From positions 186,001 through 250,000 of the forward strand of contig NZ_CP032317.1 of NCBI RefSeq assembly GCF_003574965.1: DNA of 64,000 nucleotides. The letters run 5' to 3'. The translations under genes and the position numbers were made by a program. Below the pieces are notes generated by a model. It was given only the letters and a program-made list of their open reading frames with translations. It made no database searches and was not told the DNA's origin. Shown here piece by piece: positions 1 through 64,000 of the stretch. This DNA is from Hymenobacter oligotrophus. GTDB taxonomy: Bacteria; Bacteroidota; Bacteroidia; Cytophagales; Hymenobacteraceae. Within the stretch, counting starts at the first letter, position 1. The number at the start of each line of letters is the position of its first letter.

Positions 1-74
1 ACATTGCCGCCGAAGCGGTGCCTAAGTGGCTGCCTGCTGCGCGCGGTGCTTGCCGCACCTGGGGCCGCGGCCAC

Positions 75-1025
75 CTAGGCGCTGGCCTGGTTGAGGTGAC
101 GCAAATCGGGGCCGCTGAGCGCGAGGTGCATGGCTTGCAGCAAATCCTGCACTTGCTCGGGGCTGGTGGCGCTGGCAATGGGCGCCGTGAGGCCGGGCTG
201 GGCCATAATCCAGGCCAGGGCAACCTGGGCGGGCGTGGCACCTAGGCGGGCCGCTACTTCATCGAGGGCACTTACTATGCGCAGGCCGCGCTCGTTGAGG
301 TACTTGGCCCCCACGCCGCCGCCGCGGGCGCTTTTCTGCAAATCGGCTGCGGAGCGGTACTTGCCCGTCAGGAAACCCGCCGCGAGGCCGTAGTACGGAA
401 TGACGCCCAAGCCGTGCTGCTGGCACACAGGCAGCAGGTGCTCCTCAAAATCGGCGCGGTCGTAGAGGTTGTAGAGGGGCTGCAGGCTTTCGTAGCGCGG
501 CAAGCCGTGCTGCGCGCTGGCGTGCAGGGCTTCGGTGAGGCGCTCGGCCGAAAAGTTGGAAGCCCCAATGGCGCGCACCTTGCCTTCCTGGATAAGCTGG
601 GCATAGGCCTCGAGCGGTTCGGTTACGGGCACGGTGGGGTCGTCTTTGTGCGACTGGTACAAATCGATGTAGTCGGTTTGCAGGCGCTTCAAGGAGCCTT
701 CTACGGTGCGCAAAATGTAGCTTTTGCTAAGGCCTTTCTGATCGGGCGCTACCTCCCAACCTACTTTGGTGGCGATGACGACGTCGTGGCGGCGGCCGCG
801 CTGCTTCAGCCATTTGCCGATAATGGTTTCCGACTCGCCGCCGTGGTGCCCGGGTACCCACACCGAGTAACCGTGGGCCGTGTCGATGGCGTTGCCGCCC
901 CCGGCCACAAAGGCATCGAGCACCCGAAAAGAAGTGGCTTCGTCGGCCGTCCAGCCGAACACGTTGGCGCCCAGCACCAGCGGCGCAATCGAGAGGCCCG
1001 AGCGGCCCAAAGAGCGTTGTTGCAT
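75..1025 (-). CDS. Aldo/keto reductase
   Basis: A 316-residue NAD(P)H-dependent oxidoreductase of the aldo/keto reductase superfamily, probably cytoplasmic and acting on aldehydes or ketones; the substrate cannot be read from sequence. The catalytic tetrad is visible: Asp48 and Tyr53 in AIDTAHGYS, Lys87 in VVIATKVGW and His126 in IDLYQSHKDD, and the length fits the single-barrel family. The reading frame extends upstream to 1124, but the extra 33 residues are not family-like. I therefore start at the ATG at 1023-1025 (MQQRSLGRSG), which begins the first beta strand. It is transcribed away from the amidohydrolase at 1179, so the two share a short divergent promoter region. The stop codon TAG lies inside a CCTAGG site. 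Confidence 0.9.
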   Translation of the reverse strand: MQQRSLGRSGLSIAPLVLGANVFGWTADEATSFRVLDAFVAGGGNAIDTAHGYSVWVPGHHGGESETIIGKWLKQRGRRHDVVIATKVGWEVAPDQKGLSKSYILRTVEGSLKRLQTDYIDLYQSHKDDPTVPVTEPLEAYAQLIQEGKVRAIGASNFSAERLTEALHASAQHGLPRYESLQPLYNLYDRADFEEHLLPVCQQHGLGVIPYYGLAAGFLTGKYRSAADLQKSARGGGVGAKYLNERGLRIVSALDEVAARLGATPAQVALAWIMAQPGLTAPIASATSPEQVQDLLQAMHLALSGPDLRHLNQASA

Positions 1026-1165
1026 AGTCGAAATCGGAAAGAAAAGCCGCCCAACGGCGGATGACGCAAAATAAAAGCAGCAACTACCCCGGCGGGCCAT
1101 GCTGCCAAGCCAGTGCATACGCAAACCAACCGGGCGGGGCCGGCCGCAGCTTGCGCGCCGCGCTG

Positions 1166-1178
1166 TATCTTGGGCACT
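1166..1178 (+). promoter_or_regulatory. Possible -7 promoter element directly before the ATG at 1179
   Basis: The word TATCTTGG lies five bases before the ATG and resembles the Bacteroidota -7 consensus TAnnTTTG with one mismatch. No convincing -33 TTG is at the usual spacing. If real, the transcript would start at or next to the start codon. Confidence 0.3.
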
Positions 1179-2807
1179 ATGCCACGGTTTCGTTTACCTG
1201 TTTTTAAGAGCCACCGCCTGGCCCGCTGGCCTTGGTTGGTGGCCGCGTTGCTGCTGGCCGCCAATGGCGCCCAGGCCCAGCAGGCACCTAGGGCTTCGCT
1301 TATCATCCGAAACGGGCGCGTGCTCGATGGCTCCGGCAACTCTTGGTTTCGCGGCGACGTGGCCGTGCACCAAGGGCGCATCGTGGCCGTGGGCCGCCTG
1401 CCGGCCAACTTCCTGGCCGATACCGTTATCGATGCCAACGGCTTGGTGGTAGCGCCGGGGTTTATCGATGTGCACACCCACATCGAGGACGATGAGCTGC
1501 GCCAGCCCACCGCCGACAACTTCATTTACGACGGGGTAACCACGGTAATTACCGGCAACTGCGGCTCCTCGCGCCTCGACATAGGCCGTTACTTTCAGGT
1601 GCTCGATAGTGCGCGGCTGTCGGTGAACGTGGCCTCGCTTATTGGCCACGGCGATGTGCGCAAGGCCGTGCTGGGCCGGGCCAAGCGCCAAGCTACCGAG
1701 GCCGAGCTGCAGCAAATGGAGCAATTGGTAGCCCGCGCCATGCAAGCGGGCGCCGTTGGCCTGTCCACGGGGCTGATTTACATACCCGGCACCTACACCC
1801 GCACGCCCGAACTGGTGCGCTTGGCACGCGTAGCGGGGCAGTACCGCGGCCTCTACGCCACGCACATGCGCAACGAAGGCGACAGTGTGCTGCAGGCCAT
1901 ACAGGAGGCGCTGCTGATTGGCCGCGAAGCCCGCTTGCCGGTCCAGATTTCGCACCTGAAAATAGGTGGCAAGCAGAACTGGGGCCGCGCGCCGCAAGCT
2001 TTGGCGCTGATTGAGCAGGCCCGGCAAGCCGGCCAGGAGGTTACCATCGATCAGTACCCGTACACAGCCAGCTCTACCTCGCTCAGCACCATCATCCCCG
2101 ACGACGTGCAGGCCGATGGCCGCGACTCGTTGCGGGCCCGGCTGCAGCGCCCCGGCGTGCGCGCCGCCGTGGAAGCCGCCATGGTGCGCCGCCTGCGCCA
2201 GCGCGGCTTCAAGCACTACGACTACGCCGTGGTGGCCAGCTTTCCGCCCCAGCCCAGCTACCAAGGCCTAAGCATTGAGCAGATAAACCAGCGCCTGGGC
2301 CGCAAGCACAAAGCCGCCGCCGAAGCCGCTACCGTCCTGGACCTGGTGCTGCAGCACGATGCGGGCATGGTGTTTCATGGCATGAGCGAACCGGATGTGC
2401 AGCAGATCATGCGTTACCCCTTCAACATGGTGGCTTCGGATGCCGGCGTGCGGGTGTGGCAACAGGGCATGCCGCACCCGCGCGGCTACGGCTCCAACGC
2501 CCGCGTGCTGGGGCGCTACGTGCGCGAGCTGCGCGTTATCGGCCTGGAGGAAGCCGTGCGCCGCATGACGTCGTTGCCGGCGCAAACCTTCGGCCTTGCC
2601 GACCGCGGCCTGCTGCGCCCCGGCCTCGCCGCCGACATTGTGGTGTTCGACCCGGCCACGGTGCAGGACCACTCCACCTTCGAGCGGCCGCACCAGTACA
2701 GCACCGGCATGCAGTACGTGCTCGTGAATGGCCGCCTTACGGTAGTGCAAGGCAAGCACCTAGGCACCCGCGCCGGGCAAGTGCTGTATGGCCCTGGCAA
2801 GCAGTAG
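1179..2807 (+). CDS. Secreted N-acyl-D-amino-acid deacylase-family amidohydrolase
   Basis: A 542-residue metal-dependent amidohydrolase resembling D-aminoacylase, which hydrolyses N-acyl-D-amino acids. Residues 1 to about 35 form a signal peptide (basic start, then WLVAALLLAANGAQAQ), so it acts outside the cytoplasm. Visible metal-site motifs are HxH in PGFIDVHTHIEDDE, the cysteine of TGNCGSS, histidines in YATHMRNEG and VQISHLKIGG, and the aspartate in MVASDAG. The C-terminal part closes the small beta domain (GLAADIVVFDP). An in-frame ATG exists at 1113, but starting at 1179 gives a clean signal peptide. A TATCTTGG word ends five bases before the ATG and may be a -7 element. The protein ends GKQ, like the convergent amylase-family gene; that codon block lies in an inverted repeat. 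Imidazolonepropionase or dihydroorotase activity is less likely. Confidence 0.85.
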   Translation: MPRFRLPVFKSHRLARWPWLVAALLLAANGAQAQQAPRASLIIRNGRVLDGSGNSWFRGDVAVHQGRIVAVGRLPANFLADTVIDANGLVVAPGFIDVHTHIEDDELRQPTADNFIYDGVTTVITGNCGSSRLDIGRYFQVLDSARLSVNVASLIGHGDVRKAVLGRAKRQATEAELQQMEQLVARAMQAGAVGLSTGLIYIPGTYTRTPELVRLARVAGQYRGLYATHMRNEGDSVLQAIQEALLIGREARLPVQISHLKIGGKQNWGRAPQALALIEQARQAGQEVTIDQYPYTASSTSLSTIIPDDVQADGRDSLRARLQRPGVRAAVEAAMVRRLRQRGFKHYDYAVVASFPPQPSYQGLSIEQINQRLGRKHKAAAEAATVLDLVLQHDAGMVFHGMSEPDVQQIMRYPFNMVASDAGVRVWQQGMPHPRGYGSNARVLGRYVRELRVIGLEEAVRRMTSLPAQTFGLADRGLLRPGLAADIVVFDPATVQDHSTFERPHQYSTGMQYVLVNGRLTVVQGKHLGTRAGQVLYGPGKQ

Positions 2808-3112
2808 CAAAGCGTAGCGTGCAGTAGCGCGGTGTAGCGCGAACTTTGCAGTCCGCGTCCACAGATAGTAATTTTTGTTTCTGACCTAGGGAAGCGGCGC
2901 GTGTAGCGCGGGCTTTAGCCCGCGTTGGCGTGAACGATTGGCAACGGGCGGTTTCGCCCCAATGATTTCGTGCTGGCCAACGCGGACTGAACCGCAGGAA
3001 GGCGTAGCCAAGTCCGCGCTACATGCTACACCGCGCAACGCTTGAGAATACTATCTGCGGACGCGGACTACAACCGAAGGTCGGCGTAGCCAAAGTCTGC
3101 GCTACTGCTTGC
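2797..3112. repeat. Nested inverted-repeat element (copy 1) between convergent genes
   Basis: A roughly 316-bp palindromic element. The outermost match is the 13-mer GGCAAGCAGTAGC at 2797-2809 and its reverse complement at 3100-3112. Inside are arms of the type TGTAGCGCGaACTtTGCAG (2833 onward) pairing imperfectly with 3046-3105, and an inner pair built on GTAGCGCGGGCTTTAGCCC (about 2902-2925) against 2972-3022. The same architecture recurs at 18587-18983 with well-conserved inner and terminal sequence, so this is a dispersed non-coding family (MITE or REPIN-like). No transposase is in the window. The element reaches into the last codons of both flanking convergent genes and probably acts as a bidirectional terminator region. 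Confidence 0.8.
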
Positions 3113-4535
3113 CGCGCTCCAGCACGCGGTAGCCGTGCGGCGCTACGGGCAGCGTTACATCGGGGGCGGTGCGGTAGGCTTGGTCGGCAAACACATCGTG
3201 GTAATTGCCCGCCCATTCGCTAGGTATTTTCACCTCCTGCAACTCGTTGCCCATGTTCACGGCCACAAGCACGGCATCGGGGCCTTTGTGGCGCACGAAG
3301 GCGTACACCGAAGCCGGCGAGCTGAGGCGCGTGAACTGTCCGCACGGGTCGCCGTTGGCCAGGGCAGGGTTGCGCTTTTTCAACTGAAGCAGGCGCGTAT
3401 AAAAATCCTGCAGCGGGTAGTTGCCCCACGCAATGGGGTCTTTGTCGAAGAATTTGAGGCGCTTGTTCAGGGCGGCTTCTTGCCCGCTGTACACCATGGG
3501 TATGCCCGGCAGCAAACCCGTTAGCACGGCCTGGGACACGGCGTTGTTGCCCAGGCGTTCGTACTCGGTGCCGTCCCAGCTGTTGATGTCGTGCGAGGAG
3601 GTGAAGTACATGAGGTGTGTGCTGGCCGGGTACTTGGCGCGCTCGGCTTTCAGGTACGTGTCGATGGCGGCTACGGGCTGCTGGCCGCGGGCTACGCTAT
3701 CGAGCAAATAGCGCAGGCGCAAGGCGTACGTAGCATCGAAAGCCTTCTCAAGCATGCGGGTGTTAGGGTCGAACTCGCCGGGTTTAAGGAAGGGCGGGTT
3801 GTGCAGCTCGTCCCACTCGGCCAGCATAAATACCGGCTTTATTTTCTCGAGCTCCTGGCGCGTGTTGTTCCAAAACTCCGTGGGCACCAACCCGGCCACG
3901 TCGCAGCGAAAACCATCCACATCGGCCTCGCGCACCCAGTAGGCCATGCTTTCCGTCATGTACTGGCGCAGCTCGGGCTTGCCGAAATCCAGGTCAATCA
4001 CGTCTTGCCAATCGGCTACGGGCGGCACCGGCTGACCCTGGGCGTTGCGCGTAAACCATTCGGGGTGCTCCTTGGCTAGTTTGCTGTCCCAGGAGGTGTG
4101 GTTGGCCACCCAGTCCAGGATTACATGCATGCCGCGTTTGTGCGCCTCCTGCACCAAGTGGCGCAGGTCGTCGAGGGTGCCCATTTCGGGGTTCACGGCG
4201 CGGTAGTCCTGCACCGAGTAGTAGCTGCCCAGGCTGCCCTTGCGCTTTTCTTGCCCAATGGGGTGCACCGGCATCAGCCACAAAATGCCCACACCCATTT
4301 TCTCGAGGCGCGGCAGATGTTTTTCGAAGGCCTGAAACGTGCCTTCGGGCGTGTATTGCCGAATGTTCACCTCGTAGATGCTGGCCTGGCGGGCCCACTC
4401 GGGGTGCTTAATGGTGTACTGCGGCGGGGCGGGGGCGCAGTCGTTTTGAGCGGTGGTTTCGGGTTGGCGCTGCTGGCAGGCGCCAAGCAAAGCTGCCGAC
4501 AACAAACCCGTGGAAAGAACGGTGGATAGACGCAT
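3102..4535 (-). CDS. Alpha-amylase family (GH13) lipoprotein
   Basis: A 477-residue GH13 glycosidase exported as a lipoprotein: the signal peptide ends LLSAALLGAC, with Cys20 as the lipidation site. The barrel starts near residue 45 (ASIYEVNIRQYTPEGTF). Catalytic residues are visible: nucleophile Asp212 in VDGFRCDVA, acid/base Glu240 in FMLAEWDE and stabilising Asp316 in TSSHDINSW. HVILDWVANHTS is conserved region I. A short C-terminal beta domain follows (residues about 395-477). It should cleave alpha-1,4 glucans or maltodextrins in the periplasm or at the cell surface, feeding the GH31 enzymes nearby. A TATGTTTA word lies about four bases before the ATG. The last codons GKQ and the stop are part of the 2797-3112 repeat. 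Confidence 0.9.
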   Translation of the reverse strand: MRLSTVLSTGLLSAALLGACQQRQPETTAQNDCAPAPPQYTIKHPEWARQASIYEVNIRQYTPEGTFQAFEKHLPRLEKMGVGILWLMPVHPIGQEKRKGSLGSYYSVQDYRAVNPEMGTLDDLRHLVQEAHKRGMHVILDWVANHTSWDSKLAKEHPEWFTRNAQGQPVPPVADWQDVIDLDFGKPELRQYMTESMAYWVREADVDGFRCDVAGLVPTEFWNNTRQELEKIKPVFMLAEWDELHNPPFLKPGEFDPNTRMLEKAFDATYALRLRYLLDSVARGQQPVAAIDTYLKAERAKYPASTHLMYFTSSHDINSWDGTEYERLGNNAVSQAVLTGLLPGIPMVYSGQEAALNKRLKFFDKDPIAWGNYPLQDFYTRLLQLKKRNPALANGDPCGQFTRLSSPASVYAFVRHKGPDAVLVAVNMGNELQEVKIPSEWAGNYHDVFADQAYRTAPDVTLPVAPHGYRVLERGKQ

Positions 4536-4820
4536 GCCCTAAACATACGCGGTTGCGCTTATTGCTGCGCACCTGCCGCCACGCCTGCGTTGCGCACCTA
4601 GGCCGCCGCTTTTGGCCGCAAGGGCAGCGCAGCAGCGGCCTTGCGCTTGGCAACGCTTGGGTGGTTTGGGCGCTTGGTGGGCAATTAGGTACAAGCCAGG
4701 CAGCCACCGATTTCGGGCCGCGCATTACCGCCCGAACCGCACGTACGTAGTACTACGCCCAACCCCAACGCCCTAGGTTGCCCGCGGGTAGCCGTAGGCA
4801 GGGCCAGCCGCCCAATTGCT
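4536..4820. other. Divergent intergenic region
   Basis: A 285-bp GC-rich gap between divergently transcribed genes. It contains two CCTAGG sites (about 4597 and 4772) and must hold the promoters for both genes. No convincing open reading frame or RNA structure was seen beyond the -7-like word near 4540. Confidence 0.5.
4540..4547 (-). promoter_or_regulatory. Possible -7 element of the GH13 lipoprotein gene
   Basis: On the minus strand this reads TATGTTTA, one mismatch from TAnnTTTG, and ends four bases before the ATG at 4535. No clear -33 TTG is visible. It is compatible with a leaderless transcript. Confidence 0.3.
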
Positions 4821-5735
4821 ATGCTGCTCGAAACCAAGCTGCCGATTCGTTACATCTTCCGGCGCATCATGCCCGATGTGCTGCGCGTGCTGTTCATATC
4901 CGTTATGTTTCAGCTGATTAAAGAAGTGTTTGGGCCGTATTTGCCGCCCGTGCCGCTGCAGCTGCCTACCATTTTGGGTAGCTCAATTTCGTTGCTGCTG
5001 GCTTTCAAAATCGGCCAGTCGTACGACCGGTGGTGGGAGGCGCGGCGCATTTGGGGCGCCATCGTAAACGACTCCCGCTCGGTGGTGCTGCAGCTCAGTA
5101 ATTTTTTGCCGCCCGAAGCCAAGGCGCCCGGCCCTGATGGGCGCACGCCGGTGCAAGCCCTGGCCTACCGCCAAATAGCCTGGAGCTACTGTCTGGGCCA
5201 GTCGTTGCGCGGCCTCGATCCGCTTGCGGGGCTCGAGCACCTGCTCCCCGAACGCGAATTGCGCTACGCCGTGGCGCACCACAACAAGCCGCTGGGCCTA
5301 ATGGCGCTGCACGTGCAGCAGCTGCGCGAGCTGGTGAGCAACCGGTGCCTCAACTCCTTTCAGCAAATACAGCTCGACGCCACGCTGGTGCGCCTTACCG
5401 AGTCGATGGGGGCTGCTGAGCGCATCAAGAATACCATCTTCCCGACGAGCTACCGCCTGATGGTATACTTCTTCATCTACCTGTTTTTGTTTACGTTGTC
5501 CCTAGGTCTGGTAGAAACCATTGGGCTGTGGGAGGTGCCGGTGCTGCTGCTCACGGCCTCCACGTATTTTTTGCTCGAGCGCACCGCCCGCTACCTGCAA
5601 GATCCTTTCAGCAACAAGCCCACCGACACCCCCGTGACGGCTATTGCGCGCACCATTGAAATAAACCTGCGCCAGCTTCTCGACGAAACCGAGGTGCCCC
5701 CGCCGTTCCCGCCCGGGCCATACTACCTCATGTAG
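4821..5735 (+). CDS. Bestrophin-like membrane channel (UPF0187/YneE family)
   Basis: A 304-residue inner-membrane protein of the bestrophin-like family, whose characterised members are anion or cation channels. The family signature FKIGQSYDRWWEARRIWGAI follows the second hydrophobic segment at about residues 60-80, and hydrophobic segments are visible at about 20-40, 50-65, 215-235 and 238-255. The C-terminal region carries the conserved run DPFSNKPTDTPVTAIARTIE. The start MLLETKLPIRYIFRR matches the usual short amphipathic N terminus. It stands alone, divergent from the amylase-family gene across a 285-bp gap and convergent with the small membrane protein at 5787. The transported ion cannot be assigned from sequence. 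Confidence 0.88.
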   Translation: MLLETKLPIRYIFRRIMPDVLRVLFISVMFQLIKEVFGPYLPPVPLQLPTILGSSISLLLAFKIGQSYDRWWEARRIWGAIVNDSRSVVLQLSNFLPPEAKAPGPDGRTPVQALAYRQIAWSYCLGQSLRGLDPLAGLEHLLPERELRYAVAHHNKPLGLMALHVQQLRELVSNRCLNSFQQIQLDATLVRLTESMGAAERIKNTIFPTSYRLMVYFFIYLFLFTLSLGLVETIGLWEVPVLLLTASTYFLLERTARYLQDPFSNKPTDTPVTAIARTIEINLRQLLDETEVPPPFPPGPYYLM

Positions 5736-5786
5736 CCGTTTGTAATGCGTCACCAAATAAATTTCCGTGCTACAGGCAGGATTGGG

Positions 5787-6242
5787 CTACTCGAACTTGC
5801 GCAGGCGCTTTTTGCTGAGCTCGTAGCTGATGATGGCCGGCACGTAAAACGTAACATCGGCCAGCAGCTTGGCTAGCAGAATGCCGCCCGAGAGGCTGCC
5901 TACCATAGCCGGCAATGCGTACATCAGCCCCGGCCGAATGACGAAGCTGTCGGCCAGTTCGGCCACGCCAAACTCTACAAATAAGGCTCGTAAGTTTTTC
6001 AGGAAAGTGCGGCCGGTGTAAGATTTGCCGTGGGCTTGGCGCGTGCGGCGGGCGTGCAGCACATCAATCAGCAAGATGTAGCCGAAGTAGGCCGCGTTGC
6101 CGCCCCAGGTGCCGGCCAGCGCCGTGGTTATGCGGTTGCCCGTGGCCCAGTGTGCCCAAGCCGCGCACACCAGCGTAGCCACCACCGAGAGTACCTCGGC
6201 GGGCAGGTAGCGGCGGAGCCATTCCTTCACTTTTTGCTTCAT
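5787..6242 (-). CDS. Small membrane protein of unknown function
   Basis: A 151-residue protein with a basic N terminus (MKQKVKEWLRRYLP) followed by hydrophobic segments at about residues 15-35, 40-60 and 105-135, ending in a basic tail (SKKRLRKFE). It looks like an inner-membrane protein with three or four helices. I do not recognise a family. An upstream in-frame start at 6290 would add 16 residues, but the ATG at 6242 gives a typical positive N terminus. It is convergent with the bestrophin-like gene, 51 bp away, and is not obviously part of an operon. Confidence 0.7.
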   Translation of the reverse strand: MKQKVKEWLRRYLPAEVLSVVATLVCAAWAHWATGNRITTALAGTWGGNAAYFGYILLIDVLHARRTRQAHGKSYTGRTFLKNLRALFVEFGVAELADSFVIRPGLMYALPAMVGSLSGGILLAKLLADVTFYVPAIISYELSKKRLRKFE

Positions 6243-6351
6243 GGGGCAATGCTTTGGGGCTGGTAATGGTGCCACGCTACAGCCAAGCAAGCAGCCCCGC
6301 CCTAGGTACGTAACCTGGAGCGGGGCTGCTACACTTGGCGGAGCCTAGGGG

Positions 6352-9270
6352 CTAGCGCATCACCAGTATGCGTTGGCGCTGGCCTTGGGCCTCGAAGTAG
6401 TAAACGCCGGCCGGTACGGGCTGTTTCTGGTCGTTTTGGGTATCCCAGCGCAGCGTACGCTCGCCGGGTGTGGTGCCGTTGGCGGCTAAGGTGCGCACTA
6501 CTTTGCCGGTAGCGTTGCGCACTTGCACGTTGTATTGACCGGGCCGGTGCACTTGGTACTGCACCTCGGTGCCGCTGTTGGTGCTGCGGTCGGCTACGGC
6601 ACCTAGGGTAAATGCCACCGGCGCGCGGTCGGGCTGCACGGCCTCGGCAGGCAGCAGGCGCAAACCGCGCAAGGCCAGCTCCACGTTTTGGCCGCGGGCC
6701 TGGGGCGTGTTGATGCGCAGCGTGCGCGTGGCGACATCGTACTGCCACGCCGACGAGGCCAGGGGCTGCCCGTTGAGGGTGGCCGAGGCGGGCGCAGCGG
6801 CTACCCTGGGTATCCACCACTGCACGGTGCGGCGGGCAGGCTCGTTGGGGTAGCCTTTGCCGGGGTACAGCTCTTGGCCCAGCGTGAGTTGCAGCTCAGC
6901 GCCGGTGTTGTTGGCGCGCAGGGCCCAGCGGCGGTACTGCTCGGCGGCTAGTGCTTGGGCGTTTTTGCCGTCGTCTTCGTACAGCTTGCTTTCCGAGAAC
7001 TTGACGCCGGGGGCGGCGTAGTAGCGCACGTACAGCGTATCGGTGGGGGCTTGGGTGGTGTTGAGGCCCACGGGCGCCAGGGGCAGCAACGCCCCCGCGC
7101 GCACCAGCAGCGGAATTTCGCCTAGGGGCGAAGCAGCCCCGATGGTTTGGCCGCCGCGCACCGGCGCGCCGGTGCGGTAATCGGCCCAGGTGCCGGGGGG
7201 CAGCACCACGTTGCGGCGGCGCTGGCCGGGCTGCGTTACGGGTGCCACCAGCAAATCGCGGCCCAGCAGGTACTGGTCGTTGAGGTTGGCCAGGCGTTCG
7301 TCGGTGGGATGCTCGTAGTTCATCGGCCGCGCCAGGGGCGCACCGGTAATGGTGTTGTCGTGGGCCAGGGTGTAGAGGTAGGGCAGCAGCGAGTAGCGCA
7401 GGCGCACGTAGCGGCGCACCGTGCTTTGGTAGGGCTCGGGGTAGTACACGGGCTCGGGCGGTACGCCTTCGCCGTGCGGCCGCAGAATGGGCGAAAGCGA
7501 AGAGTGCTGCAGCCAACGGGTGTACAGCTCGGCATCGTAGGGGCCTACGCAAAAGCCGCCCGCATCGGAGTGCATGTAGCCCACGCCCGACAGGCCCATG
7601 CCCAGCATAATGGGCACCTGCGCCTGGTAGCCGCTCCAGGAGCGGTTAATGTCGCCCGACCACGGAAATATGCTGTGGCGCTGCATGCCGGCCCAGCCCG
7701 AGCGTGCCAGCAAAAACAGGCGTTCGGTGGGGTACTTGGCGTAATGGTTTTCGCTCAGGATAGAAGCCCAGGCCTGCCCGTAGGCGTTATGAATTTGGCG
7801 CGTGGGGCCGCCGTCGTACACCATGTCGAAGGGCTGGTTTTCTGGCTCGCCCAGGTCAAACCACCAGCCGCCCACGCCGTCGCGCTTCAGGCGGTCGTAC
7901 TGCTCCCACATCCACTGGCGCGTGGCCGGCCGAAACATATCGAGCAGCGTGGCCGGCCCGGCCCAAAACGACTCTACGGTGTAGGGCTGGCCTTTTTGGT
8001 CGCGGCCCACCAAGCCCCGGCTGCGCACCAGCGCGTCGTTGCGGGAGGTGCGCATCACGTAGGGCTCCGAAATCAGGATGGTTTTGACGCCCACCGAATC
8101 GAGGCGGCGCATCATGCGCATGGGGTTCGGGAAGTTGGGCGCGTCCCAGGCAAAATCGCCCTGCCGCTTGGTGCCGCCAAACCAGTACAAGTCGAGCACC
8201 ACGCCGTCAATGGGGAAGTTGGCGGCGCGCATTTTCTGGGCAATGCCTTCGGTTTCGGCCTGCGTGCGGTAGCCAAAGCGGCTCTGTATCAGGCCCAGTG
8301 CCCAGCGCGGTGGCAGCGGCTGCGTGCCCGTAAGGGTGGTGTAGGCCTCCAATACTTGCTGAAACGGCTGCGACTCCACATCGGCGGCGCCTTGGTTGGG
8401 GCGCGGCGCCTCGCCTACCAGCAGGTAGTACGTCAGTTGTTCCAACCCTTCGCCGTCGTAGCGCAGCACGTTGGGCTCGGTGGCGCCTAGGTCAAAAGTC
8501 CCAGGGGCGTGGTTGTCGAAGAACAGGCCGTACCCGCGCGACGACAGCACCACCGGCAGGGTGGTGTTCAGCTGCGGGTCGCCGTTTTGGTAGGCGTAGT
8601 GCGCCACGTTGTAGAGCGCGAGCTTGCGGCCGCGCCGATCGACGGGCAAAGCGCGCGAGCCCGTGCCGTACAGGTGCTCGGTGGAGCTGAGGCGGAAGCT
8701 CACGCCCGCGCCGCCGGCAGCGGTAGCCAGGTTGGCCTGGCGCGTATACAGCCCGCCGGCGTCGGCCAGCAGGGTATCGGCGCCGCGCATAAAGCTGATG
8801 CGCAAGGGATTCTTCTGCACCACTACTTCGAGCAAACCACCTAGGGGCTGCGGGTTTACGCGCAGCGCAGTGGCCAATTGCTGCAGTTTGGGCTGCTGCG
8901 TAATGGCCTGGCCGCGGCCGGGCGCCGAGCTGAACGCCGTGATGGGCCGCTGCAAACGCAGGCTTACCGAAGAGTCGCGGGGGGCAGGCGAGCCGCTGGG
9001 GTAAAAGTCGACGCGGTAGGCCTCGCCGCTGAAGCCGGCCCCGGGTGCAAACCACGGCTGCACGCGCACGGTGGCGCCGCTGGTGGTGCGGATGGTGAGC
9101 ACGCGGCCTTGCAGCGCGTGGCTTTGGTAATTGCCGATGCTGCTGATGGGCGCCTCGGGCCGCTGAAACGGGTCGGTGGTGGGCGGGGCGCCGCCTTCGC
9201 GCTGGGCCAGGGCAGGAGCGGCGGTGGTCAGTAGCAATAAGGGCAGCAAACGGGTAACGTGCAGGGGCAT
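6352..9270 (-). CDS. Secreted GH31 alpha-glucosidase with T9SS-type C-terminal domain
   Basis: A 972-residue glycoside hydrolase family 31 enzyme. The signal peptide is MPLHVTRLLPLLLLTTAAPALAQ (the A-L-A-Q end marks cleavage). The N-terminal beta-sandwich covers about residues 50-310 and the barrel about 320-660. Counted from an in-frame TTG eight codons upstream, nucleophile Asp480 sits in GGWWFDLGEPE and acid/base Asp548 in FPWSGDINRSW; subtract eight for the ATG at 9270. After the distal beta domains comes a FlgD-like Ig domain ending PVPAGVYYFEAQGQRQRILVMR-like strands, typical of type IX secretion C-terminal signals, so the enzyme is probably cell-surface or extracellular. It likely removes terminal alpha-linked glucose or xylose. 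A TATTTTGC word and a TTG 21 bases upstream of it form a candidate promoter. Confidence 0.9.
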   Translation of the reverse strand: MPLHVTRLLPLLLLTTAAPALAQREGGAPPTTDPFQRPEAPISSIGNYQSHALQGRVLTIRTTSGATVRVQPWFAPGAGFSGEAYRVDFYPSGSPAPRDSSVSLRLQRPITAFSSAPGRGQAITQQPKLQQLATALRVNPQPLGGLLEVVVQKNPLRISFMRGADTLLADAGGLYTRQANLATAAGGAGVSFRLSSTEHLYGTGSRALPVDRRGRKLALYNVAHYAYQNGDPQLNTTLPVVLSSRGYGLFFDNHAPGTFDLGATEPNVLRYDGEGLEQLTYYLLVGEAPRPNQGAADVESQPFQQVLEAYTTLTGTQPLPPRWALGLIQSRFGYRTQAETEGIAQKMRAANFPIDGVVLDLYWFGGTKRQGDFAWDAPNFPNPMRMMRRLDSVGVKTILISEPYVMRTSRNDALVRSRGLVGRDQKGQPYTVESFWAGPATLLDMFRPATRQWMWEQYDRLKRDGVGGWWFDLGEPENQPFDMVYDGGPTRQIHNAYGQAWASILSENHYAKYPTERLFLLARSGWAGMQRHSIFPWSGDINRSWSGYQAQVPIMLGMGLSGVGYMHSDAGGFCVGPYDAELYTRWLQHSSLSPILRPHGEGVPPEPVYYPEPYQSTVRRYVRLRYSLLPYLYTLAHDNTITGAPLARPMNYEHPTDERLANLNDQYLLGRDLLVAPVTQPGQRRRNVVLPPGTWADYRTGAPVRGGQTIGAASPLGEIPLLVRAGALLPLAPVGLNTTQAPTDTLYVRYYAAPGVKFSESKLYEDDGKNAQALAAEQYRRWALRANNTGAELQLTLGQELYPGKGYPNEPARRTVQWWIPRVAAAPASATLNGQPLASSAWQYDVATRTLRINTPQARGQNVELALRGLRLLPAEAVQPDRAPVAFTLGAVADRSTNSGTEVQYQVHRPGQYNVQVRNATGKVVRTLAANGTTPGERTLRWDTQNDQKQPVPAGVYYFEAQGQRQRILVMR

Positions 9271-9552
9271 CGGCAAGGGCGTATGAAGCGGCAAAATACC
9301 CGCTTTGCGGCAGCTGGCCCAATGCAGCTTTGGGCAACCGGGCTGCAGGCCCCTGCAAGGCCGGCCTGCTACGCCCCTAACCTAGGGCATAACGGCTGCC
9401 CGCGGGCAGCGTGGGGCCGGCGCCAGACGCATAACCTAAGTGCTTTGGCTTTGTTTTAATTATTTGAAAGTTAATGTGTTAAGCGAAAATTAATACAACA
9501 ATTACCGGCGCGCGGGGTTCGGACAGTATTCTTCAACCAAAACCCAAGTACC
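9271..9552. other. Divergent intergenic region with AT-rich tract
   Basis: 282 bp between the divergent GH31 gene and the small protein at 9553. An AT-rich tract at about 9445-9505 stands out from the GC-rich surroundings and probably holds the promoter of the small-protein pair. One CCTAGG lies near 9380. No gene is seen. Confidence 0.45.
9291..9322 (-). promoter_or_regulatory. Candidate promoter of the secreted GH31 gene
   Basis: On the minus strand a TTG (plus-strand 9320-9322) is followed after 21 bases by TATTTTGC (plus-strand 9291-9298), close to the Bacteroidota TTG-N19/21-TAnnTTTG pattern. The ATG at 9270 is 20 bases downstream. Confidence 0.4.
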
Positions 9553-9915
9553 ATGCAAAATCAGCAAGGCAACAACGCACAAGCCGGTTCGCAGCAGCTC
9601 GATGCCACCCTGCAGGCGCTCCAAAACAACGACTTGCAAAGCCTCGCGCCGCAAGCCGGCCAAAACATTCAGGGCTGGATCAGCACCCTGCGCAACTCCA
9701 ACAACGGCCAACTCTCGGGCATTGCCTCCGAGCTGGAACGCCTCAACGACTCGTTGCGCGGCGGCTCGCCCGATGCAATGCAGGTGCAGCAGTCGTTGAG
9801 AACGTTGGGTGAGCACACAACCCGGGCCGCGGAGTCGGCCGATGCCCAATCGCAGGACAAGCTGCGCCAGCTCGGCCAGGCGCTGTCGTCGGCTGCCTCT
9901 CAGCTGCAGGGCTAG
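9553..9915 (+). CDS. Small helical protein, paralogue 1 of a tandem pair
   Basis: A 120-residue soluble protein rich in Gln, Asn, Ser and Ala with no signal peptide or membrane segment. It is predicted largely helical, with leucine-spaced runs such as LDATLQALQNNDLQSL and LGQALSSAASQLQG. It is clearly related to the next gene (10074): both share LQALQ near the N terminus, the block GIASELERLNDSL/DIASELDRLNDLL, RAAESA, and a C-terminal LxQALSSAAxxL. I do not recognise a family; a structural or stress-related role is possible, but nothing visible assigns function. The ATG follows an A/C-rich leader. Confidence 0.75.
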   Translation: MQNQQGNNAQAGSQQLDATLQALQNNDLQSLAPQAGQNIQGWISTLRNSNNGQLSGIASELERLNDSLRGGSPDAMQVQQSLRTLGEHTTRAAESADAQSQDKLRQLGQALSSAASQLQG

Positions 9916-10073
9916 CCTGTTGCTTTGCCGCATCCGGTAGGTTCGGCCCACCCCGCCGCCTAGGTGGCAGGGTGGGCCGTTGGCTGCAGGGGCGCCCGGC
10001 GGGCACAACGCCGCGGCGCTGCCAACGTAGGTTAGGCAACAACCGTTAGCCGCCACCCAAACCCTCGACGAGT

Positions 10074-10418
10074 ATGCAAGCCTCCGGATCGGAAAACCAC
10101 CCGCAGTTCGACGTTACGTTGCAAGCCCTGCAAAGCCCTGATTTGTTGCAACAAGGCCAGCAGGCACAGCCTTACATCCGGGAGTGGGCCCAGGCCTTGC
10201 GCCGCTCCACCAACAACCAGCTTTCCGACATTGCCTCGGAGCTTGATCGGCTGAACGACCTGCTGCAAACCGCCGCGCCCGACAAAGCCCGCGTGCGCCA
10301 ATCGTTGGAAACCCTGGCCGAGTACACCGAGCGCGCCGCCGAAAGCGCCGGCGCATCGGGGCCCGAAATTCAGCAGTTAAGCCAAGCCCTGAGCAGCGCT
10401 GCCGACAAGCTGCGCTAA
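10074..10418 (+). CDS. Small helical protein, paralogue 2 of a tandem pair
   Basis: A 114-residue paralogue of the protein encoded at 9553, separated from it by 158 bp. Shared landmarks are TLQALQ at residues 15-20, DIASELDRLNDLL near 50-62, LxTLAEYTERAAESA near 80-95 and LSQALSSAADKLR at the C terminus. The middle region has diverged and this copy is more charged. No signal peptide or membrane segment is present. It ends before a terminator-like hairpin at about 10506-10540. Function unknown; the pair most likely arose by tandem duplication. Confidence 0.75.
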   Translation: MQASGSENHPQFDVTLQALQSPDLLQQGQQAQPYIREWAQALRRSTNNQLSDIASELDRLNDLLQTAAPDKARVRQSLETLAEYTERAAESAGASGPEIQQLSQALSSAADKLR

Positions 10419-10715
10419 ACCCCGGACCTAGGGCTTGCAAAACAAGCCACACCCATTATTGAAGATTGCAGCAGGTGCGGAGTAGCGCTCTGCCCAACAA
10501 TACCCGGAAGCCCCGTTGGCGAAGCGCCACCGGGGCTTCGGCGTGCTAGGCCTGGCCAACAGGCCAAACACCCGGCTGGTGGTCAATCAATATTAGAATT
10601 AATATATATTATTTAGCTGGGCAACGGTGCGCCCACAGCCTGCATCTGCTCACTTGTGAGGTGCGGTAGCGCATCTCCGGCAGCAATTAATCGTCTTATT
10701 TATTTCTCAGCTGTA
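10419..10715. other. Intergenic region with hairpin and AT-rich promoter tract
   Basis: 297 bp holding a CCTAGG at about 10425, the hairpin at 10506-10541 and an AT-rich tract at about 10585-10615, a plausible promoter region for the serine hydrolase that follows. No gene is seen. Confidence 0.45.
10506..10541. terminator. Terminator-like hairpin after the small paralogue pair
   Basis: GAAGCCCCGTTGGCG pairs with CGCCACCGGGGCTTC across a short loop, with one mismatch. There is no long T tract, so termination efficiency is uncertain. Confidence 0.5.
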
Positions 10716-12206
10716 GTGAAAAAATCTTTCCGCTTACTCTCGTTTATCATCGGTGGCGCTTTGGTTGCGCTGCTGAGCCGGCCCGCCGACGTGCAGGCCC
10801 AAGCGCAAACCCCTGCCACCGATAGCGTTGATGTGTTGGTGAAGCAGGCCATGCGGCAGCTGCGCATTCCCGGTTTGCAGTTGGCGGTGGTGCGCCACGG
10901 CCGCATCGAAAAGCTGGGGCAGTACGGCGTTGCCAACGTGCAGGATTCGGTGCCGGTAACCAAGCAAACGCGCTTTTTTCTCAACTCCATCACCAAGGCG
11001 TTTGTGGGCGTGGCAGCCATGCAGTTGGTTGAGGCCGGCAAGCTCGACCTAGGCGCGCCGGTGGGGCGCTACTTGCCCGAGTTGCCCGCCAGCTGGCACC
11101 CGGTTACGGTGCGGCAGCTGCTCACGCACACTTCGGGCCTGCCCGATATCATGCCCGAGGTTGCGATGGTGACGGAAAACAACGAGAAAGCCGCCTGGGC
11201 GCAGGTGCAAACCCAGCCGCTCGATTTTCCGGCCGGCCAGCAGTTTGCCTACAACCAAACCAACTACCTGCTGCTGGGCAAACTCATCGATAAGCTCAGC
11301 GGGCAGCCGTTTGCCGAGTTTATCCGGCAACGGCAGCTCGAGGTAGTAGGCATGCCTCGTACAAGCTCCGGCGACGCCCACGACGTGCTGCCCAACGCCG
11401 CCCGCGGCTACACCTACACGCAGTACATCGACGGGCAAGTGCGCCGCGGCAAGCAAATGCGCAATTTGTTTGAAGTATTTCCGCCCTCGCTGCGCACGGC
11501 AGCGGGCATGAGCTCCACGGCCGAGGAGCTGGCTCGTTGGCTAATTGCCCTGCAGCAAAACAAGCTGCTGCAACCCGCCAGCCTGACCACGCTCTGGACG
11601 CCCGGCCGCCTCAACGACGGCTCGCAGCGTAGCTTCGGTGGTAAGCTCAACGGCTACGCCCTAGGTTGGCCTACCGTCGACAGGCCCGAGCACCGCGCCG
11701 TGGCGCCCGTAGGCGGCGGCCGCTCGGCCGTGTTTGTGTACCCCCACGACGACCTCGCCATCGTTGTGCTCACCAACCTGCAGGGCGCCAGCCCCGAGCG
11801 CTTTATCGACGAGCTGGCCGCCTGCTACATCCCCGACATGCGCGCGGCCGATGGCTTTGGCCTGCCGCCCGTAGTGCGCACCCTGCACCGCACGCTGCGC
11901 CAGCGCGGCTTTCAGCACGCCGAGGCCGAGGTGCGCAAAGCCAAGCGCCAAAACCCCAATTACCAGCTCTCGGAAGCCGACGTGAATGCCTGGGGTTACA
12001 TCCTGATGCAACAAGGGCAGCTCGCCAATGCCTTATCGGTATTTCAGCTGAACGTGCACCTATACCCCAACAGCGCCAACACCTACGATAGCCTGGCCGA
12101 AGCCTACGCCGAGCTAGGCAACAAAAAGCTAGCTACCCAAAACTACGCCCGCTCTCTGCAGCTGAACCCGCAAAATAAAGCCGCTGCCGAGTACCTCAAA
12201 AATTAA
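10716..12206 (+). CDS. Beta-lactamase-family serine hydrolase with C-terminal TPR-like region
   Basis: A 496-residue exported protein of the beta-lactamase/class C penicillin-binding fold. I start at GTG 10716, which gives KKSFRLLSFIIGGALVALL as a classic signal peptide; an ATG at 10656 would add 20 unlikely residues. The SxxK nucleophile motif is SITK (Ser91, Lys94). The second motif appears as YNQTNY near Tyr179, a variant of YxN. LLTHTSGLPD is the conserved barrel-edge segment. Residues about 400-496 contain two TPR-like helical repeats (for example NTYDSLAEAYAELGNKKLA). It probably acts as a periplasmic esterase or D-aminopeptidase/carboxypeptidase-like enzyme, not a true beta-lactamase. 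A strong terminator follows at 12244-12276. Confidence 0.85.
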   Translation: MKKSFRLLSFIIGGALVALLSRPADVQAQAQTPATDSVDVLVKQAMRQLRIPGLQLAVVRHGRIEKLGQYGVANVQDSVPVTKQTRFFLNSITKAFVGVAAMQLVEAGKLDLGAPVGRYLPELPASWHPVTVRQLLTHTSGLPDIMPEVAMVTENNEKAAWAQVQTQPLDFPAGQQFAYNQTNYLLLGKLIDKLSGQPFAEFIRQRQLEVVGMPRTSSGDAHDVLPNAARGYTYTQYIDGQVRRGKQMRNLFEVFPPSLRTAAGMSSTAEELARWLIALQQNKLLQPASLTTLWTPGRLNDGSQRSFGGKLNGYALGWPTVDRPEHRAVAPVGGGRSAVFVYPHDDLAIVVLTNLQGASPERFIDELAACYIPDMRAADGFGLPPVVRTLHRTLRQRGFQHAEAEVRKAKRQNPNYQLSEADVNAWGYILMQQGQLANALSVFQLNVHLYPNSANTYDSLAEAYAELGNKKLATQNYARSLQLNPQNKAAAEYLKN

Positions 12207-12243
12207 CGCGGCTCCGAAGTCCGCCGCCTTTTAAATACGCAAT

Positions 12244-12276
12244 AAAAAGCCCCACCAGTAAGCGGTGGGGCTTTTT
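12244..12276 (+). terminator. Intrinsic terminator
   Basis: Stem AAAAAGCCCCACC / GGTGGGGCTTTTT with a seven-base loop and a following T run. It ends the serine hydrolase transcript and, given the A run on the other side, could also serve the convergent gamma-glutamyltransferase gene. Confidence 0.85.
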
Positions 12277-12328
12277 TTGATTGATGCGGCGGCCTGCCTA
12301 CTATGTGGCCAAGGATACCTAGGGCTGT

Positions 12329-14083
12329 TTAGTAGCCCGCTGCCGTGTCGTCGCCGCGCGGGTCGGCGCCGCCTACCAGCGTGCCGTCTTTGCGCCGTTC
12401 AATCATGTCGATGCGGCCCCACGGGCTGCGCGGGTTTAGCTTGTGGCCGCGGTGCTCCAGCTCGGTGCGGGCAGCGGGGGAGAGGGCGCCTTCTTCCACA
12501 TCGATGTGGTCGGGGAGCCACTGGTGGTGCAGGCGCGGCGCCGCCACGGCCTGTTGCGGATCGAAGCCGTAATCGAGCACGTTAAGCGTGGCCTGCAGCA
12601 CCGAGGTAATGATGGTGCTGCCGCCCGGCGTACCTACTACCATGCGCAGTTGGTCGTTTTCGGTAACGATGGTGGGCGTCATGGACGAAAGCATGCGCTT
12701 GCCGGGCTGAATGGCGTTGGCCGTGCCGCCGATTACGCCATACATATTCGGCACGCCGGGCTTGGCCGAAAAGTCGTCCATTTCGTTGTTCAGCAAAAAG
12801 CCGGCGCCCTGCACCACTACTTTGGAGCCGTAGCGGCCGTTGAGCGTGGTGGTGCAGCTTACGGCATTGCCCTGCGCATCCACAATGCTGTAGTGCGTGG
12901 TTTGGTCCGATTCGTACGGGGGCAAGGCCGCGCCTGCCTGCACCTGCGCCGACGATGAAGCCGGACCAGTGGGGGAGAGGCCTTGCGTGCGGGTGCGCAG
13001 GTATTTGTGGTCGAGCAGTTGCGCTACGGGCACGCGGCCGAAGTCAGGGTCGCCTAGGTACGTGGCGCGGTCGGCGTAGGCGCGGCGTTCGGCCTCGGTA
13101 ATCAGGTGCACGGCCGCGGCCGAGTGCCAGCCCAGCTTGCCCAGGTTGTAGGGCTCCAGCATCTGCAGCATTTGCAGCAAGGCCACACCGCCCGAGCTGG
13201 GTGGCGGCATGCTGATCACCTCGTATTGGCGGTAGCGGCCACGCAGCGGCGTGCGCCACGCGGGTTGGTACTGGTCGAGGTCGGCTTGGGCGATAATGCC
13301 GTTGCCGCGCTGCATTTCGGCCAGCAGCAAGCGGGCCGTTTCGCCCTGGTAAAAGCCGTTGCGGCCTTGGTCGCGAATCCGACCTAGGGCCGCGGACAGC
13401 TCGGGGTACTTCACCACGTCGCCGGCTTGCCACGGGCGGCCTTCGGGGTGGGCGTACACAGGCACGTGCTTGTTCAGACGCAGAAAATCGGCGCGGGTGT
13501 CGTTCAGGCCTTGCGCTTCTTTTGCGGTAAGCCGCAGGCCCTGAGTCGCCAACTCAACCGAAGGCGCTACCAACTGCGCCCACGGCAGCTTGCCCAATTT
13601 TTGGTGCAGCGCCACCATGCCCGCCACGGTGCCCGGCACGCCGGCGGCCAGGTGCCCATCGGTGCTCAGGCCGGGGCGCACGTTGCCTTGCGCATCGAGG
13701 TACATATCGCGCGAAGCGGCCAGCGGTGCCTTCTCGCGGAAATCGAGAGTACCCAACGAGCCATCGGCATGGCGATACACCACAAACCCGCCGCCGCCAA
13801 TATTGCCCGCCGCAGGCAGCGCTACGGCCAAAGCAAACTGCACCGCCACGGCTGCGTCGTAGGCGTTGCCGCCTTGCCGCAGTACCTCCAGGCCAATGCG
13901 CGTGGCCTCGGGGTGCGCCGATACCACCATGGCCTGGCGGGCCGTAACGGGTGCCGCAGCCCTAGGTGCCGGTAGGGCAGTGGCACCGGCAGCGGTGGTG
14001 TAGGTGGCTGGTTGGCGTTGGCAAGCGGGCAAGCCAGCCAGCACAGCGGCAAGGCCCAGAGCAAGGAAGGAGCGGTGGAGCAT
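12329..14083 (-). CDS. ggt: Gamma-glutamyltransferase (lipoprotein)
   Basis: A 584-residue gamma-glutamyltranspeptidase, which cleaves glutathione and other gamma-glutamyl compounds. The signal peptide ends LAGLPAC, so Cys21 is a likely lipidation site. The proenzyme self-cleaves before the first Thr of TTHYSIVD (about Thr395), giving large and small subunits. Other family blocks are NIGGGGFVVYR, NNEMDDFSAKPGVPN, the oxyanion-region MLSSMTPTIV, GTPGGSTIITSVLQ and LHHQWLPD. The C terminus (DTAAGY) also matches the family. It is divergent from the OmpA-family gene across 197 bp of AT-rich repeat. TAATTTAG ends four bases before the ATG and may be the -7 element. Confidence 0.95.
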   Translation of the reverse strand: MLHRSFLALGLAAVLAGLPACQRQPATYTTAAGATALPAPRAAAPVTARQAMVVSAHPEATRIGLEVLRQGGNAYDAAVAVQFALAVALPAAGNIGGGGFVVYRHADGSLGTLDFREKAPLAASRDMYLDAQGNVRPGLSTDGHLAAGVPGTVAGMVALHQKLGKLPWAQLVAPSVELATQGLRLTAKEAQGLNDTRADFLRLNKHVPVYAHPEGRPWQAGDVVKYPELSAALGRIRDQGRNGFYQGETARLLLAEMQRGNGIIAQADLDQYQPAWRTPLRGRYRQYEVISMPPPSSGGVALLQMLQMLEPYNLGKLGWHSAAAVHLITEAERRAYADRATYLGDPDFGRVPVAQLLDHKYLRTRTQGLSPTGPASSSAQVQAGAALPPYESDQTTHYSIVDAQGNAVSCTTTLNGRYGSKVVVQGAGFLLNNEMDDFSAKPGVPNMYGVIGGTANAIQPGKRMLSSMTPTIVTENDQLRMVVGTPGGSTIITSVLQATLNVLDYGFDPQQAVAAPRLHHQWLPDHIDVEEGALSPAARTELEHRGHKLNPRSPWGRIDMIERRKDGTLVGGADPRGDDTAAGY

Positions 14084-14087
14084 GCAG

Positions 14088-14095
14088 CTAAATTA
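14088..14095 (-). promoter_or_regulatory. Possible -7 element of ggt
   Basis: On the minus strand TAATTTAG precedes the ATG at 14083 by four bases, one mismatch from TAnnTTTG. No -33 TTG is visible at normal spacing. It is compatible with a leaderless transcript. Confidence 0.3.
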
Positions 14096-14099
14096 CGTT

Positions 14100-14280
14100 T
14101 GTTGGTGTCTGAATTGGTTGTTAGCTGTTAGTTGATGGTTGAGAGTTGTCAGTGCGTTGGGCAATAAGGCAAATGAAGGACAACCAACAGTAACAGCTGA
14201 TGACTAACAACCGACAACTCTAAACTGACAACTGACCACTAACAGCCAAAAGCTAACAGCTAATAGCCGACAACCACACC
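14100..14280. repeat. AT-rich imperfect inverted repeat in a divergent promoter region
   Basis: Between ggt and the OmpA-family gene. The left part (about 14117-14150, GTTGTTAGCTGTTAGTTGAT and onward) is imperfectly complementary to pieces of 14208-14268 (GACAACTCTAAAC, ACTAACAGC, GCTAACAGCTAA). It is built from repeated words of the form TAACAGCT and GACAACT. The 60 bases before the ATG at 14281 are very poor in G, as are the leaders of the genes at 28474 and 29266. Confidence 0.6.
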
Positions 14281-16368
14281 ATGCACCACCGTTCCTGTCT
14301 GCCTTTCCTGTTTCTGCTTGGCGTGCTGGCGCCGGCCGCTTCGGCCCAAACCCTACCGCCCAACTTGTTGCTCGACGATACCTTCGACGACAACCGGCAG
14401 GGCTGGCGCGTGGCCGCCGATGCCAACGGCAGCTTTGCCTTTGAGGCCGGTACCTATCGCGTGCGCAACCAGCAGGGCGTGAGCCTCGAGCTGAAAACCC
14501 TGCCCCTGAACCTAGGAGCCGATTACGCCCTCGAGGCCACCGTGCAGCAACAAGGCGACGGCCGCGGCGGCTTGTTTTGGGGCGCTGCCGACGACGACAA
14601 CGGCAACGTATTCGCCCTCGAAAACGACGGCCGCAGCTACGTGATTGGTCGCTGGCAGAAAGGCAAGTGGGAAGAGTTACGCCCGGCCACCGCCGTGCCG
14701 GGCAGTGCCAGCGGCAAACCGCACACCCTGCGCGTGCTGGTGCACGGCAACGAAGCCCGCTACTACATCGACGGCGCCGAAGTCTGGAAGCAAGCCGCCC
14801 TGCGCACCTACGGCACCTACCTAGGGCCCTACGCCAGCCGCCAGGCCGAGCTGCGCCTCGATCGGCTGCGTGCCTGGCACAAGGCCAGCATCAGGCTAGC
14901 GCCCGACCTGCCGCTTACCATGCAGCGCGAGCATTTGGGCTTGGCCCTAAACGAGCCCGACGTGCGCGAAACCAACCCGCGCGTGAGCCCCGATGGCCGC
15001 CAGCTGTATTTTGCCCGCGACGTGCGCCAAGGCGACGCCCAAAACCTCGACGTGTTTGTGGCGCAGCGCCAGCCCGATGGCCGCTACGCCGATGTGCAGC
15101 CCTTAGGTAAACCGCTCAACAACGAGGGCAACAACGCCGTGGAAAGCATCACGCCCGATGGCAACACGGCCTTGCTCATGAACCTCTACAAGCCCGATGG
15201 CAGCAGCCGGCCCGAGCGCGGCGCCTCCGTGGCCCGCCGCCGCCCCGATGGCAGCTGGAGCACGCCCGAGCAGGTGCGCTTTCGGGCTTTGCCACCCGCC
15301 GCCGAGCGCGCCGATTACTTTCTGGCCGCATCGGGCAACGTGATGCTGCTGGCCCTCGATGCGCCCACGCACCCGCAGAAGTGCGACTTGTACGTGAGCC
15401 ACCAAACGCCCAAAGGCGACTGGACCGAGCCCAAACCCCTAGGTGCCACCATCAACACGCCCGGCGACGACTACGCCCCGTACTTGGCACCCGATGGCCG
15501 CACGCTGTATTTCGCCTCCAGCGGCCACCCCGGCTTTGGCGGCGACGACATTTTCGTGACCACGCGCCTCGACGAAACCTGGACGAAGTGGAGCCCACCG
15601 CTGAACCTAGGGCCGGGCATCAACACCCTGCAAGACGACGGTTATTTCTCCGTTACAGCCTCCGGCGACCATGCTTTTTTGGTAGGCACCAACGACCGCG
15701 GCAACTACGACCTTTACCGCGTAGCCCTGCCGCCAGCGCTGCGCCCCAAAGCCACCGTTCTGGTACGCGGCCGCACCCTCGATGCCCGCACCAACCAACC
15801 CATAGTAGCCGATATTAAGGTGGAGCTGCAGCCCAAGGGCACCGCCGCCGGCGAGGCCCGCGCGGCTACGGCGGGTCGCTTTCAGCTAACCTTGCCCGGC
15901 GGCTCGGCCTACGTGGTGCGCGCCACCGCCACCGGCTACTTGTCCACCACCGAGCCGCTTGACCTGAGCACCAACGCGCAGTACTCCGAAATCAGCCGCG
16001 ACATATTGCTTACGCCGCTATCGGCCGGGCAGCGCATTGCTCTCAACAACTTGTTTTTTCAGCAGAGCAAGCCCGATTTGCTGCCCACCTCGCAGCCCGA
16101 GCTCGATCGGCTGGTGCAGGTGCTCAAAGACAACCCCGACCTTAAAATTCGCCTCGAGGGCCACACCGACAACCAAGGCGACCCCAAGCTGAACGTGAAG
16201 CTCTCGGAGGAGCGCGTGCAGCACGTGCAGCAGTATTTGGTGGGGCAGGGTATTGCGGCTGCGCGCCTGCAAACCGTGGGCTTCGGCGGCAGTAAACCCG
16301 TAGCGCCCAACGACAACGAGTACAACCGGCGCAAAAACCGACGTGTAGAGCTTGTGGTAACGGAGTAG
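14281..16368 (+). CDS. OmpA-family protein with PD40 propeller repeats
   Basis: A 695-residue exported protein. Residues 1-22 are a signal peptide (LFLLGVLAPAASAQ). Residues about 30-205 look like a concanavalin/laminin-G-type beta-sandwich (LLLDDTFDDNRQGW start). Residues about 235-480 carry PD40-type beta-propeller repeats with recurring xPDGRxLYFAxxxxGxGGxDIF patterns. Residues about 490-580 resemble a carboxypeptidase regulatory-like sandwich. Residues about 585-695 are an OmpA C-terminal domain that binds peptidoglycan (LEGHTDNQGDPKLN, then RRKNRRVELVV). It should sit in the periplasm or outer membrane, tethered to the cell wall. The arrangement resembles PorE-type T9SS-associated proteins, but I cannot assign that role. 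Confidence 0.85.
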   Translation: MHHRSCLPFLFLLGVLAPAASAQTLPPNLLLDDTFDDNRQGWRVAADANGSFAFEAGTYRVRNQQGVSLELKTLPLNLGADYALEATVQQQGDGRGGLFWGAADDDNGNVFALENDGRSYVIGRWQKGKWEELRPATAVPGSASGKPHTLRVLVHGNEARYYIDGAEVWKQAALRTYGTYLGPYASRQAELRLDRLRAWHKASIRLAPDLPLTMQREHLGLALNEPDVRETNPRVSPDGRQLYFARDVRQGDAQNLDVFVAQRQPDGRYADVQPLGKPLNNEGNNAVESITPDGNTALLMNLYKPDGSSRPERGASVARRRPDGSWSTPEQVRFRALPPAAERADYFLAASGNVMLLALDAPTHPQKCDLYVSHQTPKGDWTEPKPLGATINTPGDDYAPYLAPDGRTLYFASSGHPGFGGDDIFVTTRLDETWTKWSPPLNLGPGINTLQDDGYFSVTASGDHAFLVGTNDRGNYDLYRVALPPALRPKATVLVRGRTLDARTNQPIVADIKVELQPKGTAAGEARAATAGRFQLTLPGGSAYVVRATATGYLSTTEPLDLSTNAQYSEISRDILLTPLSAGQRIALNNLFFQQSKPDLLPTSQPELDRLVQVLKDNPDLKIRLEGHTDNQGDPKLNVKLSEERVQHVQQYLVGQGIAAARLQTVGFGGSKPVAPNDNEYNRRKNRRVELVVTE

Positions 16369-16474
16369 CGATGCGCACCACTCGGCGCTAGTCGTTTCGG
16401 CCTTTTTATTTGCGTAGTTTATTTAACAACTTGGTCGGGCCAAGGCACGGCCGCGTACCACTCCGGTAGGCGCT

Positions 16475-16482
16475 TACCTTTG
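16475..16482 (+). promoter_or_regulatory. Candidate -7 promoter element of glgB
   Basis: TACCTTTG is an exact match to the Bacteroidota -7 consensus TAnnTTTG and ends 23 bases before the ATG at 16506. No good -33 TTG is present at 19-21 bases. Confidence 0.45.
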
Positions 16483-16505
16483 CCCCGAACCAAACGCCTG
16501 CTCCG

Positions 16506-18563
16506 ATGGATACTGCCGAAGTTACTGCCCCGGTTACTGCTGCCGAACCGCAACTGCCCTTGGTGCAACAAGACCCTTGGCTGGCTCCTTTTGCCGAAGT
16601 AATTCGGCGCCGGCTCGCGCGCTTTGAGCAGCGACTAACCGAAATCCAGGCCGAATGCGGCTCTTTGGCCCGCTACGCCTGCCGCCACCAGCAATTCGGG
16701 CTACACTACGATGCGCGCCGCCGCGGCTACTGGTTTCGGGAGTGGGCGCCGGCTGCCGAAGCCGTGTCCATCATGGGCGACTTCAACCAGTGGGATAGGC
16801 ACTACACGCCGCTCGCGCGCCGTGCCGATGGCGTGTGGGAGGTATTTCTGAGCGAGCAAACCTTCCCGAACCTGGTGCACGGCTCGCGCTACAAAGTACA
16901 CATAGTGGCCGCCAACGGCGCGCGCGACCGGCTGCCCGCCACCGTGCGCCGCGTGGTGCAAGATGAGCACAGCAAGGATTTTGCAGCCCAGGTGTGGCGC
17001 CCCGAGCAGCCGTTTCAGTGGACGGACCAGCAGTTCCGCGTGAACAACTACGTGAAGGAGCCGCTCATTTACGAGGCGCACGTAGGCATGGCCCTCGAGG
17101 AAGGCCGCGTAGGCACCTGGCGCGAGTTTGCCGATTACATTCTGCCCCGCATTCAGGCCGCGGGCTACAACGTGGTGCAGCTGATGGCCGTGGCCGAACA
17201 CCCGTACTACGGCTCGTTTGGCTACCACGTGGCCAACTTCTTCGCGCCCTCGGCCCGCTTCGGCACCCCCGAAGACCTAAAGTACCTCGTAAACGAGGCG
17301 CACCGCCGCGGCCTGGCCGTGGTAATGGACGTGGTGCACTCGCACAGCGTGAAAAACGAAGCCGAAGGACTGGGCAACCTCGATGGCTCCGACAACCTGT
17401 ACTTCCACAAGGGCGAACGGGGCAAGCACCCCGGCTGGGACTCGCTGCTGTTCGACTACGGCCGCCCCGAGGTGCAGCAGTTTCTGCTCAGCAACCTGCG
17501 CTATTGGCTCGAGGAGTTCCACTTCGATGGCTTCCGGTTCGATGGCGTAACCAGCATGCTCTACCACCACCACGGCGAGGGCACGGCTTTCACCGAGTAC
17601 GCGCAGTACTTCGGCCCCGAAGCCGACGACGATGCCATTCTGTACCTGCAGCTGGCTACGGCGCTGGTGAAGGAATGCAAGAAATCGGCCTTGCTAATTG
17701 CCGAAGACATGAGCGGCTTGCCGGGCCTGGCGCGCCCCCTGAAAGAAGGAGGCATCGGGTTCGACTACCGCCTAGGTATGGGCCTGCCCGATTTCTGGAT
17801 TAAGACCCTAAAGCATCAGCGCGACGAAGACTGGAACCTCGGCGGCTTGTGGCACCAGCTCAGCAACCGCCGCGCCGGCGAGAAAACCGTGGCCTATGCC
17901 GAGTCGCACGACCAGGCCTTGGTAGGCGACAAAACCCTCTCGCACTGGCTGCTCGACGCGCGGGTGTACAGCAGCATGTCGCGCCTCAACTCGCCCGACA
18001 TCGAAACGGTGCGCGGCGTGGCCCTGCACAAAATGATTCGCCTGATAACCCTAGGTGCCGGCGGCGAGGCCTACATGAACTTCATCGGCAACGAGTTCGG
18101 CCACCCCGAGTGGGTCGATTTTCCGCGCCAAGGCAACAATTGGAGCCACCACCACGCGCGCCGGCAGTGGTCGTTGGCCGACAACCCCGACCTGTACTAC
18201 CACGCCTGGCTGCAGTTCGACAAGGCCATGATTGCCCTGGAGCGCCGCACGCGTTTCCTGAACGCCGGCCCGGCCCGTTTGCTGCACACCGATGAGGACA
18301 ACAAGGTAATGGCCTTTGAGCGCGGGGGCTTGGTGTTCGTGTTCAACTTCCACCCCGAGCGCAGCCTGCCCGATTACCGCATCTTCGCCGGCTCGGCGGG
18401 CAGCTACGTACCCGTGCTCGATTCCGACGAGCCGCAGTTCGGCGGCTTCGGGCGCATTACGGCGGGTATCAAGCACTTCACCCAACCCGATGAGCACGGC
18501 ACGCCGTTCCTGAGCTTGTACTTGCCCACCCGCACCGCCCAAGTGCTGCAGCGGGTTAAGTAG
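16506..18563 (+). CDS. glgB: 1,4-alpha-glucan branching enzyme
   Basis: A 685-residue GH13 enzyme with an N-terminal CBM48 domain (residues about 60-165; YWFREWAPAAEAVSIMGDFN). It forms alpha-1,6 branches in glycogen in the cytoplasm. The pattern is that of the eukaryote-like GBE1 subfamily: YEAHVGMA at 189-196, VVMDVVHSHSVKNEAEGLG, FDGFRFDGVTSMLYHHHG with nucleophile Asp346, LLIAEDMSG with acid/base Glu400, and AESHDQALVGDKT with Asp469. The C-terminal beta domain ends near 685 with no extension. No signal peptide is present. The neighbourhood (amylase, alpha-glucosidases, a glycosyltransferase-like protein) supports alpha-glucan metabolism. The intergenic repeat at 18587 follows it. Confidence 0.93.
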   Translation: MDTAEVTAPVTAAEPQLPLVQQDPWLAPFAEVIRRRLARFEQRLTEIQAECGSLARYACRHQQFGLHYDARRRGYWFREWAPAAEAVSIMGDFNQWDRHYTPLARRADGVWEVFLSEQTFPNLVHGSRYKVHIVAANGARDRLPATVRRVVQDEHSKDFAAQVWRPEQPFQWTDQQFRVNNYVKEPLIYEAHVGMALEEGRVGTWREFADYILPRIQAAGYNVVQLMAVAEHPYYGSFGYHVANFFAPSARFGTPEDLKYLVNEAHRRGLAVVMDVVHSHSVKNEAEGLGNLDGSDNLYFHKGERGKHPGWDSLLFDYGRPEVQQFLLSNLRYWLEEFHFDGFRFDGVTSMLYHHHGEGTAFTEYAQYFGPEADDDAILYLQLATALVKECKKSALLIAEDMSGLPGLARPLKEGGIGFDYRLGMGLPDFWIKTLKHQRDEDWNLGGLWHQLSNRRAGEKTVAYAESHDQALVGDKTLSHWLLDARVYSSMSRLNSPDIETVRGVALHKMIRLITLGAGGEAYMNFIGNEFGHPEWVDFPRQGNNWSHHHARRQWSLADNPDLYYHAWLQFDKAMIALERRTRFLNAGPARLLHTDEDNKVMAFERGGLVFVFNFHPERSLPDYRIFAGSAGSYVPVLDSDEPQFGGFGRITAGIKHFTQPDEHGTPFLSLYLPTRTAQVLQRVK

Positions 18564-18586
18564 ACCTATGGCACCGTTCCCGCCGC

Positions 18587-18983
18587 TGTCATTGCGAGGA
18601 CGGAGGACGAAGCAATCGGTCCTGGGCTAGGCACAACCGTTCCCTCAGCACCAAGCGAAGTGTAGCGCGGACTCTGCAAGTCCGCGTCCACAGATAGTAA
18701 AATCAATCGTTGCGCGGTGTAGCGTGGGCTTTAGCCCGCGTTTGCCAGAACGATTGGTACCGCGCAGTATAACCCCAACGATTTCATGCTGGATAACGCG
18801 GGGTAAAGTCCACGCTACGCCGGATGTCCTGGGTTATAAATTACAATCTGTGGACGCGGACTTGCAGAGTCCGCGCTACAGCCCTAGGTGCATTTCGCTT
18901 AGTGCTGGGTGAAGGGGCGTACCCTGCCCAGGACCGATTGACGCCGCTTGATGCGCGGAATGTCGTGCCTCCTCGCAATGACA
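18587..18983. repeat. Nested inverted-repeat element (copy 2)
   Basis: About 397 bp of three nested inverted repeats. Outer: TGTCATTGCGAGGACGGAGG at 18587 onward pairs with the complement ending at 18983. Middle: 18661-18700 and 18841-18880 are reverse complements at 39 of 40 positions (TGTAGCGCGGACTCTGCAAG at the left end). Inner: 18719-18747 pairs with 18788-18817 (GTAGCGTGGGCTTTAGCCCG type). The middle and inner parts match the element at 2797-3112. No coding potential or transposase is visible, so this resembles a MITE or REPIN nested inside another repeat. It fills the gap between glgB and the gene ending at 19001. Confidence 0.85.
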
Positions 18984-19000
18984 GCCGGGGGGTGAGGCCC

Positions 19001-19489
19001 TTAACTCCGCTTCTTACCGGCCTTAATCATGCCCACGGCTTTGCGCATGCGCTCGTATCGAATTTCGGTGCTCTTGGCAGCCTCAATCCAGCGGGTGTAT
19101 TCTTTTTGGTGCGTGTAGGAGAGCAGGTCGAATTTCTCGCGGGCACCGGGCTCGGCGGCCAGTACGCGGGCAAATTCCTCCGATACTTCCACCACGCGCG
19201 GGTTCGTGTCGCGGGCTAGTTCCACGTGCACCTCGTGGCCCCAGGTTTTATCGATGGCGCCCCGTACCTGCTTGGGCACAATCAGGCAGTGCGTACCGTC
19301 GCCGAGGGGCATGAGGCTGCCTTGGTACGGAAAGCCATCGAACGTTGCCAGCACTTTCACCTGCCCGCGGGTGCCGTACACTTCTTTTACATCGAAAGGC
19401 ATGAGCACAAACACGCCGCCGCTTTCGCTATCAAGTTCTAGCGGGGCTTCGAAGGTATGTTCGGGGGTGAAAGCGGGGACGTTGGACAT
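19001..19489 (-). CDS. DUF1905/YdeI-type (OmpD-associated) protein
   Basis: A 162-residue cytoplasmic protein. Residues about 10-90 match the DUF1905 pattern (beta barrel; GGVFVLMPFDVKEVYGTRGQ). Residues about 100-160 match the bacteriocin-protection YdeI/OmpD-associated helical domain (FDLLSYTHQKEYTRWIEAAK, then RYERMRKAVGMIKAGKK). The molecular role of this family is not established. TACTTTTG, an exact TAnnTTTG match, ends four bases before the ATG, so it probably has its own promoter even though the upstream glycosyltransferase-like gene on the same strand ends only 15 bp away. Confidence 0.85.
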   Translation of the reverse strand: MSNVPAFTPEHTFEAPLELDSESGGVFVLMPFDVKEVYGTRGQVKVLATFDGFPYQGSLMPLGDGTHCLIVPKQVRGAIDKTWGHEVHVELARDTNPRVVEVSEEFARVLAAEPGAREKFDLLSYTHQKEYTRWIEAAKSTEIRYERMRKAVGMIKAGKKRS

Positions 19490-19493
19490 GGGG

Positions 19494-19501
19494 CAAAAGT
19501 A
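19494..19501 (-). promoter_or_regulatory. -7 promoter element four bases before the start codon
   Basis: On the minus strand this reads TACTTTTG, an exact TAnnTTTG match, with CCCC between it and the ATG at 19489. A transcript from here would be leaderless or nearly so. Confidence 0.45.
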
Positions 19502-19504
19502 AGA

Positions 19505-20545
19505 TTAAGCAAATAGGCGAGGGTCGAGCACGAAGGCAGCCGTGAGGTCGGGGGCAGTGCCGGGGGCTTGCACCTGCAGGCGCTCGGCGGGTATGCGGTA
19601 CAGGGCCTGCAAGCGCTCGGCCGTTTGTTGATCGGGCACCAGCACGCGGTCGGCATGGGGGAGAGCCAAGCGTTCCAGGGCCTCACCCCAACCGCGGTCT
19701 ACGGGTGAGAGTAGGTCGGTGGCCAGCTGCGTAACGCGCAACACCAACGGCCGGTGGGTAATGTGCCGAATTTCAACCCCGGCTAGCCACACCGGCCAAT
19801 CCGGCGCGAAAATCACATCAAAGGTAGTGCTGCGGGCCAAACGCACGGCGTGGCGGGCGTATTGGATGATGCGGAAGTTCATGCTGTCGACCTCAGCGGC
19901 TGAACTCGGCAACGGGGCCGGCTGCTCCGAAGCTGATGCGGCGGGTGGGGCGGGCGCTGCCACCTCCGCCGACGGCTCTGCCGGTGCCAATTGCCCGGGC
20001 ACAGCTGCGGCAAAAAATAGCTCGTCGGTTGGGCTGCCTTCAGGGGCGGTAGTTGCTGCCGATGCCTCCGGCTCGGCGTTGGCGGCGGGGGCACCTAGGG
20101 GCAAGTCGTCGGCTGCCTCGGCAAGGGTAGTGTACTGGCTGCTCAGTTCGGCCGCCTCCAGCACGCCGGGCTCGGAGGCGGGTTGGCGCTCCAATACTGC
20201 GGGGGTTGGCGTGCGGCCGATGTAAGGCGCTGCGGGCACCCGAAAACCGCTTGGCTGCTCGGTGGCAGGGTTACTGCTGGCCGTGGCGTAGGCGCTGGCG
20301 CCAACGTTGGGGTAGGCCGGGGCCGCGGTACCTAGGGCCGCGAAGTCGGGCGCTGGGGGCAACGCGCCGGCGCCTAGGTGCTGCAAACTGGCGTTGGCAG
20401 GCAGGGCAGCGGCCGCAACCGGCTCGGCAAGCCACAGCTGAACGGCGGCAGCCACGGGCAGTGCCCGGGCCAGCGGAAGCGCCTCGGACGCGGCGTCCCA
20501 GCCCAGTAGCAGCACAGAAGCAGAAGCGGGGTTGAGCATGGGCAT
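19505..20545 (-). CDS. Glycosyltransferase-4-like protein with long low-complexity insert
   Basis: About 346 residues starting MPMLNPASASVLLLGWDAAS; a second ATG lies two codons in. The N-terminal 50 residues look like the first strand and helix of a Rossmann fold. They are followed by about 150 residues of Ala/Pro/Glu/Ser-rich low complexity. The last 110 residues resemble the second half of a GT-B N-terminal domain, as in glycogen synthase: NFRIIQYARHAV, FDVIFAPDWPVWLAGVEI, LVLRVTQL, HADRVLVPDQQTAERLQALY. There is no C-terminal GT-B domain to bind the sugar nucleotide, so it is unlikely to be an active transferase alone. Position between glgB and a GH31 gene suggests a link to glycogen metabolism, which is inference only. 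Confidence 0.65.
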   Translation of the reverse strand: MPMLNPASASVLLLGWDAASEALPLARALPVAAAVQLWLAEPVAAAALPANASLQHLGAGALPPAPDFAALGTAAPAYPNVGASAYATASSNPATEQPSGFRVPAAPYIGRTPTPAVLERQPASEPGVLEAAELSSQYTTLAEAADDLPLGAPAANAEPEASAATTAPEGSPTDELFFAAAVPGQLAPAEPSAEVAAPAPPAASASEQPAPLPSSAAEVDSMNFRIIQYARHAVRLARSTTFDVIFAPDWPVWLAGVEIRHITHRPLVLRVTQLATDLLSPVDRGWGEALERLALPHADRVLVPDQQTAERLQALYRIPAERLQVQAPGTAPDLTAAFVLDPRLFA

Positions 20546-20696
20546 GAGCAGTGTACGAGGCAGCGCTAACCTAGCACCCGGGAGGTGGGCAAACAACATA
20601 AATCGCGCGAAACCTGCTTACCTTGCACGCTAGCCCGACCGGAAGCCTCCGGCCGGGCGTCTTTCTTCACCTAGTTTGCCGCAACCCTGAACTGAC

Positions 20697-23156
20697 ATGG
20701 ACAATACCACGATTCAGGAAAACAATTACATGATTAACGACTTGGCCCAGAAGGCTAAGCAGGATTTTACGCCTGGCCAAGTCGTAAGTGCCGAAGTCGT
20801 TCCTGGTACCGCCGATTTCCGCTTTACCGCCGACAACGGGGTGGTGCTGCTCGTGCAGGTTATCACCGACAAAATTTTACGTTTTCGTTACAGCACCGAC
20901 GGTTACTTCACCCCCGATTTCAGCTACGCCTTTGAGGGGGGCGTGCCGGCGCGCGAAACCACGGCGCTGCTCGAGTTTGTCGAAAAAGACGACCACTACC
21001 GCCTCACCACGGGCCGCCTCATCTGCATCGTGGGCAAGGAGGGCATGCACGTGCGCTTGCTCAACCGTTCGGGCGCGGTGCTGTGCGAGTACGAGAAGGG
21101 CTTCCACTGGGAGTACGACTACGAGTCGGGCAACGACATCGTAAAGATGAGCCAGCAGGTGCAGCCCGGCGTGCACTACTTCGGCCTCGGCGACAAGCCC
21201 GCCAACATGAACCTGCGCGGGCAGCGCTTCTGCAACTGGGGCTCCGATACCTACGGCTACGTAAAAGGCTCCGACCCGCTCTACAAGAATATTCCGTTCT
21301 TCATGGCCCTGCACCAAAAGCTGGCCTACGGTCTGTTCTTCGACAACTCGTTCAAGAGCTACTTCGATTTTGCTGCCGAGCGCGCCGACGTAACCTCGTT
21401 TTGGGCGCACGGGGGCGAGATGAACTTCTACTTCATTTACGGGCCCACGCTGCTCGAAGTAACCCAGCAGTACACCCGCTGCCTTACGGGCACGCCCGAG
21501 CTGCCGCCGCTGTGGGCCCTGGGCTACCACCAGTGCAAGTGGAGCTACTACCCCGAGAAGCTGTTCCGCGGCATTGGCGAGGAGTTCCGGAAGCGCCAGA
21601 TCCCCTGCGATGCGCTGTACCTCGACATCGACTACATGGACGGGTACCGCTGCTTTACCTGGCACCCCGAGCACTTCCCCGAGCCCAAAAAGATGGTGCA
21701 GGAGCTGGCCAACGACGGCTTCAAAACCATCGTTATCATCGACCCGGGCATCAAAATCGACCCGCAATACCCGGTGTGGCAGCAGGGCTTTGAGAACGAC
21801 TACTTCTGCCGGCGCGGCGACGGGCCGCTGATGAAGGGCTCGGTGTGGCCGGGCCTGTGTCACTTCCCCGATTTCACGCGCGCCACGGTGCGCGAATGGT
21901 GGAGCGGATTGTTTAAGGGCCTGATCGAGGACGTGGGCGTGCGCGGCGTGTGGAACGACATGAACGAGCCGGCCGTGTTTGAGAAAGGCACCTTCCCCGA
22001 CGACGTACGCTTCGATTACGACGGCAACGCCTGCACGCACAAAAAGGCGCACAACGTGTACGGCATGCAAATGGCCCGCGCCACCAACGAGGGCGTGAAG
22101 CGCTTTGCGCACCCCAACCGGCCGTTCACCATCACGCGCAGCACCTACTCAGGCGGGCAGCGCTACTCTTCGGGCTGGACAGGCGACAACGTGGCCTCGT
22201 GGGAGCACCTGTGGTTGGCCAACATTCAGTGCCAGCGCCTAAGCATTTCGGGCTTCTCGTTTATCGGCTCCGATGTGGGCGGTTTCATCAACACGCCCGA
22301 TGGCGAGCTGTACGTGCGCTGGGTGGCCTTGGCGGCGTTTCACCCGTTCTTCCGTACGCACTCGTCAGGCGACCACGGCGACCAGGAGCCTTGGTCGTTT
22401 GGCGAAGAGTTTACCGACCTGGCGCGCCACTTCATCGAGCTGCGCTACCGCCTGCTGCCCTACATGTACACCACGTTTTGGCAGTACGTGCAGCACGGCA
22501 CGCCCATGCTGCGCCCCTTGGCTTTCATCGACCAGAACGACATCGAGACGTACCAGCGCATGGCCGAGTTTGCCCTCGGCGACCACCTGCTGGTGTGCCC
22601 CGTAACGCAAGCCGGCGCCGATGGCCGCTGGATGTACCTGCCCAAAGGCCAGTGGTACTACTGGTGGACCGACGAAGCCCGCGACGGTGGCTCGGAGGTG
22701 TGGGCCCCCGCTGGCCTCGACCGCATTCCGCTGTACGTGCGCGCCGGGGCTGTAATTCCGCTGCGCCCCGTGATGCAGTACGTGGAAGAACTGCCCGTAA
22801 CCGAGCTCACGCTGCACGTGTACTACAAAAACGGCAAGGAAACCAGCACCCTTTACGACGACGGCGGCGAAGGCTACGGCTACCAGCAAGGCCAATACAC
22901 CTTGCGCCGCTACACCGTAACGGGCAACGCTACCGGCCTGAAGCTGCAGCAAGAAATCGAAGGCGAGCTGACGCCCAGCTGGGGCACTTGCCGCGTGGTG
23001 CTGCACGGCCTGCCCCTAGGTGCCGAGCTGCTGGCCGTTACGGCCGATGGCAAGGAGCTGGCGGTAGAAGTTGCCGCCGCGGCCAATGGCGGCCAGGAGC
23101 TACCGCAGGTGGTGGTGCCGGCTGGTTTTGCCGAGCTGGTAGTGCGCACGGCGTAA
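20697..23156 (+). CDS. Cytoplasmic GH31 alpha-glucosidase
   Basis: An 819-residue GH31 enzyme without a signal peptide, hydrolysing terminal alpha-linked glucose from oligosaccharides inside the cell. The N-terminal beta-sandwich spans about residues 30-265. The barrel begins at LWALGYHQCKWSYYP (about 272). Nucleophile Asp421 lies in GVWNDMNEP and acid/base Asp497 in SSGWTGDNVASW; YLDIDYMDGYRCFTW and GFSFIGSDVGGF are further family blocks. The distal and C-terminal beta domains run from about 640 to 819. The first ATG (MDNTTIQENN) is used; an internal ATG at residue 12 is the alternative. It ends just before a palindromic terminator at 23177. Together with glgB it supports turnover of internal alpha-glucans. 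Confidence 0.92.
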   Translation: MDNTTIQENNYMINDLAQKAKQDFTPGQVVSAEVVPGTADFRFTADNGVVLLVQVITDKILRFRYSTDGYFTPDFSYAFEGGVPARETTALLEFVEKDDHYRLTTGRLICIVGKEGMHVRLLNRSGAVLCEYEKGFHWEYDYESGNDIVKMSQQVQPGVHYFGLGDKPANMNLRGQRFCNWGSDTYGYVKGSDPLYKNIPFFMALHQKLAYGLFFDNSFKSYFDFAAERADVTSFWAHGGEMNFYFIYGPTLLEVTQQYTRCLTGTPELPPLWALGYHQCKWSYYPEKLFRGIGEEFRKRQIPCDALYLDIDYMDGYRCFTWHPEHFPEPKKMVQELANDGFKTIVIIDPGIKIDPQYPVWQQGFENDYFCRRGDGPLMKGSVWPGLCHFPDFTRATVREWWSGLFKGLIEDVGVRGVWNDMNEPAVFEKGTFPDDVRFDYDGNACTHKKAHNVYGMQMARATNEGVKRFAHPNRPFTITRSTYSGGQRYSSGWTGDNVASWEHLWLANIQCQRLSISGFSFIGSDVGGFINTPDGELYVRWVALAAFHPFFRTHSSGDHGDQEPWSFGEEFTDLARHFIELRYRLLPYMYTTFWQYVQHGTPMLRPLAFIDQNDIETYQRMAEFALGDHLLVCPVTQAGADGRWMYLPKGQWYYWWTDEARDGGSEVWAPAGLDRIPLYVRAGAVIPLRPVMQYVEELPVTELTLHVYYKNGKETSTLYDDGGEGYGYQQGQYTLRRYTVTGNATGLKLQQEIEGELTPSWGTCRVVLHGLPLGAELLAVTADGKELAVEVAAAANGGQELPQVVVPAGFAELVVRTA

Positions 23157-23176
23157 GTAGTACAACTGCCACCCTC

Positions 23177-23215
23177 AAAAGCCCTAGGTGCTGCGCAGCA
23201 CCTAGGGCTTTTTGC
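23177..23215 (+). terminator. Palindromic terminator with CCTAGG in both arms
   Basis: A perfect 36-bp palindrome (23177-23212): AAAAGCCCTAGGTGCTGC followed by its reverse complement and TTTTTG. Each arm carries CCTAGG. It is suitable as an intrinsic terminator for the GH31 gene. Confidence 0.85.
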
Positions 23216-23251
23216 TTATCGTTGTGCCGTTAAGCTTAACCGTATCAGCTT

Positions 23252-23776
23252 TTGCAGAATCAAACTACGGGTACACCTAGGCGCTGGGCGAAACACATGG
23301 CAGCGGCGCTAAGCTTGCTGCTGTGGGCTGGGGCACCGGCTGCCGCCCAACGCATCGTGCTGCCTACCGGCGAATACATGGATACCACCAGCCTGCGGAA
23401 TCCTGGGTGTGGTGCGCCGTTCTACCAGTACTACCAAGTAAAGGGCAAGTACCCAGTTGCCTCGGCTACCCTTGCCCGGCAAGCGCAGGCTTTTTTGCAG
23501 CAGCGAAATGGCCGCTACACCGGTACTGGGCTGATTACCTTTCGCTTTGGCATCGACTGCGAAGGCAAGCGGCTGCCCTGGACCAAGGTGCTGCAGACCG
23601 ATGCCGCCTACCGCCCTACGCATTTCGCGCCGGCCTTGGTCGAGGCGCTTTATGCCTATTTGCAAACCCTCACCGATTGGCGGCGCGCTTCGGGGCCCAA
23701 CCGCGAACCGGCCAATTACCTCACGCTGCTAAGCTTCCGCATTCAGGATGGAAAAGTTGTGGCCGTTACTCCTTAG
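23252..23776 (+). CDS. Secreted protein of unknown function
   Basis: A 174-residue protein if started at TTG 23252, which gives a basic n-region (RRWAKH) before the hydrophobic core MAAALSLLLWAGAPAAAQ. The ATG at 23297 is the alternative and lacks positive residues. The mature part is about 140 residues, and segments such as GTGLITFRFGIDCEGKRLP and NYLTLLSFRIQDGKVVAV faintly resemble TonB C-terminal-like alpha/beta domains; I do not consider that established. Two cysteines (GCG, DCEG) could form a disulphide in the periplasm. Its last 29 bases overlap the next gene, so the two are probably translationally coupled. Confidence 0.65.
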   Translation: MQNQTTGTPRRWAKHMAAALSLLLWAGAPAAAQRIVLPTGEYMDTTSLRNPGCGAPFYQYYQVKGKYPVASATLARQAQAFLQQRNGRYTGTGLITFRFGIDCEGKRLPWTKVLQTDAAYRPTHFAPALVEALYAYLQTLTDWRRASGPNREPANYLTLLSFRIQDGKVVAVTP

Positions 23777-24602
23777 CCTAGGTGGCCTACTGAGCTTGGG
23801 CGGTTGCCAAACCGAGGCCAAGCCCTCCACCGTTGCCGACCCATGCCTTGATCGGGCCCATCAGACCAAGCTGATTGAGCGGTACATCGACAAGGGCGCT
23901 CAGCGCTACGGCTACAACCACCCCAACTGGGAGGTGTACTGCGACAGCCTGATTGCCGCTTGCCCGAACATTGCCGTAGGGTATCAGGAGAAAGCCATAC
24001 CGTACCTGAAAAACGGCGACTACGCCCGCGCCTTTGCCCTCGAAGACAAAGCCGTAAGCCTCGACCCCAAAACCTGGACCGCCTACCGCGGCTTCCTGTA
24101 CTGCATTTTCACGAAGGACTACCCAGCCGCCCTGCGCGACTTTCAGCAGGCCGAAAAGCTGGTGCCCGGCGGCTACCAGATGGACCATACCTACTGGTTC
24201 TATCGGGGCCTGTGCCACTTAGAACTGGGCGACCTAAAAGCCGCCGAAGCCGATTTGCTACGCGATGTGGCCGCCCAGCAGCAAGGCAACGCCAGCACGG
24301 CGGCGCATTTCAACTCGCTGTTTTACTTGGGCGTGGTGGCATACGAAGCCAATCAACTGCCCAAAGCCGCCGACTACCTGCGCCAGGCCCTGCAGCAGTA
24401 CCCCCAGCACCCCGACGCCCATTACTACCTAGGGCTTACGGAGCAAGCCATGGGCAAAGCCAACAGCGCTCAGCAGCACCTAGCCCAGGCCCGCCAGTAC
24501 CTGCAACAAGGCTACAGCATGAGCGAAGACAACCTATTTTACGCGAACTACCCACACCAAATAACCGCTCATGAGGTAGCGCAGGCGCTAACCGCCAAAT
24601 AG
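23748..24602 (+). CDS. TPR-repeat lipoprotein
   Basis: A 284-residue protein with a lipoprotein signal peptide (PLLLSLGGLLSLGGC; lipidated Cys near residue 20). The body is tetratricopeptide-like repeats: about residues 80-115 (GYQEKAIPYLKNGDYARAFA), 115-150, 160-190, and a clear C-terminal run at about 200-250 (HFNSLFYLGVVAYEANQLPK, then YPQHPDAHYYLGLTEQAMGK). TPR proteins mediate protein-protein contacts, and the partner is unknown. Its ATG lies inside the end of the upstream gene (29-bp overlap), which argues for an operon of two cell-envelope proteins. It is convergent with the hydrolase at 24628. Confidence 0.82.
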   Translation: MEKLWPLLLSLGGLLSLGGCQTEAKPSTVADPCLDRAHQTKLIERYIDKGAQRYGYNHPNWEVYCDSLIAACPNIAVGYQEKAIPYLKNGDYARAFALEDKAVSLDPKTWTAYRGFLYCIFTKDYPAALRDFQQAEKLVPGGYQMDHTYWFYRGLCHLELGDLKAAEADLLRDVAAQQQGNASTAAHFNSLFYLGVVAYEANQLPKAADYLRQALQQYPQHPDAHYYLGLTEQAMGKANSAQQHLAQARQYLQQGYSMSEDNLFYANYPHQITAHEVAQALTAK

Positions 24603-24627
24603 GCCGCCGACGTGGTAGTTGACGAAA

Positions 24628-25707
24628 TTACGCGCTGGCTTGCAGGTGCGTGCGCAGGTACTCGTACACCTCGGGATTGGCGAGCAGGGTGCCGTGGTGC
24701 TGCCGCGAAAACACCTGCACTTGCACCTGGCCGTGGTCGGAGGGCGCGCTCTTGAATACGCTGCCCGTGGCCGAGCTGCCACCCACCAGCCCGTCGCCGA
24801 AGTACTGGGCCAGCCACGATTCGGCGTTCTTCAGCAGCGAGGCTGCTAGTACGTGGTAGCGCACCCCGGGCAGTGGCGGCACAGGAGTGCGAGGCGGCAC
24901 TAGGTCGTCGGCGTGCGGGTTCTGCCAGTCTTCGTCCACCAGGCGGGCGTGGCGCAAGTCGCGGATGCCGTTGCTGCGCCTATCGATGGTATCGGCCAGC
25001 AGGCGCGCCAGGCGCAAATCGAAGCGGCGGAGCATCAGGGCCGTCAGAAAGCTGTGTTGCTCCAGGAAAGAGCCCTCGTTGGGCACGGCCAGCAAAAACA
25101 CCTGGCGCAGTTGGCTTAGCCACGGGGCCTGGGTTTGCTGCCCGTAATAGCCGGCGCTTCGGATAACCAACCCGCCCATGCTGTGGCCCACCAGCACCAG
25201 CTCGGTTATGGCGCCGGGCCACTGCTCAACCAGCGCCGTAAGCAGCTGGCTCAGCTCGCGGCCGTTCTGCGAAATGTGGCGGCCCGAGTTGTAGCGCACG
25301 TACAGGCTGCGCACCCCCAGGTCTTGCTCGAGGCGCGGGCCGTAGCGGGGTACTTCGGGCGCGCCCGTTTGCCAAATGTGTTCGTCGCCCATCAGACCAT
25401 GCACCCACACCAGGGTGCGTTTGGTGCCGTCGGTTAGGTCGAGGTCGGCCACGGCTACATCGGCCCCTTGGCGCCGAAAGCTGAGTTGAATGGCGCGGTG
25501 GTCGCCGCGGGTTTCGAGCTGGTCGCCGATGGCGCCGTTGAGGGCCGGCAGCAAAAAGTGGCGGTAGCTGCGGCCGGTTTGGTACAAAGCCTCGGCGCCG
25601 GTAAGCGGAGCGGTGGCTGCGCGGCGCAAAGCCGCCGTGGCCCGCCGCCAGCGCGACTTGTCGTCGGCCGAATCGGAGTTGGGCGGATTGCGGTTGAGGC
25701 TGGCCAT
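24628..25707 (-). CDS. Alpha/beta hydrolase (lipase/PGAP1-like)
   Basis: A 359-residue serine hydrolase. The nucleophile elbow GHSMGG lies in ELVLVGHSMGGLVIRSAGYY near residue 185. The oxyanion-side HG motif is in RTLVWVHGLMGDEHIW near residue 115. A likely catalytic histidine is in the QHHGTLLANPEV segment near the C terminus. No signal peptide or lipobox is visible, so it is probably cytoplasmic or peripheral. The layout (short N-terminal helical cap, then hydrolase domain) fits lipases and esterases of the DUF676/PGAP1-like group; the substrate is unknown. The start ATG at 25707 gives MASLNRNPPNSDSADD, a plausible soluble N terminus. Confidence 0.82.
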   Translation of the reverse strand: MASLNRNPPNSDSADDKSRWRRATAALRRAATAPLTGAEALYQTGRSYRHFLLPALNGAIGDQLETRGDHRAIQLSFRRQGADVAVADLDLTDGTKRTLVWVHGLMGDEHIWQTGAPEVPRYGPRLEQDLGVRSLYVRYNSGRHISQNGRELSQLLTALVEQWPGAITELVLVGHSMGGLVIRSAGYYGQQTQAPWLSQLRQVFLLAVPNEGSFLEQHSFLTALMLRRFDLRLARLLADTIDRRSNGIRDLRHARLVDEDWQNPHADDLVPPRTPVPPLPGVRYHVLAASLLKNAESWLAQYFGDGLVGGSSATGSVFKSAPSDHGQVQVQVFSRQHHGTLLANPEVYEYLRTHLQASA

Positions 25708-25980
25708 GCTGCGGTGGAGCTTGTGCGCGAAGACGCGCGGGCGACGTGTGGGTGAGTTGGGGCCGATGCCCTAGGTCAGAAACTGCTCGGCCAACCTAGG
25801 CAACCGGCCGTTGCTTGGCGCGTGTTGGGAAGATCAGGTTTGGGTCATGCTCATCTGGCCTCCGCTTTGTCGAAGCATCTCTACCGCTTCGTTTGGGCTC
25901 GTTCGACGAAGCGGTGAGATGCTTCGACTGCGCTCAGTATGACGTTCTAGAAGGGTTTTTGTTTAATTCTAAACACGCAC
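25708..25980. other. Intergenic region with REP-like hairpin
   Basis: 273 bp between the hydrolase gene (start side) and the T9SS cargo gene (stop side). It contains two CCTAGG sites (about 25770 and 25794) and the inverted repeat at 25870-25927, then an AT-rich tail. No gene is seen. Confidence 0.5.
25870..25927. repeat. REP-like inverted repeat
   Basis: TCGAAGCATCTCTACCGCTT at 25870 onward pairs with the complement at 25906-25927, with one mismatch and a 13-base spacer. The flanks GTCATGCTCA and CAGTATGAC extend the symmetry weakly. Words of the type CGAAGCATCTC occur in dispersed intergenic repeats of related genomes. Confidence 0.7.
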
Positions 25981-26901
25981 TTACCGGATTACCAACCGGC
26001 GCGTAACCGTGCCGGCGGGCGTTTCGAGGCGCAGCAGGTACATGCCCGGTTGTTGGTTTTGCAGGCGCAGGGCCCGGCCGTTGTAGAGGCCGCGCGGCGC
26101 GGCGCCCTCGCGGTATACCTCCCGACCTAGGGCATCGGTTACGCTGAGTGGGGCCGTAGCTACGGCCGGATTATCGAGCGAAGCCAATGCAAACTCGCCG
26201 GTGCTGCTGGGGTTGGGGTACACGCTCAGGGCTGCGGCCAGCGCAGCCGATTGTTTGTTGGAAGTAACCCGCGAGCCGAACGTTACCTCATCGACAATAA
26301 GCGTAGAGCTGGCCGACACATTGCCGGTGCCCACCACAAAACCCAGGCGCAGGGTGTCGGGGGTAAGCGTGCCGGGCTCGTACTCGATGTTGTAGGCAGC
26401 TTGCCCAAAGGTGCTGCGAGCGGGCAAATCGAGGCCGCCGGTGCCAATAAAGTTGCCCTGGGCAGTGCGCGGCCCGCGCGAAAGCGCCGCCAAAGCCGCC
26501 GCCGAATCGTTGGGAGCCAAGGTGAGCTTGTACCAGAACCGCACGCTGCCCGGCCGGCTCGTAAAGGGTATGCCGCCCGCCGTTTCGGGGTTTTGCGGGT
26601 TGATTTTAGAGCCTACAAACACTACCGAAGGCACATAACCCGTGAATGGCAAACCCGGAAAAGCAATTTGCTTGCTCTGCAGCTGCACCGCAAAGTTGCC
26701 CGCGTGCCGGTCGGTGCTTTTGGTGGCGAAACCTAGGGATATGGGCAGTTGCGTGGCCACCAGGTCGTCGAGGGAGTACCAGCCGTTCAGGCTTTCGCGC
26801 AGGCCGCTGGCCGTCCAGTTCTCGAAACCGTTGTTGGGCAGCGTTTGGGCTTGGGCGCCGAAGCACGCAGTAATACCGAGTAGGAGTAGGAGTTTTTTCA
26901 T
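25981..26901 (-). CDS. T9SS cargo protein with type A sorting domain
   Basis: A 306-residue secreted protein. The signal peptide is MKKLLLLLGITACFGAQAQ. Residues about 20-215 form a beta-rich domain that begins PNNGFENWTASGL and includes VRFWYKLTLAPND and STLIVDEVTFG; this resembles the putative carbohydrate-metabolism domain found in many Bacteroidota secreted proteins. The C-terminal 80 residues are a classic type A sorting domain: LSVYPNPSSTGEF, LGREVYREG, GMYLLRLETPAG, VTRRLVIR. It is therefore secreted through the T9SS and probably attached to the cell surface. Function unknown; no catalytic motif was found. Confidence 0.85.
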   Translation of the reverse strand: MKKLLLLLGITACFGAQAQTLPNNGFENWTASGLRESLNGWYSLDDLVATQLPISLGFATKSTDRHAGNFAVQLQSKQIAFPGLPFTGYVPSVVFVGSKINPQNPETAGGIPFTSRPGSVRFWYKLTLAPNDSAAALAALSRGPRTAQGNFIGTGGLDLPARSTFGQAAYNIEYEPGTLTPDTLRLGFVVGTGNVSASSTLIVDEVTFGSRVTSNKQSAALAAALSVYPNPSSTGEFALASLDNPAVATAPLSVTDALGREVYREGAAPRGLYNGRALRLQNQQPGMYLLRLETPAGTVTRRLVIR

Positions 26902-27013
26902 AGCAGGGCTAGGCAGCGGCGAGCAATGGTTGAGCTCGGGCGGGTATACGTAAACGGAAGGTCTGGTTTCGGCGCCACATTCTCAATGGCGCGAGCCATT
27001 GGGGCCGAGTATA

Positions 27014-27799
27014 CTACGGATGCGCTTTGGCGGTGCGGGGTTGCAGCAGCGGCCAAGCCAGCAGGGCGCCGACCAACAAGCCGCCTAGGTGCGCCGCATG
27101 ATCGACGTTGGGGTTGAGGTTGCTGGCGAAGTTGGTGCCCACCAAATACAGCGTGTGTACAAACAGCGCCGCCCGCGCCGAGCGGCTAAGGCGGGTGGCG
27201 TGGGTAGCTGCCAGCGTAAGCATAGCCCCGTACAGCCCGAAAATGGCCCCCGATGCGCCAACGCCGTTCACGCCCGTGCTGTGCCACCACAAACTAGCCA
27301 GGCTACCACCCAAGCCGCTAAGCCAATACAGCACCAGCAGCCGCCACCGGCCTACCAGCGGCTCGAGCAAAGCCCCGATAAACAGCAGCGCGTAAGTATT
27401 CAGCAGCAAGTGCCATAGGCCGCCGTGCAAGGCGCAGGCCGTAAGTAGCCGCCACCACTGGCCACCCAGGGTAAGCGGCGTAAAGTTGGAGCCCCACAAA
27501 ACCAGGTCGCGGCCGGCGGGCTCTACGGCATCCACGCCGCTGGCCACCATCAGCAGGTACACCAGCAAATTCAGGCACGCGAGGACAAGCGTTACGGCTA
27601 CCACCCCAATGCCGGGAATGGTAGCAGGAGGCGGGGGGCTGGTTGGTTCGGGAGCGGGCACTTGGCCGCGGCGCTGCAACTCGGCCCAGGCTGCCTGCAC
27701 CAGCGCGGGCGCAAACGACCTAGGGTGCTGCGTGAGGTAAAGCAGCTCGGCGTCGGTTTTGCGGGCAAAGGCCTCGGCTAAGGACGAACCTGGTTCCAT
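27014..27799 (-). CDS. Rhomboid family intramembrane serine protease
   Basis: A 261-residue membrane protease. The catalytic serine is Ser183 in GVGASGAIFGLYG and the catalytic histidine is His237 in DHAAHLGGLLVG. HGGLWHLLLNTYAL near residues 125-138 is the conserved helix-2 region. Six hydrophobic helices can be followed. Residues 1-50 form a soluble N-terminal segment (AFARKTDAELLYLTQHPRSF) before a Pro-rich linker. The frame stays open to 28072, but that extension runs through the 47-bp tandem duplication and is not protein-like; I start at the ATG at 27797-27799. It cleaves transmembrane substrates; the substrate is unknown. Confidence 0.88.
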   Translation of the reverse strand: MEPGSSLAEAFARKTDAELLYLTQHPRSFAPALVQAAWAELQRRGQVPAPEPTSPPPPATIPGIGVVAVTLVLACLNLLVYLLMVASGVDAVEPAGRDLVLWGSNFTPLTLGGQWWRLLTACALHGGLWHLLLNTYALLFIGALLEPLVGRWRLLVLYWLSGLGGSLASLWWHSTGVNGVGASGAIFGLYGAMLTLAATHATRLSRSARAALFVHTLYLVGTNFASNLNPNVDHAAHLGGLLVGALLAWPLLQPRTAKAHP

Positions 27800-27894
27800 G
27801 CCAAAGCGCCCCGCCACAAGCAGGCCAACTAGCTGAAGCCCGACAACTTGGCAACCCGCGCCAGCCCTTGGCGGCTGAACCGCGGCGCCAGCCT

Positions 27895-27988
27895 GCCGTA
27901 TAGCCAGAGCCACACCACCCGAACCGAAAACACCATGGAACGCCGTATAGCCAGAGCCACACCACCCGAACCGAAAACACCATGGAAC
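27895..27988 (+). repeat. Perfect 47-bp tandem duplication covering a start codon
   Basis: 27895-27941 and 27942-27988 are identical, each beginning GCCGTATAGCCAGAGCC and ending CACCATGGAAC. The unit carries the leader and the first codons of the gene at 27982, so a second ATG exists at 27934 in another frame (47 is not a multiple of three). This suggests a recent slippage or duplication event. Confidence 0.95.
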
Positions 27989-28341
27989 AGGACCCGATTC
28001 AGCAAGAACCCTACAACCAGGAGATGAACGCCCGCGCAGCCGGCCCCGAGTACGACGCCCAGGCCACGGCATCGGGCCAGTCGCCGGCCGAGCAGGAGCG
28101 CGACCCGCAGGGCCGCTTCGGCATGGGCGACCGGATGGGCGTGCTCACCGGCGACAACGCCGACGATAACTCGGGCAGCGGCGGCAACGTGGGCGGCCAG
28201 GCCACCAAAGGCCCCAACGTAAGCCGCAGCACCGAGTACAACAACCCCGGCAACGCCGCCGAAGGCGACGTGGGCGGCAGCACGGCTTCGGCCGGTACCG
28301 GCACCTCGGCCGGCCAGCCAGGGCAAGTGCCAGGGCTATAG
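27982..28341 (+). CDS. Hydrophilic, probably disordered protein 1
   Basis: A 119-residue protein with almost no hydrophobic runs and very rich in Gly, Gln, Asn, Ser, Asp and Glu (MEQDPIQQEPYNQEMNARAA; later GDNADDNSGSGGNVGG). No signal peptide, membrane segment or cysteine is visible. It is the first of three similar neighbours on the same strand (28474, 28711). The composition matches hydrophilins and other stress-associated disordered proteins, but I recognise no family motif. The middle has a short basic/aromatic stretch RDPQGRFGMGDRMGVLTG that could be a conserved core. The start ATG at 27982 lies in the second copy of a 47-bp tandem repeat. Confidence 0.7.
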   Translation: MEQDPIQQEPYNQEMNARAAGPEYDAQATASGQSPAEQERDPQGRFGMGDRMGVLTGDNADDNSGSGGNVGGQATKGPNVSRSTEYNNPGNAAEGDVGGSTASAGTGTSAGQPGQVPGL

Positions 28342-28473
28342 CTTAGATATAAGAGGTTAGAAATCACAGGTGAGAAAAAAGAGCATTCTATATTCTGCCT
28401 CAGAGCCTTATCGCTACGTCTAACTTCTTAGTTCTCAAATCGCAACTCTAAACACCTAACCACCACTACAGCT
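28342..28473. repeat. AT-rich inverted repeat and G-poor leader
   Basis: TAAGAGGTTAGA (28350-28361) is complementary to TCTAACTTCTTA (28419-28430) with one mismatch. The following segment to the ATG at 28474 is A/C/T-rich with few G residues (AACTCTAAACACCTAACC). It resembles the leaders at 14208-14280 and 29231-29265. Confidence 0.55.
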
Positions 28474-28698
28474 ATGAACAAAGGACAAGGCAATTCGACC
28501 AATCAGGAGAGCAGCGGCGCCAACAAAGTAGGCGTTGCCAACAGCGGTCAGAACCAGTTTCCCCTGAAAAAAGACGCGCAGCAGGGCACCGAGCAGCAGA
28601 ACAAGCAGGACGGGCCGGCCAGCGCAGGTTCGCAGGTGCGCGACGAAGCCAAGCAGGTGAACAGCGGCAAGCACGATACCAACCAAGGCAACCAATAA
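28474..28698 (+). CDS. Hydrophilic, probably disordered protein 2
   Basis: A 74-residue protein made almost entirely of polar residues, about half of them Asn, Gln, Gly and Ser (MNKGQGNSTNQESSGANKVG). A short segment NSGQNQFPLKKDAQQGTEQQ is the only part with hydrophobic residues. No signal peptide, cysteine or tryptophan is present. It lies 12 bp upstream of the next gene, so the two are almost certainly co-transcribed. Function unknown; hydrophilin-like composition suggests, but does not show, a role in water-deficit or osmotic stress. Confidence 0.65.
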   Translation: MNKGQGNSTNQESSGANKVGVANSGQNQFPLKKDAQQGTEQQNKQDGPASAGSQVRDEAKQVNSGKHDTNQGNQ

Positions 28699-28710
28699 CG
28701 TTTCGCAACC

Positions 28711-29151
28711 ATGAGCAATACTTCGAAAAACCAGTCGGGCAACGACCCGAACGCCAATCGGCAAGTAGCGCCGGGCTCGGCCCCCATCGATAAAACCAGC
28801 CCCGACGGCAACATCAACCGCAGCGAGGCCAAGCACGTGGGCGGTGCCAGCCCGAGCAGCGCAGGCAGCCCCGAGGCCAACCGCAGTACCACCGGCCAGC
28901 ACGGCGGTAACCACGGCAACGACCGCGACAACCGCAACGAGCAACCTGCCGCGGGCGAAAACGCCAAAGGCAGCTCCAACCGCGGTGGGCAACCCTCGGC
29001 CGACCAACGCAACCAAGGCGGCGGGCAGGACTCGGAGAAAAAGCAGAACCAGAGCCAGGCCAAAGGCGAGTCAGATTACTACGCCAACGGCAGCCTTTCG
29101 CGCAGCTCCGCCAACGACGGCGGCACCATTGAAGACTCGCAGAATCAGTGA
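28711..29151 (+). CDS. Hydrophilic, probably disordered protein 3
   Basis: A 146-residue highly polar protein (rich in Gly, Asn, Ser, Gln and Asp) with no hydrophobic core: MSNTSKNQSGNDPNANRQVA, later NHGNDRDNRNEQPAAGENAK. The segment SEAKHVGGASPSSAG resembles EAKQVNSGKHD in the upstream protein, hinting at a common origin. Near the C terminus, ESDYYANGSLSRSSANDGGT holds the only aromatic cluster. It starts 12 bp after the previous gene. An AT-rich inverted repeat follows at 29168-29256. Function unknown. Confidence 0.65.
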   Translation: MSNTSKNQSGNDPNANRQVAPGSAPIDKTSPDGNINRSEAKHVGGASPSSAGSPEANRSTTGQHGGNHGNDRDNRNEQPAAGENAKGSSNRGGQPSADQRNQGGGQDSEKKQNQSQAKGESDYYANGSLSRSSANDGGTIEDSQNQ

Positions 29152-29167
29152 GCTGATCAGTTACAGA

Positions 29168-29256
29168 GTTAATGGGTTTTGAGTTTAAGAGTTGCGCAGG
29201 CTTGGCCGAAGCGTTTGGCCCGCCGCCGATAACTCTTAAACTCAAAACCCATTAAC
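29168..29256. repeat. Perfect 26-bp-arm inverted repeat
   Basis: 29168-29193 (GTTAATGGGTTTTGAGTTTA and onward) and 29231-29256 are perfect reverse complements, separated by 37 bp of GC-rich sequence. It lies between the third hydrophilic-protein gene and the serine hydrolase and could be a hairpin in the leader of the latter. Confidence 0.9.
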
Positions 29257-29265
29257 CCACTAACT

Positions 29266-30588
29266 ATGCAGTTTCCGGTTCATCGGCGCCATGAAGTATC
29301 TTCCGGCACGATGAACCGGTTTTTTGTGCTCGTGCCCTTGCTAGCCGCCTGGCCCGCCGCGGCCGCCCAGGCCCAATTGGGTAACCCGCTGAAGCAGTTG
29401 CTGCGCCGCGACACCACGGCTGCTGTGCGCCGCGTATTGGCCAACCCCGATGCGCACCGCGTGCAAATCATCTACACGCAAATCAGGCGCGATGCCGCGG
29501 GCAAACCGCAGTTCAAGTCGTACGCGTATCGGCTAAAGCCCAGCGAGTACTTTTACCCGGCCAGCACCGTGAAGCTGCCAGCTGCGGCGGTAGCACTGCA
29601 GAAAATGCGCCGGCTGAACGCGGCCAAGCTGGAGCCCGAAACCCCGTTGCGCATCGATTCGGCCTTTGCGGGCCAAACGCGCGTGCTGCTCGATAGCAGC
29701 GCCCTAGGTTACCGGCCCACCATTGGGCAATACATCCGTAAGGTATTGCTGGTGAGTGATAATGATGCATTTAATCGGCTGTACGAGTACGTGGGGCAGC
29801 AAGAGCTGAACGCGAGCTTGCGGCAAGTCGGCCTTGCGCAAACCCGCATCATTCACCGCCTATCCGTAGGCGATAAGGAGCCCGGCTCGCGCCAAACCAA
29901 CCCCGTCACCTTCTTCGCCGATACCACGCTGCGCACCGAGTTGTATCGCCAGCCCGCCGCATTTAACGAAGGCGCGCTGCCGCCCATGGTGGCAACCAAC
30001 ATCCGCATCGGCAAAGCCTATGTGGACGGCAGCCGGCGCGTGGAGCAGCCACTCGACTTTAGCACCAAAAACGAGTTTCCGCTCCACGACCAGCAGCAGG
30101 TGTTGCGGGCATTGCTCTTTCCGGAGTCGGTGCCGCCGCAACGGCGCTTCGGCCTAGGGTCCGACGATTACGCTTTTCTGCGCAAATACATGCGCTTGCT
30201 GCCGCGCCAAAGCCGCTACCCTAAGTACAACCCCGCCGAATACCCCGACAACTACGCCAAGTTTCTGCTGGCCGGCGGCAAAGCGGCCGCGCTGCCTGAG
30301 GGCGTGCGCATCTACAACAAAATCGGCCAGGCCTACGGCTTTCTGATTGATAACGCCTGCATCGTCGACTCCGTGCGCGGGGTAGAGTTTATGCTGTCGG
30401 CGGTGGTGTACGCCAACCACGACGAAGTACTCAACGACGACCAATACGACTACGACACCGTGGGCTTCCCGTTTCTGCGGCGCCTAGGTGAGCTGGTGTA
30501 CCAGTACGAGTTGGGCCGAACCGCGCCGCGCCGCCGCGAGCAGGTGCGCACGTATTGGAGCGAGCAACACGAACGCGCCACGCCCTGA
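29266..30588 (+). CDS. Class A beta-lactamase-like serine hydrolase
   Basis: A 440-residue exported protein of the class A beta-lactamase/DD-peptidase fold. Motifs are SxxK as PASTVKLP (Ser100, Lys103), SDN as LLVSDNDAFNRLYEYV (Ser164 to Asn166) and a possible KxG as YNKIGQAYG. The hydrophobic signal segment FFVLVPLLAAWPAAAAQAQ starts at residue 19, so the ATG at 29311 (MNRFF) may be the true start. It is longer than true class A beta-lactamases (about 290 residues), so a peptidoglycan peptidase or esterase role is more likely than antibiotic resistance. Its stop overlaps the start of the dipeptidase gene (TGATG), indicating coupled translation and a shared cell-wall role. Confidence 0.82.
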   Translation: MQFPVHRRHEVSSGTMNRFFVLVPLLAAWPAAAAQAQLGNPLKQLLRRDTTAAVRRVLANPDAHRVQIIYTQIRRDAAGKPQFKSYAYRLKPSEYFYPASTVKLPAAAVALQKMRRLNAAKLEPETPLRIDSAFAGQTRVLLDSSALGYRPTIGQYIRKVLLVSDNDAFNRLYEYVGQQELNASLRQVGLAQTRIIHRLSVGDKEPGSRQTNPVTFFADTTLRTELYRQPAAFNEGALPPMVATNIRIGKAYVDGSRRVEQPLDFSTKNEFPLHDQQQVLRALLFPESVPPQRRFGLGSDDYAFLRKYMRLLPRQSRYPKYNPAEYPDNYAKFLLAGGKAAALPEGVRIYNKIGQAYGFLIDNACIVDSVRGVEFMLSAVVYANHDEVLNDDQYDYDTVGFPFLRRLGELVYQYELGRTAPRRREQVRTYWSEQHERATP

Positions 30589-31232
30589 TGCCTGCTCCCG
30601 AAATACCCCTGAACAGCTACGGCCTGCCCGTGCTTACCAACGCCGCCCAGTATTGGCAGCTGGTGCGCCTCAACCCCGAGCACGAGCTCATCGACCTAGG
30701 CGCGTTCATTCCTAGCGTACAGCTCGATATCCGCTACGCCACCGCCAACAACTTTTTGGGCGAGGCTGTGTACGCTGAGCCGGCCGCCTACCTGCGCCGC
30801 CCCGTGGCCGAGGCCCTAGGTGCCGCGCAACGCGAGCTGGCCCAAGTAGGGGTGGGGCTAAAGGTGTTCGATGCCTACCGGCCGTACAGCGCTACGGTGC
30901 GTTTCTTCGAGAAGATACCCGACGAAACGTACGCCGCCCCGCCGTGGCGCGGCTCGCGCCACAACCGGGGCTGCTCCGTTGATGCAGCCCTGATTGACCT
31001 AGGCACCGGCGCCGACTTGCCCATGCCTACCGAGTTCGACGCCCTAGGCCCCGAAGCGCACTCCGACTACCCAGAGCTGCCCACCGCCGTGCTGCAACAC
31101 CGGGCGCTGCTGCACACCGTACTGGCGCAACACGGATTTGTGAACTACCGGGCCGAGTGGTGGCACTTCGACCACCAACGCTGGGCCGATTTTCCGCTGC
31201 TCGACCTTGCATTTGCTGAGCTGCGGCGTTGA
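30588..31232 (+). CDS. D-alanyl-D-alanine dipeptidase (VanX/DdpX family)
   Basis: A 214-residue zinc D,D-dipeptidase that hydrolyses D-Ala-D-Ala released from or destined for peptidoglycan. Zinc and catalytic residues are visible: SRHNRGCSVD with His125 and Asp132, and EWWHFD with Glu190 and His193. DAYRPYSATVRFF holds the conserved substrate-binding arginine. No clear signal peptide is present, so it may be cytoplasmic. The ATG overlaps the stop of the upstream serine hydrolase by one base (TGATG). An earlier in-frame ATG at 30555 lies inside that gene and is not needed. Other vancomycin-resistance genes (vanH, vanA) are absent, so recycling or cell-wall turnover is the better reading. Confidence 0.9.
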   Translation: MPAPEIPLNSYGLPVLTNAAQYWQLVRLNPEHELIDLGAFIPSVQLDIRYATANNFLGEAVYAEPAAYLRRPVAEALGAAQRELAQVGVGLKVFDAYRPYSATVRFFEKIPDETYAAPPWRGSRHNRGCSVDAALIDLGTGADLPMPTEFDALGPEAHSDYPELPTAVLQHRALLHTVLAQHGFVNYRAEWWHFDHQRWADFPLLDLAFAELRR

Positions 31233-31322
31233 GCCTCGGCCATATGGTGCGTAAATTGCATCGGATTTTGGTGGGCGGCCGGTATTGGCCGCTGGTTGGT
31301 AGTTGCTTGTTGTATTTTGTTG

Positions 31323-33131
31323 ATGCGCTGTTGTTTGCCCTTTGCCGCCTCGCTGGCGTTGCTGTTCTCTTCGGTTACCGCGTGGGCTCAGCCGTCGGCC
31401 GCTACGGCGCCGCTTACCAAGTTTAAAAGCCCGGTACTTACCACGCCCATTCCGGCCCCGCCGCCCAAGCGCGAGCTGCGCGGCGTCTGGATTGCCACCG
31501 TCGAGAACATCGACTGGCCGAGCCGGCGCAACCTCACGCCCGAGCAGCAGCGGCAGGAGTATATCCGCATGCTCGATCAGCAGCAGCGCACGGGCATCAA
31601 CGCGGTGTTTGTGCAAGTGCGGCCCGCTTCCGATGCCTTTTACCAGAGCAGCCTGGAGCCTTGGAGCAAGTGGCTGACGGGCCAGCAAGGCAAGGCACCG
31701 GGCTGGGACCCGCTGCCCTTCCTCATCGAGGAGGCGCACAAGCGCAACATGGAGTTCCACGCGTGGTTCAACCCGTACCGCGGCAGCACCGATACCACCA
31801 CGGCCCGCCTCGCGCCCAACCACCCGTACCGCCAGCACCCGGAGTGGTTTTTTCGCTACTCGGGTAAGTTGCTCTACAACCCCGGCCTGCCCGAGGTGCG
31901 CAACTACATCACCAAAATCATCATGGATGTGGTGCGCCGCTACGACATCGACGGCGTGCACTTCGACGACTACTTTTACCCGTACCCCGACCCCGGCCAG
32001 GTTATCCGCGACGAGCGCGCCTTTGCCCAGTACAACGAGCAGAAACTGAGCCTGCCCGACTGGCGCCGCCGCAACGTAAACCAGCTGGTGCAGCAGGTGC
32101 ACGACTCCATCGACGCCGAAAAGCGGTGGGTGAAGTTTGGCATCTCGCCCTTTGGCGTGTGGATGAACCAGGCCAGCCACCCCGACGGCTCCGATACCAA
32201 AGCTTTTCAGGGCCACACCGGCCTCTACGCCGATGCGCTGGAGTGGCTGCGGCAAGGTTGGGTTGATTACGTGTTGCCGCAGCTGTACTGGAGCACCAAC
32301 TTCAAACTGGCCAGCTACGCTACGCTGATCGAGTGGTGGTCGCGCAACCGCTACGACCGGCACCTGTACATTGGCCACGGTGCCTACCGCATGTTCGAGA
32401 GCACCAAATCGGACACCACGTGGCGCAACCCTGGCGAGCTGCCCAAGCAAGTGCGCCTCAACCGCTCGTACCCCACCGATATCAGCGGCAGCGTGTTCTT
32501 TTCGGCCAAATCGGTGCTGAACAACCCGCTGAAAACCACCGACTCGCTGCGCGAAAACTTGTTCCGCTACCCGGCGCTGCTGCCCACCATGCCCTGGAAG
32601 GATGCCGTGCCACCTCGCACACCGCAAGGTCTTACGCTGGTGCGCGCCAGCGGCCCCGTTACGCTTACCTGGCGCCCCGGCCCCGCCGCTGCCGATGGCG
32701 ACTCGGCCCACGCCTTTGTGGTGTACCGCTTTGCCCGCGGCGAGCAACCTACCCCCGACGACCCCAAGCACATTCTGCTGATTCAGCCGCGTGCCGGCCG
32801 CAACAACTTTACTTTTGTTGACACCACCGCGCAAGCGAGCATCGACTACGCATACTACATCACGGCCATCGACCGCCTGCAAAACGAGAGCGGCCCCACT
32901 CGGGTAACCACCCTAGGCTCGGCCGCCGGCCCCGTTATCGCACAATCCGATGCCGAGCCCGCCGCTGCCGCTACGCCGCCGGTTGTGCCCACCCCGCCCG
33001 TAGCCGCCGAACCTGCCGTTATCGAAAAGCCAGGCACGACCAAAATCACAAGCAGCGCTGGCAACGTCACCGTCAAAACGAAGACCAAGACCAAGAAACG
33101 TGGTTTCTTCGGCCGGTTGTTCGGACGCTAG
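31323..33131 (+). CDS. GHL10-type glycoside hydrolase (DUF187/YngK/DigH-like)
   Basis: A 602-residue secreted protein: the signal peptide MRCCLPFAASLALLFSSVTAWAQ is followed by a TIM-barrel of the glycosyl hydrolase-like 10 family from about residue 50 (KRELRGVWIATVENIDWPS). Conserved blocks are INAVFVQVRPASDAFYQS, FHAWFNPYRG, YDIDGVHFDDYFYPYP (likely acidic catalytic residues) and WVDYVLPQLYWS. A fibronectin-type III-like region (about residues 440-535) and a Pro/Ala tail ending in a basic cluster (KTKTKKRGFFGRLFGR) follow. The E. coli member DigH cleaves denuded peptidoglycan strands, which fits the two cell-wall genes upstream. A TTG start at 31296 is possible but less likely. A 74-bp palindrome follows. 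Confidence 0.85.
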   Translation: MRCCLPFAASLALLFSSVTAWAQPSAATAPLTKFKSPVLTTPIPAPPPKRELRGVWIATVENIDWPSRRNLTPEQQRQEYIRMLDQQQRTGINAVFVQVRPASDAFYQSSLEPWSKWLTGQQGKAPGWDPLPFLIEEAHKRNMEFHAWFNPYRGSTDTTTARLAPNHPYRQHPEWFFRYSGKLLYNPGLPEVRNYITKIIMDVVRRYDIDGVHFDDYFYPYPDPGQVIRDERAFAQYNEQKLSLPDWRRRNVNQLVQQVHDSIDAEKRWVKFGISPFGVWMNQASHPDGSDTKAFQGHTGLYADALEWLRQGWVDYVLPQLYWSTNFKLASYATLIEWWSRNRYDRHLYIGHGAYRMFESTKSDTTWRNPGELPKQVRLNRSYPTDISGSVFFSAKSVLNNPLKTTDSLRENLFRYPALLPTMPWKDAVPPRTPQGLTLVRASGPVTLTWRPGPAAADGDSAHAFVVYRFARGEQPTPDDPKHILLIQPRAGRNNFTFVDTTAQASIDYAYYITAIDRLQNESGPTRVTTLGSAAGPVIAQSDAEPAAAATPPVVPTPPVAAEPAVIEKPGTTKITSSAGNVTVKTKTKTKKRGFFGRLFGR

Positions 33132-33145
33132 AAGTAGCGTTTATT

Positions 33146-33219
33146 CCCTAGATCATAAACCAAAAACCGCCCCTCCTGGCAGCTGCCAGGAGGGGCGGTT
33201 TTTGGTTTATGATCTAGGG
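33146..33219. terminator. Perfect 74-bp palindrome, bidirectional terminator-like
   Basis: 33146-33182 and 33183-33219 are perfect 37-base reverse complements with no spacer (centre GGCAGCTGCC; ends CCCTAGATC/GATCTAGGG). A-rich and T-rich blocks flank the GC stem, as in an intrinsic terminator, but the extra 20 bp of outer arm is unusual. Confidence 0.9.
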
Positions 33220-33226
33220 GCCGATA

Positions 33227-33268
33227 CTGGCACGAGTTGCGCGCGAAAGCGCTAAGACTCGCGTCAGT
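33227..33268. repeat. Solo arm of the repeat element at 47445-47620
   Basis: CTGGCACGAGTTGCGCGCGA and the following GCTAAGACTCGCGTCAGT match, as reverse complement with a few differences, the terminal arms of the larger element at 47445-47620 (GCGCGAGTCTTAGCG, GCGCGACTCGTGCC). It is a single arm without a partner. Confidence 0.6.
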
Positions 33269-33354
33269 AACCAGGCTTAAGTAATTTCGCTTGCTCAAAT
33301 TGTTTGTTGTTAGCCTTATCATTTACAACAAAGCTCCTTGACTTAGTCTTTTCT

Positions 33355-33828
33355 ATGAAACACATCTTCTTTCCTGTCTTAACCATCTTCATTATTGCTT
33401 GCAGTAGAAGTAAAGATGAGTTACCAACACCTAAACCGACGCCTGCAGAAATGCTGCAAGCTAAAACCTGGGTCGTATCCGGGCGAAGCGTGACTAACGG
33501 GCAAGGCCACGTCGCGGACTTGTATACCGGCTGGCCAGCGTGTTACCAAGACGACTTCTTTCTGTTCCACCCCGGGGGGCACCTAGTCTTCGACAACGGC
33601 GCAGCCAAGTGTAGCCCGTCGGAGCACCAAAGCACCACCGGCTCCTGGGCACTGAACCCCGACGGCACGGCGCTGCAAATCAAATTCACATCGCTGACCT
33701 CCAACACCGTCCCGCAGCAGATTCGCGGCCGCGTCGAGGAATTAACTCCGGCCAAACTGGTCTTTGTGCACACCGATACGGTGAACGGGCAGGTTTTCGC
33801 AATCCGCTACACGTACCAAGGGCAGTAA
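33355..33828 (+). CDS. Small lipoprotein of unknown function (lipocalin-like)
   Basis: A 157-residue lipoprotein: signal MKHIFFPVLTIFIIAC with Cys16 lipidated. The mature part is beta-rich and follows the plan of small lipocalin-like Bacteroidota lipoproteins (LQAKTWVVSGRSV, then DFFLFHPGGHLVFDNG, then TGSWALNPDGTALQIKF, ending IRYTYQGQ). Two cysteines (PACYQDD, AAKCSPSE) may form a disulphide. The first 120 bases of the gene are distinctly more AT-rich than neighbouring genes. It stands alone between two terminator-like palindromes, so it is probably a single-gene unit. The substrate or ligand is unknown. Confidence 0.75.
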   Translation: MKHIFFPVLTIFIIACSRSKDELPTPKPTPAEMLQAKTWVVSGRSVTNGQGHVADLYTGWPACYQDDFFLFHPGGHLVFDNGAAKCSPSEHQSTTGSWALNPDGTALQIKFTSLTSNTVPQQIRGRVEELTPAKLVFVHTDTVNGQVFAIRYTYQGQ

Positions 33829-33941
33829 GATTAGGAGGCCAAATCGGCAAGCTGGCGCTCTGCTGCGCTTGTACTTACCAACCTAGCTCACGCCGGCACT
33901 TAGGTCTATAACATAGGTAAACTAAATACAAGGCCCCCTTG

Positions 33942-33974
33942 ACAGCTGCCAAGGGGGCCTTACTGTTCAACTTA
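33942..33974 (+). terminator. Terminator-like hairpin
   Basis: AAGGCCCCCTTG pairs with CAAGGGGGCCTT around the core ACAGCTGC. It shares the CAGCTG apex with the palindromes at 33146 and 34045. Confidence 0.75.
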
Positions 33975-34044
33975 ATTTGAAACCACAGTCAGAAAAGTTG
34001 CGAGATAATACCATGGATAATAGCTTATGAGTAGCGATGCTTTA

Positions 34045-34090
34045 CAAGCAAAAAGCCCGCTTGGCAGCTGCCAAGCGGGCTTTTTGCTTG
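34045..34090. terminator. Perfect 46-bp palindromic terminator
   Basis: 34045-34067 and 34068-34090 are perfect 23-base reverse complements (centre GGCAGCTGCC) with A5 and T5 runs, fitting a bidirectional terminator for the lipoprotein gene and the SusCD operon that converge here. Confidence 0.85.
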
Positions 34091-34108
34091 CGGTACCTAG
34101 GGTGCTGC

Positions 34109-35410
34109 TTACAGCGCCTTAATGTCCATCGTCAGGGTTACACCCGTAGCTGTGCGGCTGATGCCCGTAACGGTGAAGATGGCGTACTGATCGGCGTTGC
34201 GCAGGCGCGCAATGACTACGTCGCCAACTACTACGTTGTCGAGCTGGGCTACCTGGGTGGCAGCTGCTGCCGTCTGGTACGTCTGGCGGATGCTGTTCAG
34301 GGTAGCGTTGGTGTAAGCCGCAGCGCCGCCGGTGGTGTAGCGGAAGAACTTGGTCGAGTTCAGCGCTTTCAGCTGCACGGCATTGCTGGCCGTGCTGGTG
34401 ATGGCTACGTCCTTATTGGCATCGGCGCCCGTGCGGGGTACAAGTGCGAATGTCGTAAGATCGTAGGCCGCTTCATCGCCACCATTAGTGCCGGTGTAAG
34501 TAAGCGTAGCCGTGCGCGGCGCGGCCAGGGCCGTGGTGGTAGTCGGCGTGATGGGCGCGGCCGTGGCCGTGGCCGAGCGGGTGCTAGGTGCGCCAGCCGG
34601 CAGGGGCAAGGTGGGCTTGTCCTGGAAGCGCGACTTAACCTCGAAGCGGTACACCACTTCCTGGCCGCTCGAGCTGGCGGGCAAGGTAAGGTCCACGTTC
34701 ACGGTAGTAGCCGCACCTGTTTGGGCCGCCGTGCCCACCGGCACGCGCTGGCGTGCCACGCGGCGCTCGGCGCCCGTACCCACGCGCATGTAGGTAATCA
34801 GGCTGTCGATGTCCTTGTAGAGTGTGCCGGCCGTAGTGAGCGAAGTGGCTGTGTTGATGCCGCCTGTGTTCAGCTTCACCGGGAAACGCACCACGTCGCC
34901 GGGCACGCGCGAGGCGTTGTTGGGAGCCGTCAGGTTGGTAGGTGCATCCACGGTAATGGTGGGCACGGGCTCGGCCAAGCGGAAGTTGAACGAACGGGTT
35001 TTCACCTGGGTGTTCTCCGACACCACCACCGCATCAACGCGCACGTTGGCCTTGTTTTGGCCGGCGGGCACGGTGTAGTTTACCACCAGCGTGTCGGCGT
35101 TGCGCAAGCGCGAAAAAGCTGCCCGGTACGGAATGGTTTGCACCAGCGTAGAGTCGCGATTCGGCTCAATTTTCTGCAGAATGCGAATTTCCTTGATGGG
35201 CGCCGTTTGCTGAGCAAAGCGCAACTCAAAGCTCACCACCTCGCCGGTAGCGTACTTGGTTGACGTACCTAGGGCGTTGTCGACAAACGTTGGGAACTGG
35301 CCGTCTACCTCGTTGTAAAAGGTATCCAGTTCCGATTCGCAGCCGGCCAGCAGCGGGCCCGCGAAGGCCAGCAGCAAAGCACCGCGGCGTAGATATATGG
35401 TTGATTTCAT
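34109..35410 (-). CDS. SusCD-associated lipoprotein of unknown function
   Basis: A 433-residue lipoprotein: signal MKSTIYLRRGALLLAFAGPLLAGC, with Cys24 lipidated. The mature protein is Thr/Ala/Val-rich and beta-rich, apparently two or three immunoglobulin-like modules (for example VSFELRFAQQTAPIKEIRIL and VVRFPVKLNTGG). Surface lipoproteins that sit after SusD-like genes commonly bind or recognise the same ligand. It follows the SusD-like gene after 45 bp on the same strand, so the operon reads susC-like, susD-like, this gene. The last third includes a Thr/Ala-rich linker. No catalytic motif was seen. Confidence 0.72.
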   Translation of the reverse strand: MKSTIYLRRGALLLAFAGPLLAGCESELDTFYNEVDGQFPTFVDNALGTSTKYATGEVVSFELRFAQQTAPIKEIRILQKIEPNRDSTLVQTIPYRAAFSRLRNADTLVVNYTVPAGQNKANVRVDAVVVSENTQVKTRSFNFRLAEPVPTITVDAPTNLTAPNNASRVPGDVVRFPVKLNTGGINTATSLTTAGTLYKDIDSLITYMRVGTGAERRVARQRVPVGTAAQTGAATTVNVDLTLPASSSGQEVVYRFEVKSRFQDKPTLPLPAGAPSTRSATATAAPITPTTTTALAAPRTATLTYTGTNGGDEAAYDLTTFALVPRTGADANKDVAITSTASNAVQLKALNSTKFFRYTTGGAAAYTNATLNSIRQTYQTAAAATQVAQLDNVVVGDVVIARLRNADQYAIFTVTGISRTATGVTLTMDIKAL

Positions 35411-35455
35411 GAAAGTAGATTCGGCGGAAAAAGCTAAAACAAAAGCCTAGGTGCA

Positions 35456-37033
35456 TTACTGCTGGTCCCACCACATGGGCTTGGTGATGTAGTCGTCGGA
35501 GTTGGCGGCACCAACCGACGCAAACACCGCCGCCACGTTCTGCGGGTTGTACTGCACCTCCGTAAGGGCCGGCAACATGCGGCGCGGCCACCGGTCTTTG
35601 TAGTCGGGCTTGGCGGCCAGTACCGGGTTGGCGTTGTTGGGGTAGCGCAGGTTCACGTAGATGTCGGTGCTGAAATCGAAGCGGCGCAGGTCCGTCCACG
35701 ATTCCGGATTCAGGAACATGGCAATGTACTTCTGCTCCATGATGCGCTTCAGATCGAGCTGGCTCTCGTTTTGGGCTACGGCCGCGCTGGCCATATAGGC
35801 ATCAATCTGCGCCTGCGTAATCACCGGGAAGGTTACGGCCGGCACCGCGTTCGAGCCGCCCACGCCAATCTTGCGCATGTGCGCCTGAATGCCCTCGCGG
35901 TAGGCGCGCAAAGCACGGGTTTTGTCACCGGCCCGGAAAGCGGCCTCGGCCTCGATGAATTTCAGCTCGTGGTAGGTAATTACCTCGAAGTAGCCCAGGT
36001 CGCGGGCGTACCAGCTGGAGTAGAAGTCGGTGGCGTTGCCGGTGGCGGCGCTGATGGGCGTGCCGCCGCCCACGCCGGGGTCGCCGCCGGTGCTGTTGGC
36101 CGTGGCAATAATCGGGAAGCGCGGGTCGGTTACGCCGGGGTAAGTGGCACCGGGCGCGCTGCCGTTGAGGTACTTAATGATGTTGGTGGAGTACGTGGCC
36201 GAAAACGCAGCCGAAGCAAAGTTGGCGCGCGTGGTGCCGAAGATGTTGGTGCTGCCCGTTACCGGCGCTACGGCTACTTCAAACTGCAGCTGCGCGTCGT
36301 CGGCGGTAGCCCGGAAGCCTTTATCAACCAGCGCCAATACGGCTTGCGGGTTGTAGCTGCCCTTTTTGGTGAGGTGGTTGAGCTGGCGCGCTTTCAGTGA
36401 GTTGGCCAGACGAATCCACTTCTGCACGTCGCCTTTGTACAGAATGTCGCCGCTGATGCTGGGCGAGGTAATGTAGAGCGGGCGGAGGTTGGCCGAAGCC
36501 GGCTTCTGCATTTCCACAATGCCTTCGTCGAGCAGCTTATCGATGGCGGCGTAAATCTGCTCCTGCGGGTCGTACTTGGGCGTGTAGTTGGCCGCGCCCT
36601 GGTACGCCTCCGAGTACGGAATGTCGCCCAGCATGTCGGTGGCGTGGGCCATCGTCATGGCCAGCACAATCTTGCCGGCGCCTACGTAGTACGGCGAACC
36701 TTCTTTCTGGCCTTCATCGATTACGTACCGCCCGTTGCCGGCCGAGTAGAAGTACAGGTAGTTGAAGGTGTTGGTGCTGTTGCCGTTCGAGAGGTAAAAC
36801 TGATCGGTGCTGGCCAGCGCCGGGCGCCGCACAATGTACTGCGAGATGTACGAGGTGGTAAGCGCCGTGAACATCTGCTGCTGAATGCCCTGCGAAATAG
36901 CGCCGGGCAGCAGGAAGTTGGGCGTGGCCGTGATGGGGTTGTTGGGGTCGGTATTTACGTCCAGAAACTTTTCGCACGACGTAAGCACCCCGCTGCTCAT
37001 GAGCAAGCCCAACGCGAGGAGGTATTTTTTCAT
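35456..37033 (-). CDS. SusD/RagB-family lipoprotein (SusD-like_2 type)
   Basis: A 525-residue outer-membrane lipoprotein: signal MKKYLLALGLLMSSGVLTSC, then EKFLDVNTDPNNPITATPNF, which is the typical start of the SusD-like_2 group. TPR-like helices follow, with landmarks such as VLAMTMAHATDMLGDIPYSE, GDVQKWIRLANSLKARQLNH and ITYHELKFIEAEAAFRAGDK; the C-terminal RRMLPALTEVQYN fits as well. It forms the lid of the SusC-like pore encoded just upstream (72-bp gap) and captures the substrate. The glycan or peptide cannot be deduced. A start four codons earlier (MIIKMKK) is possible. Confidence 0.92.
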   Translation of the reverse strand: MKKYLLALGLLMSSGVLTSCEKFLDVNTDPNNPITATPNFLLPGAISQGIQQQMFTALTTSYISQYIVRRPALASTDQFYLSNGNSTNTFNYLYFYSAGNGRYVIDEGQKEGSPYYVGAGKIVLAMTMAHATDMLGDIPYSEAYQGAANYTPKYDPQEQIYAAIDKLLDEGIVEMQKPASANLRPLYITSPSISGDILYKGDVQKWIRLANSLKARQLNHLTKKGSYNPQAVLALVDKGFRATADDAQLQFEVAVAPVTGSTNIFGTTRANFASAAFSATYSTNIIKYLNGSAPGATYPGVTDPRFPIIATANSTGGDPGVGGGTPISAATGNATDFYSSWYARDLGYFEVITYHELKFIEAEAAFRAGDKTRALRAYREGIQAHMRKIGVGGSNAVPAVTFPVITQAQIDAYMASAAVAQNESQLDLKRIMEQKYIAMFLNPESWTDLRRFDFSTDIYVNLRYPNNANPVLAAKPDYKDRWPRRMLPALTEVQYNPQNVAAVFASVGAANSDDYITKPMWWDQQ

Positions 37034-37105
37034 CTTGATTATCACAGAAAAACGGTGCGCTGCCTAGGTGCTGCCGAGCACCCGGGCCGCCGGCACCTAG
37101 GGAAA

Positions 37106-40100
37106 TTAGAAGGTAGCCCGCAACGACATATCCACGCCGCGCGTGGCAGGCACGCTGCCGTAGTCGAAGCCCGTGGAGCCGCCGCCGCGCACGCCGGCAC
37201 CAGCGGCCGAGGTTTCGGGGTCGACGCCGGAGTACTTCGTGAAGAGCAGCAGGTTGCGGCCCGTTACGCCCAGCTCGATGCTCTTGACGGTGCCCGAGTT
37301 GCCCAGCCAAGTTTTGGGCAGGCTGTAGGTAAGCGTGGCGTAGCGCAGGCGCGTCCAGGAAGCATCCTCGATGAAGGGTGTACCCACGGCACCCAGGATG
37401 CTGGTGTAGTAAGCCTGCGTCAGCTCCACGGGGCGCGTGTTCGGCGCGTAAGTGCCGTCGCCTTTGGCTACCACGCCATCAAATACTACTTCCTTGTAAC
37501 GGTCGAGGGTACGCTCGCTCAGGCCGTTGCGGGTGGTTAGCCAGTCGTTGCCGTTCACCACTTTGCCGCCCTTGCGGAAATCCCACATAAAGCTAAACGA
37601 GAGGCCGTTGTAAGTGAAGGTGTTGGTAACCTGCGTGGTAAAATCGGGGGCGCGGTTGCCGGCGTACTGGTACACCGCCGTGTTGATGGTGGGGTAGCCG
37701 TTGGCGCCGATAATGATTTTGCCCGCGTCGGGGCCCGATTGCACGCGCTGGAAATCGTAAGCGGCAATGGAAGTGATGGGGCGGCCGGGGAAAGCGCTGC
37801 CGCGGGCCACGTCGATGATGGAAGCGTCCGACTGGTTTACCTCCGTCAGGAAGCCGGGTAGCTGCTTGGCTTTGTTGCGGTTGGCCGTAAAGTTGGCCAG
37901 GGCCGTCCACTCAAAGCCGTTGGCCAGCTTCACGGGCGTGCCCGACAAGGCCAGCTCAACGCCGCGGTTAATTACCGTACCGCCGTTGATGTACTGCAGA
38001 ATGTAGCCCGAGGCCTGGCTTACGCGCGGGGCAATCAGCTGGTCGCGCGTCTCTTGGTGGTACACGCTGGCGTCGAGACCTAGGCGGCCGTTAAGGAACT
38101 GCAGGTCGAGGCCGGCTTCGTAGGCGCGGGTGCGCTCGGGTTTCAGCAGGCGGTTCGAGCCGAAGAAGCCCGGCCGGAAACCGCCGCCGATGTACGTCGA
38201 CTGCGCCAAGGGCGAATCGACGCGGTACGGGCCGGTGTCTTTGCCTACCTCCGCTACCGAGGCGCGAATCTTGCCGTAGTTCAGGATGGGGTTGGTGTCC
38301 AGACCGAGGGTGCGGCTGAACTCCCAGCCACCGGCCACCGAGCCGTAGAAAAAGCCCTTGCCGTAGTTCTTGTTCAGGTTGGGGCGCGGCAGGGTGGAGG
38401 AGAGGTCGTAGCGGCCGTTCAGCTCCAGCGTAGCTTGCTTAAAGAAGTCGAAGCTCAGGCGGCCGAAGTTGCCCACCAAGCGGCGCGTGCGGTTGCTGGT
38501 AAGCGCGTTGCGGTTTACCGTGTTGTTGATCGAGACGAAGCTCGGGTTCTGGAAAATCAGCCCAATGATGTCGGTGGTTTCGTACACGGCCTGCTCCACG
38601 GTGTTGCCCAGCACCAACGAGGTGCCTAGGTTTTCGCCGAAGTTGCGGTTGAACGTGGCCAGGAAGTTAGAGTTCAGCAGGCGCACGAAGTTGGTGGTTT
38701 CGGCAATGCCGCCGTTTTGGTTGTTGGGCTGCGAGGTGCCCACGGCGCGCACCGAGCGGAACTTCTCGGTGTACACATCGGTGCCGATGTTGTAGCTCAG
38801 GCGCACCCACTTGGCGGGGTCGTAGGTGAGCTGCGTGTTGGCAATAACGCGGTTGGTGCGGTCGGTTTGCGGGTTAAACTCCGTGGTCCAGTACGGGTTG
38901 TCGGCGTCGTTGGTGCCCACCGACAGCGGCAAGAGGCGGCGGCGCGTGCCGTCGGCGTTCAGGTAGTTGCGCGCGTCGTCGTTGCGGGGCCAGTTCAGCA
39001 AGCTCACAAAAAAGCCGCCCGTGCCGGCAAACAGGCCGGGGCCCTGCAGCGGCCGGCGGCCGCCCGAGTTCAGGTACTGCGCCGAGCCCGAGGCGCCGAG
39101 CTTGGGCGAAAGCTGCACCCGCCCGCTTAGGCGCACGGTGGTTTTGTCGTACTCGTTTTGCGGCGTTACGCCCTTGGTATCCTGGTGCGAGGCCGATGCC
39201 AAGAAGTTGGCCTTGTCGTTGCCGCCCGACATGGTGAGGTAGTTCTGGAACGAGGTGCCCTTCTCGAAGAAGTTGCCCAGGTTGTCGTACACCTCTTCGC
39301 CGGGGGCAAAGCGCGGGCCCCACGAGTTTCGCGTGGTGGGGTCGAACACGCCGCCCGCGCCTTGCTTGTACTGGTTTTGCAGCTTGGGCAGGCGGTTCAC
39401 CTCGTCAACCGAAAACTGCGTGCGGTAGGTAATGCTGGTAGCGCCCGACTTGCCGCGCTTGGTAGTGATGATAACGGCGCCGTTGGCTGCGCGCAAGCCG
39501 TACAGGGCCGCGGCCGCCGGGCCCTTCAGCACCGTCATGCTTTCAATGTCCTCGGGGTTGATATCGGCTGCCCGGTTGGTGGAGCTTACCGAACGACCTA
39601 GAATGCCGTTGAAGGCCGAGCCCCCGCCCGGCGCCGTCGACTCCACAAACGACGAGTTATCCATGATAACCCCGTCGATAACGAACAGCGGCTGGTTGTC
39701 GCCGTCGAGCGAGTTGCCGCCCCGGATTACGATGCTGGCGCCTTCGCCGGCGCTACCGCCCGAGGAGGTGATTTGCACGCCCGCCACTTTGCCTTGCAGC
39801 GCGTTTACGATGTTGGTTTGGCGGGTTTCGATGATGTCCTTCGAGGTAACCTGCTGGGCCGCGTAGTTTATCTCGCGGCGCTCCTGCTGAATGCCGTAGG
39901 CCGTGGTAATTTGCACTTCTTGCAGCGTGGTGGAAGAGGTTTCCAGCGCCACATCAATGTTGCCATCGGCCCCCACGGTGCGCTCCAGGGTATTGTAGCC
40001 GATAAAGCTGAACACCAGCGTAGCGCCCGGCGCCACCTGCAGCGTATAGCTGCCGTCGGCGCTGGTTTGCGCACCGATGGTGCCGCCCTTTACCACCACG

Positions 40101-40231
40101 TTCACCCCGGGCAGGGGCGAGCGGTCGGAGGCGGCTGTTACCACGCCGGTAACGGTGCGCGCTTGCTGGGCCTGCACCTGCTGCGCCAGCAATACGCCGG
40201 GCAGCACGATAGACCATAAAGATTTCTTCAT
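37106..40231 (-). CDS. SusC/RagA-type TonB-linked outer-membrane protein
   Basis: A 1041-residue TonB-dependent importer. The signal peptide ends AQQVQAQQ. A carboxypeptidase-D-regulatory-like domain covers residues about 25-105 (TVTGVVTAASDRSPLPGVNV). The plug covers about 110-230 and includes the family signature ILKGPAAAALYGLRAANGAV-type block and NIVNALQGKVAGVQI. A long beta barrel follows, ending in the aromatic residue of RATF. I choose the ATG at 40231 (MKKSLWSIV); the frame extends 13 codons further. A hairpin followed by a T run lies in its leader (40261-40298). It forms an operon with the SusD-like and lipoprotein genes downstream. Confidence 0.93.
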   Translation of the reverse strand: MKKSLWSIVLPGVLLAQQVQAQQARTVTGVVTAASDRSPLPGVNVVVKGGTIGAQTSADGSYTLQVAPGATLVFSFIGYNTLERTVGADGNIDVALETSSTTLQEVQITTAYGIQQERREINYAAQQVTSKDIIETRQTNIVNALQGKVAGVQITSSGGSAGEGASIVIRGGNSLDGDNQPLFVIDGVIMDNSSFVESTAPGGGSAFNGILGRSVSSTNRAADINPEDIESMTVLKGPAAAALYGLRAANGAVIITTKRGKSGATSITYRTQFSVDEVNRLPKLQNQYKQGAGGVFDPTTRNSWGPRFAPGEEVYDNLGNFFEKGTSFQNYLTMSGGNDKANFLASASHQDTKGVTPQNEYDKTTVRLSGRVQLSPKLGASGSAQYLNSGGRRPLQGPGLFAGTGGFFVSLLNWPRNDDARNYLNADGTRRRLLPLSVGTNDADNPYWTTEFNPQTDRTNRVIANTQLTYDPAKWVRLSYNIGTDVYTEKFRSVRAVGTSQPNNQNGGIAETTNFVRLLNSNFLATFNRNFGENLGTSLVLGNTVEQAVYETTDIIGLIFQNPSFVSINNTVNRNALTSNRTRRLVGNFGRLSFDFFKQATLELNGRYDLSSTLPRPNLNKNYGKGFFYGSVAGGWEFSRTLGLDTNPILNYGKIRASVAEVGKDTGPYRVDSPLAQSTYIGGGFRPGFFGSNRLLKPERTRAYEAGLDLQFLNGRLGLDASVYHQETRDQLIAPRVSQASGYILQYINGGTVINRGVELALSGTPVKLANGFEWTALANFTANRNKAKQLPGFLTEVNQSDASIIDVARGSAFPGRPITSIAAYDFQRVQSGPDAGKIIIGANGYPTINTAVYQYAGNRAPDFTTQVTNTFTYNGLSFSFMWDFRKGGKVVNGNDWLTTRNGLSERTLDRYKEVVFDGVVAKGDGTYAPNTRPVELTQAYYTSILGAVGTPFIEDASWTRLRYATLTYSLPKTWLGNSGTVKSIELGVTGRNLLLFTKYSGVDPETSAAGAGVRGGGSTGFDYGSVPATRGVDMSLRATF

Positions 40232-40260
40232 TGAATGAGGGGGAATAGGTGGGGAGAAAG

Positions 40261-40298
40261 GCAAAAACAAAAAAGCGCGTGGCTATATAGCCGCGCGC
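40261..40298 (-). promoter_or_regulatory. Hairpin plus T tract in the leader of the SusC-like gene
   Basis: On the minus strand GCGCGCGGCTAT pairs with ATAGCCACGCGC (one mismatch), followed at once by TTTTTTGTTTTTG. It lies about 30-65 bases before the ATG at 40231 and has the form of an intrinsic terminator, so it may act as an attenuator of the SusCD operon. Confidence 0.5.
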
Positions 40299-40512
40299 AG
40301 GTACGCCTCGGAGCCAGCAAGTGCCGCAATGCAACAAAGAGCTAAAAAAGCTGACATAGAGGCGAATCAGCAAGAATAAGGGAAAAACAAGCGCGTGTGC
40401 AGGCAAGCCAAAAGCGCCGCGCCATCACCTAAATAGGTATTTAAGTGGGTTTAAAGCTAAGCGCGGCGCCGGGTTAAGTCAAGGTTAAAAGCCAGGGGCG
40501 GCGGCAGAACTG

Positions 40513-40526
40513 TGCAAACGGTTGCA
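40513..40526. promoter_or_regulatory. LacI-family-like operator upstream of nagB
   Basis: TGCAAACGGTTGCA is symmetric at 12 of 14 positions around a central CG, the form of LacI/GalR-family operators. It lies 53 bases before the nagB ATG in the divergent region. The regulator is not in the window. Confidence 0.4.
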
Positions 40527-40579
40527 GAGGGGCGCCAAAAGCGTTTACATTACCGGCGTCTACCATCCTCCTCGTCGCT

Positions 40580-42496
40580 ATGCACCCCGTAATTACCCCC
40601 GAGCGCGTACCCGTCAGCATCTACTCCGATTCGGAGCAGGCATCGGTGGCTGTGGCCCAGCAAATTGCCGACCTCATTCGGCAGCGCCACGGCGAAGGCC
40701 AGCCCTGCGTACTAGGTTTGGCTACCGGTTCGTCGCCCACGCGCGTGTACGAGGAGCTGGTACGCATGCACCGCGAAGAAGGCCTGTCGTTCCGCAACGT
40801 CATCACCTTCAACCTCGACGAGTACTACCCCATGCTGCCCGACTCGCTGCAGAGCTACGTGCGCTTTATGCACGAGTACCTGTTCGACCACGTGGACATC
40901 CCGGCCGAAAACATACACATCCCCAACGGCACCATTCGGCAGGAGGACGTGGCCGAGTACTGCCGCCGCTACGAGGCCGCCATTGCGGAGGCCGGCGGCA
41001 TCGATTTGCAACTGCTGGGCATTGGCCGCACGGGCCACATCGGCTTTAACGAGCCGGGCTCGGGCGCCAGCTCGCGCACCCGCCTCATCACCCTCGACCA
41101 CATCACGCGCACCGATGCGGCCTCCGATTTCTACGGCGAAGAAAACGTGCCGCGCCGTGCTCTTACCATGGGCGTGGGTACCATTCTGGAAGCGCGCCAA
41201 ATTGTACTGATGGCCTGGGGCGAGGGCAAAGCCGCCGTTATCAAGCGCATGGTGGAGGGCGAGCCAACCGACTCGGTGCCGGCCACTTACCTGCAGCGCC
41301 ACCCCGCCGTGCAGGTGGTGCTCGACGAGGCCGCCGCCGCCGAGCTAAGCCCGCGCAAAACGCCGTGGCTGGCCGGCATTGCGTGCAACTGGCAAAACGA
41401 AGCCCTGGTGCGCAAAGCCGTAACCTGGCTGGCAAGGCACCTGCAAAAGCCCATTCTCAAGCTCACCGACGAAGATTACAACGAAAACGGCCTGTCGGAC
41501 TTGCTGGCCGAATCGGGCCAAGCCTATGGCATCAACATTCGGGTGTTCAACCAGCTGCAGCACACCATTACGGGCTGGCCCGGCGGCAAACCCAACGCCG
41601 ACGACTCGCACCGCCCCGAGCGCGCCACGCCCTTTCCGAAGCGGGTTCTCATCTTCTCGCCGCACCCCGACGACGACGTCATCTCGATGGGCGGTACCTT
41701 GCTGCGCCTCGTCGACCAAGGCCACGAGGTGCACGTGGCGTACCAAACCTCGGGCAACATTGCCGTGTTCGACGACGAAGCCATCCGGTTTGCCGAGTTC
41801 GTGGCCGATTACGACCAAGCCCTAGGTTTGCCGGGCGAGCAACCCGCCGAGAGCTTGTACCAACGCGTGGTTGATTTCCTGAAGAAGAAAGCGCCTGGGC
41901 AGGTAGATGCGCCGGAGGTGCAGCAAATCAAAGGGCTGATCCGGCGGGGCGAGGCCAAATCGGCGTGCCGCCTGGCGGGCATCCCCGACGAAAACGCGCA
42001 CTTCATGGATTTGCCCTTCTACGAAACCGGGCGGGTGCGCAAAAAGCCACTAGGTGAAGAAGACATTCAGCTGACCATCGACCTGCTGAACAAAATTCGA
42101 CCGCACCAGATTTACGCCGCCGGCGACTTATCCGACCCGCACGGCACGCACCGCGTGTGCTTATCGGCCATTTTTCAGGCTGTGGAGCGTCTGAAGGCAG
42201 AAGGCGCCCCGTGGCTGCAAGACTGCTGGGTGTGGCTGTACCGCGGCGCCTGGCAGGAGTGGGACATCGACCAGATTGAAATGGCCGTGCCCATTTCGCC
42301 CGAGGAGCTTACGCGCAAGCGCCGCGCCATCTTTAAGCACCAGTCGCAAAAAGACCGGCCGTTGTTCCCCGGCGCCGACCAACGGGAGTTCTGGCAGCGC
42401 GCCGAAGAGCGCAACCGCACCACCGCCAAAATTTACGACCAGCTGGGCCTACCCGAGTACGAAGGCATCGAGGCCTTTGTGCGCTGGAAATACTAG
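40580..42496 (+). CDS. nagB: Glucosamine-6-phosphate deaminase fused to LmbE-like domain
   Basis: A 638-residue two-domain cytoplasmic protein. Residues about 10-260 are NagB, converting glucosamine-6-phosphate to fructose-6-phosphate and ammonia: LATGSSPTRVYEEL binds phosphate, FNLDEYYPM carries Asp80, and GIGRTGHIGFNEPGS carries His153 and Glu158. Residues about 350-640 are a PIG-L/LmbE-type domain with the zinc motif FSPHPDDDVISMGGT and DPHGTHRVC. This fusion is a known arrangement in Bacteroidota; the role of the second domain is not settled. It is divergent from one SusCD operon and upstream of another, suggesting that amino sugars are among the imported substrates. A terminator with CCTAGG in both arms follows. 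Confidence 0.93.
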   Translation: MHPVITPERVPVSIYSDSEQASVAVAQQIADLIRQRHGEGQPCVLGLATGSSPTRVYEELVRMHREEGLSFRNVITFNLDEYYPMLPDSLQSYVRFMHEYLFDHVDIPAENIHIPNGTIRQEDVAEYCRRYEAAIAEAGGIDLQLLGIGRTGHIGFNEPGSGASSRTRLITLDHITRTDAASDFYGEENVPRRALTMGVGTILEARQIVLMAWGEGKAAVIKRMVEGEPTDSVPATYLQRHPAVQVVLDEAAAAELSPRKTPWLAGIACNWQNEALVRKAVTWLARHLQKPILKLTDEDYNENGLSDLLAESGQAYGINIRVFNQLQHTITGWPGGKPNADDSHRPERATPFPKRVLIFSPHPDDDVISMGGTLLRLVDQGHEVHVAYQTSGNIAVFDDEAIRFAEFVADYDQALGLPGEQPAESLYQRVVDFLKKKAPGQVDAPEVQQIKGLIRRGEAKSACRLAGIPDENAHFMDLPFYETGRVRKKPLGEEDIQLTIDLLNKIRPHQIYAAGDLSDPHGTHRVCLSAIFQAVERLKAEGAPWLQDCWVWLYRGAWQEWDIDQIEMAVPISPEELTRKRRAIFKHQSQKDRPLFPGADQREFWQRAEERNRTTAKIYDQLGLPEYEGIEAFVRWKY

Positions 42497-42524
42497 CCCG
42501 AGGGTAGCGGCACACAAGCCGTTG

Positions 42525-42568
42525 GCCCCTAGGTGCCCACCCTGCTGTGCGGCACCTAGGGGCTTTTT
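42525..42568 (+). terminator. Terminator with CCTAGG in both arms
   Basis: GCCCCTAGGTGCC pairs with GGCACCTAGGGGC across a 13-base loop and is followed by TTTTT. It terminates nagB. Confidence 0.85.
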
Positions 42569-42741
42569 GCTTAGGACTAAACACAAACAGGTAACAACCT
42601 GCCAGCTTGCCAGATAAGGCCGTTTTAGGTGTTTAATGCTTAGCTTAATGCTTAATTATATCGTTTGTATTTTTAATAGGTTAAATATTATAAATTGACG
42701 GAAGGTAGCACAGCATTTCCACACCTTACTTCCTGTCAACT
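42569..42741 (+). promoter_or_regulatory. AT-rich promoter region of the second SusCD operon
   Basis: About 110 bp of strongly AT-rich sequence (42620-42705) containing the direct repeat CTTAATGCTTA and a TATCGTTTG word. It is the only plausible promoter region for the SusC-like gene at 42742; an exact TAnnTTTG was not found. Confidence 0.45.
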
Positions 42742-45700
42742 ATGCCCAACACCTACTCGCTTGCGAGGCGGCCCCTGCTGTGGGGCTGGCTCTCGTTATG
42801 CCTAATGCTTTGCCTAGGTGCCGCCGGTTCGGCTATTGCGCAACAGCAGGCCTACACCCTGCAAGGCCGCGTTACGGATGAGCGCGGCCAGGGCTTGCCC
42901 GGCACCACCGTGCTCGTGGGCGGCACCACGCAAGGCGCCTCCACCGATGCCGACGGCAACTACACCTTCAGCGCCCAGTTGGCGCCGGGGAGCTACACGC
43001 TTACGTTTTCGAGCATCGGTTTTACGGCCCAAAACCGCTCCGTTACGCTGGGTAGTGTTACCAGCGTAACCACCAACGTAACCATGCGCGAGGCGCGCCA
43101 AAGCCTCGACGACGTGGTGGTGGTGGGCTCAACGGTAAGCACCAACCGCCGCGAGCTGGGCAATGCCATCAGCACGGTATCGGGGCAGGAGCTGACGCGC
43201 AGCGGCACGGGCGCGGTGCTGAACTCGCTGCAGGGCAAAGTGCCCGGTGCGCAAATCGTGCAAAACTCCGGCGACCCGGCCGGCTCCATTTCGGTGCGGT
43301 TGCGCGGCATCAAGTCGCTTTCGGGCTCCTCCGATCCGTTGTACGTTATCGACGGGGTTATCATCAGCAACAGCAGCGTCAACGTGTCGCAGTTGGCCGT
43401 TTCAAACGACGTGGGCTCGGCGCAGGTGGGCCAAAACCGCCTCGCCGACCTCAACCCCAACGACATCGAAAGCATCAACGTGCTGAATGGCGCCGCTGCG
43501 GCAGCCATATACGGCTCGCGCGCGGCCAACGGCGTGGTGCTGATTACCACCAAGCGCGGCCGTGCTGGCGAGGTGCGCGTATCGGCCTACGCCAGCGTAA
43601 ACATGAACGAGCTGCGCAAATCGGTGCCCGTGAATACCTACGGCAAGCAATTCGGCTTTGCGGGTTTGCGCCTGTATACCATTGGCGGTGTAACGCCGGC
43701 GCAGGTGGCCGCCAACCCCGGCACCACCACCGTGGGCATTACGCGGGCGGGCGTAACCACGCAGCTGGCCTCCAACCTGGTGGACGTGGAGCGCTACAAC
43801 TACTTCGACGAAATTTTTCAGCGCAGCTACGGCACCGATAACGGCGTGTCGGTTTCGGGGGGCTCCGAGAACACGCAGTACCTCGTATCGGTGGGGTATT
43901 TCAAAAACCAGGGCATTGTTCGGGGCACCGATTTCACGCGCTACAACATTCGCACGCGCCTCAACCAAGGCCTTACCAAGTGGGCCCGCCTGACGGCCGG
44001 CGTGGCATTCAGCAACAGCTACGCCGACGAAAAAGCCAACGGCAACGTGTTCTATAGCCCCATCAACTCCGTCAACATCACCAACAACATCTACGACATC
44101 CGGCAGCGCGACGCCAACGGCAACCTGCGGGCCGTGGAGCCCACCCGCGTAAACCCGCTCTCGACCATCGAGGACATGGACTTTACGCAGCGCGTGAACC
44201 GCACCATCAGCGACTTGCAGCTGAAGCTGACGCCGCTGCGGGGCTTGTCGGTTGATTACCTGATTGGGGCCGATTTGTACGGGCAAGCGGGGCAGAGTTA
44301 CATCCGGCCGTACCCGTACCAGGCGCAGGCGGGCTTGCCGCTGGCCCGTTACCCGTTTGGTTTCGCCTCCAACGCGCAGCTGAACGCGCTGCAACTCAAC
44401 TCCGACCTGAACGTGGCCTACGACCGGCAGTTGGGCGAAAACTTCAAGACTACGTTGCTGGCGGGTTACAGCTACCAGTACGTGCGCCAGGAGCTAACCC
44501 AGGCCCGCGGCCAAAACCTGACGCCGTTTATTACCACCATCAGTGGGGCAGCCAACAACACGCTCGTCAGCACCTATGGCATTCCGGAGCAGTTCGACCT
44601 AAGCGGTGCCTACGTGCAGGGCACGTTGGGCTACCGCAACCTGGCCTTTGTAACGGCCGCGGTGCGCCGCGACGGGTCGTCGAAATTCTCGAGCTCCGAA
44701 ACCAACCAGTACTACCCCAAGGTAAGCGGCTCGTTGGTGGTGTCGGACCTAGGGTTTTGGCAAAATGCCGGCTACGCCAAAGCGTTTAACTCGCTGAAGC
44801 TGCGCGCCAGCTACGGGCAAGCGGGCGGCCTCACGGGCATTGGCTCCTACGACCGGTTTTACCAGTTTTCGCCGGTGCCGTTTTTGGGCCGCAGCACCTA
44901 CCTGCCCAACTCGCGCCTGGCCAACGAGCGCGTGCGCCCCGAGCGCCTGACGGAGCTGGAAGTGGGCGGCGACCTAGGGTTTCTGAACGACCGCATTGGG
45001 CTGGGCATCACGGCGTATTGGCAGGAAACCGAGCAACTGCTGGCCAACCGCAACGTGGCGCCCTCCACGGGCGGCCTCACCATTGTAACCAACGTGGCCA
45101 GCATCGAAAACAAGGGCGTGGAGCTGCAGCTAACCGCCACGCCGGTGCGCACCGCCAACTTCAGCTGGGACATTACGGCCCTGTTCAACCGCAACCGCAA
45201 CAAGGTGCTGGAGCTGCCGGGCTCGGGCGGGCAGCAGCAGGCCATTGCCATCGATAACGTGGCCGGCGCGCCGGTGTACCTGCTGGCCGGGCAGCCGGTG
45301 GGCGTGTTCTACGGCTCGGGCTACGCGCGCAACCCCGATGGCTCGTTGCTGCTCACGCCGCAGGGCTTTCCGCAGGACGAGCGCACCCGCGGCCAGGCCG
45401 TGGGCGCTACCAGCTACGTGCCCGCCCGCGAGGGCAACGGCCAGCCCGGCTACGGCCCCGGCACGGCCATTGCCAACATCGTTATCGGCAACCCCAACCC
45501 CAAATGGACGGGCTCGTTCAGCACCAACGTGGCCTTCAAAAAGCTCTCGGCCCGTATTCTGCTCGATGCGGTGCAGGGCGTGGACGTGTTTAACGCCGAT
45601 TACCGCACGCGCCAGGGCGTGGGCCTAGGTGATTTGGCCGAAAAAGAGCTGCGGGGCGAGCTGCCGCGCGGCTACATTTTTGCCGTGTACAACACGCAGG

Positions 45701-45954
45701 AGTTTCGCATCGACGACGGCTCGTTTGTGAAGCTGCGCGAAGCCTCCTTGAGCTACGATTTGCCCACGTTTACGCCGCTTATCCGCAGCCTCAACGTGTC
45801 GCTGATCGGGCGCAACCTCGTGTCGTGGGACAACTACAAGGGCTTCGACCCCGAAACCAGCGCCGGCGGCACCAGCGACCTGCTGCGCGCCATCGACTTT
45901 GGCAACGTGCCCATCCCGCGCACCTACCAGCTGCGGGTTGCGGCCTCGTTCTAA
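42742..45954 (+). CDS. SusC/RagA-type TonB-linked outer-membrane protein
   Basis: A 1070-residue TonB-dependent importer with the same architecture as the protein at 37106 but clearly divergent in sequence. The signal peptide ends AAGSAIAQQQ. The carboxypeptidase-regulatory-like domain covers about 37-115 (TLQGRVTDERGQGLPGTTVL). The plug covers about 120-240 (VLNSLQGKVPGAQIVQNSGD, then DIESINVLNGAAAAAIYGSR and GVVLITTKRG). The barrel ends with the aromatic terminus RVAASF. It is followed after 24 bp by its SusD-like partner. Ligand unknown; position next to nagB suggests an amino-sugar-containing glycan. Confidence 0.93.
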   Translation: MPNTYSLARRPLLWGWLSLCLMLCLGAAGSAIAQQQAYTLQGRVTDERGQGLPGTTVLVGGTTQGASTDADGNYTFSAQLAPGSYTLTFSSIGFTAQNRSVTLGSVTSVTTNVTMREARQSLDDVVVVGSTVSTNRRELGNAISTVSGQELTRSGTGAVLNSLQGKVPGAQIVQNSGDPAGSISVRLRGIKSLSGSSDPLYVIDGVIISNSSVNVSQLAVSNDVGSAQVGQNRLADLNPNDIESINVLNGAAAAAIYGSRAANGVVLITTKRGRAGEVRVSAYASVNMNELRKSVPVNTYGKQFGFAGLRLYTIGGVTPAQVAANPGTTTVGITRAGVTTQLASNLVDVERYNYFDEIFQRSYGTDNGVSVSGGSENTQYLVSVGYFKNQGIVRGTDFTRYNIRTRLNQGLTKWARLTAGVAFSNSYADEKANGNVFYSPINSVNITNNIYDIRQRDANGNLRAVEPTRVNPLSTIEDMDFTQRVNRTISDLQLKLTPLRGLSVDYLIGADLYGQAGQSYIRPYPYQAQAGLPLARYPFGFASNAQLNALQLNSDLNVAYDRQLGENFKTTLLAGYSYQYVRQELTQARGQNLTPFITTISGAANNTLVSTYGIPEQFDLSGAYVQGTLGYRNLAFVTAAVRRDGSSKFSSSETNQYYPKVSGSLVVSDLGFWQNAGYAKAFNSLKLRASYGQAGGLTGIGSYDRFYQFSPVPFLGRSTYLPNSRLANERVRPERLTELEVGGDLGFLNDRIGLGITAYWQETEQLLANRNVAPSTGGLTIVTNVASIENKGVELQLTATPVRTANFSWDITALFNRNRNKVLELPGSGGQQQAIAIDNVAGAPVYLLAGQPVGVFYGSGYARNPDGSLLLTPQGFPQDERTRGQAVGATSYVPAREGNGQPGYGPGTAIANIVIGNPNPKWTGSFSTNVAFKKLSARILLDAVQGVDVFNADYRTRQGVGLGDLAEKELRGELPRGYIFAVYNTQEFRIDDGSFVKLREASLSYDLPTFTPLIRSLNVSLIGRNLVSWDNYKGFDPETSAGGTSDLLRAIDFGNVPIPRTYQLRVAASF

Positions 45955-45978
45955 CTCCACCTCATTCGGCCTTCCGTC

Positions 45979-47298
45979 ATGAAAAAATACCTTCTGCTGC
46001 TGTCGTTGCTGTGCATTGGCTTGGGCAGCTGCGACAAAGAATACCTCGACCCCAGCGCCGCCCGCCAGCAAGATGTGCTGGCCACTTCCGACGGCCTGAT
46101 TACCGTGTGCAACGGCCTGCAATACCGCTACACCGTGGGCGGCGCCCTGAGCGTGCTGTACAACCAGGTGGCCGCCGGCGGCCTGAGCACCCGCGAGCTG
46201 CTGATTTTGAACGTGGGCAATATTGAGGAGTTTAACGTGAGCGAAGGCGGCACCAGCCTGCGCACCGACAACGGCGTGGTGCGCAACCTCTGGAGCCAAA
46301 CGCAGCTGGTGCGGGCCAACGCCGATTTGGTGCTGGCCAACGCCGGCAACGCCGGCGACGCGGGCACGCGCAGCGGCATTGTGGCGTATGCCTCCATCTT
46401 TCGGGCGCTGGCCCTAGGTACGCAGGTGCAGTTTTTCGAGCAGGCACCGTTGGTTACCGGCTCCAACGCGCCGTTTGCGCCGCGGCAAGAGGTGTTGCAA
46501 TCGGCCATTACGCAGCTCGAGGCGGCTGCTACCCAGCTAACCGCCAACCCCGTTTCGGCCGATTTCAACAGCAAAATTGTGCCTGGCATCGACTTGCCCA
46601 ACACCTTGCAGGCCCTGATTGCCCGCTACAGCCTGATGGCCGGCGACTACGACCGCGCCATTGCCGCCGCGGGGCGCGTGTCGCCCACAAGCCGCTCGGT
46701 ATTCAACTTCGACGAAAACACCCGCAACCCATTGTTTGAGGCGGCCTTCGGCAACCGCAACGTGTTCGAGCCTACCGATGCCAACTTGGGCCTTTCGGGC
46801 GCCTTGGTACCCGAAAGCGGCGACCGGCGCATTCCGTTTTACGTGCGCCTGAACCCCACCGCCACCCAAAACCGCGGCCTGGGCTTTTACACGGCAGCCA
46901 GCGCGCCCATTCCGGTGTACGTGCCCAACGAAATGCTGCTGATTCGGGCCGAAGCCTACGCCCGCAAAAACGACCTCGCCAACGCCGTAACCGAGCTTAG
47001 CCGCGTGCGCACCAGCACGGCCGCCGCGCAGCTAAACTCAAGCAACCAGCCCATAGCGCCTCCGGGGGCCGGGCTGGCGCCGTACGCGGGCCCGCTTACG
47101 CAGGAGGCTGTGCTGCTCGATATTTACCGCAACCGGTTGGTGGAGCTGGCTTTTCAGGGCTTCCGGCTCGAAGACAGCCGGCGCTTTGGGCGCCCCGGGC
47201 CGGGCGCAGCCGGTGCCGAGCGCAACCGCAATTTCTTCCCGTACCCACGGGTAGAGCGCGAAAACAACTCCGCCACCCCCAACGACCCCAACATCTAA
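45979..47298 (+). CDS. SusD/RagB-family lipoprotein
   Basis: A 439-residue outer-membrane lipoprotein: signal MKKYLLLLSLLCIGLGSC, then DKEYLDPSAARQQDVLATSD, the usual SusD N-terminal pattern. Helical repeats include GIVAYASIFRALALGTQVQF and LQALIARYSLMAGDYDRAIA, and the C-terminal block VLLDIYRNRLVELAFQGFRL followed by EDSRRFGR is diagnostic of the RagB/SusD fold. It is somewhat short for the family (usually 450-600). It pairs with the SusC-like pore encoded 24 bp upstream. A terminator hairpin follows at 47320-47349. Confidence 0.92.
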   Translation: MKKYLLLLSLLCIGLGSCDKEYLDPSAARQQDVLATSDGLITVCNGLQYRYTVGGALSVLYNQVAAGGLSTRELLILNVGNIEEFNVSEGGTSLRTDNGVVRNLWSQTQLVRANADLVLANAGNAGDAGTRSGIVAYASIFRALALGTQVQFFEQAPLVTGSNAPFAPRQEVLQSAITQLEAAATQLTANPVSADFNSKIVPGIDLPNTLQALIARYSLMAGDYDRAIAAAGRVSPTSRSVFNFDENTRNPLFEAAFGNRNVFEPTDANLGLSGALVPESGDRRIPFYVRLNPTATQNRGLGFYTAASAPIPVYVPNEMLLIRAEAYARKNDLANAVTELSRVRTSTAAAQLNSSNQPIAPPGAGLAPYAGPLTQEAVLLDIYRNRLVELAFQGFRLEDSRRFGRPGPGAAGAERNRNFFPYPRVERENNSATPNDPNI

Positions 47299-47319
47299 CT
47301 CGTTTGCTCCTGATGCCAG

Positions 47320-47349
47320 AACGGCCCGCCTATACCTAGGCGGGCCGTT
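47320..47349 (+). terminator. Terminator-like hairpin of the second SusCD operon
   Basis: AACGGCCCGCC pairs with GGCGGGCCGTT across an eight-base loop that contains part of a CCTAGG. The downstream T content is modest. Confidence 0.65.
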
Positions 47350-47383
47350 GTTATGTTTAAGAGGAGCACGAGCCAACAGGTTG

Positions 47384-47438
47384 CCACCTAGGTGCCCGGT
47401 GCGGCCCGCGCCGCGGGCCGCACCGGGCACCTAGGTGG
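47384..47438. repeat. 55-bp palindrome bounded by CCTAGG sites
   Basis: Two perfect 27-base arms around a single C: 47384-47410 (CCACCTAGGTGCCCGGTGCG and onward) and 47412-47438. Each arm contains CCACCTAGGTG, so the ends are themselves palindromes. There is no adjacent T run, so it is not a standard terminator. Confidence 0.85.
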
Positions 47439-47444
47439 TTACTG

Positions 47445-47620
47445 GCGCGAGTCTTAGCGCCTTGGGCGCGCGACTCGTGCCCAAGCATGGAGGGGAGTCT
47501 CCAGACTCCCGTATCCCGAACGACCACGATTGCACGGAAAATTATCCGGATGACGGAAGTCTGGAGACTCCCACCCATGCCGCGGTACGAGTCGCGCGCC
47601 CAAGACGCTAAGACTCGCGC
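47445..47620. repeat. MITE-like inverted-repeat element
   Basis: About 176 bp with long imperfect arms of roughly 65 bases: GCGCGAGTCTTAGCGCCTTG at 47445 onward against the complement ending at 47620, plus an inner match GGAGTCTCCAGACT. No coding capacity. A single related arm is at 33227-33268, so this is a dispersed family. Confidence 0.75.
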
Positions 47621-47643
47621 TAGGGAGGCCAACAGGCTGATGA

Positions 47644-47690
47644 CTAGGTGCTTGGGGCTGCCTGCGCCGCTGGCAGCCCCAAGCACCTAG
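47644..47690. terminator. Hairpin overlapping the stop codon of the histidine kinase gene
   Basis: CTAGGTGCTTGGGGCTGCC pairs perfectly with 47672-47690 across a nine-base loop. The kinase stop codon (TAG, minus strand, 47687-47689) lies within the right arm, whose end is part of CCTAGG. Confidence 0.7.
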
Positions 47691-50161
47691 GCCGGAAACG
47701 TAACAGTAAAGCAGGTGCCCACATCGAGCTGGCTGGCTACCTCAATGCTGCCCCCGGCGTTTTCGATCAGGCGCTTCACGATGTACAGGCCCACGCCAGT
47801 GCCCTCCACGTGGGTGTGCAGGCGCTGAAACAGGCCGAACAACTGGGTTTGCTGCTGCTCGCTCATGCCTAGGCCGTTGTCGCGGATGCTGAGCACCACG
47901 GCTTGCGGCCGGCGCTCGGCGCGCACGTGCACCTGGGCCGGGCGGTTGGGCGAGCTGTACTTGGCGGCGTTGCTGAGCAGGTTGAAAACGATGCTGCGCA
48001 GGTTGGCCGGATGAAACAACACCACCACGTCAGGCGGCACCTCAACGGTAAGCCGGGCCGTGCAGGCTTGCAGGTCGAGGTCCTGGCACACGTCGGCTAC
48101 CACCGCGGCCAAGTGCACCAGCTCGGTGGGGCCGGCGTGCGCCATTTGCAGCTTCGACACGTCGGTAAGCTGCGCGATGGTGTTCTGAAAACGGGCCACC
48201 GTGGTTTGCAGCATATCGAGCAGTTGCGCCACCCAGGCATCTTGCTGCACGGCGGCGGGCAACTGCTCGCGCAGGGCCAGCAAAATGCCCTCGATGTTGG
48301 CAATGGGCGCTTTCAAGTCATGCGAGGCCGTGTACACAAACGTATCCAAATCGACGTTGGAGCGCGTGAGCTGCGCGTTGGTGTTGTGCAGCTCGTCGTT
48401 GGTGGTGCGCAGCTCGGCGTTGATGCTGGCCAGCTCCTGGTTGAGGCCGTGCACCTGCTGGCGCGCCAGCACTTGGTCGGTTACTTCGGTGGCCACCACC
48501 GTAACGGCCGATATCTCGTCGTTTTCGGTTTCGCGCAGGGGTTGGTACACAAAGTTCCAGTACACCAGGTCGCGGCGGCCGTGGCGGTTGATGTACGAAG
48601 GCAGCTCGTGGGCCACGTAGGGCTGGCCGGTGGCCATTACCCGATCGAGCAACTCCTCGAATCCCTGGCCCGCGGCTTCGGGCAGCAGCTCGAACAGTGG
48701 AGTGCCCAAGGCTTGCGCCTGCGTGCGCCCCCAAATGGCGCACACCGCTGGGTTGGCCAGCTCAATTACGTAGCGTGGGCCCCGGAAAATGGCAATGGCC
48801 ACGGGTGCCTGCTCAAACAGCTCGTTGAGCTGCTCCTGGCGCATTTCCCGGTCGCGCCGGGCCAGCACCTGCGCGGTTACGTCGTAGGCATACGTCACGA
48901 AGCCATCAATCTGGCCCTCCTCGTTAAAGCGCGCCTGGTACGTCAGGTCGAAGTAAATGTCCTCCACGGGGCCCTCGGCGGTGCGGGCCAGCGGCACCAG
49001 CACCTCGCGGCCCTGAAAGGGTTGCCCAGTTGTGTACACGTGGTGCAAAATGTCCATCAGGGGCTGATCGGCTAGTTCGGGCAAGGCATCAACCAACCGC
49101 TTGCCCAACAGCTCGCGCCCCGGAAACATAGCCTGGTAAATGGGGTTCACGAACTCGTACACCCAGTCGGGCCCCGTGAAAATGCAGATGGCCGCCGGCG
49201 CGCGGCGAAACAGCTCCTCCCACTGCCGCCGCTGGCGCTCGGCCTCGGCGCGCGCGGCCTGCGCCTCGAGGGTGCGCTGCTGCACGTGGGCCTCCAGTTG
49301 CTGGTTGAGTTGCTGGGCCTGCTGGCGGGCCTGCACTTGCGCCGTAACCTCGGTGCCCAACGACAAAATGCCGCTGATGCTGCCGTCGGATTGGCGTTGG
49401 GGCTGAAACACGAAGTTCCAGTACACAACTTCGCGGCGCCCGTACCGCTCGATGTACGTGGGCTTTTCGGTAGACGTGAACGGCACGCCCGTGGCGTACA
49501 CCTGATTGAAAATTGCCACTACGTCGGGGGTGGCGGTTTCGGGCATTACCTCAAACACCGGGCGGTGCAGCACTTCGGGCAACGAGCGGCCCCAGATAGC
49601 CAGCGTGGCGGCGTTGGCCAGCTGCACGCGGTACTCGGGCCCGCTGTACACCGCCACCGCCGCCGGCGCCTGCTCCACAAAGCGCAGCAGCTCGTTGCGC
49701 TGGTGTTCCAGCTCGCGCCGAATCACCCGCTCGCGGGCCTGGCTTTCGCGCAGGGCTTGCTCCACGGGGCTGCGATTTTGGTCGGAGGTGTCGGTAAAGC
49801 TTACCACCAGCACCTCGCCGTTGCGCTGGGCTTACAGCCGGAAGTAGTTGTCGAGCCCGTCGGCCTGGTAGTTTACCTCGTACGCTTCCAACTCGCCCGA
49901 CGCAAATGCGCGCTTGTAGTAGCTGAGCACGCCGGCCGTCATCGTGTTCGGAAATAGCGACAACAGCGTGCCGCCGGGGTGCTCGTGCAGCCCCGTCATG
50001 CGCTGCCCGGCCGGGTTAAGGTACTCCAGCGCGAAATCCACGATATCGGTGCCCGCCTGGTCGTAGATGGGCCGCACCACGTGCAGGGCAGTTACCGACA
50101 CGGCCAGCAGGGTGGGCAACAACTCAGGCGCCAGTACAACGGCATTGGTGGCAGGGGGCAT
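47687..50161 (-). pseudogene. Multi-PAS sensor histidine kinase interrupted by an in-frame stop
   Basis: The frame from ATG 50161 runs 109 codons (MPPATNAVVLAPELLPTL) to a TAA at 49832-49834 and continues in the same frame with AQRNGEVLVVSFTDTSDQ to 47687. Together these would make an 824-codon kinase with about four PAS domains (the first cut by the stop; others start near VEQAPAAVAVYSGPEY, FRRAPAAICIFTGPDW and FEQAPVAIAIFRGPRY), a helical linker, a HisKA domain with the phospho-accepting His in FVYTASHDLKAPIANIEG, and a HATPase domain (NAAKYSSPNR, DNGLGMSE, GTGVGLYIVKR). No membrane segment is visible, so it is a cytoplasmic sensor. No response regulator is adjacent. The downstream part could be re-initiated at GTG 49813 and still hold an intact kinase core. 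A sequencing error is possible. Confidence 0.8.
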
Positions 50162-50387
50162 ACGGGCGCTAACAATAAGGTGAAGGGGATACGTGCCGGA
50201 ATTTGCAAGCGTTATAATACAGCCTCGCACCGGATGTTTCTTGTTACGCCCCCGCAATTGGCGAACAACGAAGCCTGAGCGCACTGCCCCGGCCCGGTGG
50301 CGTTGGCAACACCTAGGGCACTTGCGGAAGGCGCAGCCCGGGCAAGAAAGCCCCGCCGAGGCCGCGCGAATTTTCGTTCTTTACGCC

Positions 50388-51572
50388 ATGCAAAGCACCA
50401 CCCAAGCCGCCCTCGAAACCACCCACACCCAGCCGCTGGCCGAGGCGTCGCAGCCGGGCCGGTTGGTGTCGCTCGATGTGTTCCGGGGCATCACCGTAAT
50501 GGCGATGATTCTGGTAAACAACCCCGGCGACTGGGGCCACATCTACGCGCCGCTCGAGCACGCCGCCTGGAACGGCTGCACGCCCACCGACCTCATCTTT
50601 CCGTTTTTCTTGTTCATCGTGGGCGTGTCGTTGGTGTACGCCCTCGATGGCGTGAAGCGACAAGGCGGCCCGCTAAGCGCTACCATGCTGCGGGTGGTGC
50701 GCCGCGGGGCGGTGCTGTTTGCGCTGGGTTTGTTTTTGGCCTTGTTCCCGAAGTTCGAGTTTGCCACGGTGCGCATTCCGGGCGTGCTGCAGCGCATCGG
50801 GCTGGTGTTTATCATCAGCAGCGCCATTTTTCTGTACACCGGGCGCCGCACGCAGTTGGGTTTGCTGGCCGGTATTCTAGTGCTCTACAACGTGCTGCAA
50901 CAGCTGGTGCCCGCGCCCGGCCTAGGTGCCGCGGCCTTACTGCCCGGCCAAGACCTAGGCGCCTGGCTCGACCGCACCGTGCTCACCGAAGCGCACCTTT
51001 GGAAGTCAAGCAAAACCTGGGACCCCGAGGGCCTGCTGAGCACGCTGCCCGCCGTGGGTACCGGTTTGCTGGGCGTGATAACCGCCCAGTGGCTGCGCCG
51101 CCGCGACGTGCAGCCCGCCGAAAAAGTAGCCTGGCTGTTCGTCGACGGGGCCTTGCTCGTTGTGCTCGGGCTGATCTGGAACGGCTGGTTCCCCATCAAC
51201 AAAAGCCTCTGGACGAGCTCCTACGTGCTTTACACCGGCGGCATTGCCATCAGCGCGTTGGCGGCTCTGTACTGGATTTGCGACGTGCAGGGCTGGCGCG
51301 GCTGGATTAAGCCTTTCCTGGTGTACGGCGTCAATGCCATTACCGTGTTCTTTTTATCGGGGCTGATACCGCGCATCCTCAACCTGATTAAGCAGCCGTT
51401 GCCCGGCAGCGGCAAAGAGGTGGGCCTGAAGGAGTGGCTGTACCAAACGCTGTTCGTGCCCACCTTCGCGGTGCCCGAAAATGCTTCGCTTGCCGGCGCC
51501 GTTACGCTCATCCTGATTTGGCTGGGCATTTTGTGGTGGATGTACCACAAGCGTGTCATCATTAAGGTTTAA
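50388..51572 (+). CDS. NagX-like membrane acyltransferase (heparan-alpha-glucosaminide N-acetyltransferase-like)
   Basis: A 394-residue polytopic membrane protein with about ten hydrophobic helices. The N-terminal block RLVSLDVFRGITVMAMILVN, then TPTDLIFPFFLFIVGVSLVY is characteristic of the DUF5009/NagX and lysosomal HGSNAT-like family, which is thought to transacetylate amino sugars across a membrane. Other landmarks are LRRGAVLFALGLFLALFPKF-like segments and GVLQRIGLVFIISS. The frame is open to 50193 upstream, but the MQSTTQAALETT start at 50388 is the first sensible one. A strong terminator follows at 51588. In this window it lies between nagB and the NagZ-like gene, which fits amino-sugar metabolism. 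Confidence 0.88.
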   Translation: MQSTTQAALETTHTQPLAEASQPGRLVSLDVFRGITVMAMILVNNPGDWGHIYAPLEHAAWNGCTPTDLIFPFFLFIVGVSLVYALDGVKRQGGPLSATMLRVVRRGAVLFALGLFLALFPKFEFATVRIPGVLQRIGLVFIISSAIFLYTGRRTQLGLLAGILVLYNVLQQLVPAPGLGAAALLPGQDLGAWLDRTVLTEAHLWKSSKTWDPEGLLSTLPAVGTGLLGVITAQWLRRRDVQPAEKVAWLFVDGALLVVLGLIWNGWFPINKSLWTSSYVLYTGGIAISALAALYWICDVQGWRGWIKPFLVYGVNAITVFFLSGLIPRILNLIKQPLPGSGKEVGLKEWLYQTLFVPTFAVPENASLAGAVTLILIWLGILWWMYHKRVIIKV

Positions 51573-51587
51573 AGCTTCTGGCCTCAG

Positions 51588-51624
51588 CGAAAAGACCGCG
51601 CCTTGCTCTGGCGCGGTCTTTTCG
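51588..51624 (+). terminator. Intrinsic terminator
   Basis: CGAAAAGACCGCGC pairs with GCGCGGTCTTTTCG across a nine-base loop; the T-rich arm end fits an intrinsic terminator for the NagX-like gene. Confidence 0.8.
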
Positions 51625-51722
51625 TGTATTCGGCCGCAAATACCTAGGGGCCTAAAAGCAAAGCGGGCGGCCCGAAACGAGCCGCCTGCTTCACCATTTC
51701 ACTCACTATTCGGGAGCGGCTG

Positions 51723-52391
51723 CTAGAGCCGATCCCACACGGTGCCGCCCGCTTCTACGAAGCGCACGACGCCGTATTCCTTGGTATAGTAAACCCGCTG
51801 CACCTGCCAGGCCGCGGCGGCTTGGTTGGCCGCTGGCTGCAGGGTGGGGTACTCCAAAACGTTGTTAAAGGTGCGGCCGCCCACGGTTAGGCTCGGGAGC
51901 AGGCGCACGCTCGCGGGCAGCGCTTGCTCAGTTTCCAGCTCGGCCACGGGCAGCGGCAGTTGTAGGTTGCCCCACTGCAGCGCAGCCTCCAGGGGCTGCT
52001 CCCCGGCGGCGGCACCTAGGGTAAACGAGGCGGCAAAATGGGCAGCATCGGCACGCTCGTAGTACGCCGAATCGACGCGCTCGAGGCGGGTGCCTACCTC
52101 TTGCTGGTAGTACTGCACGCGCGCGCCTTTGTTGGCCATGCCCGGCTGGGCTTTATCGGAAAGGCCTTTTACCTGGTAGCGGCGCTCGTAGCCGGCTTGG
52201 TTGGCAAAACGCCACTCCTCGCCCAGGCGGTAGGGGGTTATCCAGGCTTGCTCTTGTTTGCTTAGCGTGTATTGGGTCGGCTCTTCGCTCTCGGCGCCCG
52301 GCATTACGCTGTCGCACGCGCCGAGCAGCAGCGTGAGCATCAGCGAGCCAAGCAGCGGTAGGCGTTGCACAAACGGATAGAAAAGGGGCAT
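51723..52391 (-). CDS. Lipoprotein of unknown function
   Basis: A 222-residue lipoprotein: hydrophobic signal LPLLGSLMLTLLLGAC, with Cys near residue 26. The mature part is polar and beta-rich (SKQEQAWITPYRLGEEWRFA, then VQYYQQEVGTRLERVDSAYY, ending RFVEAGGTVWDRL). I do not recognise a family; small Bacteroidota lipoproteins of this kind are common and uncharacterised. An internal ATG (MLTLLLGAC) could be an alternative start. It is divergent from the DUF2059 gene across a 368-bp gap. Confidence 0.72.
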   Translation of the reverse strand: MPLFYPFVQRLPLLGSLMLTLLLGACDSVMPGAESEEPTQYTLSKQEQAWITPYRLGEEWRFANQAGYERRYQVKGLSDKAQPGMANKGARVQYYQQEVGTRLERVDSAYYERADAAHFAASFTLGAAAGEQPLEAALQWGNLQLPLPVAELETEQALPASVRLLPSLTVGGRTFNNVLEYPTLQPAANQAAAAWQVQRVYYTKEYGVVRFVEAGGTVWDRL

Positions 52392-52759
52392 GGTCGGGTA
52401 TTGGAAGAGGCGAAGAGTGGGTAGTCAGAAGCGGGTAAAGCAACGGTACAAACATCGGCCACAAACGCACGCAAGTAAATCGCATATGCATGTGAGCAAG
52501 CCAGAAAACACAGCCTTGGTAAGTGGGCTGAGGCTTGCCGTGCGCCGTCAGTAAACCAGATGCGGAACCGGGGGCAAAGGTTGCTTAAGGTACAGCGCAA
52601 TTGTTGAGCTTGCTACCGGTTTGGCAAAAGTGAGCCCCAAAAGTTTGGTTGCCGCTGGTGCTACGCTGCGCTGCTTGGCCGCGCAAGAAGGGGCTTTCGG
52701 CACCTAGGAAAATACCTGCGCGCATGGCCACCCCGGGGGCTTTCTGCGTAGTAAGCAGC
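52392..52759. other. Divergent intergenic region
   Basis: 368 bp between the lipoprotein gene and the DUF2059 gene. It is less GC-rich around 52430-52520 and contains one CCTAGG at 52703. I saw no gene, strong hairpin or exact promoter match; it presumably carries promoters for both genes. Confidence 0.45.
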
Positions 52760-53257
52760 ATGAAACAGCTTTTGATTCTCGCCGCTGGCTTAGTGCTGGC
52801 TGCGCCGGCCGCACTGGCCCAGACCACGGCACCGGCCCCAAGCAGCACCGCCACGGCGGCTGTTTCGGCCGGGCAGCGCAAAGCCGCCGAAGACCTGATG
52901 CTGGCCATGCAGATGGAGAAGAACACCAACGCTGCCCTCGACCAGATGCTTACCGCCCAGCTAACCCAGCGCCCCGAGCTAAAACCCGTGGAGCCCGAAA
53001 TGCGCGCCTACTTAAATAAGTACATGGGCTGGGCTTCGCTGAAAGAAGACATGGTGCAGCTCTACGCCAAGGAGTTCAGCGAGAAGGAGCTGAAAGACCT
53101 ATCGAAATTCTACAGCTCCACAACCGGCCAGAAGTTTATTGGCAAGCAAACCGCCCTGATGGTGGCGGGCATGGAAATAGGCCAGCGCCGCATGCAGGAA
53201 AACCTGCCCGAACTGCAACGCAGCATTGAGGCAAAAATGAAAACCACACAGCAGTAA
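52760..53257 (+). CDS. DUF2059-family secreted protein
   Basis: A 165-residue exported protein: signal MKQLLILAAGLVLAAPAALAQ, then an all-helical mature domain of the DUF2059 type (AAEDLMLAMQMEKNTNAALD, then LKEDMVQLYAKEFSEKELKD and LSKFYSSTTGQKFIGKQ). Family members are periplasmic and of unknown function. The frame is open upstream to 52649, but the ATG at 52760 begins the signal peptide. A strong terminator follows at 53282-53323. Confidence 0.88.
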   Translation: MKQLLILAAGLVLAAPAALAQTTAPAPSSTATAAVSAGQRKAAEDLMLAMQMEKNTNAALDQMLTAQLTQRPELKPVEPEMRAYLNKYMGWASLKEDMVQLYAKEFSEKELKDLSKFYSSTTGQKFIGKQTALMVAGMEIGQRRMQENLPELQRSIEAKMKTTQQ

Positions 53258-53281
53258 GCGCCCTAGGTACAAAAAGCTGCC

Positions 53282-53323
53282 AAACGCAAAACGCCCGGCC
53301 GATTGGCCGGGCGTTTTGCGTTT
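53282..53323. terminator. Intrinsic terminator (bidirectional form)
   Basis: A perfect 19-base stem, AAACGCAAAACGCCCGGCC with its complement, around a GATT loop. Confidence 0.9.
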
Positions 53324-53345
53324 ATTGTCAGGCCGAGCCAGCCTC

Positions 53346-53428
53346 TGTCATGTCGAGCGTGAGCGAGACATCTGGGTTAACGCATTGACCATCCTGCGCC
53401 AGATGTCTCGCTTTCGCTCGACATGACA
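53346..53428. repeat. REP-like inverted repeat
   Basis: TGTCATGTCGAGCGTGAGCG at 53346 onward pairs with the complement at 53399-53428 (30-base arms, two mismatches) around a 23-base spacer. It sits between the DUF2059 gene and the convergent GH3 fusion gene. Words such as TGTCGAGC and GACATCTGG are typical of dispersed intergenic repeats. Confidence 0.8.
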
Positions 53429-53466
53429 AAGCTTGCTCGACAGGACAAGCATTGCGCAATTCGGCC

Positions 53467-56400
53467 TTACTCCTCCACGGAGGTTTCCACCTTGGGCCGC
53501 GCCGACTGCACGGCTTCGATAGCCGTTTGCAGCAGGCCGGAGCGCACGCTCATTTCGGTGATCTTGTTGTTGCGGCGCGTGGGGTTCACGCGGTTCGTCA
53601 GCAGAATCACCATCAGGTCGTACTGCGGGTCGACCCAGAAGTAGGTGCCGGTGTAGCCGGTGTGGCCGTAGCTCAGCTGCGAGGCACTCTTGGCCGAATT
53701 CACCGAGGGGTTGGCGGCGGGGCGGTCGAAGCCGAGGGCGCGGCGGTTGTCGGGGCAGTTCTGGCACTTGGTGTACTCCTGCACGGTTTCGGGCTTGAGG
53801 AGCTGCTGACCGCCGTACTTGCCGTTCCAGGCGTACAGCTGCACCAGCTTGGCCAGGTCGTTGGCCGAGCCGAACAGGCCGGCGTGGCCCGAAAGGCCGC
53901 CCAGGAGGGCGGCGCCTTCGTCGTGCACGGTGCCGTGCAGCAGTTGCTTCCGGAACAGCGAGTCGTACTCGGTGGGCACAATGCGTTGCTTGGCAAAGCG
54001 CCGCTGCGGGTGCAGGCCCAGCGTGGTAGCACCTAGGGGGCGGTAGAGCTCGTCGCGCAGAAACTGCTCGAACGGCTTGCCGGTTTGCTGCTGCACCAGC
54101 TGCGGATACAAGTAGAACGACAAATCGGAGTACACGTAGCCGGGCTTCTCGTTGAGCGGCGACTCGGCTATGGACTTCTTCAGGCGCTCGGGCATATCCT
54201 TACGGGCCCACATTTTGTCGGCTACCTGCAGCGGGAAGCGTGCCGACGAATCGGGGCGGAAAAAGCGGCGGCTCATTGCGGGTACCTCGCCGGCTTTCAG
54301 CTTCAGGGGCTCGTGCGGGTACTTGGCAAACAAGCGGCTGAATACGCCTTTGGGGCGCGTGTAGCTCTGCCAGAACGGAATCCAGGCCTTCAGGCGGGCT
54401 TGGTGCGTCAGCACGTCGCGCATTTTCAGGTCCTTCTTGTTTGATTCTTTCAGAAAGTCGAAGTACGAGCCCAGGGTTTGCTCGGGGCTGAACTTGCCTA
54501 GGTCCTGCAGCTTCATGAGGGCCGGGGTGGCAGCGGCCACTTTGGTTACCGAAGCCAGGTCGTAGAGGTCGGTGTTGCGCACGGGGCGGGCTTTGGCATC
54601 GTAGGTGTGCGTGCCGTAGCTTTTGCGCAGCACCACGGTGCCACGGCGGGCAATGAGCACCTCGGCACCAGGGAAGGCCTTGGCCGCTAGCGCCGCGCCA
54701 ATCATCGAATCGACGCGGGCCTCAAGGTTGTTGTTCATGCCCACGGCTTCGGGTTGGGCGTAGCGCAGGCGCATGCCGCCTTGCGTAGTCAGGCCCGCAC
54801 CAAAACCGTAGCGCTCCGAGGCCGAAACCGGCAGCTTGCCTGTAGCGCCCACACCGCCGAAAATTACCTGCGCGGCCAGCTCCTGGGCGTTTTTGCTTTC
54901 CTGGTAAGCCAGTACAATGGCATCGACGGTGTTCACGTCGCGCAGCTTCGACACAGCGTATGCGCTGCCAAACACCGATACCACCATCTTCTTTTTCAGG
55001 GCGGCTACCTCGCGCAGCAGCACATTCTCCTCGGGCGAAATACCGAAGTTGCTGGCCGGGTTGCGCCCTAGGTTTTGCAGGCCCACCAGCAGCAGGTTGT
55101 AGGGGCGCAGCTGCTCGCGCAGCTTGGCCAACTCATCGAGCGTGGCGTTGGCCGGGATGGAGAAGTGTGCCGCCGGTGCGTAGTCGGCCACCATGCGCTG
55201 GAAATCGGTGGTGTCTTTGGTACCTAGGGTTACGGTGGCAATGCGCAGGGTATCGAGGCGCTGCAGCGGCAACAGGTTGCGCTGGTTGCGCAGCACCGTC
55301 ATGCTCAGCTCCTGCAGGCGCTGCGAAACGTGCTGGGCGTGCGGGCTGTTGAGGTCGGCGGTAATGTTTTTCAGCTCGATGGGGCGGTATTTGTTCAAGC
55401 CCGCCCACTGCTTGAGCGCCAGCACGCGGCGGCACCGGATGTCGATGTCGGCCTGCTTGATGCGGCCCGAGTCAATGGCGGCCCGTACCGATTGCAGGGC
55501 CTTGGGTACGTTTTTGGAGAACTCCAGAATGTCGTTGCCGGCCAAAATGGCCCGCACATCGGCTTCGCCGGGCGGGTACTTGCTCGTTACGCCCTTCATG
55601 TTCATGGCATCGGTGAAGATGATGCCCTGGTAGCCCATCTGCTTCTGCACCATATCGGTTACAATGCGGCGCGACAGGGTAGAGGGTGTGCCGGTGCTAT
55701 CGAGCGCCGGAATGTTGAGGTGCGCAATCATCACGCCGCCTAGGCCGCGGCTCATGAGCGAGCGGAAGGGCCGCAGCTCCAGCGAATCGAGGCGGCGGCG
55801 GTCGGCGCGGATGAGCGGCAAGGCAAAGTGCGAGTCGGCATCGGTGTCGCCGTGGCCGGGAAAGTGCTTGGCCACGGCCATGATGCCCGCGTCCTGCATG
55901 CCCTTCATGTACTGGTAGCTTTTCTCGGTTACGTTGCGCTTGTTTTCGCCCCACGAGCGGAAGCCAATTACCGGGTTGTTGGCGTTGTTGTTCACATCCA
56001 CCACCGGCGCAAAGTTGACGTGCATGCCCAGGCGGCGAAACTGGTACGCTACTTCCTGCCCCATTTCGTAGAGCAGGTGGTTGTCGCGCACGCCGCCTAG
56101 GGTCATTTGGTACGGAAAGCGCACCACGCTATCGAGGCGCATGCCCACGCCCCACTCGGCATCCATGGCCACCAGCAAGGGCACGCGGCTTTGGGCCTGG
56201 TAGCGGTTCAGCAGCTTGCTTTGGCGCACCGGGCCGCCCTGGAAAAAGATCAGCCCCCCGATGCCGCTTTGCTGAATCAGCGCCGAAATAGAGTCTTCGT
56301 CGACGCGGGTGCGGTTGCTGTACGCCGCCACCATAAATAGCTGCGCCACGCGCTGGTCGGGCGTGAGGGTCTTCATCACCGAATCGACCCAGGGCGAGTG

Positions 56401-56631
56401 CAGGTACTGCAAAAAGGCCGGTGCCTCGGCCACGGGCTTTTTGCCGTTGGCAACGGCTTTGGCACTGCTGGCTGGCTTGCCCGCCGGAGCAGCTTTGCCA
56501 GCCGGGCGCTTGGCCGAAGTGTGGGTAGCAGCGGGTTTTTGTTTGGCGGCGTGCTGCTTGCGGTGTTGCGCGGTGAGGGCCAAAGGCCCAAGCACCAGCA
56601 GCATCAACAGGAGAGATCTGTGGAGGCGCAA
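53467..56631 (-). CDS. GH3 beta-N-acetylhexosaminidase (NagZ-like) fused to a serine hydrolase
   Basis: A 1054-residue exported fusion. A signal peptide (MRLHRSLLLMLLVLGPLALTAQ, read from a TTG start) is followed by an Ala/Lys/Pro-rich linker. Residues about 85-400 are a GH3 domain of NagZ type: AVAKHFPGHGDTDADSH with the catalytic His256/Asp pair and IIFTDAMNM with nucleophile Asp341. Residues about 410-610 are the GH3 C-terminal domain. Residues about 650-1050 are a beta-lactamase-fold serine hydrolase with SxxK in LASVTKVA, YSD in YVYSDLSFYLY and HTG in YGHTGYTGTYFWVDP. The pair could remove both sugar and peptide from peptidoglycan fragments. An ATG nine codons in is the alternative start. 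TAACTTCG near 56660 is a possible -7 element. Confidence 0.92.
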   Translation of the reverse strand: MRLHRSLLLMLLVLGPLALTAQHRKQHAAKQKPAATHTSAKRPAGKAAPAGKPASSAKAVANGKKPVAEAPAFLQYLHSPWVDSVMKTLTPDQRVAQLFMVAAYSNRTRVDEDSISALIQQSGIGGLIFFQGGPVRQSKLLNRYQAQSRVPLLVAMDAEWGVGMRLDSVVRFPYQMTLGGVRDNHLLYEMGQEVAYQFRRLGMHVNFAPVVDVNNNANNPVIGFRSWGENKRNVTEKSYQYMKGMQDAGIMAVAKHFPGHGDTDADSHFALPLIRADRRRLDSLELRPFRSLMSRGLGGVMIAHLNIPALDSTGTPSTLSRRIVTDMVQKQMGYQGIIFTDAMNMKGVTSKYPPGEADVRAILAGNDILEFSKNVPKALQSVRAAIDSGRIKQADIDIRCRRVLALKQWAGLNKYRPIELKNITADLNSPHAQHVSQRLQELSMTVLRNQRNLLPLQRLDTLRIATVTLGTKDTTDFQRMVADYAPAAHFSIPANATLDELAKLREQLRPYNLLLVGLQNLGRNPASNFGISPEENVLLREVAALKKKMVVSVFGSAYAVSKLRDVNTVDAIVLAYQESKNAQELAAQVIFGGVGATGKLPVSASERYGFGAGLTTQGGMRLRYAQPEAVGMNNNLEARVDSMIGAALAAKAFPGAEVLIARRGTVVLRKSYGTHTYDAKARPVRNTDLYDLASVTKVAAATPALMKLQDLGKFSPEQTLGSYFDFLKESNKKDLKMRDVLTHQARLKAWIPFWQSYTRPKGVFSRLFAKYPHEPLKLKAGEVPAMSRRFFRPDSSARFPLQVADKMWARKDMPERLKKSIAESPLNEKPGYVYSDLSFYLYPQLVQQQTGKPFEQFLRDELYRPLGATTLGLHPQRRFAKQRIVPTEYDSLFRKQLLHGTVHDEGAALLGGLSGHAGLFGSANDLAKLVQLYAWNGKYGGQQLLKPETVQEYTKCQNCPDNRRALGFDRPAANPSVNSAKSASQLSYGHTGYTGTYFWVDPQYDLMVILLTNRVNPTRRNNKITEMSVRSGLLQTAIEAVQSARPKVETSVEE

Positions 56632-56981
56632 AGCGGATGGGGAAAGTGGTACGGTGCGAAGTTAACCCGAATGGTGCAGGTAAAGGTTGCCCGTGGCCCT
56701 AGGTGCCGGCCTTGACTGCCAGCCAGGCACCTGCCAGCGGCGAGTATGTGCAAGCGCAGCTCAGCTGCTGGTTGGGCTGCGTGCTTCGGCCAGCGGGCAG
56801 AATTAAGACAAGCGGCGCAGTTTTTCGCGGCGCAAAGCAACCCAGCGCATATGTTTGCTGCTCATTACTCCTGGGAGGTTACGTCTGGGCTGAACCCGAA
56901 GCCCTTAAGCAATAAGAGCACAGCGGGCGCGCCCCCAGCCATGTAATTGCCAATTCGTTTGCCGCCGCTTGCCTTTCGCCG
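56632..56981. other. Divergent intergenic region
   Basis: 350 bp between the GH3 fusion gene and the operon starting at 56982. It contains one CCTAGG at 56698 and a -7-like TAACTTCG (minus strand) near 56660-56667. No gene or strong hairpin was recognised. Confidence 0.45.
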
Positions 56982-57749
56982 ATGAGGAAACTTTTACTAA
57001 CCAGCTGCGCCCTGTTAATTGCGCCCGTGTGGGGCACCCAGGCGTTGGCGCAAGCCCCGGCAGCCCCCGCCGATACCACGCTGCTGAGCGCGGCCACCGA
57101 GCACATGCACCGGCGCTACCGCGAAGCACTGGGCAGCAGCGCGGCGCTTTACAGCGGCGTGCAGTACGTAAACTACGCTTCGGGCACGGCGCAAGGGCAT
57201 CAGTTCTTCAAGTCGAAAAACGACATGCGGGGCAGCGTGCATTACGATGGCTACGAGTTCACCGACTTGGCCATTCAATACGACGCCAAGCTCGACGCGC
57301 TGCTCGTCAACAGCTTCAACAGCCCGGCCAAGTTTCGGTTGGTTGACGAGCGCGTGAAGCACTTCGTTATCGACGGCCACCGGTTTGTGCGCATCGTGGC
57401 CGATTCTGCTGCGGCCGAGGTTGTTTCCACGGGGTACTACGAGCTGCTGTTCGAGGGCGGGCCACTGCAGGTGTTGGCCAAGCACGGCAAGGATTTGCAA
57501 ACCCGCATGGGCCAACGCATGAGCTACCAGGAGTTTACCGACGTTGATCGGTACTTTTTGCGCAAAGGCGGCGCGTATCACCCCGTCGGCTCCAAAGGCT
57601 CGGCGCTGGCCGTGCTCAACGACCGCAAAAAGGAGCTGAAGAAATACGCCGCGGAGCAGAAGCTCAAGTTCGGGAAGGAAACCCGCGCCGCAGCCCTCGT
57701 GCAGCTTGCCCAGCACTACCACCGCCTAACCCAAGCCACCGCCCGATGA
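56982..57749 (+). CDS. Secreted protein at the head of a TonB-receptor operon
   Basis: A 255-residue exported protein: signal MRKLLLTSCALLIAPVWGTQALAQ. The mature part is beta-rich in the first two thirds (ALYSGVQYVNYASGTAQGHQ, then GSVHYDGYEFTDLAIQYDAK) and helical and basic at the end (NDRKKELKKYAAEQKLKFGK). I do not recognise a named domain. Its stop overlaps the start of the TonB-dependent receptor gene by four bases (ATGA), so translation is coupled and the protein probably works with that receptor in the periplasm or outer membrane. Confidence 0.8.
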   Translation: MRKLLLTSCALLIAPVWGTQALAQAPAAPADTTLLSAATEHMHRRYREALGSSAALYSGVQYVNYASGTAQGHQFFKSKNDMRGSVHYDGYEFTDLAIQYDAKLDALLVNSFNSPAKFRLVDERVKHFVIDGHRFVRIVADSAAAEVVSTGYYELLFEGGPLQVLAKHGKDLQTRMGQRMSYQEFTDVDRYFLRKGGAYHPVGSKGSALAVLNDRKKELKKYAAEQKLKFGKETRAAALVQLAQHYHRLTQATAR

Positions 57750-60559
57750 AAGCTCGACACAACTACCGCCCCGGGCATGCGGCCAAGGGCTGGCTGGCGG
57801 GCCTGGGCCTGGTGGGGCTGCTGCTCGGCCATGGCGCGCCGGCCCTAGGTCAGCAGGCACCGCCGCTCATCAGCGGGCAGTTCAGCAACGCGCCTTTCGA
57901 GCAGTTTGTGCGCGAGGTAGAGCGCCAAACGCCCTACCGGTTTTACTTCGAGCCCAGCGCCCTCGACAGCGTTCGGGTAACCCTAGGTGCCCACAACCAG
58001 CCGCTGCCCGAAGTGCTGGAAAGCATCCTGAAACCGCGCGAGTTGTTTTACGCCATCGATGCGCAGCAGCGCGTGTTTATTACCACCGGCCAACCCATGC
58101 AAACCGAGCTGGCGGCCGGGTATTTTCGGCAGCACGAGGGCAAAACGGCAGCCGGCTCGGCCGGGGGCAACGACGACGACCCGCTCGACGGCTTGAACCG
58201 GCCCAAATCGCGCCGGCAGGCCGAAAGCCAGGTGTTTGCCATTGGGCAAGGCAGCAACCCCAGTGGCAAGGCCACGGTGGCCGGGCACGTGCGCGAAAGC
58301 AAAACCGGCGAACCGGTGCCGGGCGCCACGGTGTACGTCGAGTCGCCGGCCGTTGGGGGCTCCACCGATCAGTTTGGCTACTACTCGCTCACGCTGCCCC
58401 TAGGTCGGCACACCGTCCTGATTCGCGGCATCGGCATCAAGAATACCAAGCGCACCATTGTGCTGCGCAACGACGGCAAGCTGGAGATTGAGGTGGACGA
58501 GGACATTACCCCGCTAAAGGAGGTGGTGATTGAGGCCGAGAAAGACAAGAACGTGGCCGGCATGCAAATGGGCATGGAGAAGCTGGATATCAAAACCATC
58601 CGGCAGGTGCCCACGGCGTTTGGCGAGGCCGATTTGCTGCGCGTGGTGCTGACATTGCCCGGCGTGAAATCGGTGGGCGAGGGCAGCACCGGCCTGAACG
58701 TGCGCGGCGGCGCGGCCGACCAAAACCTTATCCTGTTCAACGATGCGGTGGTGTACAACCCCTCGCACTTGTTTGGCTTCTTCACGGCCTTCAACCCCGA
58801 TATTTTGAAGAACGTGGAGCTGTACAAAAGCGCCATTCCGGCCAAGTACGGCAGCCGCCTCTCGTCGGTGCTCGACATTACCACCCGCGACGGCAACCGC
58901 AAAAAGTTTGGCGGCTCGGGCGGCATCGGGCCGCTTACCAGCCGCCTTACGCTCGAGGGGCCCATTCGGCAAGACAAAGCCTCGTTTATCGTAAGCGGCC
59001 GCTCGTCGTACTCCGATTGGATTTTGCACCGCCTGCCCAACCGCAGCTACCGCGAAAGCTCGGCTTCGTTCTACGACCTGAGCGCCCACGTCAGCCACGA
59101 CCTCAACGATAAAAACTCGCTTTACGCCACCGGCTACATCAGCCGCGACCGGTTTCGGTTGGCTTCGGATACCACCTACGAGTACCGCAACCAAAACGCG
59201 AGCGTTAAGTGGAAGCACATCTTTAACAACCGGCTCTACAGCGTAGCCACGGCCACCCACAGCCGCTACGGCTACGACATCAGCAGCCGCAAAAATCCGG
59301 TAAACGCCTCGGCGCTGGCTTTCGACCTGAACCAGACCACGGCCCAACTCGATTTCAGCTACTACCACAACCCGCGCCACACCCTGGAGTTTGGCGCCAG
59401 CACGCAGCTCTACCGCATTGCGCCGGGCCAGCTGCAGCCCCTAGGTGGCGAGTCGCTCATCAGGCCCGAGGTGCTGCAGCGCGAGCAGGGTTTGGAAAGC
59501 GCCTTGTACGTGTCGGACCGCATCGAGGTGTCGCCGCGCTTGTCGGTGTCGTTGGGCTTGCGCTACTCGCTCTTCAACGCCCTGGGCCCCAACGACGTGC
59601 GGCAGTACGCGCCCGGCAGCCCGCGCTCGGCAAATACCGTAACGGACACCGTGCGCTACCGCGCGGGGCAGGTGCTGGCTACTTATCACGGGCCGGAGTA
59701 CCGGGTGTCGGCTAAGTACGCCCTCACCGAAAACTCCTCCGTGAAGGCCAGCTACAACCGCACGCGCCAGTACATCAACATGCTGTCGAACACGGCCACC
59801 ATGGCGCCCACCGATATCTGGAAGCTGAGCGACGCGCACATTCGGCCGCAGGTAGGCGACCAAGTGGCCCTAGGTTACTACCGCAACTTCAAGGACAACA
59901 CCATCGAAACCTCGGTGGAAACCTACTACAAGCGCCTGCACGATTTCGTGGACTTCCGGAACGGCGCCACGCTGCTGCTGAACTCCGCCATTGAGCAGGA
60001 CGTGGTAAACGCCGAGGGTAAAGCCTACGGCGTGGAGGTGATGGTGCGCAAGCTCACGGGCAAGCTCAACGGCTGGGTGAGCTACACGTACTCCCGCTCC
60101 TTGGTGCGCGTGAACAGCGGCACCACCGCCGAAATGATCAACGGCGGCCGCTACTACCCGAGCAACTTCGACAAGCCCCACGACGTGACGATGATCGGCA
60201 ACTACCGCTTTAGCCGCCGCTTCAGCACCTCGCTCAACTTTACGTACAGCACGGGCCGGCCCATTACGCTGCCGCTGGCCAAGTACTACGTGGGCAACTC
60301 CATGCGCGTGCTGTACTCCGACCGCAACGCCTACCGCGTGCCCGACTACTACCGCGCCGACGTGGGCCTGAACATCGAGGGCAACCACCGCGTGAAAAAG
60401 CTGGCGCACAGCTCCTGGACGGTGGGCGTGTACAACCTCACGGGCCGCCGCAACCCGTTCTCGATCTACTACAAATCGGTGAACGGCAACATCAAAGGCT
60501 ACCAGCTGTCGGTGTTCGGGCAGCCCATTCCTACCATCACCTACAACTTCCGCTTCTAA
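57746..60559 (+). CDS. TonB-dependent receptor with N-terminal STN-like domain
   Basis: A 937-residue outer-membrane receptor. After the signal peptide (ending HGAPALGQQ), residues about 38-115 resemble the secretin/TonB N-terminal (STN) domain (SGQFSNAPFEQFVREVERQT, then RVTLGAHNQPLPEVLESIL). Residues about 175-255 form a carboxypeptidase-regulatory-like domain (TVAGHVRESKTGEPVPGATV). The plug follows at about 275-390 (TGLNVRGGAADQNLILFNDA, then NVELYKSAIPAKYGSRLSSV). The barrel ends with the aromatic terminus TYNFRF. It lacks the SusC-type signature and has no SusD partner; instead a DUF4249 lipoprotein follows after 12 bp. No FecIR-type sigma or anti-sigma genes are adjacent. The imported ligand is unknown. 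Confidence 0.92.
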   Translation: MKARHNYRPGHAAKGWLAGLGLVGLLLGHGAPALGQQAPPLISGQFSNAPFEQFVREVERQTPYRFYFEPSALDSVRVTLGAHNQPLPEVLESILKPRELFYAIDAQQRVFITTGQPMQTELAAGYFRQHEGKTAAGSAGGNDDDPLDGLNRPKSRRQAESQVFAIGQGSNPSGKATVAGHVRESKTGEPVPGATVYVESPAVGGSTDQFGYYSLTLPLGRHTVLIRGIGIKNTKRTIVLRNDGKLEIEVDEDITPLKEVVIEAEKDKNVAGMQMGMEKLDIKTIRQVPTAFGEADLLRVVLTLPGVKSVGEGSTGLNVRGGAADQNLILFNDAVVYNPSHLFGFFTAFNPDILKNVELYKSAIPAKYGSRLSSVLDITTRDGNRKKFGGSGGIGPLTSRLTLEGPIRQDKASFIVSGRSSYSDWILHRLPNRSYRESSASFYDLSAHVSHDLNDKNSLYATGYISRDRFRLASDTTYEYRNQNASVKWKHIFNNRLYSVATATHSRYGYDISSRKNPVNASALAFDLNQTTAQLDFSYYHNPRHTLEFGASTQLYRIAPGQLQPLGGESLIRPEVLQREQGLESALYVSDRIEVSPRLSVSLGLRYSLFNALGPNDVRQYAPGSPRSANTVTDTVRYRAGQVLATYHGPEYRVSAKYALTENSSVKASYNRTRQYINMLSNTATMAPTDIWKLSDAHIRPQVGDQVALGYYRNFKDNTIETSVETYYKRLHDFVDFRNGATLLLNSAIEQDVVNAEGKAYGVEVMVRKLTGKLNGWVSYTYSRSLVRVNSGTTAEMINGGRYYPSNFDKPHDVTMIGNYRFSRRFSTSLNFTYSTGRPITLPLAKYYVGNSMRVLYSDRNAYRVPDYYRADVGLNIEGNHRVKKLAHSSWTVGVYNLTGRRNPFSIYYKSVNGNIKGYQLSVFGQPIPTITYNFRF

Positions 60560-60571
60560 CCCTTCGGCCAC

Positions 60572-61729
60572 ATGACAAGCCAGCAGAGCTATTTCCGACG
60601 CGCCCTTGCCTGGGTGGTGCTGTGGGCGCTAACGGGCAGCTGCATTGACCCGTTCGAGCCCGAAATCGACGAAGTGGATACCAGCTTTGTGGTGGTCGAT
60701 GGGTTCATCAACAGCCGGGGCATCAGCACCATCAAACTCTCGCGCACCTACAAGCTGAGCGCCCCCGGCCAGCCGCCCACCGAAACCCGCGCCCGCGTGC
60801 TGATTGAGCAGGAGGGGGGCGGCAGCGTAACCCTGACGGAAACCGCGCCCGGTACCTACACCTCGCCTGCGCTCAACCTAGGGGCCGGCACCCGCTACCG
60901 CCTGCACTTTTTCACCAGCAACGGCCGCGAGTACGCCTCCGATTATACGCCCGTCAAAATCACCCCCGAAATCGATTCGGTGGAGTGGGACCTAGGCGGC
61001 GAGGGCGTGCAAATCAGCGTGAGCACCCACGACGCCACCAACCAAAGCCGCTACTACCGCTGGGGCTTGGAGGAAACCTGGGAGTTTACCTCGGCCTACC
61101 GCTCGGTGGTGGAGTACGTGAACAACCAGATGCGGCCCCGGCAGGAGGACATTTACCGCTGCTGGGCCAGCAACACCGCCGGCAACATCCGCCTGTTCAG
61201 CACCACCCGCCTGACGCAGGACGTGGTGGCGCGGCACCAACTGCTCGAAATACCGCGCACGGCCACCCGCTTGCGCCTGCGCTACAGCGTGCTGGTGAAG
61301 CAGTACGCCCAAACGCCCGAGGAGTATGCCTACTGGGACGAGCTGCGCAAAAACACCGAAAACCTCGGCACGCTCTTCGACCCGCTGCCCTCGCAGGTAA
61401 CCGGCAACGTGCGCTGCCTCAGCAACCCCGCCGAAACCGTGCTGGGTTTTGTGGGCGCGTACTCGGTTACCGAAAAGCGCATTTTCATTACCTCGGCTCA
61501 GCTGCCGGTGCAATGGTACCGCACCTACCTCACCGGCTACGAAAACTGCATGCAGATTGACACCTTTAAGCTGCGCGACGTGGACGCTGCCTTCCGCAAC
61601 CCCGCGCTGCAGCCGCTGGAGGGCGTGTACACCGGCAATGGCGTGCTGATTGCCTACACCGGCGCCGCCCGCAAGTGCATCGACTGCCGCGAGCGGGGCA
61701 CCAACAAACGACCTAGCTTCTGGCCCTGA
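60572..61729 (+). CDS. DUF4249 family lipoprotein
   Basis: A 385-residue lipoprotein: signal RRALAWVVLWALTGSC, with lipidated Cys near residue 24, then IDPFEPEIDEVDTSFVVVDG, the standard start of DUF4249. Beta-rich body: GISTIKLSRTY, GSVTLTETAPGTYTSPAL and RYRLHFFTSNGREYASDY. The Cys-rich end (ARKCIDCRERGTNKRPSFWP) is also typical. DUF4249 proteins accompany TonB-dependent receptors of the kind just upstream and are assumed to be surface partners. It follows the receptor gene by 12 bp and its stop overlaps the start of the next gene (TGATG). Confidence 0.9.
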   Translation: MTSQQSYFRRALAWVVLWALTGSCIDPFEPEIDEVDTSFVVVDGFINSRGISTIKLSRTYKLSAPGQPPTETRARVLIEQEGGGSVTLTETAPGTYTSPALNLGAGTRYRLHFFTSNGREYASDYTPVKITPEIDSVEWDLGGEGVQISVSTHDATNQSRYYRWGLEETWEFTSAYRSVVEYVNNQMRPRQEDIYRCWASNTAGNIRLFSTTRLTQDVVARHQLLEIPRTATRLRLRYSVLVKQYAQTPEEYAYWDELRKNTENLGTLFDPLPSQVTGNVRCLSNPAETVLGFVGAYSVTEKRIFITSAQLPVQWYRTYLTGYENCMQIDTFKLRDVDAAFRNPALQPLEGVYTGNGVLIAYTGAARKCIDCRERGTNKRPSFWP

Positions 61730-64000
61730 TGCGAACTGCTTTCCACCCTTCGTACCTAGGGCGCTGCCGCGCCGCCGTGGCAGCCGCGCTGCTGGGTTTG
61801 GCCGCCTGCCCAAGCGCCGGGGCCCAAACCCCGGCAGCGGCTCCAGTCAGCATCAAGCAGGCGTTTGAGAACTACAGCAAGCTTGATGCGCACGAAAAGC
61901 TGTTTCTGCACCTCGACCGCACCACTTACCTAGGCGGCGACATGATGTGGTTTAAGGTGTACGCCGCCGAGGGCACCCGCCAACGGCCCCTGCCGCTCAG
62001 CCGCGTGGCCTACGTGGAGGTGCTAAACGGGCGCCAACGGCCTGTGCTGCAAGCCAAAATCGAGCTGAAGCAGGCCGCGGGGCACGGCTCGTTTCAGTTG
62101 CCGGCCACGCTGCCGGCCGGGCGCTACACCGTGCGGGCCTACACCAACTGGATGAAGAACTTCGGGCCCGAGTACTTCTTCCGGAGCACGGTTACGGTGC
62201 TGAACACTTTTGCCGCCGCCTTGCCGGCCGACACGGTGAAAGCAACCCCGCCCGACGCGCAATTCTTTCCGGAAGGCGGCAGCCTGGTAAAAGGCCTGCC
62301 AAGCAAAGTAGGCTTTAAAGTAACCGACCAAGCCGGCCGGGGCTTGGCCGCCGAAGGCGTGCTGCTCGATAAGCAAGGCAAACAGGTGGCCCGCTTTGCT
62401 ACCCTGCGCCACGGCATGGGGCAGTTTGTGTTTACGCCTGCCGAAGCCGGCACTGGCTACACCGCCGTGCTCAAGCTTGCCAACGACCAAACCCTAACCC
62501 GCGCACTGCCCGCCGTGTACGAGCAAGGCTATGTGCTAAGCGTGGCGCCGGCAGGCCCGGGGCAGTTGGGGTTGTCGGTGGCGGCCAACGGCCCCGCCGC
62601 CGCCGAAGAGTTGTACGTGCTCGGCCATGCCGGGCAACACGCGTTTCTGGCCCAAAGCCTGCGCTTAGCCAACGGACAAGCCCAACTCGTGCTCGATAAA
62701 GCCGCGTTGCCCGAAGGCGTGCTGCACTTCACGGTATTCAACGCGCAGCGCCAGCCGGTGTGCGAGCGGCTGTACTTCCGGCGCCCCAATAGCCGCTTGG
62801 TAATCGAGGCCACGCCCGATAAGCCGCAGTACGCCACCCGCGACAAAGTGAGCCTGCGCCTGGCCACCGCCAACGGTGCGGGGCAGCCCGCCGCCGCCGG
62901 GCTTTCGATGGCCGTTTACCGCCTCGATTCGCTGGCGGCGCCCGAGTCGGCGGCCGACATCCGCTCGTACTTGTGGCTGACCTCGGCGCTGCGGGGCCAC
63001 ATCGAAAACCCCGGCTACTATTTGCAGGCCCCCGAACCCGAGGCCGAAGTCGCCGCCGATAACCTGATGCTGACGCAGGGCTGGCGCCGCTTTCGGTGGG
63101 AAACATTACTGGCCGGCACGCCGCCGGCCTTGCCGCACGCCCCCGAGCTAAACGGCCACCAGATTAGCGCGCGGCTGCTAAACAAAGCCACCGGCGCCCC
63201 AATGGCCGGCATACCGGCCTACTTGGCGGCCCCCAGCCGCGTGGTACGCCTCTACAACGGCATCAGCAACCCCGAGGGCCTGGTGCGCTTTGAAGCCCGC
63301 GAGCTGTACGGCCCCAAAAACCTGGTGCTGCAAACCAACTTTCGGCAAGACAGCACCGCCCGCTTTGAGCTGCTGAGCCCATTTGCTGCCGAGCACGCCG
63401 AGCAACCCCTGGCGCCGCTGCGCCTAACCGAGCAAAACCGCGCCGAGCTTACGCAGCGCCATTTGCAGGTGCAGGCCCAAAACGCCTACTTCCGCAAAGT
63501 CCTAGGTGCCTACGCCCAGTCCCTCACCGACAGCCTGGCGTTTTACGGCCGCCCCGACGAACGCTACCGCCTCGACGATTTTACCCGCTTTAAGGTAATG
63601 GAGGAGGTAATGCGCGAGTACGTGCCCGGCGTGGTGGTGCGCATCCGCAAGGGCCAATTCTACTTTATGGTGGTCGACAACGGCAACCGCACCATCTTCA
63701 CCGACGAGCCCATGGTGCTGGTGGATGGCGTGCCGTTTTTCAACACCGACCGGGTAATGAAGATTGACCCCTTGAAGGTGCAGCGCCTCGATGTGGTAAC
63801 GCGCGGCTACCTGCACGGCCCGCTTACCTACCCCGGCCTGGTAAGCTACACCAGTTACCGGGGCGACATGGCCGGGGCCCAGCCCGATGCCCGCGCCTTG
63901 GTGCAAGCCTACGAAGGCCTGCAGTGGGAGCGGGAGTTTTACGCCCCGCGCTACGAAACCGAGAGCCAAAAGCAAAGCCGCTTACCCGATTTGCGCCACC
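61729..64000 (+). CDS. Large secreted protein with macroglobulin-like N terminus (partial, cut by window end)
   Basis: An open frame of 757 codons runs from ATG 61729 to the window edge with no stop, so the gene continues beyond 64000. The start overlaps the DUF4249 stop by one base. A signal peptide (RAAVAAALLGLAACPSAGAQ) is followed by KLDAHEKLFLHLDRTTYLGG and DMMWFKVYAAEG, the macroglobulin MG2-like pattern of large Bacteroidota proteins encoded beside TonB-dependent receptors. Further on there are beta-sandwich segments and, near residues 620-700, a plug-like region (RLDDFTRFKVMEEVMREYVP, then TDEPMVLVDGVPFFNTDRVM and LKVQRLDVVTRGYL). It probably works at the outer membrane with the receptor and the lipoprotein. 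Confidence 0.85.
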   Translation, partial: MRTAFHPSYLGRCRAAVAAALLGLAACPSAGAQTPAAAPVSIKQAFENYSKLDAHEKLFLHLDRTTYLGGDMMWFKVYAAEGTRQRPLPLSRVAYVEVLNGRQRPVLQAKIELKQAAGHGSFQLPATLPAGRYTVRAYTNWMKNFGPEYFFRSTVTVLNTFAAALPADTVKATPPDAQFFPEGGSLVKGLPSKVGFKVTDQAGRGLAAEGVLLDKQGKQVARFATLRHGMGQFVFTPAEAGTGYTAVLKLANDQTLTRALPAVYEQGYVLSVAPAGPGQLGLSVAANGPAAAEELYVLGHAGQHAFLAQSLRLANGQAQLVLDKAALPEGVLHFTVFNAQRQPVCERLYFRRPNSRLVIEATPDKPQYATRDKVSLRLATANGAGQPAAAGLSMAVYRLDSLAAPESAADIRSYLWLTSALRGHIENPGYYLQAPEPEAEVAADNLMLTQGWRRFRWETLLAGTPPALPHAPELNGHQISARLLNKATGAPMAGIPAYLAAPSRVVRLYNGISNPEGLVRFEARELYGPKNLVLQTNFRQDSTARFELLSPFAAEHAEQPLAPLRLTEQNRAELTQRHLQVQAQNAYFRKVLGAYAQSLTDSLAFYGRPDERYRLDDFTRFKVMEEVMREYVPGVVVRIRKGQFYFMVVDNGNRTIFTDEPMVLVDGVPFFNTDRVMKIDPLKVQRLDVVTRGYLHGPLTYPGLVSYTSYRGDMAGAQPDARALVQAYEGLQWEREFYAPRYETESQKQSRLPDLRH

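Follow-up and report, generated by a model that had tools for sequence, protein, structure and literature searches.

Among the short DNA words described so far, the DNA uptake sequences of the Pasteurellaceae (USS, 9 bp) and Neisseriaceae (DUS, 12 bp) accumulate in the core genome and form dialects with a common 3-nt core (PMC3630211), are under-represented in acquired islands (PMC7371117) and are said to favour one of the two orientations inside genes (PMC2346458). Within the Bacteroidota, Riemerella columbina is reported to prefer its own DNA in transformation (PMC7965970). Cyanobacterial HIP1 (GCGATCGC) and the alternate HIPs are very abundant short words with a palindromic core that are patchy among related genomes and occur in coding and non-coding DNA, while Chi hotspots are over-represented oriented words. 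The CCGG site of Helicobacter is an unexplained case of an over-represented restriction-type site (Kr of about 1.4 to 1.5) for which R-M genes are reported to be present (PMC4687349).

The word described here, in a window of 64,000 nucleotides from Hymenobacter oligotrophus and in related genomes, resembles the uptake sequences more than HIP1 or Chi. Like DUS and USS it is oriented and non-palindromic, occurs about once per kb on both strands, lies in genes and more richly between them, forms some close inverted terminator-like pairs, is poor in mobile DNA and has dialects with a common core; it differs in its length (8 bp instead of 9 to 12 bp), in its occurrence in Bacteroidota, in being known from sequence alone and in having a symmetric dialect in one relative (G058). 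Unlike the HIPs it is not palindromic in this clade, has no cognate methyltransferase found in the five families searched and exceeds between genes the density ceiling of the published model. Compared to Chi it lacks strand polarity, is nearly absent in sister species and is far more strongly enriched, and compared to Helicobacter CCGG its enrichment is about 120-fold (for the oriented word) with no such R-M genes found. Searches of the open-licence PMC literature, at the level of titles and abstract openings, brought up no mention of excess CCTAGG in Hymenobacter or Bacteroidota.

The window (GC 62.7%) contains exactly 97 CCTAGG sites, the number that an initial annotation had counted by hand, and its estimate of about 20 from a base composition near 62% GC agrees with the computed 21.5. 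Order-1 and order-3 Markov models expect 13.9 and 20.2 sites, and under an order-2 model of both strands (11.5 expected) CCTAGG has the highest z of all 6-mers. An order-4 model expects 81.9, formally contrary to over-representation, but the reasoning is circular here, as CCTAGG itself supplies most of the CCTAG and CTAGG 5-mers; 97 of the 141 CTAG sites in the window are CCTAGG. The whole genome holds 5,678 copies in 4,188,814 bases, compared to 67 of the reversed control GGATCC. Synonymous-codon shuffling of the window genes, which preserves proteins and codon usage, yields 6.5 ± 2.4 sites (maximum 13 in 200 shuffles) instead of the 64 observed and, together with the Leu-Gly frequency, rules out codon or dipeptide preference as the cause. 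The excess is therefore unexplained by codon use, Leu-Gly frequency or Markov models of order 1 to 3, and the proposal of a pressure on the DNA word itself is supported by the shuffling as well as by site density in coding and intergenic DNA.

CCTAGG is patchy in the bacterial family, with more than 5,000 copies in 9 of 204 genomes ("high" genomes), 1,209 to 2,331 in four and 54 to 888 in the remaining 191 ("low" genomes). The oriented word described below is present in three close species (G000, G005 and G007) and nearly absent from their sisters, so that species of about 80% nucleotide identity have near none versus more than 5,000 copies. Counts and identity, and not a tree, lead us to infer one gain of the word in the common ancestry of these three species and an independent gain in a second genus. 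Its chromosomal density is 1.1 to 1.4 per kb, while horizontally acquired DNA is depleted as for DUS and USS: on plasmid contigs G000 has no site in the 71 kb read, G005 has 6 in 258 kb and G007 has 2 in 12.5 kb plus another 54 in 259 kb, and a type I restriction island has 7 CCTAGG in 20 kb. The exception is an 80-kb part of one G007 contig (C5) that carries 50 of those 54 sites. When 84,980 named genomes were scanned for CCTAGG in close groups of three, at least 119 stretches came up; among the matches listed, only a Geothermarchaeota contig exceeds one site per kb outside the match (14 in 7.35 kb), and since no Hymenobacter is among them the scan is silent on the distribution there.

The enriched unit in this clade is not the palindrome that had initially been proposed. 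In 354 CCTAGG sites, taken from the window and a further 200 kb of its chromosome, each flank depends strongly on the other, with A on at least one side in 323, on exactly one side in 315, on neither in 31 and on both in only 8, compared to 77 expected from the marginals. The over-represented unit is therefore the oriented word ACCTAGG with G, C or A as its next base (in the order G > C > A), and the coupled flanks rule out a palindrome recognised by a dimer in this clade. ACCTAGG[GC] occurs 615 times in 3 × 200 kb of high genomes versus 5 times in 3 × 200 kb of syntenic DNA from low sisters, an enrichment of about 120-fold, whereas words in which another base takes the place of the leading A show an excess of only 3- to 7-fold (C 58 vs 8, G 42 vs 14, T 8 vs 2) and the palindromic forms ACCTAGGT (16) and CCCTAGGG (14) are rare in the three high species. 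In G058, a high genome of another genus, the dialect is the symmetric SCCTAGGS (CCCTAGGG 109, CCCTAGGC 104, GCCTAGGC 25), with independent flanks and only 26 of its 285 sites flanked by A; there the word is palindromic like a HIP and unlike DUS or USS.

Sites are denser between genes (3.34 per kb) than within them (1.18 per kb) and mostly Leu-Gly in frame, both as initially described: by simple gene calls made in this analysis, 60 window sites read Leu-Gly, 4 read Pro-Arg and 33 are intergenic. As for DUS and USS, the oriented word occurs in and between ORFs, is enriched outside them and shows no strand preference, with forward and reverse counts of 47/40 (87 of the 97 sites), 105/123, 120/105 and 107/114 in four stretches. 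Between 74% and 92% of the Leu-Gly codon pairs able to carry the word do so (window and G000). CTA is used in G000 at 54 of 66 Leu-Gly pairs that are preceded by A and followed by a base other than T, at 84 of 96 that fit the reverse orientation and at 15 of 51 that fit neither, compared to 0 to 8% in the low sisters, and Gly GGT makes up 47% where the reverse word can be completed versus 18% elsewhere. Leu-Gly dipeptides are up by about 18%, and amino-acid changes toward Leu-Gly occur. Taken over coding and intergenic chromosomal DNA, a directional pressure thus acts on a DNA word that is oriented yet strand-neutral.

Of 46 pairs of neighbouring sites up to 60 bp apart, 39 are inverted (window and three genomes pooled; 16 of 19 up to 45 bp in the window and G000 alone), and two of the three window pairs that were folded form terminator-like hairpins (Table 1). 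Spacing is otherwise near random. Pairs closer than 150 bp are fewer than expected in two of five sets (G005, p 0.005; G058, p 0.001), with no significant effect in G000, G007 or the window, so that even spacing is at most a weak tendency.

Table 1. Positions of CCTAGG sites and site pairs in the 64,000-nucleotide window.
Feature	Position	Strand	Surroundings	Basis and values
CCTAGG sites (n = 97)	1-64000			Exact count; 87 are ACCTAGG[ACG], 47 on + and 40 on -
Pro-Arg frame example (CCT AGG), the rarer frame	1287-1292	+	ORF 1113-2807	Frame assignment
Two facing sites	20330-20379		Within gene 19505-20599	Site list, gene calls
Inverted pair CCCTAGGT ... ACCTAGGG, stem then U-tract, terminator-like	23182-23207	+	Between gene ending 23156 and gene starting 23252	Hairpin -28.2 kcal/mol, z -6.55
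Inverted pair of the word	25769-25801		Intergenic	Site list, gene calls
Inverted pair	37062-37102		Between two - strand genes	Folded on + strand only; little better than shuffles (z -1.62, 13/200 shuffles as good)
Second inverted pair, stem and U-tract, terminator-like	42527-42561	+	Between gene ending 42496 and gene starting 42742	-34.4 kcal/mol, z -6.06
Inverted pair of the word, both sites in Leu-Gly frame	50920-50960		Within a gene	Gene calls

Of the roles initially offered for the word, we tentatively retain an uptake signal, or another watermark of recombination drive, as the most likely explanation. Cells would take up, or recombine in, word-bearing conspecific DNA more readily than wordless DNA, and this biased transfer would let ACCTAGG[G>C>A] accumulate across the chromosome wherever the sequence permits; the bias would presumably act via DNA uptake and recombination, not via organism-level selection for a bound protein. 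Several observations count against this reading. The word is shorter than the USS and DUS of PMC3630211, plasmids and islands may lack it merely through recent arrival, and the symmetric G058 dialect has the form expected from a dimeric DNA-binding protein or methyltransferase. At 61 to 150 bp inverted pairs are not in excess (29 vs 33 direct), and the near-random spacing of the sites likewise counts against it. Opposite-sense copies in genes are commoner (289 vs 206) with no clear trend of either sense along genes, which differs from the one-orientation bias said to hold for uptake sequences (PMC2346458). Polarised gains of the oriented word inside the clade (3, 4 and 7 in G000, G005 and G007) are fewer than losses (17, 29 and 26), so these counts do not display present-day spread.

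A somewhat unlikely alternative is that a chromosome-binding protein (for nucleoid, segregation, repair or termination functions) uses the word and that weak organism-level selection favours each copy. This would fit a word that is nearly chromosome-only, forms some terminator-like inverted pairs and is kept more than comparable words: 129 of 266 CCTAGG places are common to all three species, while ten other chosen palindromes share between 4/72 and 78/200 places and CCATGG, which holds the start codon, 29/64. It would also fit the similar bias toward CTA in G000 for the transition CTG>CTA (32/60 at word places vs 70/1924 elsewhere) and the transversion CTC>CTA (19/29 vs 24/585); changes of CTT in the Leu frame (1/2, 0/1, 1/2) are too few to tell. 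However, such selection requires that each of more than 5,000 sites add to the benefit, with spacing having next to no influence, and the word has no strand polarity and differs between related genomes.

It is unlikely that the word is a HIP-like product of methylation, in which a methyltransferase marks it and mark-guided mismatch repair creates and protects sites as proposed by Elhai for cyanobacteria. A density of about 1.4 per kb and the patchiness do resemble HIPs (PMC4390886), and the G058 form is palindromic, but the intergenic density of 2.6 to 3.7 per kb exceeds the saturation of that model near 1 per kb and plasmids of the same cells mostly escape. No match to PF00145, PF01555, PF02384, PF07669 or PF02086 is common to G000 and G007 in a loose first search with SPPY-type enzymes outside its scope, which is not proof of absence but leaves the initially suggested methyltransferase without support. 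G000 yielded a type I HsdM, one MmeI-like IIG enzyme and no other methyltransferase (a motif scan covered 41 of 52 chosen places there, with G007 outside it), and G007, within the five families, only a SmaI-type system on the 12.5-kb contig. The IIG enzymes L063/L065 and L192/L195 were dropped as cognates since orthologs occur in low genomes (G001, G004 and G067 for that of G000), and the L192 kind has no PF07669 match in G007. With the palindrome not being the unit in this clade, the initial analogy to HIP1 is weakened; the initially described dependence on a DNA word stands.

A mutational bias, with a context-specific mutator or very-short-patch repair enzyme converting near words, is very improbable. 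Such signatures are visible in G005, the only one of the three species with Vsr, as CTTGG>CCTGG (53/250 vs 7/200 in G000) and CTAGG>CCAGG (28/353 vs 5/304), with a lesser change at CTTG without G after it (68/609 vs 36/579), but this known signature erases CCTAGG and rules out Vsr as creator of the word. Vsr, present in 89 of 204 genomes including two of the nine high ones (G005 and G127) and many low ones, is no general divider of high and low genomes either. Gains with frames pooled do differ by ancestral word (CCCAGG 16/76, CCGAGG 12/101, CCAAGG 1/40), but at CCAAGG the change makes a stop codon in one frame, so that constraint may account for the low value there, Leu-frame gains rise alike for transition and transversion, and amino-acid changes toward Leu-Gly are seen. 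A polar Chi-like or KOPS-like recombination or segregation signal is hardly credible despite an oriented, over-represented and plasmid-poor word, since it would be strand-biased, whereas forward and reverse counts are similar in all four stretches (which also speaks against the initially suggested segregation protein, if polar), and the enrichment of Chi is far lower than about 120-fold.

To our knowledge, DNA uptake sequences have been described in no more than two proteobacterial families. Under the uptake reading, the word may, again tentatively, represent a third lineage of uptake watermark and the first in Bacteroidota. Within Hymenobacter-type bacteria the watermark would then have evolved more than once, would exist in two or more dialects (ACCTAGGV and SCCTAGGS) and would be strong enough to alter protein composition through its Leu-Gly excess. 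If it were instead a HIP without its methyltransferase, the main clue to the purpose of HIPs would be removed. With near none versus more than 5,000 copies at about 80% identity, one can trace stepwise how a watermark of this kind originates and measure its effect on proteins, and the cause of the word can be searched for by comparing the 9 high with the 191 low genomes.

The palindrome CCTAGG occurs exactly 97 times in the window, in agreement with the hand count of about 97 in the initial annotation, and the base-composition expectation of about 20 proposed there computes to 21.5. Markov models likewise predict far fewer copies (13.9 at order 1, 11.5 at order 2 and 20.2 at order 3), while the order-4 expectation of 81.9 is circular. 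Over the whole genome of Hymenobacter oligotrophus (G000; 4 contigs, 4,188,814 bases), there are 5,678 copies versus 67 of the reversed control word GGATCC. Among 204 family genomes, 9 hold more than 5,000 copies (3/8 in this genus and 6/120 in a second one); another 4 have between 1,209 and 2,331, and the remaining 191 between 54 and 888. Within a 200-kb region around rpoB, the copy numbers are 257, 243, and 249 in the high genomes G000, G005, and G007 against 5, 6, and 7 in their low sisters G003, G006, and G002, and the second genus shows 285 (high genome G058) against 9 (low genome G016). In the aligned part, nucleotide identity is about 88% among the high species and 79% to 81% between them and the low sisters. 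Proteins encoded in the window include alpha-amylases, a TonB plug, and DUF4249, a set that points to Bacteroidota. Separately, contig WAKB01000005.1 of Candidatus Geothermarchaeota has 14 CCTAGG in 7.35 kb outside a matched cluster and 71 CTAG within 8 kb, and may possibly derive from another CCTAGG-rich genome.

Codon usage is ruled out as the source by synonymous-codon shuffling, which leaves 6.5 CCTAGG in genes of the window compared to 64 observed. CTN-box leucine codons of G000 that stand between a C and a GG are CTA in 159/220 cases, compared to 7% to 10% in other contexts and 2% to 3% in low sisters, so that the pressure acts on DNA as initially proposed. By our own gene calls, intergenic density is 2.6 to 3.7/kb in high and 0.10 to 0.12/kb in low genomes. 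Convergent-gene gaps are densest in G000, G005, G007, and G058 (4.9 to 6.3/kb), whereas in the window tandem gaps (7.9/kb) exceed convergent ones (3.4/kb). Dipeptide counts differ as well: of the dipeptides tested, Leu-Gly rises most in the high genomes G000, G005, and G007 (1,472 versus 1,236, z 4.5; observed/expected 1.06 versus 0.90 in low genomes) and ranks third behind PP and NF in G058 versus G016 (522 versus 409, z 2.2). Pro-Arg rises in the latter comparison (202 versus 141, z 2.1) but not in the high genomes of the first clade (447 versus 455). A low sister keeps Leu-Gly at 67% to 69% of the CCTAGG Leu-Gly places of G000, compared to 75% to 78% of other CTN-GG places.

The palindrome itself, initially taken as the unit, does not hold up as such in this clade: A stands on exactly one flank at 315/354 sites, on neither at 31, and on both at 8, compared to 77 expected. 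ACCTAGG[GC] occurs 615 times in the three high genomes versus 5 times in the three low ones, and ACCTAGGA, ACCTAGGT, and CCCTAGGG occur 59, 16, and 14 times versus never; with another first base, the high-to-low ratio is 6.6-fold for C, 2.9-fold for G, and 3.0-fold for T (8 versus 2). Leu-Gly places with a fitting flank carry the word at 20/27 (window) and 54/66 (G000) in one orientation and at 33/36 and 84/96 in the other, compared to 7/22 and 15/51 where no flank fits. G007 resembles G000 (58/66, 85/107, and 12/41), and G005 is lower (51/75, 72/101, and 6/65). The dialect of G058 differs, with C or G preferred on both flanks independently and A disfavored. Forward and reverse copies are balanced (47/40 in the window; 105/123, 120/105, and 107/114 in the stretches of the three high genomes). 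Neighboring words at most 60 bp apart comprise 28 pairs facing away, 11 facing each other, and 7 in the same direction, versus 6, 23, and 33 at 61 to 150 bp, in counts pooled over related genomes that include some pairs more than once. Folding of three window pairs gave a stem with a U-tract directly after a gene in two cases, with z values of -6.55 and -6.06, and a z of -1.62 for the remaining pair.

Other words are also frequent in these genomes. In the window and all Hymenobacter-type stretches, high and low alike, TGCGCA is enriched by a factor of about 1.6 to 2.4, and it is well conserved among the three high species, all of which have it at 78/200 places. CATTGCC is over-represented in G003, G006, G002, and G016 (40 to 47 versus 10 to 15 expected per 200 kb), as is TCGCGCA, which is likewise so in G000 and G058. 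GGATCC is very frequent in G098 (1,805 copies) and G113 (1,288) of genus g32 in the same order, possibly as another high-frequency palindrome.

Of 266 CCTAGG places in at least one high species, 129 are common to all three; those in two are absent from G000 (14), G005 (34), or G007 (23), and singletons number 22, 14, and 30, respectively. The oriented word occupies 107 places in three species, 72 in two, and 57 in one, with polarized gains of 3, 4, and 7 against losses of 17, 29, and 26. Sites thus turn over, which does not amount to ongoing net gain, and G005 has excess CCTAGG losses, 24/34 of them to CCCAGG. Substitution of CTWGG by CCWGG is the signature of Vsr repair and, among these three high species, appears in G005 alone, whose branch shows strong CTTGG>CCTGG and CTAGG>CCAGG bias in the rpoB region. 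Vsr, predicted from this signature and then sought in 204 genomes, is present in G005 but was detected in neither G000 nor G007; bias and gene are a natural footprint of very-short-patch repair. Within the CCTAGG context, outgroup-polarized CTG>CTA and CTC>CTA increase to similar degrees (14.7- and 16.0-fold in G000, 16.2- and 13.9-fold in G005, 8.8- and 10.2-fold in G007), with contexts defined by present-day G000, which favors conserved flanks, and CTT too rare to include. With frames pooled, the outgroup word became CCTAGG at 16/76 CCCAGG, 12/101 CCGAGG, and just 1/40 CCAAGG.

Small contigs are mostly poor in ACCTAGG[ACG]: 0 in 71,152 bases of three G000 contigs (covering 20,000/31,586 bases of C3 and 40,000/42,169 of C2), 4 in 158,200 and 2 in 100,000 bases of G005, and 2 in 12,518 and 54 in 259,103 bases of G007. 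Judged by its match, G005:C2 is a plasmid, and we infer the same for the remaining small contigs; the first 20 kb of one G000 contig match Hymenobacter plasmids in 24/25 matching records. The word-rich part of G007:C5 is perhaps captured chromosomal DNA.

Locations of individual features in the high genomes
Feature	Contig	Position	Observation
vsr gene	G005:C1	3010308	a C5 methyltransferase lies about 10 kb away
Substitution bias	G005	200-kb rpoB region (L082-L091)	
Plasmid match	G005:C2 (158,200 bases)	first 20,000 bases	identical to plasmid of Hymenobacter sp. YIM 151858-1
Word-rich part	G007:C5	160-240 kb	50 of 54 copies; 4 in the other 179 kb
Stretch without G or C	G007:C1		2,498 bases, probably masked

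A methyltransferase for CCTAGG, as initially suggested, did not emerge, with no hit common to G000 and G007 among five Pfam families (PF00145 0 and 0; PF01555 0 and 1; PF02086 0 and 0; PF02384 1 and 0; PF07669 1, below cut-off, and 0). The PF01555 enzyme of G007 adjoins a SmaI-type nuclease. Among 84 [DN]PP places in G000, 52 were hand-picked for a following Y, F, or W, and 41 of these lie within the 40 stretches scanned (the other 11, all with W, lie outside). Among the open frames of at least 120 residues in these and two further 20-kb stretches, two carry DNA methyltransferase motif I: an MmeI-like IIG enzyme and a type I HsdM.

Selection on the organism in favor of sites for a binding protein could shape the word and would take the same population-genetic form as biased uptake, but we consider it less likely. 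Creation of the word by methylation-guided repair, similar to the HIP palindromes of cyanobacteria, is likewise a less likely reading, weakened by the word's asymmetry, the enzyme missing from the family and motif searches, the word-poor plasmids, and the intergenic density. An oriented, strand-neutral word that is spread chromosome-wide over coding and non-coding DNA, in a dialect differing between relatives, is as expected from biased uptake and recombination, and parts of the literature on the DNA uptake sequences of Neisseriaceae and Pasteurellaceae (including PMC3630211 and PMC7371117) describe most of the features seen here. Of these readings, we tentatively rate biased DNA uptake and recombination as the likeliest source of the pressure toward ACCTAGG.
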